From Sipunculus nudus (taxonomy: Eukaryota; Annelida; Sipuncula; Golfingiida; Sipunculidae): a stretch of 64,000 nucleotides of DNA. Positions 1-64,000 of this stretch are shown in pieces; position 1 is the stretch's first letter; each line of letters begins with the position of its first letter. Below the pieces are notes generated by a model. That model was not told the origin of the DNA. It was given only the letters and a program-made list of their open reading frames with translations, and did no database searches. The stretch lies in NCBI GenBank assembly GCA_026874595.1, contig CM049306.1, positions 10,685,019-10,749,018 on the forward strand, written 5' to 3'. The translations under genes were made by a program, and so were the position numbers.

Positions 1-1139
1 ACTGCTTAAGAACCGGCCAACCCTTATATAGGTGTAGTTTTACTTATTTTTTTTAAACAGTAATTGAGAAGATATTATTTTCCATGAATATGTAGACAGG
101 GACATGATAATTCAAAATATTTCTCAGGTAACCGTAAGCGTTATGTGAGCGATAATAGGGGAATTAAATGCCGGCATGAGCTCATATTAAAGTGACAGGT
201 TCACAGTCATCCAGTATTACTAACTAATGTCACTGGACCTCTTTAAGAAGGTTAAATTAATTAAGATCTTTCTTTTTTCTTCAATATATCAAACTGATGA
301 CTTTACAATGAATAATTTCAAATAGTAATACATCAAAGTAAATGGTGCAGTTCTTGTTAACCTCAATTAAACAGTGTATGTTCTGTGACACCATATACCA
401 CCCTGATTGGCTCTTGGGTTGTTACATCTCTGTGTTTGAAAGTAATTTAAATGACAGTTTGAAAGCTTGTCAGGTGTTATATTTCACTCTCAATATTAAA
501 CTGTTTTCATTAAAACATTGAATCCAAAAAAAACAAAAAAAAACACACACATTGCAAGACTGAACTATTAAACCGGCTTGTTTTTCCTTATCATTCCGTG
601 TTCAAATTTATGGTTTAATATCCTAATGCCTGTGTAAATATTTTTTTTAACAAAGGAGAGGAAAATAAAAAAAAATCCACATTTTTATCACAATGACTCT
701 TAAATATATATTGAAATATATGAACTATATATGTTTTCTTTAAGCTATATTCTTCATATAATAATGATCAAGGATGATCTGCATCAACAGTTTCCTAAGT
801 AACATTTTCATCTCAAAGTGACAAGGAAAAGTCATGATTTTTTTGTCGCAGGTCCTGAAAAAGTCATGAAATTTTTATTTGCTGGAAGTGTATGAACTTT
901 GTGCTGTTATGAGCCATAGAATGTTGATGAAAAATAATCATATGACTGTTTTGCAGCATAGATGGTTCTTTTACAAACTATAGTGCAGATTCAAACATGC
1001 AGGTTAAGAATGTTTTTTTTTTTAATTCCAAGTCCTTATTTCATATTTATCACTTTTGATGTGCAAAAATTCTAGTGTATTTATGAATATTTTTATGAAC
1101 AATTTCTGTATATTTTACAATTTAACGTTTATTTTTGGA
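1..1139. other. AT-rich unique non-coding DNA
   Basis: The stretch is AT-rich with short A and T runs. I saw no long open frame, repeat array or recognisable element. It could be intergenic or intronic. Confidence 0.6.
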
Positions 1140-1268
1140 AGTGGCTAAACAACATAAACATACATACACAGACTAACACAAACACATACATATATACACA
1201 CATATAATGCATATATATATGTGTGTGTGAGTGTGCGTGTATACACACACACACACACACACACACAC
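1140..1268. repeat. CA/TA compound microsatellite
   Basis: Degenerate ACAC/ATAC repeats pass into a short TA run, a GT run and then a clean CA run at about 1243-1268. The change from GT to CA orientation makes the tract partly self-complementary. Confidence 0.9.
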
Positions 1269-1345
1269 GTTTTTACGCCCCCACCTTCTGATGGGGGATT
1301 TAGTGTTAGTTTTTCCATCAGTCAGTACGTCAGTCAGTACATCTG
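1269..1345 (+). mobile_element. GCCCCC-hairpin element, 5' terminus only
   Basis: Directly after the CA run, five C (1278-1282) pair with five G (1293-1297) across a short loop. A CAGT-type tetranucleotide core follows at about 1319-1340. The larger element at 29461-30906 begins in the same way (T-run, C-rich hairpin, tetranucleotide core). I read this as the 5' end of a non-autonomous Helentron/HINE-like element. No 3' end was found, so it is truncated or decayed. Confidence 0.45.
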
Positions 1346-1537
1346 TCATAGAATGTTAAAGTTTATATTAAAGTTTTTCTTAGGGCCTTAAACATTCAGA
1401 ATGCTTACGGATGTCTCTCATATTTAATAATAATGGTATTCACCTTAGGAAACTGGCTGCTGCTGGAGCATATGTTTTATAAACATTTTCTTTTCTAGTT
1501 ATATATACGAAGCCCACATTAGAATCTTGTCCTTTGT

Positions 1538-1770
1538 AAAACTGGGCCAGCCCAGATTCAAATTTGGATCTGGATTTGCCCAAATCACAATTTTAATCCA
1601 ATTAAAATTTTGAACTGACCTGGTCCAGATTATAATCCTGAGTTGAAAACTTCACGATTGAGATCTGATCTGGGTTATTTTAAACTGGGCCAGCCCAGAT
1701 TAAAATTTTGATCAAGGCCTGTCAAGAAAACAGACCTGTGGTGGACTAATTTAAACTGGGCCAGCCCAGT
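1538..1770. repeat. Three copies of near-palindrome CTGGGCCAGCCCAG
   Basis: The same 14-mer lies at 1542-1555, 1685-1698 and 1756-1769. Each copy follows TAAA or TTTAAA, and the first two are followed by ATT-rich DNA. Weaker relatives (for example a CTGGTCCAG-like block near 1620) lie between them. The six-base arms are complementary apart from the centre. It may be a decayed minisatellite or a repeated binding site. Confidence 0.75.
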
Positions 1771-4090
1771 TCTGAACCATGAATTACTTCAATAGGCTAG
1801 CTTGACTGCAAGTTTTTTGTTTACAGTTGATTCAAAGAGAAATTCTTTTTAACTTGTATTGCAAATTAATTTTTTATTTCATCTATATTGCAAACAGGAA
1901 CCAACCTTTTAAACATGATAAAAAGAGTCTCTCTAATACATATGTGACCATTTCAGTTTTTTTCACACTTCCTCACTCAGGACTCCTGCAGGGGAGGCTT
2001 TATCTAGTTTCCATTATTATTTTAGTTTTAACATTATAACAATGAGCTGACAATAGAGTGCTGATTTATCAAATTAGATATTTTGCTGGTGTATATGTAA
2101 GAATTACCTTCTTACCTCATTTCACAACACATTAGACTCAACAGTTTTAATTGGGTATGGCAGGTGAAATTTACCTTAATTAATGCATGCGCTTTTTCAG
2201 AGTGATATTCAGTAATTTCCATTATTATTTTGACAATGAGCTTGCTATACAGTTATACATTATTTTGCTAGCTATTTTGCTATGCGATAGATTTTGTAAT
2301 AAAAACATACCAGAAATGTAAATGTGTGTGGGGACATACTGCAAATATTATAGTTTGCTAGCAAATTATAGCAACAAAAACCACATTTTACTCAGTATTA
2401 ATTTCATTTCACATTAAAAGAAATATTAACACAGGCAATGTGAAATAAAATGTGAATCATAAAGACTGAATATACTATGTGAACTTCTCTGTGTCGCGTT
2501 AGGGCTCGCCACATCACATTTAGCGAGTTCCCAGTCTCAGTGGCGAAGTCTTTTTGTTTACTCCTCGCCACAGTGGCGAATCCCCCTACCATACTTAGTC
2601 CAGCAGCTGATTCTTGGGGAACCAGTATCCTGAATAAATTTGTCTCAGAAGTCACAGAACATTCTAAGCTGTTTTGTAGTTTTTCCAGTTTTAAAATAAT
2701 CCAAAGTAAGCGTCCCACTTGTGACATCGGGAGTTTTTAGGATCCCGTCCAATCTTATATCCAATCAATGTATGCCGTTTTGTCACATTTTATGGTGATT
2801 AATACCATTAACAAATTAGATAAGCCGGGAAGCGGGTTTAATACATGAATTTTTAGTCCTTAACATTATATGTATCGCATATGAACTAATGCTTCCATTT
2901 TTTTGCATATTTAATTTACGTTCAGGATCAAATTGAATACATAACAAGCCGTTTTGAATTAAGTGGTCCTTCTGATAAGACCTTGTATTCATATTCATAA
3001 CTGGCACTGATCAGCGAAATAGTCCTCCCCACGAAATAGTACAGATTCTAAGCTTCAGTTTGGTATAAAAATCAACTGAGTTGGGTTTATATTTGTAGAG
3101 CTGCTTGAATACAATGTGAATAAAAAAATCCATCATTAATTTGGTTGAATTTATATTGAATTATGCAAAAAAAATATCAAAATGATCGATATTGTGTCTA
3201 CTATCGACATATGATGTTAAAATATAGATTTAAATTATCGCACACAAGCGCACCAAATGCACGTGCGGGAGCTAGCTCAGAAAGACAACAATATGGTGAC
3301 CTCATGGAAGGTGATAGAATAGTGAACCACTCACAAAAAGCGACCGTCTGCAGCTCATACTCTGTGTGTTTGATGTGTGTTGCATTTGATTCGAAAATAA
3401 ACAATTTTTTGTTGAATTATTGTCAAAATAAAATATAAATTGTTCTAGATTTAACTGAATCGGTCATTAATTTGACAGTCTATTCATGCTCCATTGCTGC
3501 CACACGAGAATCCAAGCGGAGCCAAACCATTGCTAAGAATTATTTTTTATTTGACCACAAGCAGACATAACTGCTAATAAAAAGTGTGTGGTTTTGTACA
3601 GTAATAATTTTAGAATGCATCAAATTTGGAAATGAAACTTAATAAGTCCAAAAAATAGGATTTTCAGAATGACACATGATGATGTTTTCACAACAGCCTG
3701 CATGGGTGATAATAAGGGAAATTAATGGAGCTGTCACGATGCATTCTTAAATTATTCACAATTTTAAAAAAATTTTTTTAACAGTCCAAGCCAATTTTCA
3801 TCCGGATTGTTGAGAATAAATCAATATTACACAACCATATTACCATTGCAAAATAAATCACCATGATTATAAAAAAAACTAAAGTCTGTATACTAGCTAA
3901 TACAAATAACAAATGAGAATACTTTTATTCCCAGGCGTTTAACTAGCCACTATATATGCAACCCAATTATTCCCCGGGCCCCAATGAAATAAAGCACATC
4001 AAGGCCAGCATGGGTCGTCTAAGGCTAGCTTTTTTTTTCAAAATTATATGAGTGTAACAAAAAAATTATTTATTTTAAAACATTATTGTG
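1771..4090. other. AT-rich region without a supported gene
   Basis: Small overlapping open frames occur on both strands at about 2404-2740 and 3163-3438. They are short, lie opposite each other and match no family I recognise. The segment 2490-2590 is richer in GC than its surroundings and could be a decayed exon or repeat. Confidence 0.5.
2565..2579. repeat. Perfect inverted repeat TCGCCACAGTGGCGA
   Basis: Seven-base arms flank a single A. Related half sites lie nearby at about 2508-2515 (GCTCGCCAC) and 2540-2547 (GTGGCGAA), so the motif is locally repeated in both orientations. Confidence 0.7.
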
Positions 4091-4200
4091 CTCTAAAGAA
4101 AATTCTTGGACTGCCAGGGCCCCGTTCAGGCCCTTCGAGCCCTGGTATGATGTACCGGCTGACCCCCCCCCCCCCCCCCCCCGACGCCCTGTGCATTATT
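4091..4200. repeat. GC-rich block with 20-base C tract
   Basis: A GC-rich block (about 4110-4162) precedes an uninterrupted C run at 4163-4182. The proline-rich open frames across it come from the homopolymer. Similar C or G runs occur near 9650, 16035, 20850, 23920, 25465, 26940, 37995 and 45050. Confidence 0.75.
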
Positions 4201-4469
4201 TTCAATTTTTGTCAATATATTATAAAACTTTCAATTATTTTCTAATTCGTGATGATTATGATAAAAATGTTGCATGGCGTACACAACATAACGTAATTCG
4301 TTTTTATCGCTAACAATATTGTAATATATCATTACCGCCAACAACATAGGCACACTCGGTAGGTTTAATAGTAGAGTTTTGCGGATACTATGTTTTCATT
4401 TCTCCGCCGCTGCTGTTAGGTGTCTTGAGACCGTAACCACTGAGTGGAATTTTACTAAACTCGTGATTT

Positions 4470-4620
4470 TTTTCGGGTCTGTGAACTGCTGAGCCCCAAT
4501 TTTGTTTTGACCTCTGACCTCTCCTCTGTGCTCTGCGTCCATCTATGCGTCTGTGTTCACACATAAACCCCCATATCTCTGTACTCATTTGACCGATCGG
4601 GCTGAAATTTTCTAGTTATT
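4470..4620 (+). mobile_element. Family A fragment (pre-array segment)
   Basis: The segment reads GTGAACTGCTG, then TTTTGACCTCTGACCT, a CGTCCAT block, ACACATAAACCC, CATATCTC and finally TTGACCGATC. The same blocks occur in the same order at about 27090-27230 and 49605-49745, just before the arrays of the two larger family A copies. This is therefore a diverged fragment of that element without an expanded array. Confidence 0.8.
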
Positions 4621-4825
4621 TTTTATGCCCAGACATTTGGACCCAAAATGGTAGTTGTGACAGGTAAAAATAACTGTAAGCCCACAAGCTTGCACATAAA
4701 TGTAAGCCCAGAATGTTGGACCAACAGTGATGGTGGTGACAAGTAAATAAAAGGCCTGAAGGCCCAAAGAAGGGACACATTTCAAGGCTTAGAATGTTGG
4801 ACACACTGATAGCTGTCGGGGTGAA
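4621..4825. repeat. Degenerate 'GCCCACAAG' repeat, short segment
   Basis: The units carry AGCCCACAAGCTTG, AGCCCAGAATGTTGGAC and a CAGTGATGGTGGTGAC-like block. They match the longer array at 5840-6895. It is separated from that array by about 1 kb of AT-rich DNA, so the array is either split or twice seeded. Confidence 0.75.
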
Positions 4826-5839
4826 TAATCTTAATGCTTTAGGTGTAATTATCTTTTACTGTTCAGATTTATTTTTTTTAAATTTACACCATAATATTTT
4901 TAACATGTAATTATTTGCCTAATTTTCATTTTATATTTATGAAATTTTCAACAATTGATTCGGAGATGAATTGCACCAGGTTCATAATTCATATAATACC
5001 TATTAACAAAGTCAGGAAAGTCAAGGGAAATTTGGACAATGAGGTACCTCATGAATTTAAAGTTAGCATAAATATTACTGTAATATCTACACCATACCTC
5101 TGGAGACAGTGAATATGGAGATAAATAAGGAAAATGGCCATTTGCACCTAGTTCATAGCAGTTCTAGGTAATTTAGATTAAAGAAATACAATTAACATAA
5201 AAATTACACTTGTACAAGTTTGAAAATGAATGAGTCCTAAAACTGAATATTATTTGTCTCATGATATTTAAATTAAATAGACTTTTATAACTAAGAATGA
5301 AAAATAAATGTATACCTTTAGGAAAATGGCCTTTTATAGACAGTAAAATGTCTACACTTGTCCAATTGAGAAAACTGAATAAATTTCAAAGGAAGATAAA
5401 GGTAGAGCATAGGCAAATATTCATTGAAAATGTGACAAATATACATATAATTTTTTAAACGTTTGAATAGATCATTAATTATATTTTTCTGCATAATAAT
5501 GTCCAGTATTGGTAAAATCTGCTGCCAGGAAGCAATATTTGAAGAAAGTAAACACAGCATAATTTTGTAATATTACTGAAATAATGTGGTCTCACATTAT
5601 TTTGCATAATTTCATGAATTTTTACTTTGAAATCATTAGTTATGTTTTAAAAGTCCTTATTTAAATTTCATCTGTTCAGCTTTATGGGCAAACAGTTAAA
5701 AATTAATAGATATTCATGAGGAATTAACAAAAATAATAGAAGTATAACCTAAAAATGTAACATTTATATTTGACCTTAAACAATTAAGCCAAATAGGGAG
5801 TTAAGGTGTCAATGTCCTTTGCAAATTGAACAAATTGTG
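4826..5839. other. AT-rich region, nothing recognised
   Basis: The region is AT-rich with no recognisable gene or repeat. The 80-codon minus-strand frame at 5318-5560 has no motif I know. Confidence 0.5.
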
Positions 5840-6895
5840 AACAGCAAAGCGATAAATGTAAGCCCAGAGTATTATGCCACCAGTGACTGACAGATATCCA
5901 AGAACATGAGAATAATGTAGGCCCACAAGAAGGAACACATTTGTTCTGCCCAGAATGTAGAATGGACAGTGATAGTTGTGGAAGCCAGTATGGCATGCAG
6001 GCCCACAAGCTTGGACAAAATGGAAGCTCAGAATGTTGGACCCACAGTGATGGTAGCTCAGACATAAATGTTTAGCCCATAATGTTAGACACAGTGATGG
6101 TAGGTACTAAATATTCTGTAGGCCCACAAGTAAGAACCAGATTGAAGGCTCTGAATGTTGGATGCACAATGATATTTGTGGAAGGTAGTATTATCTGTAG
6201 GCCCACAAGCTTGGACATAAATGTTTAGCCCATAATGTTAGACACAGTGATGGTAGGTACTAAATATTCTGTAGGCCCACAAGTATGAACACATTTGTTC
6301 TGCCAAGAATGTAGAATGCACAGTGATAGATGTGGTAGGTAGTATGATCTGTAGGCCCACAAGCTTGGACAAAATGGAAGCTCAGAATGTTGGACCCACA
6401 GTGATGGTAGGTACTAAATATTCTGTAGGCCCACAAGTAAGAACCAGATTGAAGCTCTGAATGTTGGATGCACAATGATATTTGTGGAAGGTAGTATGAT
6501 CTGTAGGCCCACAAGCTCAAACATAAATGTTTAGCCCATAATGTTAGACACAGTGATGGTAGGTACTAAATATTCTGTAGGCCCACAAGTAAGAACCAGA
6601 TTGAAGGCTCTGAATGTTGGATGCACAATGATATTTGTGGAAGGTAGTATTATCTGTAGGCCCACAAGCTCAAACATAAATGTTTAGCCCATAATGTTAG
6701 ACACAGTGATGGTAGGTACTAAATATTCTGTAAGCCCACAAGAATGAACACATTTGTTCTGCCAAGAATGTTGAATGCACAGTGATAGATGTGGAAGGTA
6801 GTATGATCTGTAGGCCCACAAGCTTGGACAAAATGGAAGCTCAGAATGTTAGACACAGTGATGGTTCATACTAAATATTCAATAGGCCCACAAGG
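5840..6895. repeat. Tandem array, about 153-bp period
   Basis: The landmark TAGGTACTAAATATTC recurs near 6101, 6254, 6408, 6560 and 6713, which gives spacings of 152-154 bp. Each unit has two related halves of about 76 bp. Both contain TGTAGGCCCACAAG, then a GAATGTTGGA or AATGTTAGAC block, then CAGTGATG or CAATGATA. The last repeat traces end by about 6895. Frames through the array are periodic by-products. Confidence 0.9.
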
Positions 6896-7479
6896 TATAC
6901 CTTGCTTGGGTAATGAGACTGTTTAAATTGTGTTTCAGGATACTTGCACTGATCATTTAATCATTCTGTTATTCCATTTTATTATGATTAATTGATTATA
7001 AGATTTTTGAGTAATTGCACTTATTTGAAGCATTTAAGGTTATAAAAGAGATTTTAAAATTGGAACTTTATGTGACCACTCCCTTTAATGTGATTTAACT
7101 TTTTAAATATATTTGGTTATGGAATGAATGCTAAGTAGTGTAAAATAATTAGTGCCAAACACTAATTCATCTTTATCCAAGGATACTAAAATTGTCAGAG
7201 TAATTGATTAAGTTTTTAAGACTAAAATGACCAAAACAGGTTTTATGTAACTAATTTAAAAATTGTAGAGCTGAGAGAATTTGATCTCACAATTTTAATA
7301 TAATTAATATTTTTAAAATACATTGACTTCATAATAGGATTTCTAAGACATTTTTGAAGATAAGTTTTTTTTTAAAACTGAACAGTTTTGTCTCTTTTCA
7401 GAATGTGTGTGAAAGATGCATTTATTAGTAAATTTGAATTTTCATGTTCGTCTTATTGTCATGGAACTGGTCTTAATAC
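6896..7479. other. AT-rich non-coding DNA
   Basis: AT-rich sequence between two repeat blocks, with no gene signal seen. Confidence 0.5.
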
Positions 7480-8035
7480 GTTTTATAATTGATTAGTATA
7501 TTTGTTCACATAAAAGAATTGCTTTTCCTTATCTTACTGGAAGTTTTATTTGACGGTCTAAGGTCTTAATATTTTTCTGTCAAAGGCTTTTAATGTAATT
7601 CAGTTTTGAAATGCAAAAAGACTTTTTTTTTCCGAGAAAACATTTAAAATGTTTCCAGTAAATCTTTCTGTAAACAATAATAAATATATGGTATTGTGTA
7701 TAATATTGTGATGCATGCATCAAGACTTGTATTGATTTTATAAGTGATTAAACTCTGTGTTCACTTTAAAGAATTGCTATTCTTTATCTTGTTGCCAGTG
7801 TCATTGGATGTTCGAAGATTTCATTCAGCTTTTGACTCCTCTGCCATCCTTCTCATTGAAGGCCTGTTTAATATTTTTCTGACAAAGGTTTTAAATTTGT
7901 TTTGTCATGGAAAAAAGGCCTTCGTTATGAGAAAACACATTTTTCCCCAATAAATCTTTTGGAACAAAGTAATACACATGGTATTGTGTATTATCTTGTG
8001 ATCCTTTATTCAAGACCAGTATTGATTGATAACCT
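7480..8035. repeat. Diverged tandem duplication, about 290 bp
   Basis: Two consecutive segments share ordered blocks: AAAGAATTGCT, CTTATCTT, AATATTTTTCTG, CAAAGG, GAGAAAACA, AATAAATCTTT-like, GGTATTGTGTAT and GTATTGATT. GGTATTGTGTAT lies at 7690 and at 7980, a 290-bp offset. The copies are well diverged, so the duplication is old. Confidence 0.75.
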
Positions 8036-8049
8036 TGAAGTGTATTATT

Positions 8050-8406
8050 ACATCCCTGATAGGCCCACCACACATGGATATTGGTTACCATATTTCAGGC
8101 TCACAGAGTAGAGACCCAAATTAAAACAAGACTAATAGGCTTAGTGTACAATGATCACTGGAATATTGGAGTGAAGAAATATAGAATGCAAAGACTGAAG
8201 GCTGAGAGAGCATGGACAGAGGCTGTGTAGTTACAGGTCCACAGAGTCCAAAAACGTTAAAATTAAAGGCCCAATGTATGGATAAAAGTTGCAGTGATAC
8301 TGGCTCACAGGGTACAGAACAATGTCACTATAATATAGGCCCAGAATGCAGGGATATAGGTTACAATGTTGCAAGCTCATAGAGACTAAGTTAACAATTA
8401 TACAGG
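8050..8406. repeat. Degenerate AGGCCCA-type repeats
   Basis: Loose repeats of AGGCCCA or AGGCTCA, a short spacer, then GGTTACAATG or TGCAGTGATA blocks resemble the 153-bp array at 5.8-6.9 kb and lead into the 57-bp array. The period is not regular enough to define. Confidence 0.5.
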
Positions 8407-8705
8407 CTCATAATGTGTAGATGGTGGTTGCTGTGGTGAGCCCAAAGTGTATTGACAGTAAGGCTCACAATGTGTAGACAGTGGTTGCTGTGGTAAGCCC
8501 ACAGTGTATTGACAGAAAGTCTCACAATGTGTAGACAGTTGTTGCTGTGGTAAGCCCACAGTGTATTGACAGGAAAGCTCACAATGTGTAGACAGAGGTT
8601 GCTGTGGTAAGCCCACAGTGTATTGACTGCAAGGCTCACAATGTGTAGACAGTGGTTTCTGTGGTAAGCCCACAGTGTATTGACAGCAAGGCTCACAATG
8701 TGGCT
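8407..8705. repeat. 57-bp tandem array, about five copies
   Basis: CTCACAATGTG begins at 8464, 8521, 8578, 8635 and 8692, an exact 57-bp period. Each unit holds GTGTAGACAG, TTGCTGTGGTAAGCCCACA and GTGTATTGACAG. Because 57 is 19 codons, minus-strand frames stay open and show a 19-residue period. Those frames have no independent coding support. Confidence 0.93.
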
Positions 8706-8814
8706 CTGGTGTGTACACTGAATGGTAGTCTCCTAAGGGTGTTTTGTACACACACAAAGGCCCACAATGTCAGTGACACACAAAAGGCTCGTAATGTGGC
8801 TGTGGTAAGTAGTG

Positions 8815-8900
8815 CCGTCCGTCCGTCCGTCCGTCCGTAGATGTGGCACGTTTTGAAACCGTAAGACCTAGGAATCCAAAATCCAGCATAATGTTAGATG
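8815..8900 (+). mobile_element. GTCC-core element fragment
   Basis: About five GTCC/CCGT tetramers (8817-8839) are followed by GTAGATGTGGCACG and an AAACCGTAAGACCT block. The downstream text resembles the start of family B near 25845 (AATCGTAACCACTGGACCT). GTCY cores are typical of HINE, DINE-1 and molluscan pearl elements; assigning this fragment to them is inference. Confidence 0.5.
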
Positions 8901-9600
8901 TCCCCAAGATCTCCTACCAAGCCGAAAATTGGGGCTTTGCGACTTTGTTCCTTTGAGATATTAAGGAAAAACCTCAATTTTTTATTAAAATCCTATTTTC
9001 ACACTTCAGGACTGCCTAATATCAAAACCACTCATCTGTTTTTCCTCATATTTACCATAAATATTCCTGTATATAGTTCCTATGTACATGCCAGAAATTA
9101 AGTCTGTAAAATATAAATTCTTTAAGTTATGGGTCCAAACATAATGCATTTTGTAAAAAATCAGGAAAAATAATAACTCACTTAACATGAAAAATTTTGA
9201 AACTAGAGTCTATTTTCTCAAGTATATAACTATGTTTAATTAAGATTCAATAGTTTACCCAAAATTAGATCTGAATTTTGTAAATTTTTTAAGTTTTTAG
9301 CATAAAAAAAAAATTAGTTCCTTAAATTTTGCCCAACTTTGACCATGGCACGTTTTTTTCCTGTAAGCACCTTTGATTTAATTTTCACAGCATGTAAACA
9401 TAAATATTTAGTTTGTCTAAATCTGAAATTTGAAAATAAAAGCTTGAAAATTAAGCTAGTTATTGATTTTTTTTTCTGTAGTCACTTGCTTTGATTACAG
9501 ATGCAGGGTCCCACTCCTGGTCACTGGAAGTCAGCTATGCCAGGGTTTCTGATTTGTTACAGTCACTGGGGGAGATCCCCTGCTGTGACAGGTGTACAGT
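8901..9600. other. AT-rich region after the GTCC core
   Basis: Contains A and T runs and no supported gene. Part may be the decayed body of the GTCC-core element. Confidence 0.4.
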
Positions 9601-9625
9601 TATTCTCATATCACCACCCCAATAA

Positions 9626-9664
9626 CCCCCCCCCCCCCCGACCCCCCCCCCCCCCCCCCCCCCC
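9626..9664. repeat. 39-bp poly-C tract with one GA interruption
   Basis: Fourteen C, then GA, then 23 C. The poly-proline and poly-glycine frames across it are homopolymer artefacts. On the other strand it is a long G tract with clear quadruplex potential. Confidence 0.95.
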
Positions 9665-10366
9665 GCAAATCCAACCCACCAAGTGTTATGCAGTAATTGT
9701 TATTGTTTTCACTGTATCTCCTTAATTGTAATGCTGTTTCCACTCCGATATGCAAAAACTTTCCTTTAAAAAAAAATTCAAGGTGTAATCCAGAAGATGC
9801 AATGTTGTGTAATGTAGCATTTTTAAAGAAATCAATTTTTCTTTTAAATGATTTTAACAAATATAATTGAACCCATCAGTATGCTTAAATTATCATAAAA
9901 TATGAAGCACATTATGGATAAATAAAAACACAATTAAAAAGTGTGAAATCTAAGTCAAGAATTATTTTTAGATATTTATTGTTTTGCAGCTTTAAAAGAT
10001 ATATTTTTGTGGTAAAAAATAAATAAACATTTGTATGCACGATGTGGTGTTATCTGACAAGATTGAGATTTATGATGATGCAATTGAGAATTATGAATCA
10101 ACTTTTATATTCAGATATATATGTTAAATTGGAAATGTATAGAAATATAAACTTAAATTAGAAAATAATTGATGTGATAAAAAAATGAGGATTAAATACA
10201 AACATTTGTTCATTATTTTCCTGCCTCAGCAGAATTTGAGATCAGGCTTTTTTTGCCCTGTTTTATGTTGTTAATTAGCTATATTTCAACTGTATACATT
10301 TCATAAAAAAAATACATATATATTTAATAATTTATATTATACAAAAAAATAGATTCAATTGAAAAA
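9665..10366. other. AT-rich non-coding DNA
   Basis: AT-rich and dense in homopolymers, with no supported feature. Confidence 0.5.
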
Positions 10367-10520
10367 ATGTGTAAACTACTGAAATGTCAACAGTTAATCG
10401 AAAAACCAACTAATGATCATGGTAATAGTACAGATCATTTGTTCACAAACTGCTCACATGCTTTAGTTTCAACATTAGTAAATGCATGGTCAGGTCACAA
10501 AATAATTTTTGCAACAATTT
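10367..10520 (+). pseudogene. LINE endonuclease-domain remnant
   Basis: The translated frame reads CQQLIEKPT, then STDHLFTN, then WSGHKIIFATIS. This order (QLI..PTR, a .DHIFTN block, then ..SDHKxxF) is the usual end of the EEP-type endonuclease domain of LINE retrotransposons. The final catalytic Asp-His appears as Gly-His, so the key Asp is lost. Upstream and downstream LINE domains are missing, so it is a short decayed relic. Confidence is moderate because only about 50 codons align with the expected pattern. Confidence 0.55.
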
Positions 10521-11057
10521 CTTGCTCATCAATACAAACCAATCATATAAACCAACCATGGCCTTTATTACCTCTTCCTCTTACACTTTATCTCCATTTG
10601 ATATTATTTTTGATTTTTACCTTCAAGGTTAACGTCAGCTGAGCACAGTGACCCATAGGTCCCTTGTTAACCATAGTGTGCAATTCTCCTGTTCAAGCCT
10701 GGCAGTCACAACCAGACACCAGTGTTCCTTAATGGAATGCACCCAAATATTTAATTGTACTAAATGTGTAACAAACCTTCAAGAAGTGGTCAGTCAAATA
10801 ATGTGAACAATGTACTTTTCTGTTTAATTGACAGGCAAACAATTTTCAGGGACTTGACATTTAAGGACATGAATTCAGTATATTAAATTTTCTGGTACCT
10901 TGACTTCCTGACTCCAATGAGCTACCCAACTTATGCTGATACCATCTGTTATATTGTCAGAAAATGTGTGGTCAGCCATGAATTAGTCCTTATTCTTCAT
11001 GTAATAACTTGTTATTTTTCTTCTTATTTATAATTTTTATTCATTATTTAATGACAG

Positions 11058-11247
11058 TGTGAAGCCAAGCTACTGGCCACACCAGGAAAAGAACTAGAGA
11101 GGATGACAGAAGCTGAGTTTGTTGAATCTTCAGATCACATCTTACCGGTAGTTAATGATCACCTTCGTCGACGGCTTTTCCGTGAGGCTGATGCTCACCT
11201 GAGGCTGGAGGGGATGGGAGGAACGCTACCAATACTCAAGCTGGCCC
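11058..11247 (+). CDS. Internal exon of an unrecognised protein-coding gene
   Basis: The frame is open for 63 codons plus one base, after an acceptor-like ATGACAG preceded by T-rich DNA and before a donor at 11248 (GGCCC, then GTATCC). An in-frame stop lies just upstream at 11052-11054. The peptide begins CEAKLLATPGKELERM, contains ESSDHILPVVNDHLRRRLF and ends GGTLPILKLA. Its charged, helix-like composition and balanced codon use look like a real soluble protein. I do not recognise the family. It is not transposon-like. The last 22 bases of the exon plus the donor region form the seed of the minisatellite that follows. Upstream exons must lie outside the identified set; 38649-38730 could belong to the same gene, but the phases do not join directly. 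Confidence 0.6.
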
Positions 11248-13015
11248 GTATCCTTGTATAAAAAGCTACCTCTACTGAAGACTACATGAAGCCATGTATA
11301 ACACTATCATTACTCAATCTAGCCCATTTCCCTGTATAAAGCTTCCAATACTCAAGCTGGCCTGTATCCTTGTATAAAGCTGGCACTACTCAAGACCGCA
11401 TGGAGCCATGTTTAACACTATCATTACTCAAGCTAGCCCATTTCCCTATATAAAGCTACCAATACTCAAGCTGGCCAGTATCCTTGTATAAAAAGCTAGC
11501 ACTACTCAAGACCGCATGGAGCCATGTTTAACACTATTATTACTCAAGCTAGCCCATTTCCCTGGATAAAGCTACCAATACTCAAGCTGGCCAGTATCCT
11601 TGTATAAAAAGCTAGCACTACTCAAGACCGCATGGAGCCATGTATAACACTATCATTACTCAATCTAGCCCATTTCCCTGTATAAAGCTACCAATACTCA
11701 AGCTGGCCCGTATCCTTGTATAAAAAGCTACCATTACTCAAGACTGCATGTAGCCATGTATAACACTATCATTACTCAAGGTAGCCCATTTCCCTGTATA
11801 AAGCTACCAATACTCAAGCTGGCCCGTATCCTTGTATAAAAAGCTACCACTACTGAAGACTGCATGTAGCCATGTATAACACTATCATTACTCAATCTAG
11901 CCCATATCCCTGTATAAAGCTACCAATACTCAAGCTGGCCCGTATTCTTGTATAAAAAGCTAGCACTACTCAAGACCGCATGGAGCCATGTTTAACACTG
12001 TCATTACTCGAGGTAGCCAATTTCCCTGTATAAAGCTACCAATACTCAAGCTGGCCCATATCCTTGTATAAAAAGCTACCATTACTCAAGACCGCATGTA
12101 GCCATGTATAACACTATCATAACTCAAGCTAACCCATTTCCCTGTATAAAGCTACCAATACTCAAGCTGGCCTGTATTCTTGTATAAAAAGCTACTATTA
12201 CTCAAGACTGCATGAAGCCATGTATAACACTATCATTACTCAACCTAGCCCATTTCCCTGTATAAAGCTTCTAATACTCAAGCTGGCCTGTATCCTTGTA
12301 TAAAAAGCAACCATTACTTGAGCCTGCATGTAGCCATTTATAACACTATTATTACTCAAGCTAGCCCATTTCCCTGTATAAAGCTACCAATACTCAAGCT
12401 GGCCCGTATTCTTGTATAAAAAGATACCATTACTCAAGTCCACATGTAGCCATGTATAACACTATTATTACTCAAGCTAGCCCATTTCCCTGTATAAAGC
12501 TGCTAATACTGAAGCTGGCCAATATCCTTGTATAAAAAGCTACCATTACACAAGACTGCACGTAGCCATGTATAACACTATCATTACTCAAGCTAGCCCA
12601 TTTCCCTGTATAAAGCTTCAAATACTCAAGCTGGCCCGTATCCTTGTATAAAAAGCTACCACTACTAAAGACCGCATGAGGTCATGTTTAACACTATCAT
12701 TACTCAAGCTAGCCCATTTCCCTGTATAAAGCTTCAAATACTCAAACTGGCCCGTATCCTTGTATAAAAAGCTACCATTACTCAAGACTGCACATAGCCA
12801 TGTATAACACTATCTTTACTCAATCTAGCCCATTTCCCTGTATAAAGCTACCAATACTCAAGCTGGCCCGTATCCTTGTATAAAAAGCTACCATTACTCA
12901 AGACTGCATGTAGCCATGTATAACACTATCATTACTCAAGCTAGCCTATTTCCCTGTATAAAGCTACCAATACTCAAGCTGGCCTGTATCCTTGTATAAA
13001 AAGCATCCTTGCATA
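11226..13015 (+). repeat. 116-bp minisatellite seeded by an exon end
   Basis: The landmark GCCATGTWTAACAC recurs at 11291, 11405, 11521, 11637, 11753 and 11869, a period of 114-116 bp continuing to about 13000. Each unit is three related sub-units of about 36-40 bp sharing ACTCAAG, TAGCCC or TGGCCC, and TGTATAAA. One sub-unit, GCTACCAATACTCAAGCTGG followed by CCCGTATCC, is identical to the exon-intron boundary at 11225-11253. About 15 units are present. Confidence 0.93.
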
Positions 13016-13154
13016 AAGAGCTACCACTACTAGAGCCTGCATTTAGCCTTGTATAACGCTATCATTACTCCAGATAATCCATTTCCCTTTACAATCTTAC
13101 CAGTGCTCAGGTTGGCCCTTATTTTTGGCCAATATTCTAACTGGTGATATCCTT
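13016..13154 (+). repeat. Decayed edge of the minisatellite
   Basis: Recognisable but diverged sub-units (AGCTACCACTACT, TGTATAACGCTATCATTACT, CAGGTTGGCCC) link the 116-bp array to the 40-bp array downstream. Confidence 0.7.
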
Positions 13155-13350
13155 GTATAATGCTACCAGAATTCAAGCTGGCCCATAATTACTTGTATAA
13201 TGCTACCAGAATTCAAGCTGGCCCATAATTACTTGTATAATGCTACCAGAATTCAAGCTGGCCCATAATTACTTGTATAATGCTACCAGAATTCAAGATG
13301 GCCCATATCCTTGTATGATGCTACCAGTATTTAAGCTCTCCCACATTCAT
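13155..13350 (+). repeat. 40-bp simple form of the minisatellite
   Basis: TGCTACCAGAATTCAAG begins at 13161, 13201, 13241 and 13281, an exact 40-bp period. The unit corresponds to one sub-unit of the 116-bp repeat, which suggests that the 116-bp unit is a trimer of a 40-bp ancestor. Confidence 0.9.
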
Positions 13351-14354
13351 GTATTACTGTAAACAGCTTCCAAAGAGTGCTCTTCAGAATCAAGATGGAA
13401 GGCTTCAGTATCAAGAAGAATCTCTTCAGTAATTACTAATGTTACTAAAACAATTTTATTTTATTTTTATCTTTTCCCAGCATCTATACAATCATAGCAA
13501 GAGATTCTGCTGAAATTTCTGCTTTGGTCTAAGGAAACTATTTCACTATGAACAATTAGTTCCTATCAAAAGTTCAGTAGATAATCTTTTGTCTTGCAGA
13601 CATACTTTATACAAATTAACCTGATGTCATTTCTAGCAATTAGATTACAAACTCCTGTGATACTCTTTTTTTAATGTAAAAGCTATTGTCTGCAAGTGGC
13701 TTATTGATTATAATTGTGTTTTCCCAAGGTGCATATTTATTTGATGATGATTCCATGAACCAGTGAACTGGAACTTGATAGCATCATATTCAGTCTCCAG
13801 TGTTAGGTCTGCATGCCACTTTCTCAGGATGCTGCTCTTCATCAAAGACAGCACTTCCAGAAACTGGTCCAGCATTTTTGTCAGACAGATGTCACTGATA
13901 CAGTGACCTCTGACCTGAAGGCCACTATATGTACCATGGCTACTAGGCCACAATGAGCAGATTATTTGCTCAAGCCAAGAATATGATAGAATTGTTTTAG
14001 GGTTGGAATGATTTATTGACTTCTTCATTAATTCTTCTTACAGACACACATTTTTATTTTATTTTTAATATATGTCAAATAGAATACATTGCATATCAAG
14101 ACATACCAAGAGTCTCTCAGGATATTTCAAAATAGATTATATGGAGCTAGTCTTTTTTTTTCACCATTTATGATTCATATGTTACCGGCATGGCTGCCTC
14201 TGAAATCTTACTGCAGCTGGAATTCAAACTGTATCCACTGTCATAGTGACATCCATGGTGTCTGCTTGACTAACTAGCAGACTGAAGAGCCTGTACCTCT
14301 CCTGAGGTACTGAACCAGTGTTATTAAGTGGTTGTTAAGTGATAATTATTTAGA
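13351..14354. other. Largely unique DNA, possible decayed exon
   Basis: No repeat array is present. Within 13800-13960 a plus-strand frame is open for about 48 codons and reads PLSQDAALHQRQHFQKLVQH, ending TAA-free at a TGA near 13957. It could be an exon fragment, but acceptor and donor are unclear and the opposite strand is also open, so I do not call a gene. Confidence 0.35.
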
Positions 14355-14367
14355 GATTATCACTTTG

Positions 14368-14404
<37 letters not shown>

Positions 14405-15963
14405 GGGAAAATTGGAGACATATGTCACCTGAAGGAAAAATTGTGATAACGCCCAAAGGGAAATGAGGAAGGGAAAAAGGAGAGAGATGCAGCCCAAGAG
14501 AAAAGAGCATGGTGATGCTTAAGGGACAAATCAGAGAAAATTGTGACACCAAAGATAAAAACAAAAGAATAAGGGGAAAGAGGGATGTGATATCCAAGGT
14601 TGCTCAAAGGATAAAAGTAGAGGTGTGCTGCCCAAGGAGAAAAAAAATCAGGTTGATATCAATGGAAATGTTGCAGAGGGATGTACCCCAAGGAAAATGG
14701 GGAAAGTGATGTCCAAAGAGAAAAAATAAGGATTGAGGTGGTGTCCACAGAATAAAGAATGTTGATGTCCAAGGAAAAAAAAAGAAATTATGCCAGAGAA
14801 AGAAAGAAAAATAAAGAAGGAGGTTGTGCCCAATTGAAGTAGAGGGACAGATATGCTGTTAAGGAAAGATTAGTCTTCCAAGGAGAAAAAAGAGAGATAG
14901 GGATATTACCTAAGAAAAAAGAGGAAAAACATTGATGCTCAAGGGGGGAGGAAGGAGACAGGTTTGCCCAAGTGAGAAAGGAGATGTTGCCAAAGGAGAA
15001 CATGAGAAATATATGTGATGGCAAAAAAAAAAAAGAAAGTTAATGCTGGGGAGAAAAATGCAATAGAGTGGTTTTGCCTAATTAAAAAAAATGACTGCAT
15101 CAGGAGAGAGAGAAAGAGAGAGAGTTGATACTTTGGGGGAAAAGGGAAAGGGAGGTGACACGGAAGGGAAAAAGGAGAGAGGTATTGTCCAGGGTGAAAA
15201 CCATGGGGAAACAAAGGAGAGATATTTTGCCCAAAGATAAAAGGGGGAGGGAAATGCTTAAACAAATAGGAAAGAAAGTGTTGACCAAGGTAAACAAGTA
15301 AGGTGATACAAAAGAATACAATAAGAGAGAGAGAGAGGTGATGTAAAAGGGAAAATGAGAGGTCATGCTCAAGCAGAAAAAAGAAAGGGGAATGCCCAAG
15401 AAAAAAAAAGGGGTGAGGGGTGATGCTCAGGGAGATAAAAAAGGGTGACGGGCAGTGCCCAAGGGAGAAAATAAGGAAGAGAGGTGAAGCCCCAGGGAAA
15501 AAGTGTAAATGCCCTTATGAAAAAAATAGATCTTGCCAAGGGGGAAAAGCAATGTCATGCTTGATGAAAATGAGGGATGGAGATGATGCACAAAGAAAAC
15601 AGAAGGGAGAAAGGTGAATCTCAGTGGGGAAAAAGAGAAAGATGCTGCTTTAGAGAATTAAAGGGAGGTGATACCCAAGGTGAATTTGGCAGAGAGATCT
15701 ACCTTGGATAAATAGTTAGAGGTGATGCCTATTTGAAAAGAGGTTGGGGACAATACCCAATGAAAAAAGAGTGGTGATACCAGATGGAATAGAGAGCAAG
15801 AGGTGTTATCCTAGGAAACAAGGGAGGGAGTTGATTCTCAAGCTGGAAAAGGAGGAAAAAGAGGGAATGGGGATGATACCAAAGGATCAGAGAGGAAAAA
15901 AGAAAAAAGAGGAAGAGAGGTGATGCTCAAAGGAAAAAGGGGAGAGGTATTGTCCAGGGTACC
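14355..15963 (+). repeat. Purine-rich irregular satellite, left part
   Basis: The array starts with a CT run (about 14369-14404). It continues as a strongly purine-rich plus strand built of units like GAGGTGATGCYCAAGG followed by A/G runs, spaced irregularly at about 25-50 bp. Minus-strand frames rich in Phe, Leu and Ser and plus-strand frames rich in Lys, Arg and Gly follow from the composition. The long purine/pyrimidine asymmetry could form triplex DNA. Confidence 0.9.
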
Positions 15964-15969
15964 AAGCAA

Positions 15970-16828
15970 CAGGGGCGTAGCCAGGATTGAGGAAAGGGAG
16001 GGGGCCGGCGCATCCTGAAATTCGAAATGGGGGGGGGGGGGTATCCCCCTCCTCTCCCATATTGGAAAATTGTTTTGATTATGCTATGTAAAGAGGACAT
16101 TTTGAAGCAATTTTCAACATAAAATGCCTGAAAAACTTTCTTTTATGTTTTTGTGTTATGAAGTCAAACTGTAGAGAGGTTCAATATTTAATATTTATAT
16201 TTCTTCTAAATAAGGATATAAAATTTCAATCATTTTCAAACAAGTCAATGGCGCAAAAGCACATTTACTTTTCTTACTTGCAAAATGTTATCTTTTAAAT
16301 GTAATGCTTGGAGTGAAATAACTGATATGTTGCAGTCTTATGTTAAACTTTGCATTTTCCCAGGTTCCATGGTCTTGACAGCACACGAGACTGCTAAGAC
16401 CACAGATCGCAAGTTCGAGTACCAGTATCACCAGAGGAACTGTGAGATTGTTCACAGTCGACCCCAATAAGGGACTGGTGCTCTACAGCTGTTCTGCAGC
16501 TGTTCATATATATCCTTATACTCAACTAATAAATTTGAAAGTAATACACTGCAGATAACTTTAATCAAATCTAATTGCTATTTAATAAAAAAGGGATATG
16601 AAAAACTAAAATAAATCATGAAAATTGGAAAATTAGATAAAATGAGAGATATTGCAGCTCAATGGGTGGCCGCGCGCCTAAGGCACCCCCTCTGGATCCG
16701 CCACTTACAGCAAAGGCAACCTGATGCACACACACATATATATACATATATATATATATACTGGTATTAGATTAAGAGAAATTCAGAAAGGACGTGGAGT
16801 ACTGGATGCAATGCTTGCTACGCCCCTG
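15970..16828. mobile_element. Non-autonomous hAT-like element, 859 bp
   Basis: The left end CAGGGGCGTAGCCAGGATTG and the inverted right end (CAGGGGCGTAGCAAGCATTG when reversed) match at about 16 of 20 positions. The flanks AAGCAA at 15964-15969 and 16829-16834 are a direct duplication. CAGGGGCGTAGCCAGG-type ends are common in hAT elements. hAT normally makes 8-bp duplications; only six bases match here, so two may have mutated. No transposase is present. The element splits the purine-rich satellite, which resumes on the other side. Confidence 0.8.
16361..16500 (+). mobile_element. tRNA-derived SINE inside the hAT-like element
   Basis: An A-box-like ATGGTCTTGACAGCACACG (16369-16387) is followed by a B-box-like AAGTTCGAGTACC (16411-16423), with tRNA-like spacing. 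Downstream, GAGATTGTTCACAGTCGACC and a GGGACTGGTGCTCTACAG block match the SINE on the other strand at 33480-33650. The SINE is probably younger than its hAT host. Confidence 0.6.
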
Positions 16829-16834
16829 AAGCAA

Positions 16835-17090
16835 GAAGATACCCCTAGAGGGAAGATAAGAGAAATTATGACACAGGAAAAAGAAGACAGGTAATGCCTA
16901 ACAGAAAAATAGGATACACTTTGCCCAGGTTATAAAAAAGTGAGGTGATAGCCAAGGAAAAAAGAGAAGTCTTCCGAAGGGGAAAAAAGGTAGATAGGGT
17001 TGATATCCAAGGAAAGAAAGAGAGAGGTAGATGATGCTCAAGGGGGGAAACGGGGACAGGTGTTGTTCAAGGGGAAAATGATTTGTAGAT
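16835..17090 (+). repeat. Purine-rich satellite, right part
   Basis: Units such as GATGCTCAAGGGG, GATATCCAAGG and AGAGAGGTAGATGATGC continue the 14355-15963 array after the hAT-like insertion. Confidence 0.88.
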
Positions 17091-18538
17091 AATTAAGGGA
17101 CATCAAGAGCAATGTTATGACTATTCTCCCAGCACACAGTCTTAGTACCTAGCATGTTTCACACCTTGTTTTGACTGGGTGTTTTTGTAAACACAGTCCA
17201 CTTGTATCTGTTTACCATAACAAAGCTTCATGACCGGAGGTCCAATTGTGGACCACAACATGCAATGTTTCAGCCAGCAAGAACATTTATTACATTTTTT
17301 TGGGCCAAGTCAGTCAGGGCATCTCATGATTGGCAGGTGTTGTGGCTCAGCAATGCACAGGATCCCATTTACTGTGTTTATGTTGTTACCTGTGATCTTG
17401 ACCGGCCTGCTGTTTTTAACACTCATTTACAGGTGTTAGAAAATGGTTTCAGGGCAATATTTGGGAGGTACAAAGATATTTAAAAAAAAAAGATAGTTTT
17501 CGTCTTTATTCAACATGACTAATAGGTGATGAGGTCCCTTTAACAATCTGTAGATATAAACAATCTGTAGATATTAACAATCATCATATAGCTCAGGATG
17601 CACCTGCTTATACTTTTCATTCTGAATTACATACATTCATAGATACATGCTTGCATGCACACATAAACGTGGTGTTGGTCAAACGTAGAACTTTTATGCC
17701 ACCATGCTATCACTACTTTTGTCTCTTTTAAACCAATGATGTTTCCATGAGTCTTTTATGTTGCAGGTTTCCTTGTATGGGATGAAATTAGTCTTGTCAA
17801 ACTTCAGCTCCTCATAATATTTTCAAATTCACAAAAACATGCTTTAATTAGTATTAATCCTTCCCTTTTTAAAATAAATAGGATCAATAATTTTGCCAAG
17901 TCTCATTTACAAATAAAAATCAAATATGAGTGAAAACAGTCTCCAGCTAAATTGTGAAGATATTAAAATCGTTATAGAACATGTTAACATACCTGTGGGT
18001 GAACAATATATCCTGTTTACTTACAATTGTGCTATTTTTTGGCCTTTTCAAAGTTATGGATGTAGCCACAATGTAGAGTTAACATAGGCTGATTGCTTAT
18101 TTAGCCTAATCGCTGGAGACCGTCATGTTTCTGAACTCTTCAGGTTGCACATCTCAGGAGTTTCTGTTCATTCATTAACTGTACTGTGTGTTTAATGACT
18201 TCAGTATATACTGCTCATGTTAGATAAAGGTTAGTAATCTCAGGCTTAGACTTAGGTGGAATTTGTTATAATTAATTTAACTGCCTGCTGAATACCAAGA
18301 GTCTATAGTACAGACATAACTGTTGGGTTCCAGCCAGTCTGATGTATTTTATATTAGCCAGTTGTCTGGTTTGTTTCACAGGCCAGCTATTACTAGGTTT
18401 CTTTTAATTAAAGTCTTATCTCTTACAGGTTTTTCCTGCGAGATAACCTCTGTCTTGGTTGACATGAGTTATCAGTGATCCATGGTTCTTAAGAGCATTT
18501 AAAAAAGCTCATTTAGTAATTGCCTACTTTTTATTGTT
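17091..18538. other. Unique DNA, no supported gene
   Basis: Two overlapping plus-strand frames at 17202-17483 have no recognisable motif. The rest is AT-rich and may be intronic. A polypyrimidine-AG acceptor-like site near 18428 is followed by no convincing open frame. Confidence 0.45.
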
Positions 18539-20413
18539 ATGAATAGTATGATTATGTTTGTCATTGATATCAACATCATTTCAACCCCTACCAACACCAT
18601 TACTACCACTTCCACCATCATCATATTTACCACCATCTTTAGCACCACCACTACCGCCATCTTCTTCTTTCGTCCATCATCATCAGCTTCACCAATACCA
18701 CCATTGTCTTCTTCACCACCACTACAACCATTGTCATCTTCACCACTGTCATTGGTACCACTACCACCATTATCATATTTACCACCATCATCATTACCAC
18801 CACTACTAACATCTTCTTACCTCCATCATGATCCGCTTCACCACTACTACCATTGTTTTCTTTACCACCACCATCATTACCACCACTACCACCATGATAA
18901 TTTTTACCACAATCAGCACCACCTGACTACCACCATCATCTTCTGACCATCTTCATCAGCTTCACCACTACCACCTATGTATGTCTTCTTTACCAGCATC
19001 GTCAGTACCACCAATACCACCATTGTCATCTTTACATCCATCATCTTTACCACCACTACCATCATCATCATGACCATAATCATCTTTACCATCTTTACCA
19101 CCATTATCATCTACATCATTGCACCATCACCATCATTGTTGTCACCACCAACATCACTTCATCATCATCACACCACTTTCACATTATCATTATCATCATC
19201 TTTTTCATTATCATCATTGCTCCTGTCACTATCACTTCATCATCTACATCACTTCATCAACATCACTTTCATCACTTCTTCATTATCACTATCACTGCAC
19301 TATCATCATCAAATTACATTATCATCATCATAATCATTGTCATCATCATCGCTAATCCAATGCCACTTCATCATCACCACCATCACTACTTTATCATTAT
19401 TATTACCACTTCATCATCATCACTACCACCACCACTTCATCCTTATCATTGCCACTTCATCATCACTATCATCATCAAATTACATTATCATCATCATAAT
19501 CATTGTCATCATCATTATTGCTAATTCAATGCCACTTCATCATCACCACCACTTCATCATTATTATTACCACTTCATCATCTTCATCACCACCATCACCA
19601 CTTCATCATTATCATTGCCACTTCATCATCACCACCACTTCATCATTATTATTACCACTTCATCATCTTCATCACCACCATCACCACTTCATCATTATCA
19701 TTGCCACTTCATCATTATCTTTTTTTCACACTTCATCATCACCACCACCAACACTTTATCATTATCATTACCCTTTCATCATCATCACAACCACCACCAC
19801 CACTTCATCATCATCATTGCCACTTCATCATCACCACCACCACTACTTTATCATTATTATTACCACTTCATCATCATCACTGCCACCACCACCACTTCAT
19901 CATTATCATTGCCACTTCATCATTATCTTTTTTTCACACTTCATCATCACTACCACCACCACTTCATCATCATCATTGTCACTTCATCATCACCACCACC
20001 ACCACTTCATCATTATTATTACCACTTCATCATCATCATCACCACCACCACCACTTCATCATTATCATTGCCACTTCATCATTATCTTTTTTTCACACTT
20101 CATCATCACCACCACCAACACTTCATCATTATCATTGCCACTTCATCTCCACCACCACCATTTCAACATTATCATTACCACTCCATCATCATCACCACCA
20201 CCACCACCACCAATTCATCATTATCATTACCACTTCACCATCATCACAACCACCACCACCACTTCATCATTATCATTGCCACTTCATCTCCACCACCACC
20301 ATTTCAACATTATCATTACCACTCCATCATCATCACCACCACCACCACCAATTCATCATTATCATTACCACTTAATCATCATCACTACCACCACCACAAC
20401 CACTTCATCATAA
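18539..20413 (+). repeat. CAT/CAC/ATT trinucleotide satellite, 1.9 kb
   Basis: Nearly all triplets are CAT, CAC, ATC, ACC, TCA or ATT forms. A longer structure lies on top: CTTCATCATTATCATTGCCA blocks, and the odd string TTATCTTTTTTTCACACTTC at about 19715, 19922 and 20083. All three plus-strand frames stay open, giving His-, Ser- or Thr-rich products. That is expected from a stop-poor triplet array and is not evidence for a protein. Confidence 0.95.
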
Positions 20414-20580
20414 TGTTACAAAGACAAATTTTTCAGGGGAAACATTGGGCCGATCCAGGGTTCGAACCAATGTCAGTGGATCACAAGTCCGGCGTACCAA
20501 CCGCTTGGCTAGCAAAGCAAGCTTCACTAGCAAGACAGTTTGGTCCGCTTTTATGTCACCCTGTAACACACCCCCTCTAA
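20414..20580 (-). mobile_element. tRNA-derived SINE, copy 1
   Basis: On the minus strand a B-box-like GGTTCGAACCCTGG lies about 45 bases after an A-box-like TAGCCAAGCGGTTGG. The head resembles a Leu/Ser-type tRNA, but the cloverleaf is degenerate. The plus-strand side starts with GTTACAAAGACAAATTTTTC. A second copy with the same order lies at 20692-20860. Confidence 0.7.
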
Positions 20581-20691
20581 AGAGTGTTCTGCTATCAGAA
20601 CAAGACTAATTATCCAAGGAGTCACACTTTTGTGAGCTTATTCCCTGGGTCACAAAGTTTTACTGTCATGTTGGATTAACCCCCATTTTGT

Positions 20692-20860
20692 TACGAACAC
20701 AAATTATTCAAGGGAAAATACTGGGCCGATCCGGGATTCGAACCCATGTCGTTGGCACACAAGTCCGGTGTACCAACCGCTTTGCTTGCAAAGCAAGCTT
20801 CACTATCAAGACAGTTGGGTCCCCTTTTATCTCACCCTGTAATCCCCCCCCCCCCCCTTA
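20692..20860 (-). mobile_element. tRNA-derived SINE, copy 2
   Basis: Same family as 20414-20580: GTTACGAACACAAATTATTC, then GGGCCGATCCGGGATTCGAA, then ACAAGTCCGGTGTACCAACC. The plus-strand GGGATTCGAACCC (20733-20745) is an inverted perfect B box. It ends near a C tract (20844-20857). Direct orientation with copy 1 suggests tandem duplication of the locus or two insertions. Confidence 0.75.
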
Positions 20861-20939
20861 GTAAAAGTCCCCCTCCCCCATCTTCATCAGCATATACTAA
20901 CACTTGGCAAGCGACTTTGGAACATCTATCAACTTGAGA

Positions 20940-22865
20940 AACAATATTTTTTCACCAAATATGGCGGCCAATACAGAGAATCACTCTTATGAAAAGGGGA
21001 TAAATTTATACTAAAAAATGGTAAGGTAGGTGGAGCCACCTGTCTGGTCTAAGAGAAAAGTTTCCACGATTATTAGACATGCCAAACTTAAGGCCAATAC
21101 CTTGAATCACTCTGGAGATATGAGCAGTTTCACGGAAAGCACATGTACAGATGGACATCATGGCAAACAATCACAGATGGCGCCACCAGTCTTGTGTGCA
21201 AGATGGAGGAGTCCAAGATCTATGGATATACACAATTTCAGGCCAACAGGCCAAATTACTCCTGAGAAAAGGGGATTAATTTATTCTTAAAAAAATAGAA
21301 GGTAGGTGGCGCCACCTGTCTTGTCTACAAGAAAATTTTGCACGATGAATGGACATGCAAAATTTCAGACAAATACCTTGAAGCACTCCAGAGATAAAAG
21401 CAATTTTCACTGAAAGCACGTAGAAATGGACACCACGGCAAAACAATTGCAGATGGCACCACCAGCCTTATGTACAAGATGGAGGAGTCCAAGATCTATA
21501 GATATGCACAATTTCAGGCCAATTGGGCAATTACTCCTCAGAAAAGGGCATTAATTTATTCTACAAAAAGGGGAAGGTAGGTGGCGCCACCTCTTTGGTT
21601 TTGGTCGCCAATACAGAGAATCACTCTTATGAAAAGGGGATAAATTTATACTAAAAAATGGTAAGGTAGGTGGGGCCACCTGTCTGGTCTAAGAGAAATT
21701 TTTCCGCAATTATTAGACATGCCAAATTTAAGGCCAATACCTTGAATCACTCTGGAGATATGAGCAGTTTTCACCAAAAGCACATGTACAGATGGACATC
21801 ATGGCAAACATTCACAGATGGCGCCACCAGTCTTGTGTGCAAGATGGAGAAGTTCAAGATCTATGGACATGCCAAATTTCAGACAAATAATTTGAGTTAT
21901 AAGCAATTTTCACCAAAAGCACATGTACAGATGGATGCCACGGCAAAGCGATTGCAGATGGCACCACCAGTCTTGAGTAAAAGATGGAGGAGTGCAAGAT
22001 CTATGGATATAGGCACAATTTCAGGCCAATAGGGCTAATCACTCCTCAGAAAAGGGCATTAATTTATTCTACATAAACGGGAAGGAAGGCGGCGCCACCT
22101 GTCTGGTTTACGAGAAAACTTTCCAAGATGGATGGACAAGTCAAATTTCAGACTTATTCCTAGAACCACTCCGGAGATATGAGCAATTTTCACCCAAAGC
22201 ACATGTACAGATGGACGCCGTGGCAAACAATTGCAGATGGCGCCACCAGTCTTGAATACAAGATGGAGGTATCCAAGATCAATGTACATGCACAATTTCA
22301 GCCCAATCTGTCCATAAGTTTTTAGACTTTTAATGCTCACAGTACTGTCAAGTGGGAATGATGGGGTATTAAAAGGCACGAAAACAAGAGAGAGACAGGT
22401 GGTCCACCTGTCTTTCGCAAAAGACAAAGCTATCCAAGATCTTCGGTCAATTTTATTTTTGGACCAATCCATGCATCCCCTATTGAGATATTTATGATTT
22501 TGTGTGATTTTCACCATATATGGCAATATTCAAGGTCAAGGCCACTCTTATAGGAATGGTCATGACCCCAATTTAAATATACATTATCCATTAACCCATG
22601 TCTATGTATATGCATAATATGAAAGAAATCTGTCCATTAGTTTTTGACTTATAATGCTCAGATTATTGTAAAGTGGCAATGAAGGGTTAGTAAACGGCAC
22701 AAAAACAAGAAATGGATAACAGGTGGCGCCACCAGTTTCCAGTCTGTGACAACACTATCCAAAATCTTTTTTCAAGTTGATTTTTGGATCAATCCATGCA
22801 ATATTTCTTGAGATATTTAGGAATTTGTGTAATTTTCCCCAAAAATGGACTTATTCAAGGTCAAG
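20940..22865 (-). repeat. Family C array, reverse orientation
   Basis: Read on the minus strand, units contain CTCATATCTC, then a GAGTGATTC-like block, then GAAATTTGGCATGTC, ATAGATCT, CATCTTG and GGTGGCGCCA. The plus strand shows GGTGGCGCCACCTGTCT near 21308, 21580 and 22090 and GATGGCGCCACCAGTCTTG near 21178, 21818 and 22237. Unit spacing is irregular, roughly 130-330 bp. The same family runs forward at 32376-33165. Frames in it are by-products. Confidence 0.85.
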
Positions 22866-22867
22866 GT

Positions 22868-23042
22868 CACTCAACCACTACCACCACTTCATCATTGTCA
22901 TTGCCACTTCATCATCATCATCACCACCACCACCACTTCATCATTATCATTGCCACTTCATCATTATCTTTTTTTCCCACTTCATCATCACCACCACCAA
23001 CACTTTATCATTATCATTACCACTTCATCACCACCGCCACCA
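22868..23042 (+). repeat. CAT/CAC satellite block left of the LINE
   Basis: Same triplet satellite as 18539-20413, including the marker TTATCTTTTTTTCCCACTTC. It ends directly at the LINE fragment. A nearly identical block (24088-24215) lies on the far side. Confidence 0.9.
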
Positions 23043-23748
23043 CTTGAAAAAATACAACTGATAGCTGCAAGAATTGTAACGGGAGGGGTAAAAGGAACAT
23101 CACATGAACTCTTATATCTTGAATCAGGATGGGAAACTCTCCAAAAGAGAAGAGAAAACAAACAAATCCTCCTTGTACATAAAATGATTAACAACGAAAG
23201 TCCGCAGTATCTACGCATTCTTCTTCCACCTCCACATAGGAACATATACAAAACCAGATTTGTAATACACAACCTTACTCCAATACAAGCAAGAACTGAT
23301 TTATATTTCAACTCTTTTCTCCCAAAATCAATCAGATTATGGAACCAAATGGATCTTGATAAGAAAGCTTGCTTAACAAGTGCCTCATTAAACTACCAAT
23401 TGAAAAAATCAGCTCTAAGAACTAAAACACCTACGTACTACAACTCAGGAACCAGAAAATCACAAATAATCCATGCACGCATGAGAATGAAATGTAGTGA
23501 TCTAAATTATCATATGTACACAAGACATATTAGCGACACCAAAAAATGTCAATGTGGCCACCCATCAGAAGATCCCAACCATTACCTACTGCAATGCCAC
23601 CTCTATAACTCCACTAGGAAAACATACTTACCTAGGCATACCCCATTAAAAGTTTTACTTTTTGGTGACCCAAAAAATAGATGACAAATCAAACAAGGAA
23701 ATATTCGAATCGGTAGCAAACTTTATTGAAAACTCAAACAGATTCTAA
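23043..23748 (+). pseudogene. LINE reverse transcriptase, C-terminal fragment
   Basis: About 214 codons read LEKIQLIAARIVTGG, LYLESGWETLQKRRENKQ, YLRILLPPP, FLPKSIRLWN, then a terminal Cys-His cluster KCQCG, eight residues, H, four residues, C. This order is the standard thumb and C-terminal end of non-LTR reverse transcriptases. The polymerase core and endonuclease are absent, so the copy is 5'-truncated. The frame stops at a TGA near 23681 after a run of six A (23672-23677). One frame over, the typical ending IFESVANFIENSNRF continues to a TAA at 23746-23748, so a one-base slip in the A run broke it. Confidence 0.88.
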
Positions 23749-24087
23749 CATAAAATAATTTGACGATTTTGACAAACTCATCCCACACCCACCAAAACTC
23801 TCTCTCTCCTCTCAACTGGCACCTTACACTTTCCAAATCACAACTAAAAACATAGTCATTATGCTATCCACATCTTCCATGATACTTCAGTCATCAATAT
23901 GTTAACATCACACCCCCCCCCCCCCCCTTGCCATGCATCAGAAAATTACCACTTTAGAATTTAGAAGAGCTTCATAAGCTTTAAGTAGCTTGCGCTCAAT
24001 CTATTGATACATGTTTATATTTATATATGTGCTTAGGTAGAATACCACATGAATGTACTTACTATGTATTGTGTCAATGAATCATTC
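23749..24087. other. LINE 3' flank with C tract
   Basis: AT-rich DNA containing a C run (23913-23927). No poly-A tail is obvious, so the LINE 3' end is undefined. Confidence 0.45.
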
Positions 24088-24215
24088 AAACAAGCCACCA
24101 CTTCATCATTATCATTGCCACTTCATCATTATCTTTTTTTTCCACTTCATCATCACCACCACCAACACTTCATCATTTTCATTACCACTTCATTATCAAC
24201 ACCACCCTAACTTTT
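24088..24215 (+). repeat. CAT/CAC satellite block right of the LINE
   Basis: Repeats the order seen at about 22925-23035: CACTTCATCATTATCATTGC, TTATCTTTTTTTTCCACTTC, then CACCACCACCAACACTTCAT. The LINE fragment is therefore bracketed by direct copies of about 105 bp. Confidence 0.9.
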
Positions 24216-25757
24216 AGGGTAGGAAGAGCAGCCATCTTTTTTATGACCTTTTTTTCCATGCAATGTCTCTCCCTACTATTTGTAGCTTGTTCCACTTTTT
24301 ATACCATCTTTTTCTATACATTTTGACATAATATTTGTGTATGATTGTTTTTGTGGATATTATTCCATATTTGTCATACTATTTAGTTTGTGCTGTATTC
24401 ATCCATGCCATTTTAGCTTGTGCTGTTAAGATTCAAAATACATGATTCATAAATATTGTTGATTTTGACTCCAAGACTACCAATTATGCCAGTCATATTT
24501 AGAAAGAAATGATTAATTAATTAAATAAGCAAATTGTGTTTAAAAGATCTCCCTCATCTGATGACAGGTGTGACACCAGGTGTCTTGGAGATTCTAAAAT
24601 TCTTAATGATTATTACTGGATATGACACATATTCAATTAAATTTCCTCTGTAGCATTCACTTGATGCCCAGTATTGCATTCTTTCAACATTTATTTAATA
24701 AAATATTTCATAACAAATGATTGCGTCATTAATAAAACTTGATCCGTTTTAGCACTGTGATGCTGTTTTTGCAGCCCTAATTACAACCTAAATTATCAAG
24801 ATAATAGGATCACTAGAGGCTTACTCTCATGTCAAATATAAATCCACCATTTATGAAGTCCATGTAAAAGAGCATCAAGTCTGCATGAGGCTGTGAATTC
24901 GTAGACCAAGCCATTTTATGTGACAAAGAAGTCATAATACAGCGGGGATTAGATTTATGCATCATGACTTGACAGCTTGCTTTGAATGATTGATGGTTTG
25001 ATCTGTGGTACAGATCAATGAATTTAATATCTCTACTGCCTCCATTTTTACAAATTGTCCAGAAATCATGTCCTTTCAAATTTTTTTGTTTTCATCCAGA
25101 TAACTCAATCTTGTGGTTGGTAATATGATTAATGCATGCCCAGCATGAAATTAACAACCAAGCCAGTAAATATAGTGTTAAATATTTTCCAGCTTTTGAT
25201 TGGTCGTCATGAGTCCTCCTCCAGCCATCATGTGGAGTTTGATCAATCCTGTCTATAATGAAGGGACCATGTTTGCCTGTCAGCAGACAGGGTTATTGCT
25301 TGTTGAGAGGAAAGTCCGGCCAGTCACATCTTTATTTGAATAAATAATCAGCCAGCCTGGTTAATCAAGCCTCTTAACATGTTCTCCATTGGCTGAACGA
25401 CAACATAAACCCCCCACCTCATCAAAGTGTATCCTAGTACTTGCTATGGTGAAATAACCTCCCCCCCCCCCAACCAACCAAACACTACCAAAATGCTTAA
25501 CAGAACTAAGCCCTTACTTGGCATGTGCTTACATGTGGGACAGTCTAAGAATCTTGAAGATAACTTTATAGTTTATATGTTGGACAATATGAAGTGTCAG
25601 TGTTTATGCTGTAGAAGAAGGGCTGTTTGAAATGGGGTATTCCCATGCAGTGTCTAGTGATACTGTGACATAATCCTGTTGATGGATGAATTTCCAATAG
25701 ACTGATTAGGCAGTGACTTAGGTTTTTAGGCCATAGTCCTACCTGTTCAGTTTGTTT
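24216..25757. other. Mostly unique DNA, no supported gene
   Basis: AT-rich sequence with an 11-base C run near 25461-25471. A minus-strand open frame of 88 codons at 24813-25079 has no motif I recognise. A GC-richer stretch at 25190-25340 has an acceptor-like TTTTCCAG but no clearly open frame. Confidence 0.45.
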
Positions 25758-26118
25758 TAGCTCAGCTGACTGAAAGTCATCTGAGCTATAGCGATCACTC
25801 TTTGTCCGGCGGCCGTCTGTCGTGCCGTCCAGCCGTCCGTTAACAGGGCACAAATCGTAACCACTGGACCTGGAATCACCTAACTTAATATCTAGTGAGG
25901 TCTATAAAAAATTTCCTTGAACACCTGAAATTTGGTCTCTGTTACCCATATTCTCCAAGCTATGGGTCTCGTAGGTACCCACAGAATAATCAAAAATTTG
26001 ATACAAAAACTTAGTACCTCAATAACTGCTGCCTTGACCACCATGATGTTTTGCATGAATATTGATCATGGAGTGTTCCACCAGTTCCTGCAAACTGGTG
26101 GCGCAACCTGTACTTTTT
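25758..26118 (+). mobile_element. Family B element, 5' hairpin and first unit
   Basis: A 14-bp stem with one mismatch (TAGCTCAGCTGACT at 25758-25771 against 25775-25788, three-base loop) opens the element. A GTCC/GTCT-rich core follows at about 25806-25842, then the first family B unit (GTTAACAGGGCACAAATCG, GTAACCACTGGACCTGGAAT, ATGAATATTGATCATGGAGT, CTGGTGGCGCAACC). It is cut at TACTTTTT (26111-26118), where family A starts, and resumes at about 28304. The hairpin plus GTCY core suits a Helentron/HINE-like element. Confidence 0.75.
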
Positions 26119-26928
26119 AGCGAACCTGTGAGCTTATGCGATGGCGCAGCTTGGTCCGTCCATCCGTCGTCAGCTGTCAGCCATGCACTATCCGCCGTCC
26201 GCCATCCAGGGCTGGCTTTCTGCCGTCCATGGCTGTAAGTCAGAAACCGTCAGAGCTAGCAGCTCCAAATTACATGTAAGAATTAGTCACATGTGAAACC
26301 TGGTGCCCTGAAGCTTATTATTGGGTATCTGCATTAATTTAGATTTATAGAGAAAAAGCTTAAAAATCTTCTTCTCTGAAACTGTCCAGCCAAATTGTCC
26401 AATATTTCACAGAAATGATCCCTGGAACAATCTCTCTCAAGTTTGTTGGAATGGTTCCAGTTCGGAGATTTTTGGCCGAGTTACAAGGAGGTTGAACTTA
26501 GTCATCTGTCCACAAAAGCACATTAAAATTAAAATCTCAGAAACGGCTAGAGCTATAATCAACTTTTTTATACCAATGTTTGTCACATATGTCATATCGA
26601 ATTTTGAGGTATAGGTGGCGCCACCTACATTGATGTGTTTTTTAAAAGCAAAAATGTAATTTTAAACTCTTCTAGCTTATACACTGATTTATGATGAAAC
26701 TGTTAAGCTGATTGGTTTAAACATTACAAGAATTATTCTGTGGTAGGATTCTGCCAGTTTTATAAGAATAGATTGGGTAAATACAATTTTTAAAAAAGCA
26801 TTGTAGCCAATTGAAAAAGGCTTTCTGTATTTGAAAAGAGATTTGACAACACACTGAGTTTCAGCAGCCAAGTCAAGAGGTCACTCAGTACAAACAGGTT
26901 GGGTCCAGACATCACCATGGCAACTGAC

Positions 26929-26950
26929 CGGGGGGGGGGGGGGGGGGGGA
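26929..26950. repeat. 20-base G tract inside family A copy 1
   Basis: The G run at 26930-26949 replaces CTGGCTCTGGCGG at the matching position of copy 2 (about 49436-49448), so it expanded after the copies separated. Confidence 0.85.
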
Positions 26951-27239
26951 GGTGTCTAGACAATGTGTCTAGACGTCTAGACACAATGTTTAGATGCAGA
27001 ATTCCCAGATTATTGGAACTATATCTTTCAACTGTTTGAAAAAACTTGGTTTGCATTTTAAGTGAATCGGGTTTATCATCAGGTCGCATGTGAACTGCTG
27101 CGCCCTCATTTTTGGTTGACCTCTGACCTTTCCTCGCTGCCCAGCGTCCATTTGTGTGTCTGTTTCCACACATAAACCCGCATATCTCGGGAACCGTTTG
27201 ACCGATCAGGCTAAAACTTTTGCACAAATGTAGCCCTTT

Positions 27240-28015
27240 GATAGCTTTATAACATACACTAAAAATGGTGGCGCCACCTGCAACCATTTTTGCACAGCGT
27301 CCATCTGTTCATCTGCCTTGGGATAATATCACTCATATCTCAGCAGTGGTTTGACTTATCCATCTGAAATTTTGCAGATTTATACATCCTAGACAGCTTT
27401 CTAGATTTTATGACAGGTGGCGCAACCTACATTCACGTTTACTCTGCAGACATCCAAGCTCATATCTCGGGAACCGTTTGACCGATTGGGCCAAAATTTT
27501 ACATGTGTATAGATCTCGCATAGCTCTTCATCATAAGCAAAACTGGTGGGGCCACCTGCAACCACTTATGCACAGCATCCATCTGTTCATCTGCCTTGGG
27601 ATATAATCACTCATATCTCAGAAGTGGTTTGACTTATCCACCTGAAATTTTGCAGGTTTATACATCCTGGACAGCTTTCTTGATTTTTTTGACAGGTGGC
27701 GCCACCTACATTCACATTTACTCTGCAGATATCCAAGCTTATATCTCGGGAACCGTTTGACTGATTGGGCCAAAATTTTGCTTGTGTTTAGATCTCACAT
27801 AACTCTTCATCCTAAGCAAAACTGGTGGCGCCACCTGCAACCACTTATTACACCTTCCATCTGTTCATCTGCCTTGGGATAAAATCACTCATATCTCAGC
27901 AGTGGTTTGACTTATCCACCTGAAATTTTGCAGGTTTATACATCCTCGACAATTTTATCGATTTTATGACAGGTGGCACCACCTACATTCACGTTTAAGC
28001 TGCAGACAAGCATGC
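27240..28015 (+). repeat. Family A dimeric array, about 2.5 units
   Basis: Units alternate two related halves. One has CATATCTCAGCAGTGG, GACTTATCC, GAAATTTTGCAGGTTTATAC. The other has CATATCTCGGGAACCGTTTG, CAAAATTTTGC, ATAGATCTC. Each half ends in a GGTGGCGCCACC-type palindrome. The same unit occurs about 51 times at 49.8-64 kb. Confidence 0.9.
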
Positions 28016-28112
28016 TAATATGCAATACAGCTCACTCTATTCCCCTTAAATTGACACTTAATCCATGCCTCACTTCACCCGTCCCACTCTGATTTCTGCG
28101 GATACACATATA

Positions 28113-28142
28113 TAGTCGCTTGTCGACTACGCATATTCTAGT
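28113..28142 (+). other. Helitron-like 3' signature (hairpin then CTAG-T)
   Basis: TAGTCG (28113-28118) pairs with CGACTA (28124-28129) over a five-base loop. Eight bases later comes CTAG (28138-28141) followed by T. Helitron ends carry a short hairpin about 10 bases before CTRR and sit next to T. It lies 160 bp inside the apparent end of family A, so it may be an alternative terminus or that of an older nested element. Confidence 0.55.
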
Positions 28143-28303
28143 TTTAAACTGTCCTAGTCTGAATTTTGCAGGTCTGAAATGTCCATTTTGCTGAAATCAT
28201 AATGACAAAGGTAGATATGCAGGATCAATATCAAATTTTAAAAATAAACCTCCATTCATACTCCCAAACTTTGCACAGGTTTGCATTAGGCCTGTAGGCC
28301 TTG

Positions 28304-31300
28304 TTTTAATTTTTACGAATTTTTTCTCTATTTTTGATACTATCAAAGAAGCTGTCATCAGTCAACAGGGCACAAATTATAACTGCTAGACCTGGAATCT
28401 TCAAACTTGATATCCTGAGAGATCCATAAAATATCTCCTTGGAGACCTAAAATTGGGTCTCTGTTACCCATATTCTCAGAGCTATGGAGCTTGTAAGTAG
28501 CCTCCAGAATAATCAAAGATTTGATACAAAAGCTCAAGTATCTGAATAACTACTGCATTGATCACAATGATTTTTTGCATGAATATTGATTATGGAGTGT
28601 TCCATCAGTTCCTGCAAACTGGAGGCGCTAGCTGTACTTTTTCTAATTTTTACTAATTTTTTCTCTATTTTTGATACTTTCAAAGAAGCTGTCATTTGTC
28701 AACAGGGCACAAATCGTAACCACTGGATCTGGAATCTTTAAACTTGACATTCTGAGAGGTCCATGGAATATCTCTTGGAAACCTGAAATTAGGTCTCTGT
28801 TACCCATATATTCCCTGAGATATGGGTCTTGTAAGTACCCCTCAGATTAATCAAAACTTTGATACAAAAACTTCCTTTTAGGTCTATGAAATATCTCCTT
28901 GGAAACCTGAAATTAGATCTCTGTTACCAATATTCTCTGAGCTGTAGAGCTCATAGGTACCCTCCAGAATAATCAAAGATTTGATACAAAAGCTCAAGTA
29001 ACTTCATAATTACTTCCTTGATCACCATGATTCTTTGCATGAATATTGATCATGGAGTGTTCCATCAGTTCCTACAAACCTGTGGTGCCACCTATACTTT
29101 TTCTATTGATAACCATTTTATTTTTCTCTATTTTTGATACTTTCAAAGAAGCTGTCATATGTCAACAAGGCACAAATCGAAACTGCTTGACCTAAAATCT
29201 TCAAACTTGATATCCTGAGAGATCCATGAAATATCTCCTTTGAGACCTAAAATAAGGTCTCTGTTACCCATATTCTCCAAGCTATGGAGCTTGTAAGTAG
29301 CCTCCAGAATAATCAAAGATTTGATACAAAAGCTCAAGTATCTGAATAACTACTGCATTGATCACAATGATTTTTTGCATGAATATTGATTATGGAGTGT
29401 TCCATCAGTTCCTGCAAACTGGTGGTGCCACCTGTACTTTTTCTAATTTTTACAATTTTTATGCCCCCGCCACAAAGTGGCCGGGGCATATAGTTTTACC
29501 CATGTCGGTCATTCTGTCCTTCCGTCCTTCCGTCATTCCGAAATCAAACAGTTGTACGGACTTTTTTTCACAATGCCTGCAGATATTGGCCTGATTTTTG
29601 GTGTATGGGCAGATAATGACCAGTTACAGATTGAGTTCGCGTTTTGTCCCAGTTGACCTACTTTTGACTGTTTTACGGCTCCTAAACTTAGAAAATTTCA
29701 TGAAAAATAGAAATTTTCATGACAAATGTACACATGTACGGACTTTTTTTCGCAATGCCTGCAGATATTGGCCTGATTTTTTGTGTGTGGGCAGATAATG
29801 ACCAGATACAGATCGAGTTCGAGTTTCGTCCCGGTTGACCTACTTTTGAACGTTTTACGCCTCCTTAACTTAGAAAATTTCATGAAAAATAAAAATATTC
29901 ATGACAGATACACATGTACGGACTTTTTTAGCAATGCCTGCAGATATTGGCCTGATTTTTGGTGTGTGGGCAGATATAGACCAGTTACAGATCGAGTTCG
30001 CGTTTCATCCAGGTTGACCTACTTTTGACTGTTTTACGGCTCCTGAACATAGAAAATTTCATAAAAAATATGAAATTTCATGACAAATACACATGTACAG
30101 ACTTTTTTTCGCAATGCTTGAGATATTGGCCTGATTTTTGGTAGTGGGCAGATATTGACCAGTTACAGATCAAGTTCGCGTTTCGTCCCAGTTGACCTAC
30201 TTTTGATTGTTTTACGGCTCCTGAACACAGAAAATTTCATGTTAAATATAAATTTTCATGACAAATACACTTGTACAGACTTTTCTTCGCAATACCTGCA
30301 GATATTGGCCTGATTTTTGATGTGTGGGCAAATAATGACCAGTTACAGATCGAGTTCACGTTTTGTCCCAGTTGACCTACTTTTGACCATTTGACGGTGC
30401 TCTAACATAGAAAATTTCATAAAAAAGTGCACATGTATGGACTTTTTTTCGCAGTGCCTGCAGATACGGGCCTGATTTTTGGTGTGTAGGCAGATAATGA
30501 CCAGTTACAGATCGAGTTCTTGTTTTGTCCCAGTTGACCTACTTTTGACCATTTGACTGCTCCTGAACATAGAAAGTTTCATGAAAAATAGAAATTTTCA
30601 TAACAAATGCATATGTACTGACTTTTGATTGTTTTCAGCTCCTAAACATAAAAAATTTCATGAAAGACAGAAATTTTAATGGAAAATGCACATGTATGGA
30701 CTTTTTTTCACAATGCCTGCATATACTGGCATGATTTTTGGTGTGTTGCTTGATAATGACCCGTTACAGATCGAGTTTGCATTTTGCCCTTGTTGACCTA
30801 CTTTTGACCATACGACACCTCCCGAACTTAAAAAATTTTTCAAAATTTTACAAATGTTTCTAATTTGCCCCAGGCGGGGGCATTCATGTCGTTCCGACAC
30901 ATCTAGTTTTTCTCTATTTTTGATACTTTCAAGGAATCTGTCATCTGTCAACAGGGCACAAATTGTAACTGCTGGAACTATTAATCCCTGAGATATGGGT
31001 CTCGTAAGTACCCTCCAGAATAATCAAAGATTTGATACAAAAGCTCAAGTATCTTCATAATTACTTCCTTGATCACCATGATTCTTTGCATGAATATTGA
31101 TCATGGAGTGTTCCATCAGTTCCTACAAACCTGTGGTGCCACCTGTACTTTTTCTAATTTTTACCATTTTATTTTTCTCTATTTTTGATACTTTCAAAGA
31201 AGCTGTCATCTGTCTACAGGGCACAAATCTTAACCGCTGGACCTGAAATCTTCTAACTTTACATCCAGGGAGGTCCATGAAAAATCTCTGTGGAAACATG

Positions 31301-32375
31301 AAATTAGGTCTCTGTTACCCATATCCTTCAAACTATGGTGCTCGTAAATTCCCGTCAGAATAATTAATAATTTGATAGAAAAGCTGCACTATCTGGACAA
31401 CTGATGTATTGATCACCACGATTTTTTGCATGGGAATTCATCATGGAGTGTTTCATTCATTCCTGCAAACTGGTGGTGCCACATGGATTTTGTTGAATTT
31501 TTACGCTTTTTTGGCTCTATTTTTGAGACCTTCAGAGAAGTGCTCTTCTATTAACAAGGCACAAATTGTAACTATTCCACCTTGAATCTACTAACTTGAC
31601 ATGTAGAGAGATCACTGAAAAATCTCTTTGGAAACCTGAAATTAAGTCTTGGTTACTCTTATCCTCTGAGCTATAGGGATCAGAAGTACCCCCAAAAATA
31701 ATTAAAAATTTGATACAAATTAAGCTGCACTATCTTGACAACTAATGCATTGATCACCATGATTCTTTGCATGAATATTGATCATGGAGTGTTCCATCAG
31801 TTGCTGCTAACTGGTGGTGCCACATGTATTTTTACAAATTTTTCAAAGAAGCTGTCATCTGTTAAGAGAGCATAAATCATAACTGCTAGACTTGGAATCT
31901 TCATACTTGATATCAAGGGAGGTCCATGAAATATCTCCTTGGAAACCTGAAATTAGGTGTCTGTTACCCATATCCTCTGAGCTATGGGTCTTGAAAGTAT
32001 CCCCCAGAATAATAAAAAATTTGATACAAATTAAAGCTTCAGTATCTTAAAAATTACTTCCTTGATCACCATGATTCTTTGCATGAATATTGATCATGGA
32101 TTGTTCCATTAGTTCTTGAAAACTGGTGGTTCCATGTGTATTTTTCTTATTTTTACGAATTTTTTTCTCTATTTTTGATACTTTCAAAGAAGCTGTCATC
32201 TCTTAACAGGGCCTAAGTCATAACCACTGGACCTTGAATCTTCTAACTTGACATCAAAGGAGGTCCATGAAAAGTCTCTATGGAAATCTGAAATACGGTC
32301 TCTGTTACCCATATCCTCCAAACTATGGCGCTCGTAAATACCCCTCCAGAATAATTAAAAATGTGATACAAAAAC
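28304..32375 (+). repeat. Family B array, about 340-bp units
   Basis: The landmark GCATGAATATTGATCATGGA or a close variant lies near 28576, 29037, 29378, 31088, 31427, 31768 and 32083, giving spacings near 340 bp where undisturbed. Units contain CTCTATTTTTGATACTTTCA, CAACAGGGCACAAATC, GTCTCTGTTACCCATAT, AATCAAAGATTTGATAC and CTGGTGGTGCCACCTGTAC. One unit (about 28690-28990) has an internal partial duplication. The array is interrupted by the insertion 29461-30906. Confidence 0.88.
29461..30906 (+). mobile_element. GCCCCC-hairpin Helentron/HINE-like element
   Basis: The 5' end is an imperfect hairpin (29461-29473 with 29477-29489, one mismatch). A GTCC/TTCC core follows at about 29512-29538. 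Seven or eight units of about 180 bp come next (GTACGGACTTTTTTTCGCAA, GATATTGGCCTGATTTTTGG, GTTGACCTACTTTTGA), some shortened. The 3' end is GGCGGGGGCATTC, a hairpin TGTCG-TTC-CGACA (30887-30899) and CTAG (30903-30906) followed by T. It splits one family B unit cleanly between T runs, with no obvious target duplication. No protein is encoded. Confidence 0.82.
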
Positions 32376-33165
32376 TCTGCATTAGTTTCCAGAGAATTCC
32401 TCTAAGACCCTTGGACCAATCTTTCCGAAACCCAGCATAGTTGTTCCTTCACCTATGTTGTTGGTCCTAACAAAGACAGGTGGCCCCACCAGCAGCCCTT
32501 TCTGTGCAGTACGAATCTTGGTGTCTTTTAGATAACAGGCCATATCTCAGGAGTGGCCCAATGTATTGTGCTGAAAGTTTGCATGTCCATAGATCTTGGA
32601 TCTCTCTATCTGATAATTGCGATTGGTGGTGCCACCTACAATACTTTTTGCAAAGTGTCCATCTGTGCATTTGCCATCTGTTCTTCAATGTATTGGGTTA
32701 AAATTGTGCATGTTCATAGATCTTCAACTCCTACATCTTGTAAACAAGATGGGTGGCACCAACTGCAGTCGTTTTCACGTGGTGTCCATCGGTATATTTG
32801 CTTTTGGTTAAAATTGCTCATATCTCAGGAATGGTTCAAGATATTGGTCTGAAATTTGGCATGTCCATCCATCTTGGAAAGTTTTCTCGTAAACCAGACA
32901 GGTGGCGCCACATACTTTCCCGGTTTTGTAGAATAAATAAATGCCCTTTTCTCAGGAGTGATTTGCTGTATTGGCCTGAATTGGTGCATACCCATAGATC
33001 TTAGACTATTCCATCTTGTACTCAAGACTGGTGGTGCCATCTGCATGCCTACATGTGCTTTGGGTGAAAATTGCTCATATCTTAGGAGTGGTTTAAGATA
33101 TTGGTCTAAAATTTGGCATGTCAATCCTTCGTTGAGAGTTTTCTTATAAACCAGACATTTCTAAG
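32376..33165 (+). repeat. Family C array, forward orientation
   Basis: Units read CATATCTCAGGAGTGG or CATATCTCAGGAATGG, a TATTGGTCTGAAATTTGGCA block, TGTCCAT with ATCTTGG, and GGTGGCGCCACATACTTTCC or GGTGGTGCCACCTACA. They match the reversed array at 20.9-22.9 kb and, more distantly, the halves of family A. Confidence 0.85.
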
Positions 33166-33479
33166 GACTCTTCACAAAATTAATAATTTTTTAGCACTCT
33201 GGCAGTCAATTTGCTCATTGTTTAACATTCCTTGAATTCAGCTGAGTGTCATGGCCCATGGGTCACCAGTTCTTATTGGTTCTGGCATTTGACACTGAAG
33301 GAGTTTGACAGGACTTGCACCTGACAGCTAGCCTTTCTGCCTGTTACTGGTGCTTTTTGTTATTCATCACGCAGCATTCGCCCACCACTGATAATCTGCC
33401 AGTCTTATCATGCATTATCATCCTTGTAGAATGCCTCTGGCTTCACCTTTTTGAGGTAACCCCTGCTAAACTTGAGCAT
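33166..33479. other. Unique DNA and possible SINE tail
   Basis: No gene is supported. TCAGCTGAGTGTCATGGCCC (from 33239) recalls CAGCTGAGCACAGTGACCC near 10637, so a short dispersed repeat may be present at both places. Confidence 0.4.
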
Positions 33480-33650
33480 GTGGCTTCTCACAGACTCTGT
33501 GATTGGGCACGACCCTCCCAATAAGCCTGCAGAGCACTTGCCCTCAGTAGAGGCCGACTGTGAAAAATCTCAAGGCCTTTGCTGAGATTTGAACTCATGA
33601 TCTACCGGTGTTGAGTCCTGTGCTCTAACCCTGAGCCACAGAAGCAGGTT
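33480..33650 (-). mobile_element. tRNA-derived SINE, minus strand
   Basis: The plus strand GCTCTAACCCTGAGCCA (33622-33638) is an inverted A box. GAGATTTGAAC (33584-33594) is an inverted B box (GTTCAAATCTC). The spacing is tRNA-like. The body after the head (TTTTTCACAGTCGGCC, then TGCTCTGCAGGC when inverted) matches the SINE at 16361-16500, so the two belong to one family with different heads or decay. The 5' and 3' limits are approximate. Confidence 0.75.
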
Positions 33651-33918
33651 ATACATATACTTTGTTCAGCTTGCATTAAAATTATGGAAGCGGTTACCTC
33701 CAATAAACAATATAAAAAAAAAACAATTCCACCAGAACTGCTTCTAAACCTTATGTTGAACCCGTTTTAAAACCTATGTTGCAATACACGTTCAACCAAT
33801 GCTGTCAGTTCTCTGCTTCAGTCAAGGCCATGCATGCACTTCATGGCTGTTCTTTATTTATTTGCCTAAGTTGAGTGGTAATAGCCCTAGCATTAATTGA
33901 TATTTGTTTCTCTTGCAG

Positions 33919-33957
33919 ATGTTAAATGAGATAAGTCTTATTTGTTTGAACATGCAG
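33919..33957 (+). CDS. Candidate 39-bp micro-exon
   Basis: A strong acceptor (TTTGTTTCTCTTGCAG) precedes 13 open codons, MLNEISLICLNMQ. A good donor (CAG then GTAAAT) follows at 33958. The phase is 0 at both ends, compatible with the next candidate exon at 34118. It is short enough to be chance. Confidence 0.25.
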
Positions 33958-34117
33958 GTAAATTGATTTCTCTGTGGATAAGGCAAGTAAATATAATAGA
34001 TTCATGGCCCGTTGGATGCCATTATAGGACACTCTGTCATTGAATCATGAATTCTACAGATATTTCTTTTTACTGATAATTGAATTGAAAGTCTTGGATT
34101 TAATCATTTTGTTCCAG

Positions 34118-34312
34118 GGCTCCTTTGATTGGACAGGAAATGGATTAGTAGAGCAGGTTTTATCATCTAGGAACAGCCTGTATATGACGTATCCATCTCC
34201 ATCTCCATCTCCCATGCTGTCTCCATCATGTCAGCCTCCCAGCCAGGGGTTCTTCAGACACAAGGGAAGGTCATCAAATTTAACACAGCAGCAGCAACAT
34301 TGTATTCCTTAA
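34118..34312 (+). CDS. Candidate exon, possibly terminal
   Basis: After the acceptor ATTTTGTTCCAG, a phase-0 frame reads GSFDWTGNGLVEQVLSSRNS, a Pro/Ser-rich middle with PSPSPSP, a Gln run and a TAA stop at 34310-34312. A donor-like GAGCAG-GTTTTA at 34157 offers a shorter exon of exactly 13 codons ending LVEQ. That would join in phase with 38649-38730. Codon use is plausible, but I do not recognise the protein. Confidence 0.3.
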   Translation, partial: GSFDWTGNGLVEQVLSSRNSLYMTYPSPSPSPMLSPSCQPPSQGFFRHKGRSSNLTQQQQHCIP

Positions 34313-34858
34313 TTGAGGAAGAAGTGAAAACACTCAGCCTTAAATACATTATCTTAAAGAGGTTTTTCTTGATACCAGGAATACCCTTAAAGTACCTATG
34401 CTATCTCTGCCTATTTTATAAGGTCAAAGGTCGCAATTTATGATGGGTTTATTAATTTTATGGAGAAGGAAAGGGCATATTTGTGACTTGACATCTGTTT
34501 AAAATTAACACTCCATAACATTTCCTTCTTTTACTCCATGACATTATGAACTAGCTCTTTTTGTGCTCTTGTTTAATAAAGCATTTGTCTGCCCTGGTGC
34601 CACTTCTTCCTATACTACTATTTAATTGTGAAGTGACTTTGCGGTCTGAGCAGTCAGAACTCCTGGCCCTGCTTTTATATTATGCTTTTGAACTTTAGTT
34701 CAGATATTGCCAAGAAATTAGAGTGCACAAGGGGCATTTACTTTTTCAAAAACAGATCCTTGAAGGCCTTGAAAATTGTTCATGAACCTGATGTTCCTGC
34801 GTTACTCGGTGTAATCTCATAAAGGTATCTTCAGGTATATGCTGTAGAGTAAATCTAC
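34313..34858. other. Unique DNA, probably intronic or 3' flank
   Basis: No repeat is recognised. AATAAA occurs at about 34575, so if 34118-34312 is a terminal exon this could be its 3' UTR. Confidence 0.3.
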
Positions 34859-34860
34859 TA

Positions 34861-35013
34861 CAGTCGAACCTGTGTTATGAGACCACCCATGGGACTGACC
34901 AAAGTAGTCTGTTATAACCAATCTCAATTTGAATGTTTTCAGTTCACTCAAGTCTGGTCTTAATAGACAGGTGGTCTTTATAATACAGGTGGTCTTTCAG
35001 ACAGGTTCTACTG
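34861..35013. mobile_element. Tc1/mariner-like MITE, 153 bp
   Basis: The left end CAGTCGAACCTGT and the inverted right end (CAGTAGAACCTGT when reversed) differ at one position. TA lies directly outside both ends (34859-34860 and 35014-35015), as expected for Tc1/mariner target duplication. The interior has GAGACCACCCATGGGACTGA and GGTGGTCTTT blocks. No transposase is present. A diverged relative lies at 46518-46700. Confidence 0.82.
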
Positions 35014-35015
35014 TA

Positions 35016-36448
35016 TCGCAAATCTGAATTAAACCTTAAGATAAATGTACTTGTATAAAAAAATATAGATTTTTCCATAAGGTAAATAGCTGAAAAATAT
35101 GTTTGAACTCCAAGTAGTATATCTCTTTCTATTCTTGGGGCAAATCATGTTAATTTTACACAACACTGTTTATTAGAAAATTATTTGTTTTCATTGCAAT
35201 ACATTAATGTAAGGAACGTACCTTTGCTCTGTGTGACAGAAGAGTCGGTATGCCTTAAAAAATAAATCTAAATTTTTCAAAGGAAAGCTATTTCTTCCAT
35301 ATATATTTATCAAGTAAATGATAGCCAGACACAGATCTATATAAAATTCATAGGAAAAACATCAGTAGAATATCTGTACACATTTCAAGGAAAATATGAT
35401 GCCTGCTGACTGAATAATGAATCCTACCCAAATGTACAAAATGCTAACATCTCCCCAGTACGTCATATTTATATATTTCCAGTGAATTCATTTTGTATTT
35501 CAGATCCTATCAGCATCAGCAGGCTTCTTTTTTTATTCACTTGTGTTTCATCTAAAAAAACACCAGGGACAATGCTGTAGGAGCTGTGAACCCCTGAGCT
35601 CAGCATATTTTTATTTTTTTTCTGTGCCCTTCTGTAGGCTCCCCAAGGGATCAGTGAGTTGTTTTGTTATTGAATTAATGATCAGGTCCATGTCTGGGCT
35701 CACGTTGTGATATGCCATACATTGGCTCCCCGTCGTTGACATGATTTGCGTTGTCTCGTGAGACTCATGGTAAGATTCAGAGCTGCCACATGTCCTTGAG
35801 ATCAAGAATGTTGATTCTATCTGAGGCAAGGACCCTGCTGTATACTCTTTGGCATCTGATCATAGTTCACATAGTTACTACTTCTAATATGTAGGCTTTG
35901 TCCATGCTGTTTGTGTTTGGTTTCCTGTTCTGATGTGGACCAACATCCCAGATATCAGATAACATCTTCAGGGGTTGAAATAATGCCCTTTCTGTTTGTC
36001 TCAGACAGGCAAACGTGCATGGAAAGGCATTTTTCATTTCGTACCAATCCATTGGAAAGGTGAATATCCAGATGTTTTCCACATTTAGAGCTGATAAGTA
36101 TTAACAAACATGGCACAAAAATGAAATATTTTACAGGTTGTGTTCCACCGACTACCTATATTTCATATATTTTTCTATCAAAATGATCTATAATTTCTTA
36201 TATTTAATTGCTGGTATTTATATAAGGCCCTAGTCTCCTATATTTTCCTGGGGGTTTTTCTTCACTGCCCAATCCAACTTCTGTTTTCACATGCAGTGTT
36301 ACTATTGAAAACATTCTGTTCTTTTTACATGCAAGTGTGCATGTAAGATGGCATGTAAGATATCTGAATCTGGTTTACACTGATCGAAGTGTGACTGAAA
36401 GTTTGATATGATGGTAGGATGCATCTTTAGCGGCATTTTTTTCTGCAG
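35016..36448. other. Unique DNA, weak exon-like frames
   Basis: After an acceptor-like TTTTGTATTTCAG near 35503, a plus-strand frame (ILSASAGFFFYSLVFHL and on) stays open for about 70 codons to 35710. Minus-strand frames at 35611-35829 and 35867-36082 are also open. None has a recognised motif, and both strands being open argues for chance. Confidence 0.3.
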
Positions 36449-36605
36449 AAAGGCAAACCTCTATTTATGTCTTTCTGTTGTAAAGGTGAAAATTTCAAAT
36501 AAAACGATCCCTGATCTTATTCCGGTTGAAAAGTATCTGGAAGACTGTTTGACATCACAGAAGCAGACCTACCTGCATGAGCAGCTTGTCCTCAGTTTTA
36601 CTTAA
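36449..36605 (+). CDS. Candidate terminal exon
   Basis: A T-rich acceptor (CATTTTTTTCTGCAG) precedes an open frame ending in TAA at 36603-36605. Its last part reads IPDLIPVEKYLEDCLTSQKQ then TYLHEQLVLSFT, with codon choice that looks coding. The entry phase is 2. A donor-like AAAG-GTGAAA at about 36486 gives a different, shorter exon in another frame, so the structure is unresolved. No family recognised. Confidence 0.3.
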
Positions 36606-38648
36606 CATTTTGATCATGGTCAAGGTTATAACAAGTTCATTTTTTCTGAGGCATTTGCTTTTGTACATGTATGTGTGTTAAGAGAATTTTACCACAAAAC
36701 CATGCAGGTTAATGCTTTATTAATATATGTTCATCACTGCCTTATTGTATACTGGTAATCACGATGACAGCCTTTTATATAGCAGGCCCGCCAGGGTTTA
36801 TCTTTATGAGTTAATATTCATCATTGATATTAATGATCAGCTTGCATCTTGAGAAATGTTCATATATGTCTTTTGGTGTTAATTTTTGGGTGTTAATTTT
36901 TATATTTTGGTAGAATGTATATTTGCAAATAAAGTTTTGATCAGTGTCATGTTTTCCAGTGTATTTATCAAATTAATATTATAATTCATATAAGTTCATA
37001 ATGACTCAACTTTGTTCTTTTCTTGCAGGTGAGAGGTGGAGAGAAACTTTCAGTCATAGAGCATTAGCCCTTAACTGCAGTTCTGATTTTCTTTTCTAGA
37101 TCCAAAATCATTCTTTTGGGGAATATTCATTTGACACTTCCTTAGGTCAGCATTATATGTCCCATACATCAGTACTGTACCACTGCTGTTGACATTTCTG
37201 TATGAGACGACATCCGTGGCAATGGTCATTTAAGTAAACTATGTCAAAGAGGGATATTTTAAAAATCAGATTAGTATTGTAATGTAAAACCATCACCCAC
37301 AGCTAAAACAACCATCAGCGCAGGAAAATGGACTTTAAATCCAATTGTCTGCCCTTGTATCAGACTACTTTTACCGTAACTACAGAGTCAGACCTGACTA
37401 ATGTGAGCTTGGAAGGTTGGTGCCTTCTTTTATTTTACAACTGACAGCAGGCCAAGGGATCACAACTTTTATATTACTACATCCCCCTGTTAGCAAAGAA
37501 ACAATGTTTTCTGAATCCTTATGCTGTGCAGTTTCCCCTAAGGTCACTTGCTAAGATTGCATCATTTATTTCAGATTGTGTCGTTTATTTATGCCAGGCT
37601 TTTTCGTTCATGGCACAGATTATTTTTATGCTTTATTTGACTCCCTTGTTGTTTTATTTCCTGTAGGTACAGACTTTGTTAACACAACACTGTTGTCTTT
37701 TTTTGACCTGTAAGTTGATTTTTTGGGGGTAATAAATATTGATCACTTGTACTTTTGTTCATAGGTCCCAGGTTCAAGTCTGGCCTATTCCATCTATAGG
37801 AATTGGTGAAATAAAAACTTGGTCATATGGAGATGTATACTCTCAGTGGCCATGACTTCTGGATTATTGCCACAACTGTACATAGAAATCCTGAATTTAG
37901 TGATCCTGAGGCCTAATAATAACTAATTATCTATTAATTGTTATGTGGTTATGTTCATTCCTATTCACTAAATGGGATCAGTATTCCTCCCCCCCCCCCC
38001 CCACCCCCATTATCATATATGTTCCCTAATTTTTAAACACCTGTTTGTTTAGTTGTTTTTTTTTTTGTTAAATTTTGTGACTATTCTTATGGCATTTTGT
38101 TTATCATATCTGAGTTAAACTGAGTTAATCTATATTTTAGATCATTGTTATCTTTTTATTTCTTTTATATTAAGCTTCTCTAATTTCATTGTTTTTCTGC
38201 ATTTTTCATGTGGGTTTTAATATATATATATATATATATCAGGTTTCTCCCTTAAAACAGCGAGGCAGGCTGACTTGCTAATTTTTTAGCAAAAGAGATT
38301 GCTGACCCCTCAAGTAGTTTTGCAGAACATGATGAAATGATGCAAAGGGCATTAAAACTCTTGTAAATTTAGGCTCAATAACCCATTTTAAGATCCCTCT
38401 CCTGCTCATTGTACCTCACTAAAATGTTTAGATATGGGGAACTTTTATTACATATTGGTATCACCAGAGGTCCCTGTATAGACAATATGATGATATATGA
38501 TGATCTCCAGCATAAAATACTAGTCAGCAGCCCTGCAGTGTTTGTAGGTTAAACATCATTGGCCAGATTATAAGACCAGGTGTAAAGGAATAGGCCACAT
38601 CTTCCTTAACTAAGCCCAGAGATTACCAGTTACCTGGCATTGTTACAG
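36606..38648. other. Unique DNA with C tract and short TA run
   Basis: Contains a C run (about 37988-38002) and (TA)10 at 38220-38239. An acceptor-like TTGTTCTTTTCTTGCAG near 37029 is followed by only a short frame. Probably intronic if the neighbouring exons are real. Confidence 0.4.
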
Positions 38649-38730
38649 CTGGCTCCAGTGGTCAGAGACTCCATACTGGAGAAAGTCGTCGCAGCACGAG
38701 AGAAGGAATCATCCAGCAGCATCAAAACAG
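38649..38730 (+). CDS. Internal exon, unrecognised gene
   Basis: The acceptor TGGCATTGTTACAG and donor ACAG-GTAATA bound 82 bases. In phase 0 they read LAPVVRDSILEKVVAAREKE then SSSSIKT plus one base, an amphipathic helix followed by a Ser-rich linker. Codon use is balanced and GC-rich against AT-rich flanks, which favours a true exon. A second phase is also open, so the frame is not certain. It may belong to the same gene as 11058-11247 or the candidates at 33.9-34.3 kb. Family unknown. Confidence 0.55.
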
Positions 38731-40088
<1,358 letters not shown>

Positions 40089-40252
40089 TGTTGTGGTCAG
40101 TAAGGGATAATAACGCCGGCTAGTAAAGTCCAATACTTTAATACCACTCAATACACATCTTGACAAGTCCCTGAATGTCTTGCTCCTCAAGAGATCATAC
40201 TCTACATTAATCTGGGGACCAGCCTGAGAATTATCTGACAGCTTACACCACA
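40089..40252 (-). repeat. 3' LTR of the Gypsy element
   Basis: The plus strand begins TGTTGTGGTCAGTAAG and ends CAGCTTACACCACA. It aligns over its length with 44624-44792 (shared GGCTAGTAAAGT, ACACATC, GACAAGTCCC, GTCTTGCTCCTCA, GGGGACCAGC). The LTRs differ by many substitutions and small gaps, so the insertion is not recent. Confidence 0.88.
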
Positions 40253-40264
40253 TCTCTCCTTTTT
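40253..40264 (-). other. Polypurine tract next to the 3' LTR
   Basis: The plus strand TCTCTCCTTTTT is AAAAAGGAGAGA on the element strand, directly before the LTR start TGTGGTGTAAGC. Position and composition are as expected for plus-strand priming. Confidence 0.75.
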
Positions 40265-43058
40265 AAGAACTATATGATCTTTATGAAACTAAAGTGGAGG
40301 GAATAATAACAAGAGCAGAAATTAGATGGATAGAAAAAGGTGAAAAGAGCATGAAGTATTTTTATAATTTAGAAAAAAGAAATGGACAAAAAAAGCATAT
40401 AAAAAAAATTGGTAGATGATGACGGAAAACTAATAATAGGTACACAAAATATATTAAATGAGCATAAAAGATTCTACCATAAATTATATTCTTATATTCA
40501 TTCCAAAATTAACCATTGAAAAGCAAAATAAATGTGAAGGATATCTGACTGTTGAAGAATGTTTGAAATCTTTGAATACATTTAAACCAAATAAATACAG
40601 GAAATGATGGCCTCACATCAGTTTTGGAATAAGCTGGGTCAAATAATAGTTAATAGTTTCAATTTTTCTTTGGATTATGGCTTTTTAACTCCATCTCAGA
40701 GACAAGCTGTAATCACACTTGTTGAAAAAAAGGATATATAAAGACTGTACAAAACTTAAAAATTGGGGTCCAATATCTCTACTGAATACAGACTATAAAA
40801 TTATGACTAAAGCTTTAAGCTTTAGGCTTAAGTCAGTGTTAGCACATATTATGAATAGAAACCAATATGGGTCTATGAAAAATACATCAATAAATGAAGC
40901 AATTAGAACTATTCTTGATTCAATGTATTATTTAGATCAGAAGAAATTAAATGGTATACTTTTAACAATAGATTTTGAGAAGGCTTTTGATACTGTAGAA
41001 TGGAAATTTATTAATGCAACATTAGAAACTTTTAATTTTGGTCCTTCATTCTTAAAATGGGTTAGATTATTATATAAAGATTCTCAGGCATGTATTATGA
41101 ATAATGGTCATTCTTCAGGGTACTTTAAAATAGGAAGGGGTGTTCGGCGAGGAGATCCACTGTCGCCATTTATCTTTATAATTTGTTTAGAAATTATAGC
41201 AATTAATATTAAATATAATTCAGACATACATGGTATTAAATTAAAAATGAGGAATTAAAGTTAGTTTTGTATGCAGATGACACTACAGTAATTGTGCATG
41301 ATTTAGAGTCCGCTAAAATTGTTTTAAACTTGTTTAGACTGTTCAGGCAGTATTCAGGTTTGAAAATTAATAAAGATAAAACTGAGGCAATGTGGTGAGG
41401 GAAACTTAAAAATAGTAATGAAAAACCATTATGATTAATATGGTCCACTTGTATCAAAGTTCTAGGTTTCCACATATCCTACAACCAAGACACATGCAAT
41501 AAATTGAACTTTGAATAAAAAATAAGAAATATTTATGAGCTTAAAAACATATGCAGACAAAGAAACCTAACATTACAAGGAAGAATTTTAATAGTTAAAA
41601 CATTATGTTTTTCAAAATTGGCACATCTAATATCAAACTTTATTTTACCAAAAAGCTATAAAGAGAGAATAAAGAAAATATTATGGTCATTCATATGGAA
41701 AGGTCAAACAAAAGGAAAAGTAAAAAGAGAAATTTTAGTGAAACCAGTGAAGAGTGGAGGTCTGAACATGCTACACAAAGATAGTTATATTAAAGCTAGG
41801 GCAACAAATTATGTGGATCAAGAGATACTTGGATAATACAGATAAAGATTGTAAATTTTTCATTGATAATTTTAGTGCCAGGTATGGAAGCTTAAAATTT
41901 TTGCTACACTAGCTGTAACTACACCATAGATTATCTAAAAGGGACTTTTCCCAATAGATATAAGAGTTCAAGATGAATCTGTATCTATTTGGAATAATAA
42001 ATCTATAACAATTGAAGGAAGACCTATATTCTGTAAATCTTTATATGAAAGCGGATTGGTCCATGTAAATCAGATATTTAAAGATGACGGTACCGTAAGA
42101 AAGTTTGATTACTGGCTGGCTAATGGTGCAAAACAAAGAGACTATTTAGTATATAGATCTGTGGTTAAACAGGTCAGCTTATTGTACAGTCATACTATAA
42201 GAGAGATCTGTAATGATCTGGGCACAGATATAATTGATATGGATATATGTAAAACAGTACAGGGTTCTGCTGTTATGGAGAATATTACTTCAAAAAAGGT
42301 TTATGACTATTTTGTTCGTCAGCTAAGACCAACTTCTGAAACAAAATTAAAATATAGCCTTAAATATAATATTTTGGAAGAAGAATGGGGTACTGAGCTC
42401 TATTCAGATTGTTTTAGCCTGTGTAGGGAAAACAAAATTTGTGAATTCCAGTATAAAATATTGTATAATTTTTTATATCTTAAAGGAAAGCTACATAAGT
42501 TTTGAATCACTGATAATCCAAAGTGTGGATTATGCAGTCTAGAAACAGAAGATATTAAACATCTATTTTTTAATTGTGATATTGTAAAGAGATTTTGGCA
42601 AGACATCTGCATTGCATATAAAATATCACCAGATGTTATTACAGAAAAACATGTAACCCTGGGGATACCAGAAGAAAGTAAACAGAAGGAAAATAAGATC
42701 TTTATTCATGGTAAGGCCTATATCTATAAAACCAAAGAATCATTTATATTTGATATAGAAAACTTTAAAAAGTATCTAAATTATCAGAAGAAAATAGAAT
42801 GTGCAGCTAAATACAAGGAGGGAAACAAATGGAAATTATTATGGAAAAAAAATAGGATAAAGAATTTGGATATCTGAAACAAGGGAATTAAGTATATACA
42901 TATATTCATTATGTCTTATTTGAATGTGAAGTATACATTGGTTACTGTATTGTCCTTATTTCTTATTTTTGTGTGCATTATATTTTCTACTTGATGTGTT
43001 TGTATTATTTGTATTATGTAATTTGAAAAATGTGATGTGTTTTGCCATAAAAAAAAAT
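40265..43058 (+). pseudogene. L1/Tx1-like LINE, truncated and broken
   Basis: The copy begins inside the linker before the polymerase (RWIEKGEKSMKYFYNLEKRN). The RT domain follows with WGPISLLNTDYKI, motif A IDFEKAFDTVEW, a variant motif B GVRRGDPLSPFIF and motif C YADD at 41270-41281. Then come KVLGFHISY, LTLQGRILIVKTL, FIWKG, GGLNML, and a C-terminal CGLC-x7-H-x4-C finger from 42524. A frameshift lies at about 41240, and stops at 41396-41398, 41516-41518 and 42503-42505. The 3' UTR ends in an A run (43049-43058). The endonuclease is missing (5' truncation). It inserted into the Gypsy integrase region. Confidence 0.92.
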
Positions 43059-43068
43059 GAGTCTGGCT

Positions 43069-43510
43069 ATTTCAGGGAGGCAAGAGTAGTAATATACCAC
43101 TATGAGATAGTTTGCTCCATCATGTTCACACAAATCTGTTTCCACCTTTTGCCAAGGCCTTGCTGGGAATTCAGTTGAAAGGATGGTTTCAGGTGCATCT
43201 GCTCTTTGTTTTGTGCATTTGAGAGAACTTTCAGCCATCTCTTGATTCTGTTTACTTATGCCTGGCCACCACACTGAGTCTGGCTCTCTCTTGACATTTA
43301 ACAATGGCCAAGTGTCCAGTATACAGACATTGCTGGTAAAGCAGTAATGACAAAGTTGATGTATCCAGACATGTCTTCAGAGAGTGTTTGATCCTCTAAG
43401 GATTGCACTGCAGGGCAGGGTGCACCAGACAAGGTGTTGGGGACAACAAGGACAACACCCATCTGTGGTGTGACAAAAAGTCTGGGATACACGTGATTTA
43501 TTACCTCCAC
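43069..43510 (-). pseudogene. Gypsy pol remnant: RNase H-integrase connector and integrase start
   Basis: The minus strand reads an NTLSGAP-like form of the usual DTLSRAP connector at the 43298-43510 end. The integrase start follows (SVWWPGIS, a Cys pair, FPARPWQKV, a TDL-type catalytic Asp site). The next block, normally VDYYSR, reads VYYYSC, so the second conserved Asp there is lost. The protein ends at EIARL, where the LINE A tail begins. A stop and frame change separate the two parts. Confidence 0.85.
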
Positions 43511-43599
43511 TACACTAACTTTTCCCCCAGTTTAAAGTACATCAAAGTCTGATTTGATTCCATTACTGGTTGGAACCCTCATGATGTCTGGTCTCACAG

Positions 43600-44350
43600 T
43601 CTGCTGTGGTGGTGACCTCACCAACTGACTTTGACTTGCAAACTTTCAGAAATGTCCCTATTAACCACACTTTTTGCATGCAACATCACGTGCAGGACAG
43701 TCCTTTCTTGCATGTAGGGCCCCTCCACAATAGGCACAATGTCAGTCAAAATTTTGTCCTCCTTTTGTGCCCTCTCTGGCCCTCTAGTCTTCTTTCTAGG
43801 TATATGGGTGCGCTGAGGGTTTCAATTGATCACCCCTACCTCAGGAAACTGGTTTATGACAACACCTTGTTGTTTCTTTCGGAGGAAGGTTGCTGTTGAG
43901 GCCCTAAGCTCCTCTAGGAGCGAAGAGGACTAAGTTAAGTTGTTGTTTCTTTACGCCAGTCAAACTACTATCTCTGATTAGTTCATCATGCAGGTCTGAA
44001 ATCAGTTTTCTGCTAGGCAGAACAGGTCAGTCATTAATGCATCAACACTTTCTCCCTCTCTCTTATTGAATTTAACTTGCTCATAAATGACATTTCTCTT
44101 CACAATAAAATGGGAATCAAATTGTCCTATGTAGTTCTCTGAGTTTCATTTAAGTTGAAGGAGCTTAATATATCATCTGCTTCATCTCTAATACAATATA
44201 TCAATGTATTCACTTTCTCTTGATTCTCTTGATCCTTTTTTAGCTAGCCCTGATGCGACACGTAAATCTCTCCAACTGTCTTATCCACTTAGACCAGTTG
44301 TCTGGTTGTGAGAAGGTGAACTGTTATGGCAGGGAAAATTGAAAAGCCAT
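43600..44350 (-). pseudogene. Gypsy gag remnant with zinc knuckle
   Basis: On the minus strand, 43690-43740 encodes a CX2CX4HX4C zinc knuckle, followed by a second, broken knuckle with in-frame stops. Upstream (44000-44330) several short open segments carry a gag-like order: a Trp-containing start, RVASGLAKK, FDSHFIVKRNVIYEQ and DELIRD. Stops and frameshifts interrupt it throughout. Gag proteins of this class package element RNA. This copy cannot make one. Confidence 0.75.
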
Positions 44351-44609
44351 ATCTCTTGATTCACATATACATATAATTACAGTGTCCACTGTATTGTTCC
44401 GGATGTTAGGAAGAGAAATGAGCAAATAACAGAGTACTAGACATGTTCCATACAAGACATATTTGTTAGTTTGCAATAGGTTGGGTTCAATCTGACAAAC
44501 AAGGTGATTGGCAAGACAGGCTTGAGAGGACAGATTATGAGTTCAGCTGCTGGCATGCGGTCATCACAGCTACACATCCAGTCTTAACTTGCATTTACAA
44601 AGTTCTTGA

Positions 44610-44623
44610 CCACTCTGACACCA
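44610..44623 (-). other. tRNA primer binding site
   Basis: On the element strand TGGTGTCAGAGTGG directly follows the LTR end ACTACAACA. It matches the complement of an animal tRNA-Leu 3' end (…CTGACACCA) except for one missing base. Confidence 0.72.
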
Positions 44624-44792
44624 TGTTGTAGTGCGTAGGAGACAATAACAGTGGCTAGTAAAGTCTAATACTTTAAATCTGCTGACATACACATCGTGAC
44701 AAGTCCCCAGATGTCTTGCTCCTCACGGGATCCTACTCTACGTTAATTCTGGGGACCAGCAGCCAGAGAATTATCCGACAGCTTACACCACA
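44624..44792 (-). repeat. 5' LTR of the Gypsy element
   Basis: The plus strand starts TGTTGTAGTGCGTAGG and ends CAGCTTACACCACA, so the element strand starts TG and ends CA. It pairs with 40089-40252. Confidence 0.88.
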
Positions 44793-46517
44793 CAAAATAT
44801 CCTCCAATTTGTACTTATTTTGACTCCCATGGTCTTGTAAAAGAAATTATTGGATTATGTAAGCATCTTAGCTGTACTGTGATTTCAAATCCAGATAATG
44901 TCCTAGTGAAAGCCATGTTTAATTTTGGGATATAAACTGTGGAAGAAATACACAACAGCAGAAGCAGACCAGAAGATCTACAAACTACAGCAAAGTGACT
45001 ATAATACATGAAACATTAAATTGAAATGAGCACTAAGGCAGGTGGGGGGGGGGGGGGGGGGCTTCTGCAAAGGACACTATGAGAAGTCAAGAAAGAGATG
45101 ACAGGAGGGGTCAGGGAGGAAAATCAAACATTGTAGCTGACAAGCTAAAATTGAAAATCATGAGACCGTTGGTCATGTGACTTGGTACCTGACAACACTA
45201 AAAACACCAAGGCTGCCAAACCAGAGAGGGTTAGAGAAACGTCATGTATATCTAATATGGGTAATGTTTACCCATGCATTAACTTCTGTGGTGCTTATTT
45301 CACAATGAGATAAATTATTTTCAAAATACTGTAAATCAAGCAGTTTCATTCATATATTGTCTTTTATAATCACAACTCACAAAAGTCTGCTTTTTTAGCA
45401 ATGCATTGAGTTATTTTCACCAACAAATATATCAGATATCATTATTGAAGACTAAACATTGAGTATATATTCCTTTCATAAATCTATTTATACGCATAGC
45501 AAAGTTGATTTAGTTGTAAAACCCTGTACATGTACTTTGTACAGCACACTTGTGTACAGTGTCACATACATAAAGCTGCACTGCTTAGAGTTTTATGGCG
45601 ATGCTAATATATGTACACATGACATATCTAGTATGTAGCCTGCATGTTTCATATAGTACATGTGATCATGAAGCAAAAATGAATGATTGTTAGAGGCAAG
45701 CCACAGAATAATAACCTATATCAGATTGTAATAATATATAACAAGAATAATTAAAATATTAAAGGAATGCTTTCTGACTTAGGGAACCTTCAAACCAACA
45801 AGTTTTTATTAATTTTGATTAATCCTGCCATCAAACAAATAAATAAGCAAACAAATAAGAATGACAGTCATTACCTTACACTTACTGGATGTGGGAACAG
45901 TTAGGAAGAAATGAATGGATTTGACAGACTTAAAGTACAGTCATCCAGGGACCTTACATCAAAGGGACAATTATCTGTGGGACATTCCTCTTGGGAATCA
46001 TGATCAAAGTACATTAATTTTGGAATTTATGGGCTGTAGCCAGTGTGTGATTTCTTTATCCCACAAAGTAAAATGCATGGTAAAGTAATAATCCTAGTAA
46101 TGAGCATAGCTATAGATTGCTGCCTCAGAGATCAGGAGTTCTCATGTCAGAATGCATGATGTAGCAACCAGGGAATATATCCGGGCAATTTATCCAGGGG
46201 TGTTAAGAACAGCAGATATATATCCCTTACATATTTTCACAAAAAGAAATGAGATACTTTCATATCATATTTTTTCCATATGCTGTCAAGCTTTAGAATA
46301 AAGTTTCATATATAAATGCTGCTATATTAAAAAAAAGGATTAGATGAAGGAATATACGTCTTATATTGTACCATAAATAAGTCATTGGTTTGTACATTGA
46401 TTATAATTTTTAAAAAAAATTGAATATTTTAACTTATATGAAATATTCTTCCTGAGACAGATATATATATACCTGGCTGATTTTCTCTTAATTATTAATA
46501 TGAGTAGGTGTTACTGT
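44793..46517. other. AT-rich DNA with G tract and exon-like fragment
   Basis: At about 44835-44999 a plus-strand frame reads GLVKEIIGLCKHLSC, then NVLVKAMFNFGI, a stop, then TVEEIHNSRSRPEDLQTTAK. It looks like decayed coding DNA of unknown type. A run of 18 G lies at 45044-45061. The remainder is AT-rich with no feature. Confidence 0.4.
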
Positions 46518-46700
46518 ACAGGGAAACCAGAGTAATAAGACCACCTATGGGACTGGCCAAAAGTGGTCTTATGGTCATTCATAGGTGGTCTTATTAGACT
46601 GGTCAGTTATAACCAATATTAATGCTTTTGTGTCACCCAAAGGTGGTCTTAATAGACATGTGGTTTTATTAGATCGGAGGTATTTTCGACAGGTTTTACT
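46518..46700. mobile_element. Diverged relative of the 34861 MITE
   Basis: Shares AATAAGACCACCTATGGGAC, TGGCCAAAAGTGGTCTT, a TTATAACCAAT block and AGGTGGTCTTAATAGACA with 34861-35013, and ends near GACAGGTTTTACT. Its terminal repeats are poorly matched and an internal AGGTGGTCTTATTAGACTGG segment is duplicated. Confidence 0.6.
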
Positions 46701-48169
46701 TTTTTTTATAAATGATGAATATAGCTGTATATTACCATTAGAAATAACAAGAAATGTATTCCCAATATTCCCTACAAAATATATAGAAATAGATCCTCTG
46801 ACATATGTTTCCTAACCTAATAATTTTGTTGCATATTATTAAGGTATATAATTAATGTGAAATTTAAAATCAGTATTCCTTGTGGAATAAATATCTCCCA
46901 GACAGAATGTACCCAGACCAATAATTCCAAAGTTACTGTTCCCGGGATAGTTGGTCCTGGATCCACTTTTAGTGGAGGTATATATATCTTACTGTCTGTG
47001 AAAGATTTACCAGAATATCAGCTCAGGCTTGCTAAGATGGTCCATTTCTGAGTGCTCCTCCATCAATTTAAAGTGTGCCTCCAAGTCTAATTTGAATGAA
47101 CCTGGAGAATCCCCTACAGGGGGTAATATCTGCCTGAAAATGTCATTGTAGTGAGATAAACAGATTTAGGAGTGTCTTACTGGGTCACAGGGAGGATAAT
47201 CTTAATAAGCCTGTAGATATAGCGGCCTTCCATTCTTTACTCTTCATGACCTTGTCAAATCCTGGGAGACTTAACACGCACAGGAAGGTTTTCTTCTTCG
47301 TTGATGGATTGTCTACAGGAAATCCCAAATACAGGGAATTTATTTACTGCTGTATATTATTTAGATGAATTGGAAGCTGCCTATCTTCACCTGGCTTGTA
47401 GAGGAAATTACTGGCTGCTCCCTACAATAAGATTAACTGACTTCTCCCTCACCTGCTGACCTGGACACTGTGGTTCAAGTCATGTCAGCTGTTTACAATT
47501 GTGTGTGTTACACAACCCAGCTCACAGTTTGTAACACATCAATAGAAATTCAGCAGGCATTTTCACAAGAGTTCTATCTGTTCTGAGAGGCAGTTGCTGT
47601 TTGTTGGTGGAAGAGGGAAATGCTGTAAAACAAAACTTACTTACACAAACCATATTTTAACAGTAGCCATCCATAATTTACTAATGACTACGGACATAAA
47701 AAAAACCCTCAAAATCGTAAAATTACATAAATTCAGGTTGAGATCATTATTTTATTCCTAGCTGTGTTCACAATGTAATTTATCTGTCTGTGCTTAATAT
47801 GAAAAAAGTGTCAGTCATTTTTTATTAATTAATCATTATGGTGCAGGTTTAATCTATCATTTTTTTTTTCATCAGTTTAGCTCATTTTTTATCAACTTGG
47901 CTTTTCCTTGTACAGTAGAAGAGGGATTAATGAGATGCACTTGTTTTATCTAGGTCCAACAGATTCTATCATGAGACACAGGAACTGGGTCTCTGTACAG
48001 AATTGTTTCCAATTTGGGATTTTTGTGACTGAATCTATAATGACAATTACTTGTGGTTAAAAACAGAAGAAATAAATTGGCTTGAATATGGATGAACCAA
48101 GCAAGCAGATGTACAAAATGGGAGCACCCCATAAAGCTTGAATGCTGGAAATATGCCAGGAATTTCATT
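46701..48169. other. Unique DNA, no supported gene
   Basis: AT-rich with scattered short frames. No repeat array or coding pattern seen. Confidence 0.5.
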
Positions 48170-48480
48170 ATTTATTTTATTGTTCCCTGCTTCTGCGGAA
48201 GCAAGTGACATTGATTTTGGTTTGTCTGTCTGTCTGTCCCTCTGTCTGTCCATCCATCAAGTTTTCATTTCTTTGCAATAACTTTCCTAAATATTATCCA
48301 TTTTCATTCAATTTGGGTCAGTGATTGCTCTCATGCATACCTTGGTTGGGATTTGTTTAGAGTGTATGTCTGAAAATTTATTATCACCAGCTCCAAAACA
48401 AACAAAAAATTTCCCTTTTGTCCCCAATTCACAAAAAATTATGACATGTGAAGACATCTTCAGGGGACAACTAAAACTAA
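48170..48480 (+). mobile_element. GTCT-core HINE-like fragment
   Basis: A hairpin TGCTTC-TGCG-GAAGCA (48188-48203) is followed by a (GTCT)n/GTCC core at about 48224-48256 and an AT-rich body. Hairpin plus GTCY core is the layout of the elements at 25758 and 29461. No clear 3' end. Confidence 0.5.
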
Positions 48481-48540
48481 AACACAGACACTGACATGTT
48501 GAGACATCTTCATGGGAAAATAAAAACTAAATTATATTAT
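48443..48540. repeat. 50-bp direct duplication
   Basis: GACATGTGAAGACATCTTCA (48443) recurs as GACATGTTGAGACATCTTCA (48493). Both are followed by a GGGRAMAA stretch and an AAAACTAAA stretch. Confidence 0.75.
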
Positions 48541-49448
48541 ACAAGGCCAGCATGAAGATCACAGGAAGCTAAAATATCAAGAGGTGGAAGCAGGTTACAT
48601 AAATTCCACGAATTTGCTGGTTTGAGCAAATTTTATTTTTACTTTTACACAAATCCCATATGTGACAAACTTTTTAAGCAAACCTGTGAGCTTATGCGAT
48701 GGTGCAGCATCGTTCGGTGTGCATGGTGTGTCATGCGTCGTCTGTGGTACATTAACCATAGCTATCTCATAACCGGCAGGAGCTAGCTAGCATCACCAAA
48801 TTTTTTGCAAATAAATTTTTTTTTTTTTCTAACTGCATTTTCTGAGATTTTATAGGGAAAAAGCTAAAAAAGCTTTAAAAATCTTCTTCTCCGAAACTGT
48901 CCAGCCAAATTGTCCAATATTTCACATAAATGATCCCTGGAACAATCTCTCTCAAGTTTGTTCGAATGGTTCCAGTTTGGAGATTTTTGGTCGAGTTACA
49001 GGAGGTTGAACTTTGTCATCTGTCCAAATGAGCACACTAAAATTAAAATCTCAGAAACGGCTAGAGCAATAATCACCAATTTTTACACCAATGTTTGTCA
49101 CATATGTCATATCTGAAATTGAGGTATTGGTGGCGCCACCTACATTGATGTGTTTTTTACAGGCGAAAATGTAATTTTAAACTCTTCTAGCTTATACACT
49201 GATTAATGATGAAACTGTTAAGCTGATTGGTTTAAAATTTACAAGAATTATTCTATGGCAGGATTCTGCTAGTTTTAGATTGGGTAAATACAGCTTTAAA
49301 AAAGCATTGTAGCCAATTGAAAAAGGCTTTCTGTGTTTGAAAACAGATTTGACAACATGCTGAGTTTCAGCAGCCAAGTCAAGAGGTCACTAAATACAAA
49401 CAGGTGGGGTCCAGATATCACCATGGCAACTGACCTGGCTCTGGCGGG

Positions 49449-49500
49449 TGTCTAGACAATGTGTCTAGATGTCTAGACACAGCGTCTAGACGTCTAGACA
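49449..49500. repeat. Cluster of GTCTAGAC palindromes
   Basis: TGTCTAGACA-type palindromes occur four times in 52 bp, alternating with AATGT and AGC spacers. Copy 1 has a shorter version at 26954-26985. Confidence 0.85.
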
Positions 49501-49895
49501 CAATGTTTAGATGCAGAATTCCCAGATTATTGGAACTATATCTTTCAACTGTTTGAAAAAACTTGGTTTGCATTTTAAGTGAATCGGGTTTATCATCAGG
49601 TTACATGTGAACTGCTGCGCCTTCATTTTTGGTTGACCTCTGACCTTTCCTGGCTGCCCAGTGTCTATTGTGCGTCTGTTTCCAGACATAAACCCACATA
49701 TCTCGGGAACCGTTTGACCAATCAGGCTAAAAATTTTGCAAAAATGTAACCCTTTGATAGCTTTATAACATACACTAAAAATGGTGACACCACCTGCAAC
49801 CATTTATGCACAGTGTCCATCTGTTCATCTGCCTGGGGATAAAATCACTCATATCTCAGCAGTGGTTTGACTTATCCACCTGAAATTTTCCAGGT

Positions 49896-51551
49896 TTATA
49901 CATTCTGGACAGCTTTCTCAATTTTATGACAGGTGGCACGACCTACATTCACGTTTACTCTGCAGACATCCAAACTCATATCTCGGGAACTGTTTGACCG
50001 ATTTGGCCAAAATTTTGCATGTGTATAGATCTCACATAGCTCTTCATCATAAACAAAAGTGGTGGCACCACCTGCAACCATTTTCCACAGCGTCCATCTG
50101 TTCATCTGCCTTGGGATAAAATCACTCATATCTCAGCAGTGGTCTGACTTTTCCACCTGAAATTTTGCAGGTTTATACATCCTGGACAGCTCTCTTGATT
50201 TTATGACAGGTGGCACGACCAACATTCACGTTTACTCTGCAGACATCCAAGCTTAAATCTCGGGAACCGTATGACCGTTTCAGCCAAAATTTTGCATGTG
50301 TATAGATCTCACATAGCTCTTCATCATAGGCAAAACTGGTGCCACCTGCAACCATTTATGCACAGCGTCCATCTGTTCATCTGCCTTTGGATAAAATCAC
50401 TCATATATCAGCAGTGGTTTGACTTTTCCACCTGAAATTTTGCAGGTTTATACATTCTGGACAGCTTTCTCAATTTTATGACAGGTGGCACGACCTACAT
50501 TCACGTTTACTCTGCAGACATCCAAACTCATATCTCGGGAACTGTTTGACCGATTTGGCCAAAATTTTGCATGTGTATAGATCTCACATAGCTCTTCATC
50601 ATAAACAAAAGTGGTGGCACCACCTGCAACCATTTTCCACAGCGTCCATCTGTTCATCTGCCTTGGGATAAAATCACTCATATCTCAGCAGTGGTCTGAC
50701 TTTTCCACCTGAAATTTTGCAGGTTTATACATCCTGGACAGCTCTCTTGATTTTATGACAGGTGGCACGACCAACATTCATGTTTACTCTGCAGACATCC
50801 AAGCTTAAATCTCGGGAACCGTATGACCGTTTCAGCCAAAATTTTGCATGTGTATAGATCTCACATAGCTCTTCATCATAGGCAAAACTGGTGCCACCTG
50901 CAACCATTTATGCACAGCGTCCATCTGTTCATCTGCCTTTGGATAAAATCACTCATATATCAGCAGTGGTTTGACTTTTCCACCTGAAATTTTGCAGGTT
51001 TATACATTCTGGACAGCTTTCTCAATTTTATGACAGGTGGCACGACCTACATTCACGTTTACTCTGCAGACATCCAAACTCATATCTCGGGAACTGTTTG
51101 ACCGATTTGGCCAAAATTTTGCATGTGTATAGATCTCACATAGCTCTTCATCATAAACAAAAGTGGTGGCACCACCTGCAACCATTTTCCACAGCGTCCA
51201 TCTGTTCATCTGCCTTGGGATAAAATCACTCATATCTCAGCAGTGGTCTGACTTTTCCACCTGAAATTTTGCAGGTTTATACATCCTGGACAGCTCTCTT
51301 GATTTTATGACAGGTGGCACGACCAACATTCACGTTTACTCTGCAGACATCCAAGCTTAAATCTCGGGAACCGTATGACCGTTTCAGCCAAAATTTTGCT
51401 TGTGTATAGATCTCACATAGCTCTTCATCATAGGCAAAACTGGTGCCACCTGCAACCATTTATGCACAGCGTCCATCTGTTCATCTGCCTTTGGATAAAA
51501 TCACTCATATATCAGCAGTGGTTTGACTTTTCCACCTGAAATTTTGCAGGT
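49896..51551 (+). repeat. 552-bp higher-order repeat, three copies
   Basis: Two adjacent monomers (277 + 275 bp) repeat as a block beginning at 49896, 50448 and 51000, almost without differences. The exceptions are single bases (for example ACATTCACG against ACATTCATG at about 50777). Confidence 0.9.
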
Positions 51552-51829
51552 TTATACATCCTGGACAGCTCTCTTGATTTTATGACAGATGGCGCCACCT
51601 ATATTCACATTTAGTCTGCAGACATCCAAGCTCATATCTCGGTGACTGTTTGACTGATTGAGCCAAAATTTTGCATGTGTATAGATCTCACGTAGCTCGT
51701 CATCATAGGCAAAACTGGTGGCGCCACCTGCAACCATTTTTGCACAGGGTCCATCTGTTCATCTGCCTTGGGATAAAATCACTCATATCTCAGCAGTGGT
51801 TTGACTTATCAACTTGAAATTTTGCAGGT

Positions 51830-54800
51830 TTATAAATCCTGGATAGCTTTTTCGATTTTATGACAGGTGGCACGACCTACATTCACGTTTACTCTGCAGA
51901 CATCCAAGCTCATATCTCGGGAACCTTTTGACCGATTTGGCCAAAATTTTGCATGTGTATAGATCTCACATAGCTCGTCATCATAGGCAATACTGGTGGC
52001 GCCACCTGCAACCATTTTCGCACAGCATCCATCTGTTCATCTGCCTTGGGATAAAATCACTCATATCTCAACAGTGGTTTGACTTATCAACCTGAAATTT
52101 TGCAGGTTTATAAATCCTGGATAGCTTTTTCGATTTTATGACAGGTGGCACAACCTACATTCACATTTACTCTGCAGACATCCAAGCTCATATCTTGGGA
52201 ACCATTTGACCAATTTGGCAAAACTTTTGCATGTGTATAGATCTCACATAGCAATTCATCATAGGCAAAACTGGTGCCACCTGCAACCATTTATGCACAG
52301 CGTCCATCTGTTCATCTGCCTTTGGATAAAATCACTCATATATCAGCAGTGGTTTGACTTTTCCACCTGAAATTTGCAGGTTTATAAATCCTGGACAGGT
52401 TTCTCGATTTTATGACAGGTGGCACGACCTACATTCACATTTACTCTGCAGACATCCAAGCTCATATCTCGAGAACTGTTTAACCAATTTCGCAAAAATT
52501 TTGCATGTGTATAGATCTCACATAGCTCGTCATCATAGGCAATACTGGTGGCGCCACCTGCAACCATTTTTGCACAGGGTCCATCTGTTCATCTGCCTTG
52601 GAATAAAATCACTCATTTCTCAGCAGTGGTCTGACTTATCAACTTGAAATTTTGCAGGTTTATAAATCCTGGACAGCTTTCTCAATTTTATGACAGGCGG
52701 CATGACCTACATTCACGTTTACTCTGCAGACATCCAAGCTCATATCTCGGGAACCTTTTGACTGATTTGGCCAAAATTTTGCATGTCTATAGATCTCACA
52801 TAGCTCGTCATCTTAGGCATACCTGGATACCTGGTGGAGCCACCTGCAACCACTTATGCACAGCGTCCATCTGTTCATCTGCCATAGGTAAAATCACTCA
52901 TATCTCAGCAGTGGTCTGACTTATCAACCTGAAATTTTGCAGGTTGATACATCCTAGACAGCTTTCTTGATTTTATGACAGGTGGCACGACCTACATTCA
53001 CATTTACTCTGCAGACATCCAAGCTCATATCTTGGGAACCATTTGACCGATTTGGTAAAAATTTTGCATGTGTATAGATCTCACATAGCTCGTCATCATA
53101 GGCAAAACTGGTGGCGCCACCTGCAACCATTTTTGCACAGGGTCCATCTGTTCATCTGCCTTGGGATAAAATCACTCATATCTCAGAAGTGGTTTGACTT
53201 TTCCACCTGAAATTTTGCAGATTTGTACATCCTGGACAGCTCTCTTGATTTTATGACAGGTGGCACGACCTACATTCACGTTTACTTTGCAGATATCCAA
53301 ACTCATATCTCGGGAACCATTTGACCAATTTGGCCAAAATTTAGCATGTGTATAGATCTCACATAGTTCTTCATCATAGGCAAAACTGGTGGCGCCACCT
53401 GCAACCACTTATGCACAGCGTCCATCTATTCATCTGCCTTGGGATAAAATCACTCATATCTCAGAAGTGGTTTGACTTATCCACCTGAAATTTTTCAGGC
53501 TTATACATCCTGGACAGCTTTCTCGATTTTATGACAGGTGGCACGACCTACATTCATGTTTACTCTGCAGACATCCAAGCTCATATCTCGGGAACCGTAT
53601 GACCGATTTGGCCAAAATTTTGCATATGTATAGATCTCACATAGCTCTTCATCATAGGCAAAACTGGTGGCACCACCTGCAACCATTTTCGCACAGCATC
53701 CATCTGTTCATCTGCCTTTGGATAAAATCACTCATATATCAGCAGTGGTTTGACTTATCAACCTGAAATTTTGCAGGTTTATAAATCCTGGATAGCTTTT
53801 TCGATTTTATGACAGGTTGCACAACCTGCATTCACATTTACTCTGCAGACATCCAAGCTCATATCTTGGGAACCATTTGACCAATTTGGCAAAACTTTTG
53901 CATGTGTATAGATCTCACATAGCAATTCATCATAGGCAAAACTGGTGCCACCTGCAACCATTTATGCACAGCGTCCATCTGTTCATCTGCCTTTGGATAA
54001 AATCACTCATATATCAGCAGTGGTTTGACTTTTCCACCTGAAATTTGCAGGTTTATAAATCCTGGACAGGTTTCTCGATTTTATGACAGGTGGCACGACC
54101 TACATTCACATTTACTCTGCAGACATCCAAGCTCATATCTCGAGAACTGTTTAACCAATTTCGCAAAAATTTTGCATGTGTATAGATCTCACATAGCTCG
54201 TCATCATAGGCAATACTGGTGGCGCCACCTGCAACCATTTTTGCACAGGGTCCATCTGTTCATCTGCCTTGGAATAAAATCACTCATTTCTCAGCAGTGG
54301 TCTGACTTATCAACTTGAAATTTTGCAGGTTTATAAATCCTGGACAGCTTTCTCAATTTTATGACAGGCGGCATGACCTACATTCACGTTTACTCTGCAG
54401 ACATCCAAGCTCATATCTCGGGAACCTTTTGACTGATTTGGCCAAAATTTTGCATGTCTATAGATCTCACATAGCTCGTCATCTTAGGCATACCTGGATA
54501 CCTGGTGGAGCCACCTGCAACCACTTATGCACAGCGTCCATCTGTTCATCTGCCATAGGTAAAATCACTCATATCTCAGCAGTGGTCTGACTTATCAACC
54601 TGAAATTTTGCAGGTTGATACATCCTAGACAGCTTTCTTGATTTTATGACAGGTGGCACGACCTACATTCACATTTACTCTGCAGACATCCAAGCTCATA
54701 TCTTGGGAACCATTTGACCGATTTGGTAAAAATTTTGCATGTGTATAGATCTCACATAGCTCGTCATCATAGGCAAAACTGGTGGCGCCACCTGCAACCA

Positions 54801-57800
54801 TTTTTGCACAGGGTCCATCTGTTCATCTGCCTTGGGATAAAATCACTCATATCTCAGAAGTGGTTTGACTTTTCCACCTGAAATTTTGCAGATTTGTACA
54901 TCCTGGACAGCTCTCTTGATTTTATGACAGGTGGCACGACCTACATTCACGTTTACTTTGCAGATATCCAAACTCATATCTCGGGAACCATTTGACCAAT
55001 TTGGCCAAAATTTAGCATGTGTATAGATCTCACATAGTTCTTCATCATAGGCAAAACTGGTGGCGCCACCTGCAACCACTTATGCACAGCGTCCATCTAT
55101 TCATCTGCCTTGGGATAAAATCACTCATATCTCAGAAGTGGTTTGACTTATCCACCTGAAATTTTTCAGGCTTATACATCCTGGACAGCTTTCTCGATTT
55201 TATGACAGGTGGCACGACCTACATTCATGTTTACTCTGCAGACATCCAAGCTCATATCTCGGGAACCGTATGACCGATTTGGCCAAAATTTTGCATATGT
55301 ATAGATCTCACATAGCTCTTCATCATAGGCAAAACTGGTGGCACCACCTGCAACAATTTTCGCACAGCATCCATCTGTTCATCTGCCTTTGGATAAAATC
55401 ACTCATATATCAGCAGTGGTTTGACTTTTCCACCTAAAATTTTGCAGGTTTATAAATCCTGGACAGCTCTCTTGATTTTATGACAGGTTGCACCACCTAC
55501 ATTCAGGTTTACTTTGCAGATATCAAAACTCATATCTCGGGAACCGTTTGACTGATTAGGCTTAAATTTTTTATGTGTATAGATATCACGTAGCTCTTCA
55601 TCATAGGCAAAACTGGTGGCGCCACCTGCAACCACTTATGCACAGCGTCCATCTGTTCATCTGCCTTGGGATAAAATCACTCATATCTCAGAAGTGGTTT
55701 GACTTATCCACCTGAAATTTTTCAGGTTTATACATCCTGGACAGCTTTCTCGATTTCATGAATGATGGCGCCACCTATATTCACATTTAGTCTGCAGACA
55801 TCCAAGCTCGTATCTCGGTGATTGTTTGACCGATTGAGCCAAAATTTTGCTTGTGTATTGATCTCACGTAGCTCGTCATCATAGGCAAAACTGGTGGCGC
55901 CACCTGCAACCATTTTTGCACAGGGTCCATCTGTTCATCTGCCTTGGGATAAAATCACTCATATCTCAGAAGTGGTTTGACTTATCCACCTGAAATTTTT
56001 CAGGTTTATACATCCTGGACAGCTTTCTCGATTTTATGACAGATGGTGCCACCTATATTCACATTTAGTCTGCAGACATCCAAGCTCGTATCTCGGTGAC
56101 TGTTTGACCGATTGAGCCAAAATTTTGCTTGTGTATAGATCTCACGTAGCTCTTCATCATAAACAAAAGTGGTGGCACCACCTGCAACCATTTTCCACAG
56201 CGTCCATCTGTTCATCTGCCTTGGGATAAAATCACTCATATCTCAGCAGTGGTCTGACTTTTCCACCTGAAATTTTGCAGGTTTATACATCCTGGACAGC
56301 TCTCTTGATTTTATGACAGGTTGCACCACCTACATTCAGGTTTACTTTGCAGATATCCAAACTCATATCTCGGGAATTGTTTGACTGATTTGGCCAAAAT
56401 TTTGCATATGTATAGATCTCACATAGCTCTTCATCATAGCCAAAACTGGTGGCGCCATCTGCAACCACTTATGCACAGTGTCCATCTGTTCATCTGCCTT
56501 GGGATAAAATCACTCATGTCTCAAAAGTGGTTTGACTTATCCACCTGAAATTTTTCAGGTTTATACATCCTGGACAGCTTTCTCGATTTTATGACAGATG
56601 GCGCCACCTATATTCACATTTAGTCTGCAGACATCCAAGCTCATATCTCGGTGACTGTTTGACTGATTGAGCCAAAATTTTGCATGTGTATAGATCTCAC
56701 GTAGCTCGTCATCATAGGCAAAACTGGTGGCGCCACCTGCAACCATTTTTGCACAGGGTCCATCTGTTCATCTGCCTTGGGATAAAATCACTCATATCTC
56801 AGCAGTGGTTTGACTTATCAACTTGAAATTTTGCAGGTTTATAAATCCTGGATAGCTTTTTCGATTTTATGACAGGTGGCACGACCTACATTCACGTTTA
56901 CTCTGCAGACATCCAAGCTCATATCTCGGGAACCTTTTGACCGATTTGGCCAAAATTTTGCATGTGTATAGATCTCACATAGCTCGTCATCATAGGCAAT
57001 ACTGGTGGCGCCACCTGCAACCATTTTTGCACAGGGTCCATCTGTTCATCTGCCTTGGGATAAAATCACTCATATCTCAGCAGTGGTTTGACTTATCAAC
57101 TTGAAATTTTGCAGGTTTATAAATCCTGGATAGCTTTTTCGATTTTATGACAGGTGGCACGACCTACATTCACGTTTACTCTGCAGACATCCAAGCTCAT
57201 ATCTCGGGAACCTTTTGACCGATTTGGCCAAAATTTTGCATGTGTATAGATCTCACATAGCTCGTCATCATAGGCAATACTGGTGGCGCCACCTGCAACC
57301 ATTTTCGCACAGCATCCATTTGTTCATCTGCCTTGGGATAAAATCACTCATATCTCAACAGTGGTTTGACTTATCAACCTGAAATTTTGCAGGTTTATAA
57401 ATCCTGGATAGCTTTTTCGATTTTATGACAGGTGGCACAACCTACATTCACATTTACTCTGCAGACATCCAAGCTCATATCTCGGGAACCATTTGACCAA
57501 TTTGGCAAAACTTTTGCATGTGTATAGATCTCACATAGCAATTCATCATAGGCAAAACTGGTGCCACCTGCAACCATTTATGCACAGCGTCCATCTGTTC
57601 ATCTGCCTTTGGATAAAATCACTCATATATCAGCAGTGGTTTGACTTTTCCACCTGAAATTTGCAGGTTTATAAATCCTGGACAGGTTTCTCGATTTTAT
57701 GACAGGTGGCACGACCTACATTCACATTTACTCTGCAGACATCCAAGCTCATATCTCGAGAACTGTTTAACCAATTTCGCAAAAATTTTGCATGTGTATA

Positions 57801-60800
57801 GATCTCACATAGCTCGTCATCATAGGCAATACTGGTGGCGCCACCTGCAACCATTTTTGCACAGGGTCCATCTGTTCATCTGCCTTGGAATAAAATCACT
57901 CATTTCTCAGCAGTGGTCTGACTTATCAACTTGAAATTTTGCAGGTTTATAAATCCTGGACAGCTTTCTCAATTTTATGACAGGCGGCATGACCTACATT
58001 CACGTTTACTCTGCAGACATCCAAGCTCATATCTCGGGAACCTTTTGACTGATTTGGCCAAAATTTTGCATGTCTATAGATCTCACATAGCTCGTCATCT
58101 TAGGCATACCTGGATACCTGGTGGAGCCACCTGCAACCACTTATGCACAGCGTCCATCTGTTCATCTGCCATAGGTAAAATCACTCATATCTCAGCAGTG
58201 GTCTGACTTATCAACCTGAAATTTTGCAGGTTGATACATCCTAGACAGCTTTCTTGATTTTATGACAGGTGGCACGACCTACATTCACATTTACTCTGCA
58301 GACATCCAAGCTCATATCTTGGGAACCATTTGACCGATTTGGTAAAAATTTTGCATGTGTATAGATCTCACATAGCTCGTCATCATAGGCAAAACTGGTG
58401 GCGCCACCTGCAACCATTTTTGCACAGGGTCCATCTGTTCATCTGCCTTGGGATAAAATCACTCATATCTCAGAAGTGGTTTGACTTTTCCACCTGAAAT
58501 TTTGCAGATTTGTACATCCTGGACAGCTCTCTTGATTTTATGACAGGTGGCACGACCTACATTCACGTTTACTTTGCAGATATCCAAACTCATATCTCGG
58601 GAACCATTTGACCAATTTGGCCAAAATTTAGCATGTGTATAGATCTCACATAGTTCTTCATCATAGGCAAAACTGGTGGCGCCACCTGCAACCACTTATG
58701 CACAGCGTCCATCTATTCATCTGCCTTGGGATAAAATCACTCATATCTCAGAAGTGGTTTGACTTATCCACCTGAAATTTTTCAGGCTTATACATCCTGG
58801 ACAGCTTTCTCGATTTTATGACAGGTGGCACGACCTACATTCATGTTTACTCTGCAGACATCCAAGCTCATATCTCGGGAACCGTATGACCGATTTGGCC
58901 AAAATTTTGCATATGTATAGATCTCACATAGCTCTTCATCATAGGCAAAACTGGTGGCACCACCTGCAACCATTTTCGCACAGCATCCATCTGTTCATCT
59001 GCCTTTGGATAAAATCACTCATATATCAGCAGTGGTTTGACTTATCAACCTGAAATTTTGCAGGTTTATAAATCCTGGATAGCTTTTTCGATTTTATGAC
59101 AGGTTGCACAACCTACATTCACATTTACTCTGCAGACATCCAAGCTCATATCTTGGGAACCATTTGACCAATTTGGCAAAACTTTTGCATGTGTATAGAT
59201 CTCACATAGCAATTCATCATAGGCAAAACTGGTGCCACCTGCAACCATTTATGCACAGCGTCCATCTGTTCATCTGCCTTTGGATAAAATCACTCATATA
59301 TCAGCAGTGGTTTGACTTTTCCACCTGAAATTTGCAGGTTTATAAATCCTGGACAGGTTTCTCGATTTTATGACAGGTGGCACGACCTACATTCACATTT
59401 ACTCTGCAGACATCCAAGCTCATATCTCGAGAACTGTTTAACCAATTTCGCAAAAATTTTGCATGTGTATAGATCTCACATAGCTCGTCATCATAGGCAA
59501 TACTGGTGGCGCCACCTGCAACCATTTTTGCACAGGGTCCATCTGTTCATCTGCCTTGGAATAAAATCACTCATTTCTCAGCAGTGGTCTGACTTATCAA
59601 CTTGAAATTTTGCAGGTTTATAAATCCTGGACAGCTTTCTCAATTTTATGACAGGCGGCATGACCTACATTCACGTTTACTCTGCAGACATCCAAGCTCA
59701 TATCTCGGGAACCTTTTGACTGATTTGGCCAAAATTTTGCATGTCTATAGATCTCACATAGCTCGTCATCTTAGGCATACCTGGATACCTGGTGGAGCCA
59801 CCTGCAACCACTTATGCACAGCGTCCATCTGTTCATCTGCCATAGGTAAAATCACTCATATCTCAGCAGTGGTCTGACTTATCAACCTGAAATTTTGCAG
59901 GTTGATACATCCTAGACAGCTTTCTTGATTTTATGACAGGTGGCACGACCTACATTCACATTTACTCTGCAGACATCCAAGCTCATATCTTGGGAACCAT
60001 TTGACCGATTTGGTAAAAATTTTGCATGTGTATAGATCTCACATAGCTCGTCATCATAGGCAAAACTGGTGGCGCCACCTGCAACCATTTTTGCACAGGG
60101 TCCATCTGTTCATCTGCCTTGGGATAAAATCACTCATATCTCAGAAGTGGTTTGACTTTTCCACCTGAAATTTTGCAGATTTGTACATCCTGGACAGCTC
60201 TCTTGATTTTATGACAGGTGGCACGACCTACATTCACGTTTACTTTGCAGATATCCAAACTCATATCTCGGGAACCATTTGACCAATTTGGCCAAAATTT
60301 AGCATGTGTATAGATCTCACATAGTTCTTCATCATAGGCAAAACTGGTGGCGCCACCTGCAACCACTTATGCACAGCGTCCATCTATTCATCTGCCTTGG
60401 GATAAAATCACTCATATCTCAGAAGTGGTTTGACTTATCCACCTGAAATTTTTCAGGCTTATACATCCTGGACAGCTTTCTCGATTTTATGACAGGTGGC
60501 ACGACCTACATTCATGTTTACTCTGCAGACATCCAAGCTCATATCTCGGGAACCGTATGACCGATTTGGCCAAAATTTTGCATATGTATAGATCTCACAT
60601 AGCTCTTCATCATAGGCAAAACTGGTGGCACCACCTGCAACAATTTTCGCACAGCATCCATCTGTTCATCTGCCTTTGGATAAAATCACTCATATATCAG
60701 CAGTGGTTTGACTTTTCCACCTAAAATTTTGCAGGTTTATAAATCCTGGACAGCTCTCTTGATTTTATGACAGGTTGCACCACCTACATTCAGGTTTACT

Positions 60801-63800
60801 TTGCAGATATCAAAACTCATATCTCGGGAACCGTTTGACTGATTAGGCTTAAATTTTTTATGTGTATAGATATCACGTAGCTCTTCATCATAGGCAAAAC
60901 TGGTGGCGCCACCTGCAACCACTTATGCACAGCGTCCATCTGTTCATCTGCCTTGGGATAAAATCACTCATATCTCAGAAGTGGTTTGACTTATCCACCT
61001 GAAATTTTTCAGGTTTATACATCCTGGACAGCTTTCTCGATTTCATGAATGATGGCGCCACCTATATTCACATTTAGTCTGCAGACATCCAAGCTCGTAT
61101 CTCGGTGATTGTTTGACCGATTGAGCCAAAATTTTGCTTGTGTATTGATCTCACGTAGCTCGTCATCATAGGCAAAACTGGTGGCGCCACCTGCAACCAT
61201 TTTTGCACAGGGTCCATCTGTTCATCTGCCTTGGGATAAAATCACTCATATCTCAGAAGTGGTTTGACTTATCCACCTGAAATTTTTCAGGTTTATACAT
61301 CCTGGACAGCTTTCTCGATTTTATGACAGATGGTGCCACCTATATTCACATTTAGTCTGCAGACATCCAAGCTCGTATCTCGGTGACTGTTTGACCGATT
61401 GAGCCAAAATTTTGCTTGTGTATAGATCTCACGTAGCTCTTCATCATAAACAAAAGTGGTGGCACCACCTGCAACCATTTTCCACAGCGTCCATCTGTTC
61501 ATCTGCCTTGGGATAAAATCACTCATATCTCAGCAGTGGTCTGACTTTTCCACCTGAAATTTTGCAGGTTTATACATCCTGGACAGCTCTCTTGATTTTA
61601 TGACAGGTTGCACCACCTACATTCAGGTTTACTTTGCAGATATCCAAACTCATATCTCGGGAATTGTTTGACTGATTTGGCCAAAATTTTGCATATGTAT
61701 AGATCTCACATAGCTCTTCATCATAGCCAAAACTGGTGGCGCCATCTGCAACCACTTATGCACAGTGTCCATCTGTTCATCTGCCTTGGGATAAAATCAC
61801 TCATGTCTCAAAAGTGGTTTGACTTATCCACCTGAAATTTTTCAGGTTTATACATCCTGGACAGCTTTCTCGATTTTATGACAGATGGCGCCACCTATAT
61901 TCACATTTAGTCTGCAGACATCCAAGCTCATATCTCGGTGACTGTTTGACTGATTGAGCCAAAATTTTGCATGTGTATAGATCTCACGTAGCTCGTCATC
62001 ATAGGCAAAACTGGTGGCGCCACCTGCAACCATTTTTGCACAGGGTCCATCTGTTCATCTGCCTTGGGATAAAATCACTCATATCTCAGCAGTGGTTTGA
62101 CTTATCAACTTGAAATTTTGCAGGTTTATAAATCCTGGATAGCTTTTTCGATTTTATGACAGGTGGCACGACCTACATTCACGTTTACTCTGCAGACATC
62201 CAAGCTCATATCTCGGGAACCTTTTGACCGATTTGGCCAAAATTTTGCATGTGTATAGATCTCACATAGCTCGTCATCATAGGCAATACTGGTGGCGCCA
62301 CCTGCAACCATTTTTGCACAGGGTCCATCTGTTCATCTGCCTTGGGATAAAATCACTCATATCTCAGCAGTGGTTTGACTTATCAACTTGAAATTTTGCA
62401 GGTTTATAAATCCTGGATAGCTTTTTCGATTTTATGACAGGTGGCACGACCTACATTCACGTTTACTCTGCAGACATCCAAGCTCATATCTCGGGAACCT
62501 TTTGACCGATTTGGCCAAAATTTTGCATGTGTATAGATCTCACATAGCTCGTCATCATAGGCAATACTGGTGGCGCCACCTGCAACCATTTTCGCACAGC
62601 ATCCATTTGTTCATCTGCCTTGGGATAAAATCACTCATATCTCAACAGTGGTTTGACTTATCAACCTGAAATTTTGCAGGTTTATAAATCCTGGATAGCT
62701 TTTTCGATTTTATGACAGGTGGCACAACCTACATTCACATTTACTCTGCAGACATCCAAGCTCATATCTCGGGAACCATTTGACCAATTTGGCAAAACTT
62801 TTGCATGTGTATAGATCTCACATAGCAATTCATCATAGGCAAAACTGGTGCCACCTGCAACCATTTATGCACAGCGTCCATCTGTTCATCTGCCTTTGGA
62901 TAAAATCACTCATATATCAGCAGTGGTTTGACTTTTCCACCTGAAATTTGCAGGTTTATAAATCCTGGACAGGTTTCTCGATTTTATGACAGGTGGCACG
63001 ACCTACATTCACATTTACTCTGCAGACATCCAAGCTCATATCTCGTGAACTGTTTAACCAATTTCGCAAAAATTTTGCATGTGTATAGATCTCACATAGC
63101 TCGTCATCATAGGCAATACTGGTGGCGCCACCTGCAACCATTTTTGCACAGGGTCCATCTAGTCATCTGCCTTGGAATAAAATCACTCATATCTCAGCAG
63201 TGGTCTGACTTATCAACTTGAAATTTTGCAGGTTTATAAATCCTGGACAGCTTTCTCAATTTTATGACAGGCGGCATGACCTACATTCACGTTTACTCTG
63301 CAGACATCCAAGCTCATATCTCGGGAACCTTTTGACTGATTTGGCCAAAATTTTGCATGTCTATAGATCTCACATAGCTGGTCATCTTAGGCATACCTGG
63401 ATACCTGGTGGAGCCACCTGCAACCACTTATGCACAGCGTCCATCTGTTCATCTGCCATAGGTAAAATCACTCATATCTCAGCAGTGGTCTGACTTATCA
63501 ACCTGAAATTTTGCAGGTTGATACATCCTAGACAGCTTTCTTGATTTTATGACAGGTGGCATGACCTACATTCACATTTACACTGCAGACATCCAAGCTC
63601 ATATCTTGGGAACCATTTGACCGATTTGGTAAAAATTTTGCATGTGTATAGATCTCACATAGCTCGTCATCATAGGCAAAACTGGTGGCGCCACCTGCAA
63701 CCATTTTTGCACAGGGTCCATCTGTTCATCTGCCTTGGGATAAAATCACTCATATCTCAGAAGTGGTTTGACTTTTCCACCTGAAATTTTGCAGATTTGT

Positions 63801-64000
63801 ACATCCTGGACAGCTCTCTTGATTTTATGACAGGTGGCACGACCTACATTCACGTTTACTTTGCAGATATCCAAACTCATATCTCGGGAACCATTTGACC
63901 AATTTGGCCAAAATTTTGCATGTGTATAGATCTCTCATAGTTCTTCATCATAGGCAAAACTGGTGGCGCCACCTGCAACCACTTATGCACAGCGTCCATC
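51830..64000 (+). repeat. 5,287-bp higher-order repeat, 2.3 copies
   Basis: The block 51830-57116 repeats at 57117-62403 and begins again at 62404. Many landmarks are exactly 5,287 bp apart (52354/57641/62928, 53172/58459, 55450/60737, 56561/61848). 5,287 bp equals 19 monomers. Differences between copies are rare single bases, for example in the third copy near 63047 and 63160. Confidence 0.93.
52108..55449 (+). repeat. 1,671-bp higher-order repeat, two copies
   Basis: Six monomers at 52108-53778 repeat at 53779-55449. Markers such as the GATACCTGGTGGAGCCACC insertion near 52826 and 54497 are 1,671 bp apart. A C-to-A change near 55353 removes one ATG in the second copy. Confidence 0.9.

What the first reader, a model, noticed from the sequence alone, without database searches (positions are those of the whole stretch)
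26119..64000. A satellite apparently born from a dispersed element: short-array and giant-array copies of family A
Copies at 26119-28303 and 48676 onward share the same start, body and pre-array segment. One carries about 2.5 dimeric units, the other at least 51. A third fragment (4470-4620) has the pre-array segment but no array. The window thus shows stages of a transposon-to-satellite transition.
Basis: partly seen in the sequence, partly recalled or inferred. Interest (0 to 1): 0.8.

Follow-up and report, generated by a model that had tools for sequence, protein, structure and literature searches.

The report
Transposon swollen by giant repeat array
A common non-coding jumping element that normally carries a few short tandem repeats has, at one place in this genome, grown its repeat array to about 88 thousand bases while keeping both of its ends, which shows how satellite DNA can start inside a mobile element.

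Summary
Family A looks like a non-autonomous Helentron (HINE): matching subterminal inverted repeats, 3' palindrome, insertion into a T run without target duplication, internal 278-bp dimers. Sequence fetched past the window shows the giant copy is one element of about 93.7 kb with both ends: 316 dimers (87.9 kb), broken only by a 4.4-kb transposon. Of 20 copies examined (the 18 best of 40 listed matches plus two neighbours), 19 have body, dimers and 3' tail in order; 18 short arrays could be measured and hold 0.7-6.7 dimers (median 2.7). Array length does not track body divergence. The giant array is hierarchical: a 19-dimer, 5,287-bp block whose first two copies differ by 3 bases, with exact repetition falling from 5' to 3'. 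A variant occurring 130 times in the 1.43-Gb genome lies 123 times here, so the array grew in place. "Born from a dispersed element" is supported; "stages of a transition" only partly: the 4480 fragment is a lone diverged monomer, and no free-standing satellite was shown (the search for other giant arrays did not complete). The process is known from oysters, Drosophila and Lathyrus; this two-ended giant is a new variant.

The parts
26119..28303 (+). Family A copy 1, complete element: 5' subTIR, body, pre-array monomer, 2.7 dimers, tail, 3' subTIR, palindrome
   Evidence: Both ends and empty sites in the host array; array 27261-28008
26120..26130 (+). 5' subterminal inverted repeat of copy 1 (GCGAACCTGTG)
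   Evidence: 1 mismatch to its own 3' repeat at 28274-28284; copy 2's 5' repeat 48678-48688 matches that 3' repeat exactly
26353..27088 (+). Body of copy 1
   Evidence: 90% to copy 2 over 26353-27260; 4568 first-look candidates genome-wide for a 601-bp query from copy 2's start and body, 40 scored
27089..27262 (+). Pre-array segment = diverged monomer of the array
   Evidence: 67% over 127 columns to half-dimer B, z 10.8
27261..28008 (+). Short array, 2.7 dimers of 278 bp
   Evidence: TRF
28009..28303 (+). 3' tail with subTIR 28274-28284 and palindrome AGGCCTGTAGGCCT 28288-28301
   Evidence: the same tail closes the giant copy at extended 142088-142401
48677..64000 (+). Family A copy 2 (giant), part inside the window; the element continues to extended coordinate 142401 (C1:10827419)
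48867..49601 (+). Body of copy 2
   Evidence: 89.9% to copy 1 body
49606..49778 (+). Pre-array monomer of copy 2
   Evidence: 93.1% to copy 1
49777..64000 (+). Giant array, first 51 of about 316 dimers
   Evidence: TRF; extension
49782..51437 (+). Two-dimer (552-bp) block repeated three times
   Evidence: 97.7% and 99.6% between successive blocks
51994..57280 (+). First 19-dimer higher-order repeat (5,287 bp = 1671 + 1671 + 1945)
   Evidence: 3 differences in 5,287 to the next copy; the first 50 dimers average 89.9% to each other
57281..62567 (+). Second 19-dimer higher-order repeat
62568..64000 (+). Start of a third block of the same order
   Evidence: 99.2-99.4% over 1,115 bp to the first two
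4480..4611 (+). Lone monomer of the pre-array type; no A start, body, array or tail found beside it
   Evidence: 81% to copy 1, 77% to copy 2 pre-array segment
25757..33270 (+). Host element C (HINE-like, 338-bp units) into whose array copy 1 and element B are inserted
   Evidence: 5' repeat plus inverted repeat 25758-25788, 9-bp 3' match 33238-33246 and palindrome 33252-33265; units. The 3' limit is approximate
29460..30906 (+). Element B (HINE-like, 179-bp array) nested in C
   Evidence: Exact 11-bp 5'/3' repeats 29461-29471 / 30873-30883, 14-bp 5' inverted repeat with 1 mismatch, 3' palindrome; empty sites

Best explanation
Family A is a non-autonomous Helentron-like element (HINE) that spreads with a few 278-bp dimers between its 5' body and 3' tail. 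At C1:10.73-10.83 Mb one copy's internal array grew in place, in dimer steps and between unchanged ends, from a few dimers to about 316. Growth was stepwise: dimers multiplied and diverged, then multi-dimer blocks (2, 6, 19 dimers) were duplicated as higher-order repeats, most recently in the 5' part. Shown: both ends present, dimers in the same phase in most copies, near-private variants, nested blocks, a 5'-to-3' decline of exact repetition. Inferred: that the duplications came from unequal exchange or break-repair between misaligned array copies rather than from a rolling-circle step, and that the decline reflects recency.
For: Both ends of the giant copy: body, 87.9 kb of dimers, then the same tail and palindrome as copy 1. 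Mobility and boundaries: copy 1 splits a C-array unit at a T run, without target duplication, seen against 5 uninterrupted junctions. Co-occurrence in 19 of 20 copies. Same phase: 13 of the 18 measured short arrays hold n + 0.7 dimers within 0.05 (0.7, 1.7 x3, 2.7 x3, 3.7 x4, 4.7, 6.65; the other five are 2.0, 2.45, 2.5, 4.9, 5.6; spans, divided here by 278). In-place growth: 64 giant-array unit types need 2 label changes on a quick tree against 21.2 in shuffles, and holding them as one clade gives a better likelihood than the free search (p-AU 0.727); a 30-mer present 123 times in the array occurs 130 times in the whole genome. Stepwise duplication: adjacent 6-dimer blocks differ by 6 in 1671, 19-dimer blocks by 3 in 5287; exact repeats of 500 bp or more cover 0.90, 1.00, 0.97, 0.98, 0.80, 0.75, 0.71, 0.72, 0.53, 0.45, 0.35 of successive 8-kb pieces, 5' to 3'.
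Against: Units diverge more (6.8% from their consensus for the 64 types) than copy 2's body end does from the family (3.0% over 469 columns), so some unit diversity may have been inherited, or the array mutates faster. With 16 unit types and only copy 1's 2 dimers, the free tree did not group copy 1's dimers apart, and neither arrangement was rejected (p-AU 0.398). The tree lacks bootstrap, uses dimers from 12 copies only, and had copy 3's 4 dimers left out. The 5'-to-3' gradient is not a prediction of plain unequal exchange. The 5' inverted repeat typical of oyster HINEs was not found in A, and the 3' hairpin is not unusually stable (28 of 200 shuffles as good). Assembly errors in near-identical 5-kb blocks cannot be excluded without reads.
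Confidence: 0.75

Rival explanations
1. The element's own rolling-circle transposition made the array: aberrant rounds of replication, or extrachromosomal circles of array DNA that were replicated and re-inserted, added blocks of many dimers at once.
For: Helitrons/Helentrons are held to move by rolling-circle replication, and truncated rolling-circle products are proposed to make tandem arrays (PMC12628747, passages). Exact repetition is highest near the 5' end. Multi-dimer blocks were added nearly unchanged.
Against: The body is not repeated inside the array; matches there are 40-62-bp stretches of the related pre-array monomer and about 20 bp around the palindromic box. The 18 other measured copies are all short. 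Circles made of array alone would leave no distinguishing mark here.
Confidence: 0.2
2. An independent satellite was captured by, or fused to, an A copy.
For: Distantly related arrays (62-73%) occur without the A body.
Against: The dimers sit in the same place in short copies and the giant copy, mostly in the same phase; the 3' tail closes both; the array variant is nearly confined to this locus.
Confidence: 0.05
3. The array is real but its length and the 19-dimer repeat are inflated by assembly.
For: Perfect repeats up to 3,930 bp are where assemblers can fail; no reads were available.
Against: 64 unit types in changing order, small differences between blocks, a single 4.4-kb insertion and more one-off units near the 3' end argue for resolved sequence.
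Confidence: 0.1

Closest known systems
Cg_HINE elements and Cg170/HindIII (CgiSat01) of oysters (PMC7492417, PMC8268682, PMC11136912)
   Same: Non-autonomous Helentron-like ends around arrays of satellite-like units, predominantly 140-180 bp; arrays mostly short; element-bound, one-sided and standalone forms coexist
   Different: Here one element with both ends holds about 316 dimers; the longest element-associated CgiSat01 array in the passages read is 89 monomers (its longest standalone array 232). The term 'higher-order' has 0 occurrences in the two papers searched for it
Ogre retrotransposon-derived satellites of Lathyrus sativus (PMC7004042)
   Same: Short arrays inside a dispersed element, a few of them hugely expanded (up to 174 kb for one family); elements inserted into expanded arrays
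   Different: LTR retrotransposon, not Helentron; expansion mainly in primary constrictions; in the passages read the nine element-derived repeats showed the monomer as their longest period, i.e. no higher-order repeat
Tetris / TIR-220 of Drosophila virilis (PMC4079207)
   Same: Internal repeats of a transposon amplified into satellite-like arrays (up to 66 copies), long arrays more homogeneous
   Different: Foldback element; its authors suggest that amplification may have disrupted the element (passages)
HINE / DINE-1 (PMC4067079)
   Same: Subterminal inverted repeats, 3' palindrome, T-rich target, internal repeats in some copies
   Different: No giant array in the passages read

Membership tests
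HINE (non-autonomous Helentron) | Subterminal inverted repeats of about 11-15 bp near both ends | tested here: met
   GCAAACCTGTG (copy 2, 5') matches CACAGGTTTGC (copy 1, 3') exactly; 1 mismatch within copy 1. Copy 2's own pair has 2 mismatches, and copy 1's 5' repeat equals the complement of copy 3's 3' repeat (read by eye). Random segment pairs reach an exact 11-bp inverted match in 14 of 4000
HINE (non-autonomous Helentron) | Palindrome / stem-loop close to the 3' end, after the 3' repeat | tested here: met
   AGGCCTGTAGGCCT 28288-28301 and the same letters in copies 2 and 3; predicted hairpin, but not more stable than shuffles (28 of 200 as good)
HINE (non-autonomous Helentron) | Inverted partner of the 5' repeat a few bases inside (oyster and Drosophila forms) | tested here: not met
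   No convincing partner in A (best matches 6-10 bp with a mismatch, none pairing the 5' repeat over more than 7 bp); present in elements B and C. Mite HINEs also lack it (PMC4067079, passages), so it does not define the whole group
HINE (non-autonomous Helentron) | Insertion into a T-rich site without target duplication | tested here: met
   Copy 1 and element B against 5 uninterrupted C-array junctions; the split falls in T runs, with T-number differences and, for copy 1, one C-to-T difference. Sites of the other copies were not examined
HINE (non-autonomous Helentron) | GTCC-like microsatellite near the 5' end | tested here: inconclusive
   Degenerate GTCC words at about 26153-26210 in copy 1, poorly kept in copy 2 (read by eye)
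HINE (non-autonomous Helentron) | Mobilised by an autonomous Helentron (Rep/helicase/endonuclease) with the same ends | not tested
   No autonomous partner was searched for; one ORF inside copy 1 has no Pfam match
Classical satellite DNA | Long tandem arrays with homogenised units | tested here: met
   87.9 kb, about 316 dimers, higher-order repeats, at one locus
Classical satellite DNA | Arrays free of element ends, at several loci or in heterochromatin | tested here: not met
   This array is enclosed by both element ends; 123 of 130 copies of its marker lie here. Chromatin was not testable, and other giant arrays with different variants could not be searched for (tool busy)

The most novel reading that the evidence does not exclude
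A satellite caught at birth with a growing end: the array lengthens from its 5' side, next to the element's rolling-circle start, so the transposon's own replication origin or nick site drives local, polarised amplification at a fixed locus without transposition. The 5'-to-3' decline of exact repetition over 88 kb would be its trace.
Probability: 0.12. Interest if true: 0.75.

Novelty: new variant of a known kind. Interest (0 to 1): 0.5.

Why it matters
How transposon-borne minisatellites turn into satellites is usually argued from mixed populations of short, one-sided and standalone arrays. Here a single element keeps both ends and a comparable body while its array shows several levels of amplification (half-dimer, dimer, 2-, 6- and 19-dimer blocks). 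Order and relative age of the steps can be read at one locus, and array length in other individuals would test unequal exchange against rolling-circle growth directly.

Tried and rejected
Array and body as independent repeats: rejected, see co-occurrence. Array length as a clock of element age: no correlation. The 4480 fragment as an array-less A copy: no start, body, array or tail found beside it. Whole-element rolling-circle concatemer: no repeated body in the array. Protein coding in A: the one ORF tested has no Pfam match (8 of the 59 ORFs were scanned, one of the others gave a reverse transcriptase). Viral and prokaryote collections for relatives: 0 exact matches with one short word each, one word shortened for a second viral scan. 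The shared palindromic box as proof of common ancestry of all arrays: with the box masked, A against the 338-bp C unit gives 2 of 200 shuffles as good, so inconclusive. Host identification through an egg-lysin family that I recall as abalone-specific: the tool did not complete. Genome-wide hunt for other giant arrays with a 4-kb array query: not completed; the 2.2-kb whole-element query likewise (and its repeats).

Paper access: PMC7492417 parts 1-2 of 7 read; PMC12628747, PMC8268682, PMC11136912, PMC4079207, PMC4067079, PMC7004042 passages only; all other papers search listings only. That I met no report of a higher-order repeat inside a two-ended Helentron rests on the listings and on those passages, not on full reading; several listed papers that hold 'higher-order repeat' and 'Helitron' were not opened.
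Full report
What was checked. TRF finds a 278-bp period with 2.7 copies at 27261-28008 and 51.2 copies at 49777-64000. Copy 1 and copy 2 share about 48 bp of start (87.5%), then 150-194 bp that do not align, then 90.3% identity over 921 columns to the array start. The fragment is 4480-4611, 81% identical to the pre-array segment.

What family A is. Copy 1 interrupts a unit of another tandem array (338-bp units of element C). Against five uninterrupted junctions the insertion falls in a T run with no target duplication, allowing for changes in the number of Ts and one C-to-T difference. Its ends carry an 11-bp subterminal inverted repeat (1 mismatch within copy 1; exact between copy 2's 5' end and copy 1's 3' end) followed at the 3' side by the palindrome AGGCCTGTAGGCCT. 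Random pairs of window segments reach such an exact 11-bp match in 14 of 4000, so the repeat alone is modest evidence; with the palindrome, the T-rich target and the internal array it fits HINEs as described in PMC4067079 (passages) and PMC7492417 (parts 1-2). One oyster-type feature, the inverted partner of the 5' repeat, was not found in A, though elements B and C have it, and the 3' hairpin is no more stable than shuffles (28 of 200 as good).

The window cuts the giant copy. The window is C1:10685019-10749018 of a 1.43-Gb, 153-contig genome. 200 kb beyond it were fetched. The array runs to extended coordinate 142093, broken only at 99667-104073, and is followed by the same 3' tail as copy 1 (tail matches at 142088-142212 and 142369-142401), subterminal repeat and palindrome. 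The element therefore spans 48677-142401, about 93.7 kb, with 87.9 kb of dimers, about 316 units. The break is a 4.4-kb insert with 11-bp inverted ends (GGGCAATTCCA) and a TTCA duplication; BLAST finds it once at full length in the window plus the 200 kb, so no block duplication still visible carried it along.

Other copies. A 601-bp query from copy 2's start and body has 4568 first-look candidates, of which 40 were scored and listed. I obtained sequence for the 18 best-scoring of these 40 (one being copy 2), plus copy 1 and a third copy at about 152.75-155.70 kb of the extended coordinates: 20 copies. In 19 of 20 the body is followed by dimers and the 3' tail (one of these interrupted by about 1.9 kb, one without the pre-array monomer, one with only the last part of the tail recognised); in 1 of 20 (C1:3.47 Mb) only about 58 bp of dimer, 2.8 kb beyond the body, precede the tail. 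The 18 measurable short arrays hold 0.7-6.65 dimers, median 2.7. Thirteen of these 18 equal a whole number plus 0.7 within 0.05, i.e. they begin and end in the same phase. Body divergence and array length are unrelated: rho 0.03 for n=18, -0.05 with copy 2 (n=19); copy 2's body end is 3.0% from the consensus, within the range of the 20, 1.6-6.2%. These copies are the best matches to copy 2, not a random sample; 22 of the 40 listed places were not fetched.

Anatomy of the giant array. In the window the first 50 dimers average 89.9% identity. A two-dimer block is repeated three times; then, after two more dimers, comes a 19-dimer, 5,287-bp block built of two 6-dimer blocks (6 differences in 1671) and a 7-dimer block. 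The second 19-dimer block differs from the first by 3 bases; a third begins at 62568 and is 99.2-99.4% alike over the 1,115 bp compared. Over the whole array 315 complete dimers fall into 64 types at up to 6 edits, 35 clusters at 5%. Exact repeats of at least 500 bp cover 74% of the array, falling from 90-100% in the first 32 kb to 35% in the last 8 kb. The half-dimers are 60% alike over 140 columns, and the pre-array segment is a third, diverged monomer. So the amplification is nested: monomer, dimer, 2, 6 and 19 dimers.

Where the units came from. On a quick tree of 64 giant-array types and 24 dimers of 12 other copies the giant units need 2 changes (shuffled mean 21.2), and holding them as one clade gives a likelihood 22.5 units higher than the free search found (p-AU 0.727). 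Left out beforehand: 4 diverged dimers of copy 3, and copies whose dimers the splitting script did not yield or that were not given to it. With only copy 1's two dimers and 16 types the question stayed open (p-AU 0.398). A 30-mer seen 123 times in the array was absent from the other sampled copies and occurs 130 times in the whole genome; the 123 lie between 49922 and 141484. A 49-mer of the general family occurs 1381 times genome-wide and never in the giant array; the places listed, the first ones only, lie along 64 Mb of C1 in clusters of at most 5. This points to local growth. It does not exclude other giant arrays with their own variants: the query meant to find those did not complete.

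Mechanism. Shown: a two-ended element, dimers mostly in one phase, nested near-identical duplications, near-private variants, a 5'-to-3' gradient. Inferred: unequal exchange or break-repair between misaligned repeats as the engine. Rolling-circle growth stays open because the gradient is polar and the element class is held to replicate that way; against it, the body is not repeated in the array. One tension remains: giant-array types are 6.8% from their own consensus, other copies' dimers 5.2% from theirs, while copy 2's body end is 3.0% from the family. Some unit diversity was therefore inherited or arose faster than in the body.

Relation to known work. Helentron-borne arrays with element-bound, one-sided and standalone forms are well described in oysters; expansion of element-internal arrays into satellites is described for Lathyrus Ogre elements (to 174 kb) and Drosophila Tetris. 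What I did not meet in the passages read is a Helentron-like element that keeps both ends around several hundred units with a higher-order repeat.

Limits. No reads were available to validate the array. Elements B and C and the distant arrays at 21016-22312 and 32541-32925 show that related monomers and similar architectures occur in several elements, so family A is one branch of a wider system.

Noticed in passing
window 21029-33030 and all A arrays: A 12-bp palindrome GGTGGCGCCACC recurs in several otherwise different tandem families (A halves, A body, C units, the 21-kb and 32-kb arrays, a 320-bp family near 22722): 144 near-matches of an 11-bp core, both strands counted, against 0.23 expected; 24 sites outside the A arrays at up to 2 mismatches. 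With the box masked, some families still look weakly related, so shared descent is not excluded.
   Followed up: partly
window 25757-33270: Nested stack: HINE-like element C (338-bp units, then a second array related to A's dimers at 32541-32925) holds A copy 1 and element B (179-bp array) inside its array; tandem arrays act as landing sites.
   Followed up: partly
window 21016-22312 (- strand) and 32541-32925 (+): Arrays 73% alike to each other over 299 columns and 62-73% to A half-dimers, without the A body.
   Followed up: partly
extended coordinates 99667-104073 (C1:10784685-10789091): 4.4-kb transposon with 11-bp inverted ends and TTCA target duplication inside the giant array; itself contains reversed pieces 67-82% like the C units.
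   Followed up: partly
window 40713-42877: LINE-like remnant: reverse transcriptase (RVT_1, E 2e-25) at 40713-41258 with downstream ORFs.
   Followed up: no
window 18604-20411: 1.8-kb CAT/CCA-rich degenerate repeat; the same motif recurs at 22874-22968 and 24097-24193.
   Followed up: no
window 33574-33645 (-): Weak tRNA match (30.2 bits, cut-off 29, E 0.028), not called by ARAGORN; perhaps a tRNA-derived SINE.
   Followed up: no
C6:44.64-44.65 Mb (merged L003/L030): Several partial A body pieces (71-84% alike) and a second start follow a complete short copy in the same orientation, as repeated insertion or truncated rolling-circle products might leave.
   Followed up: no
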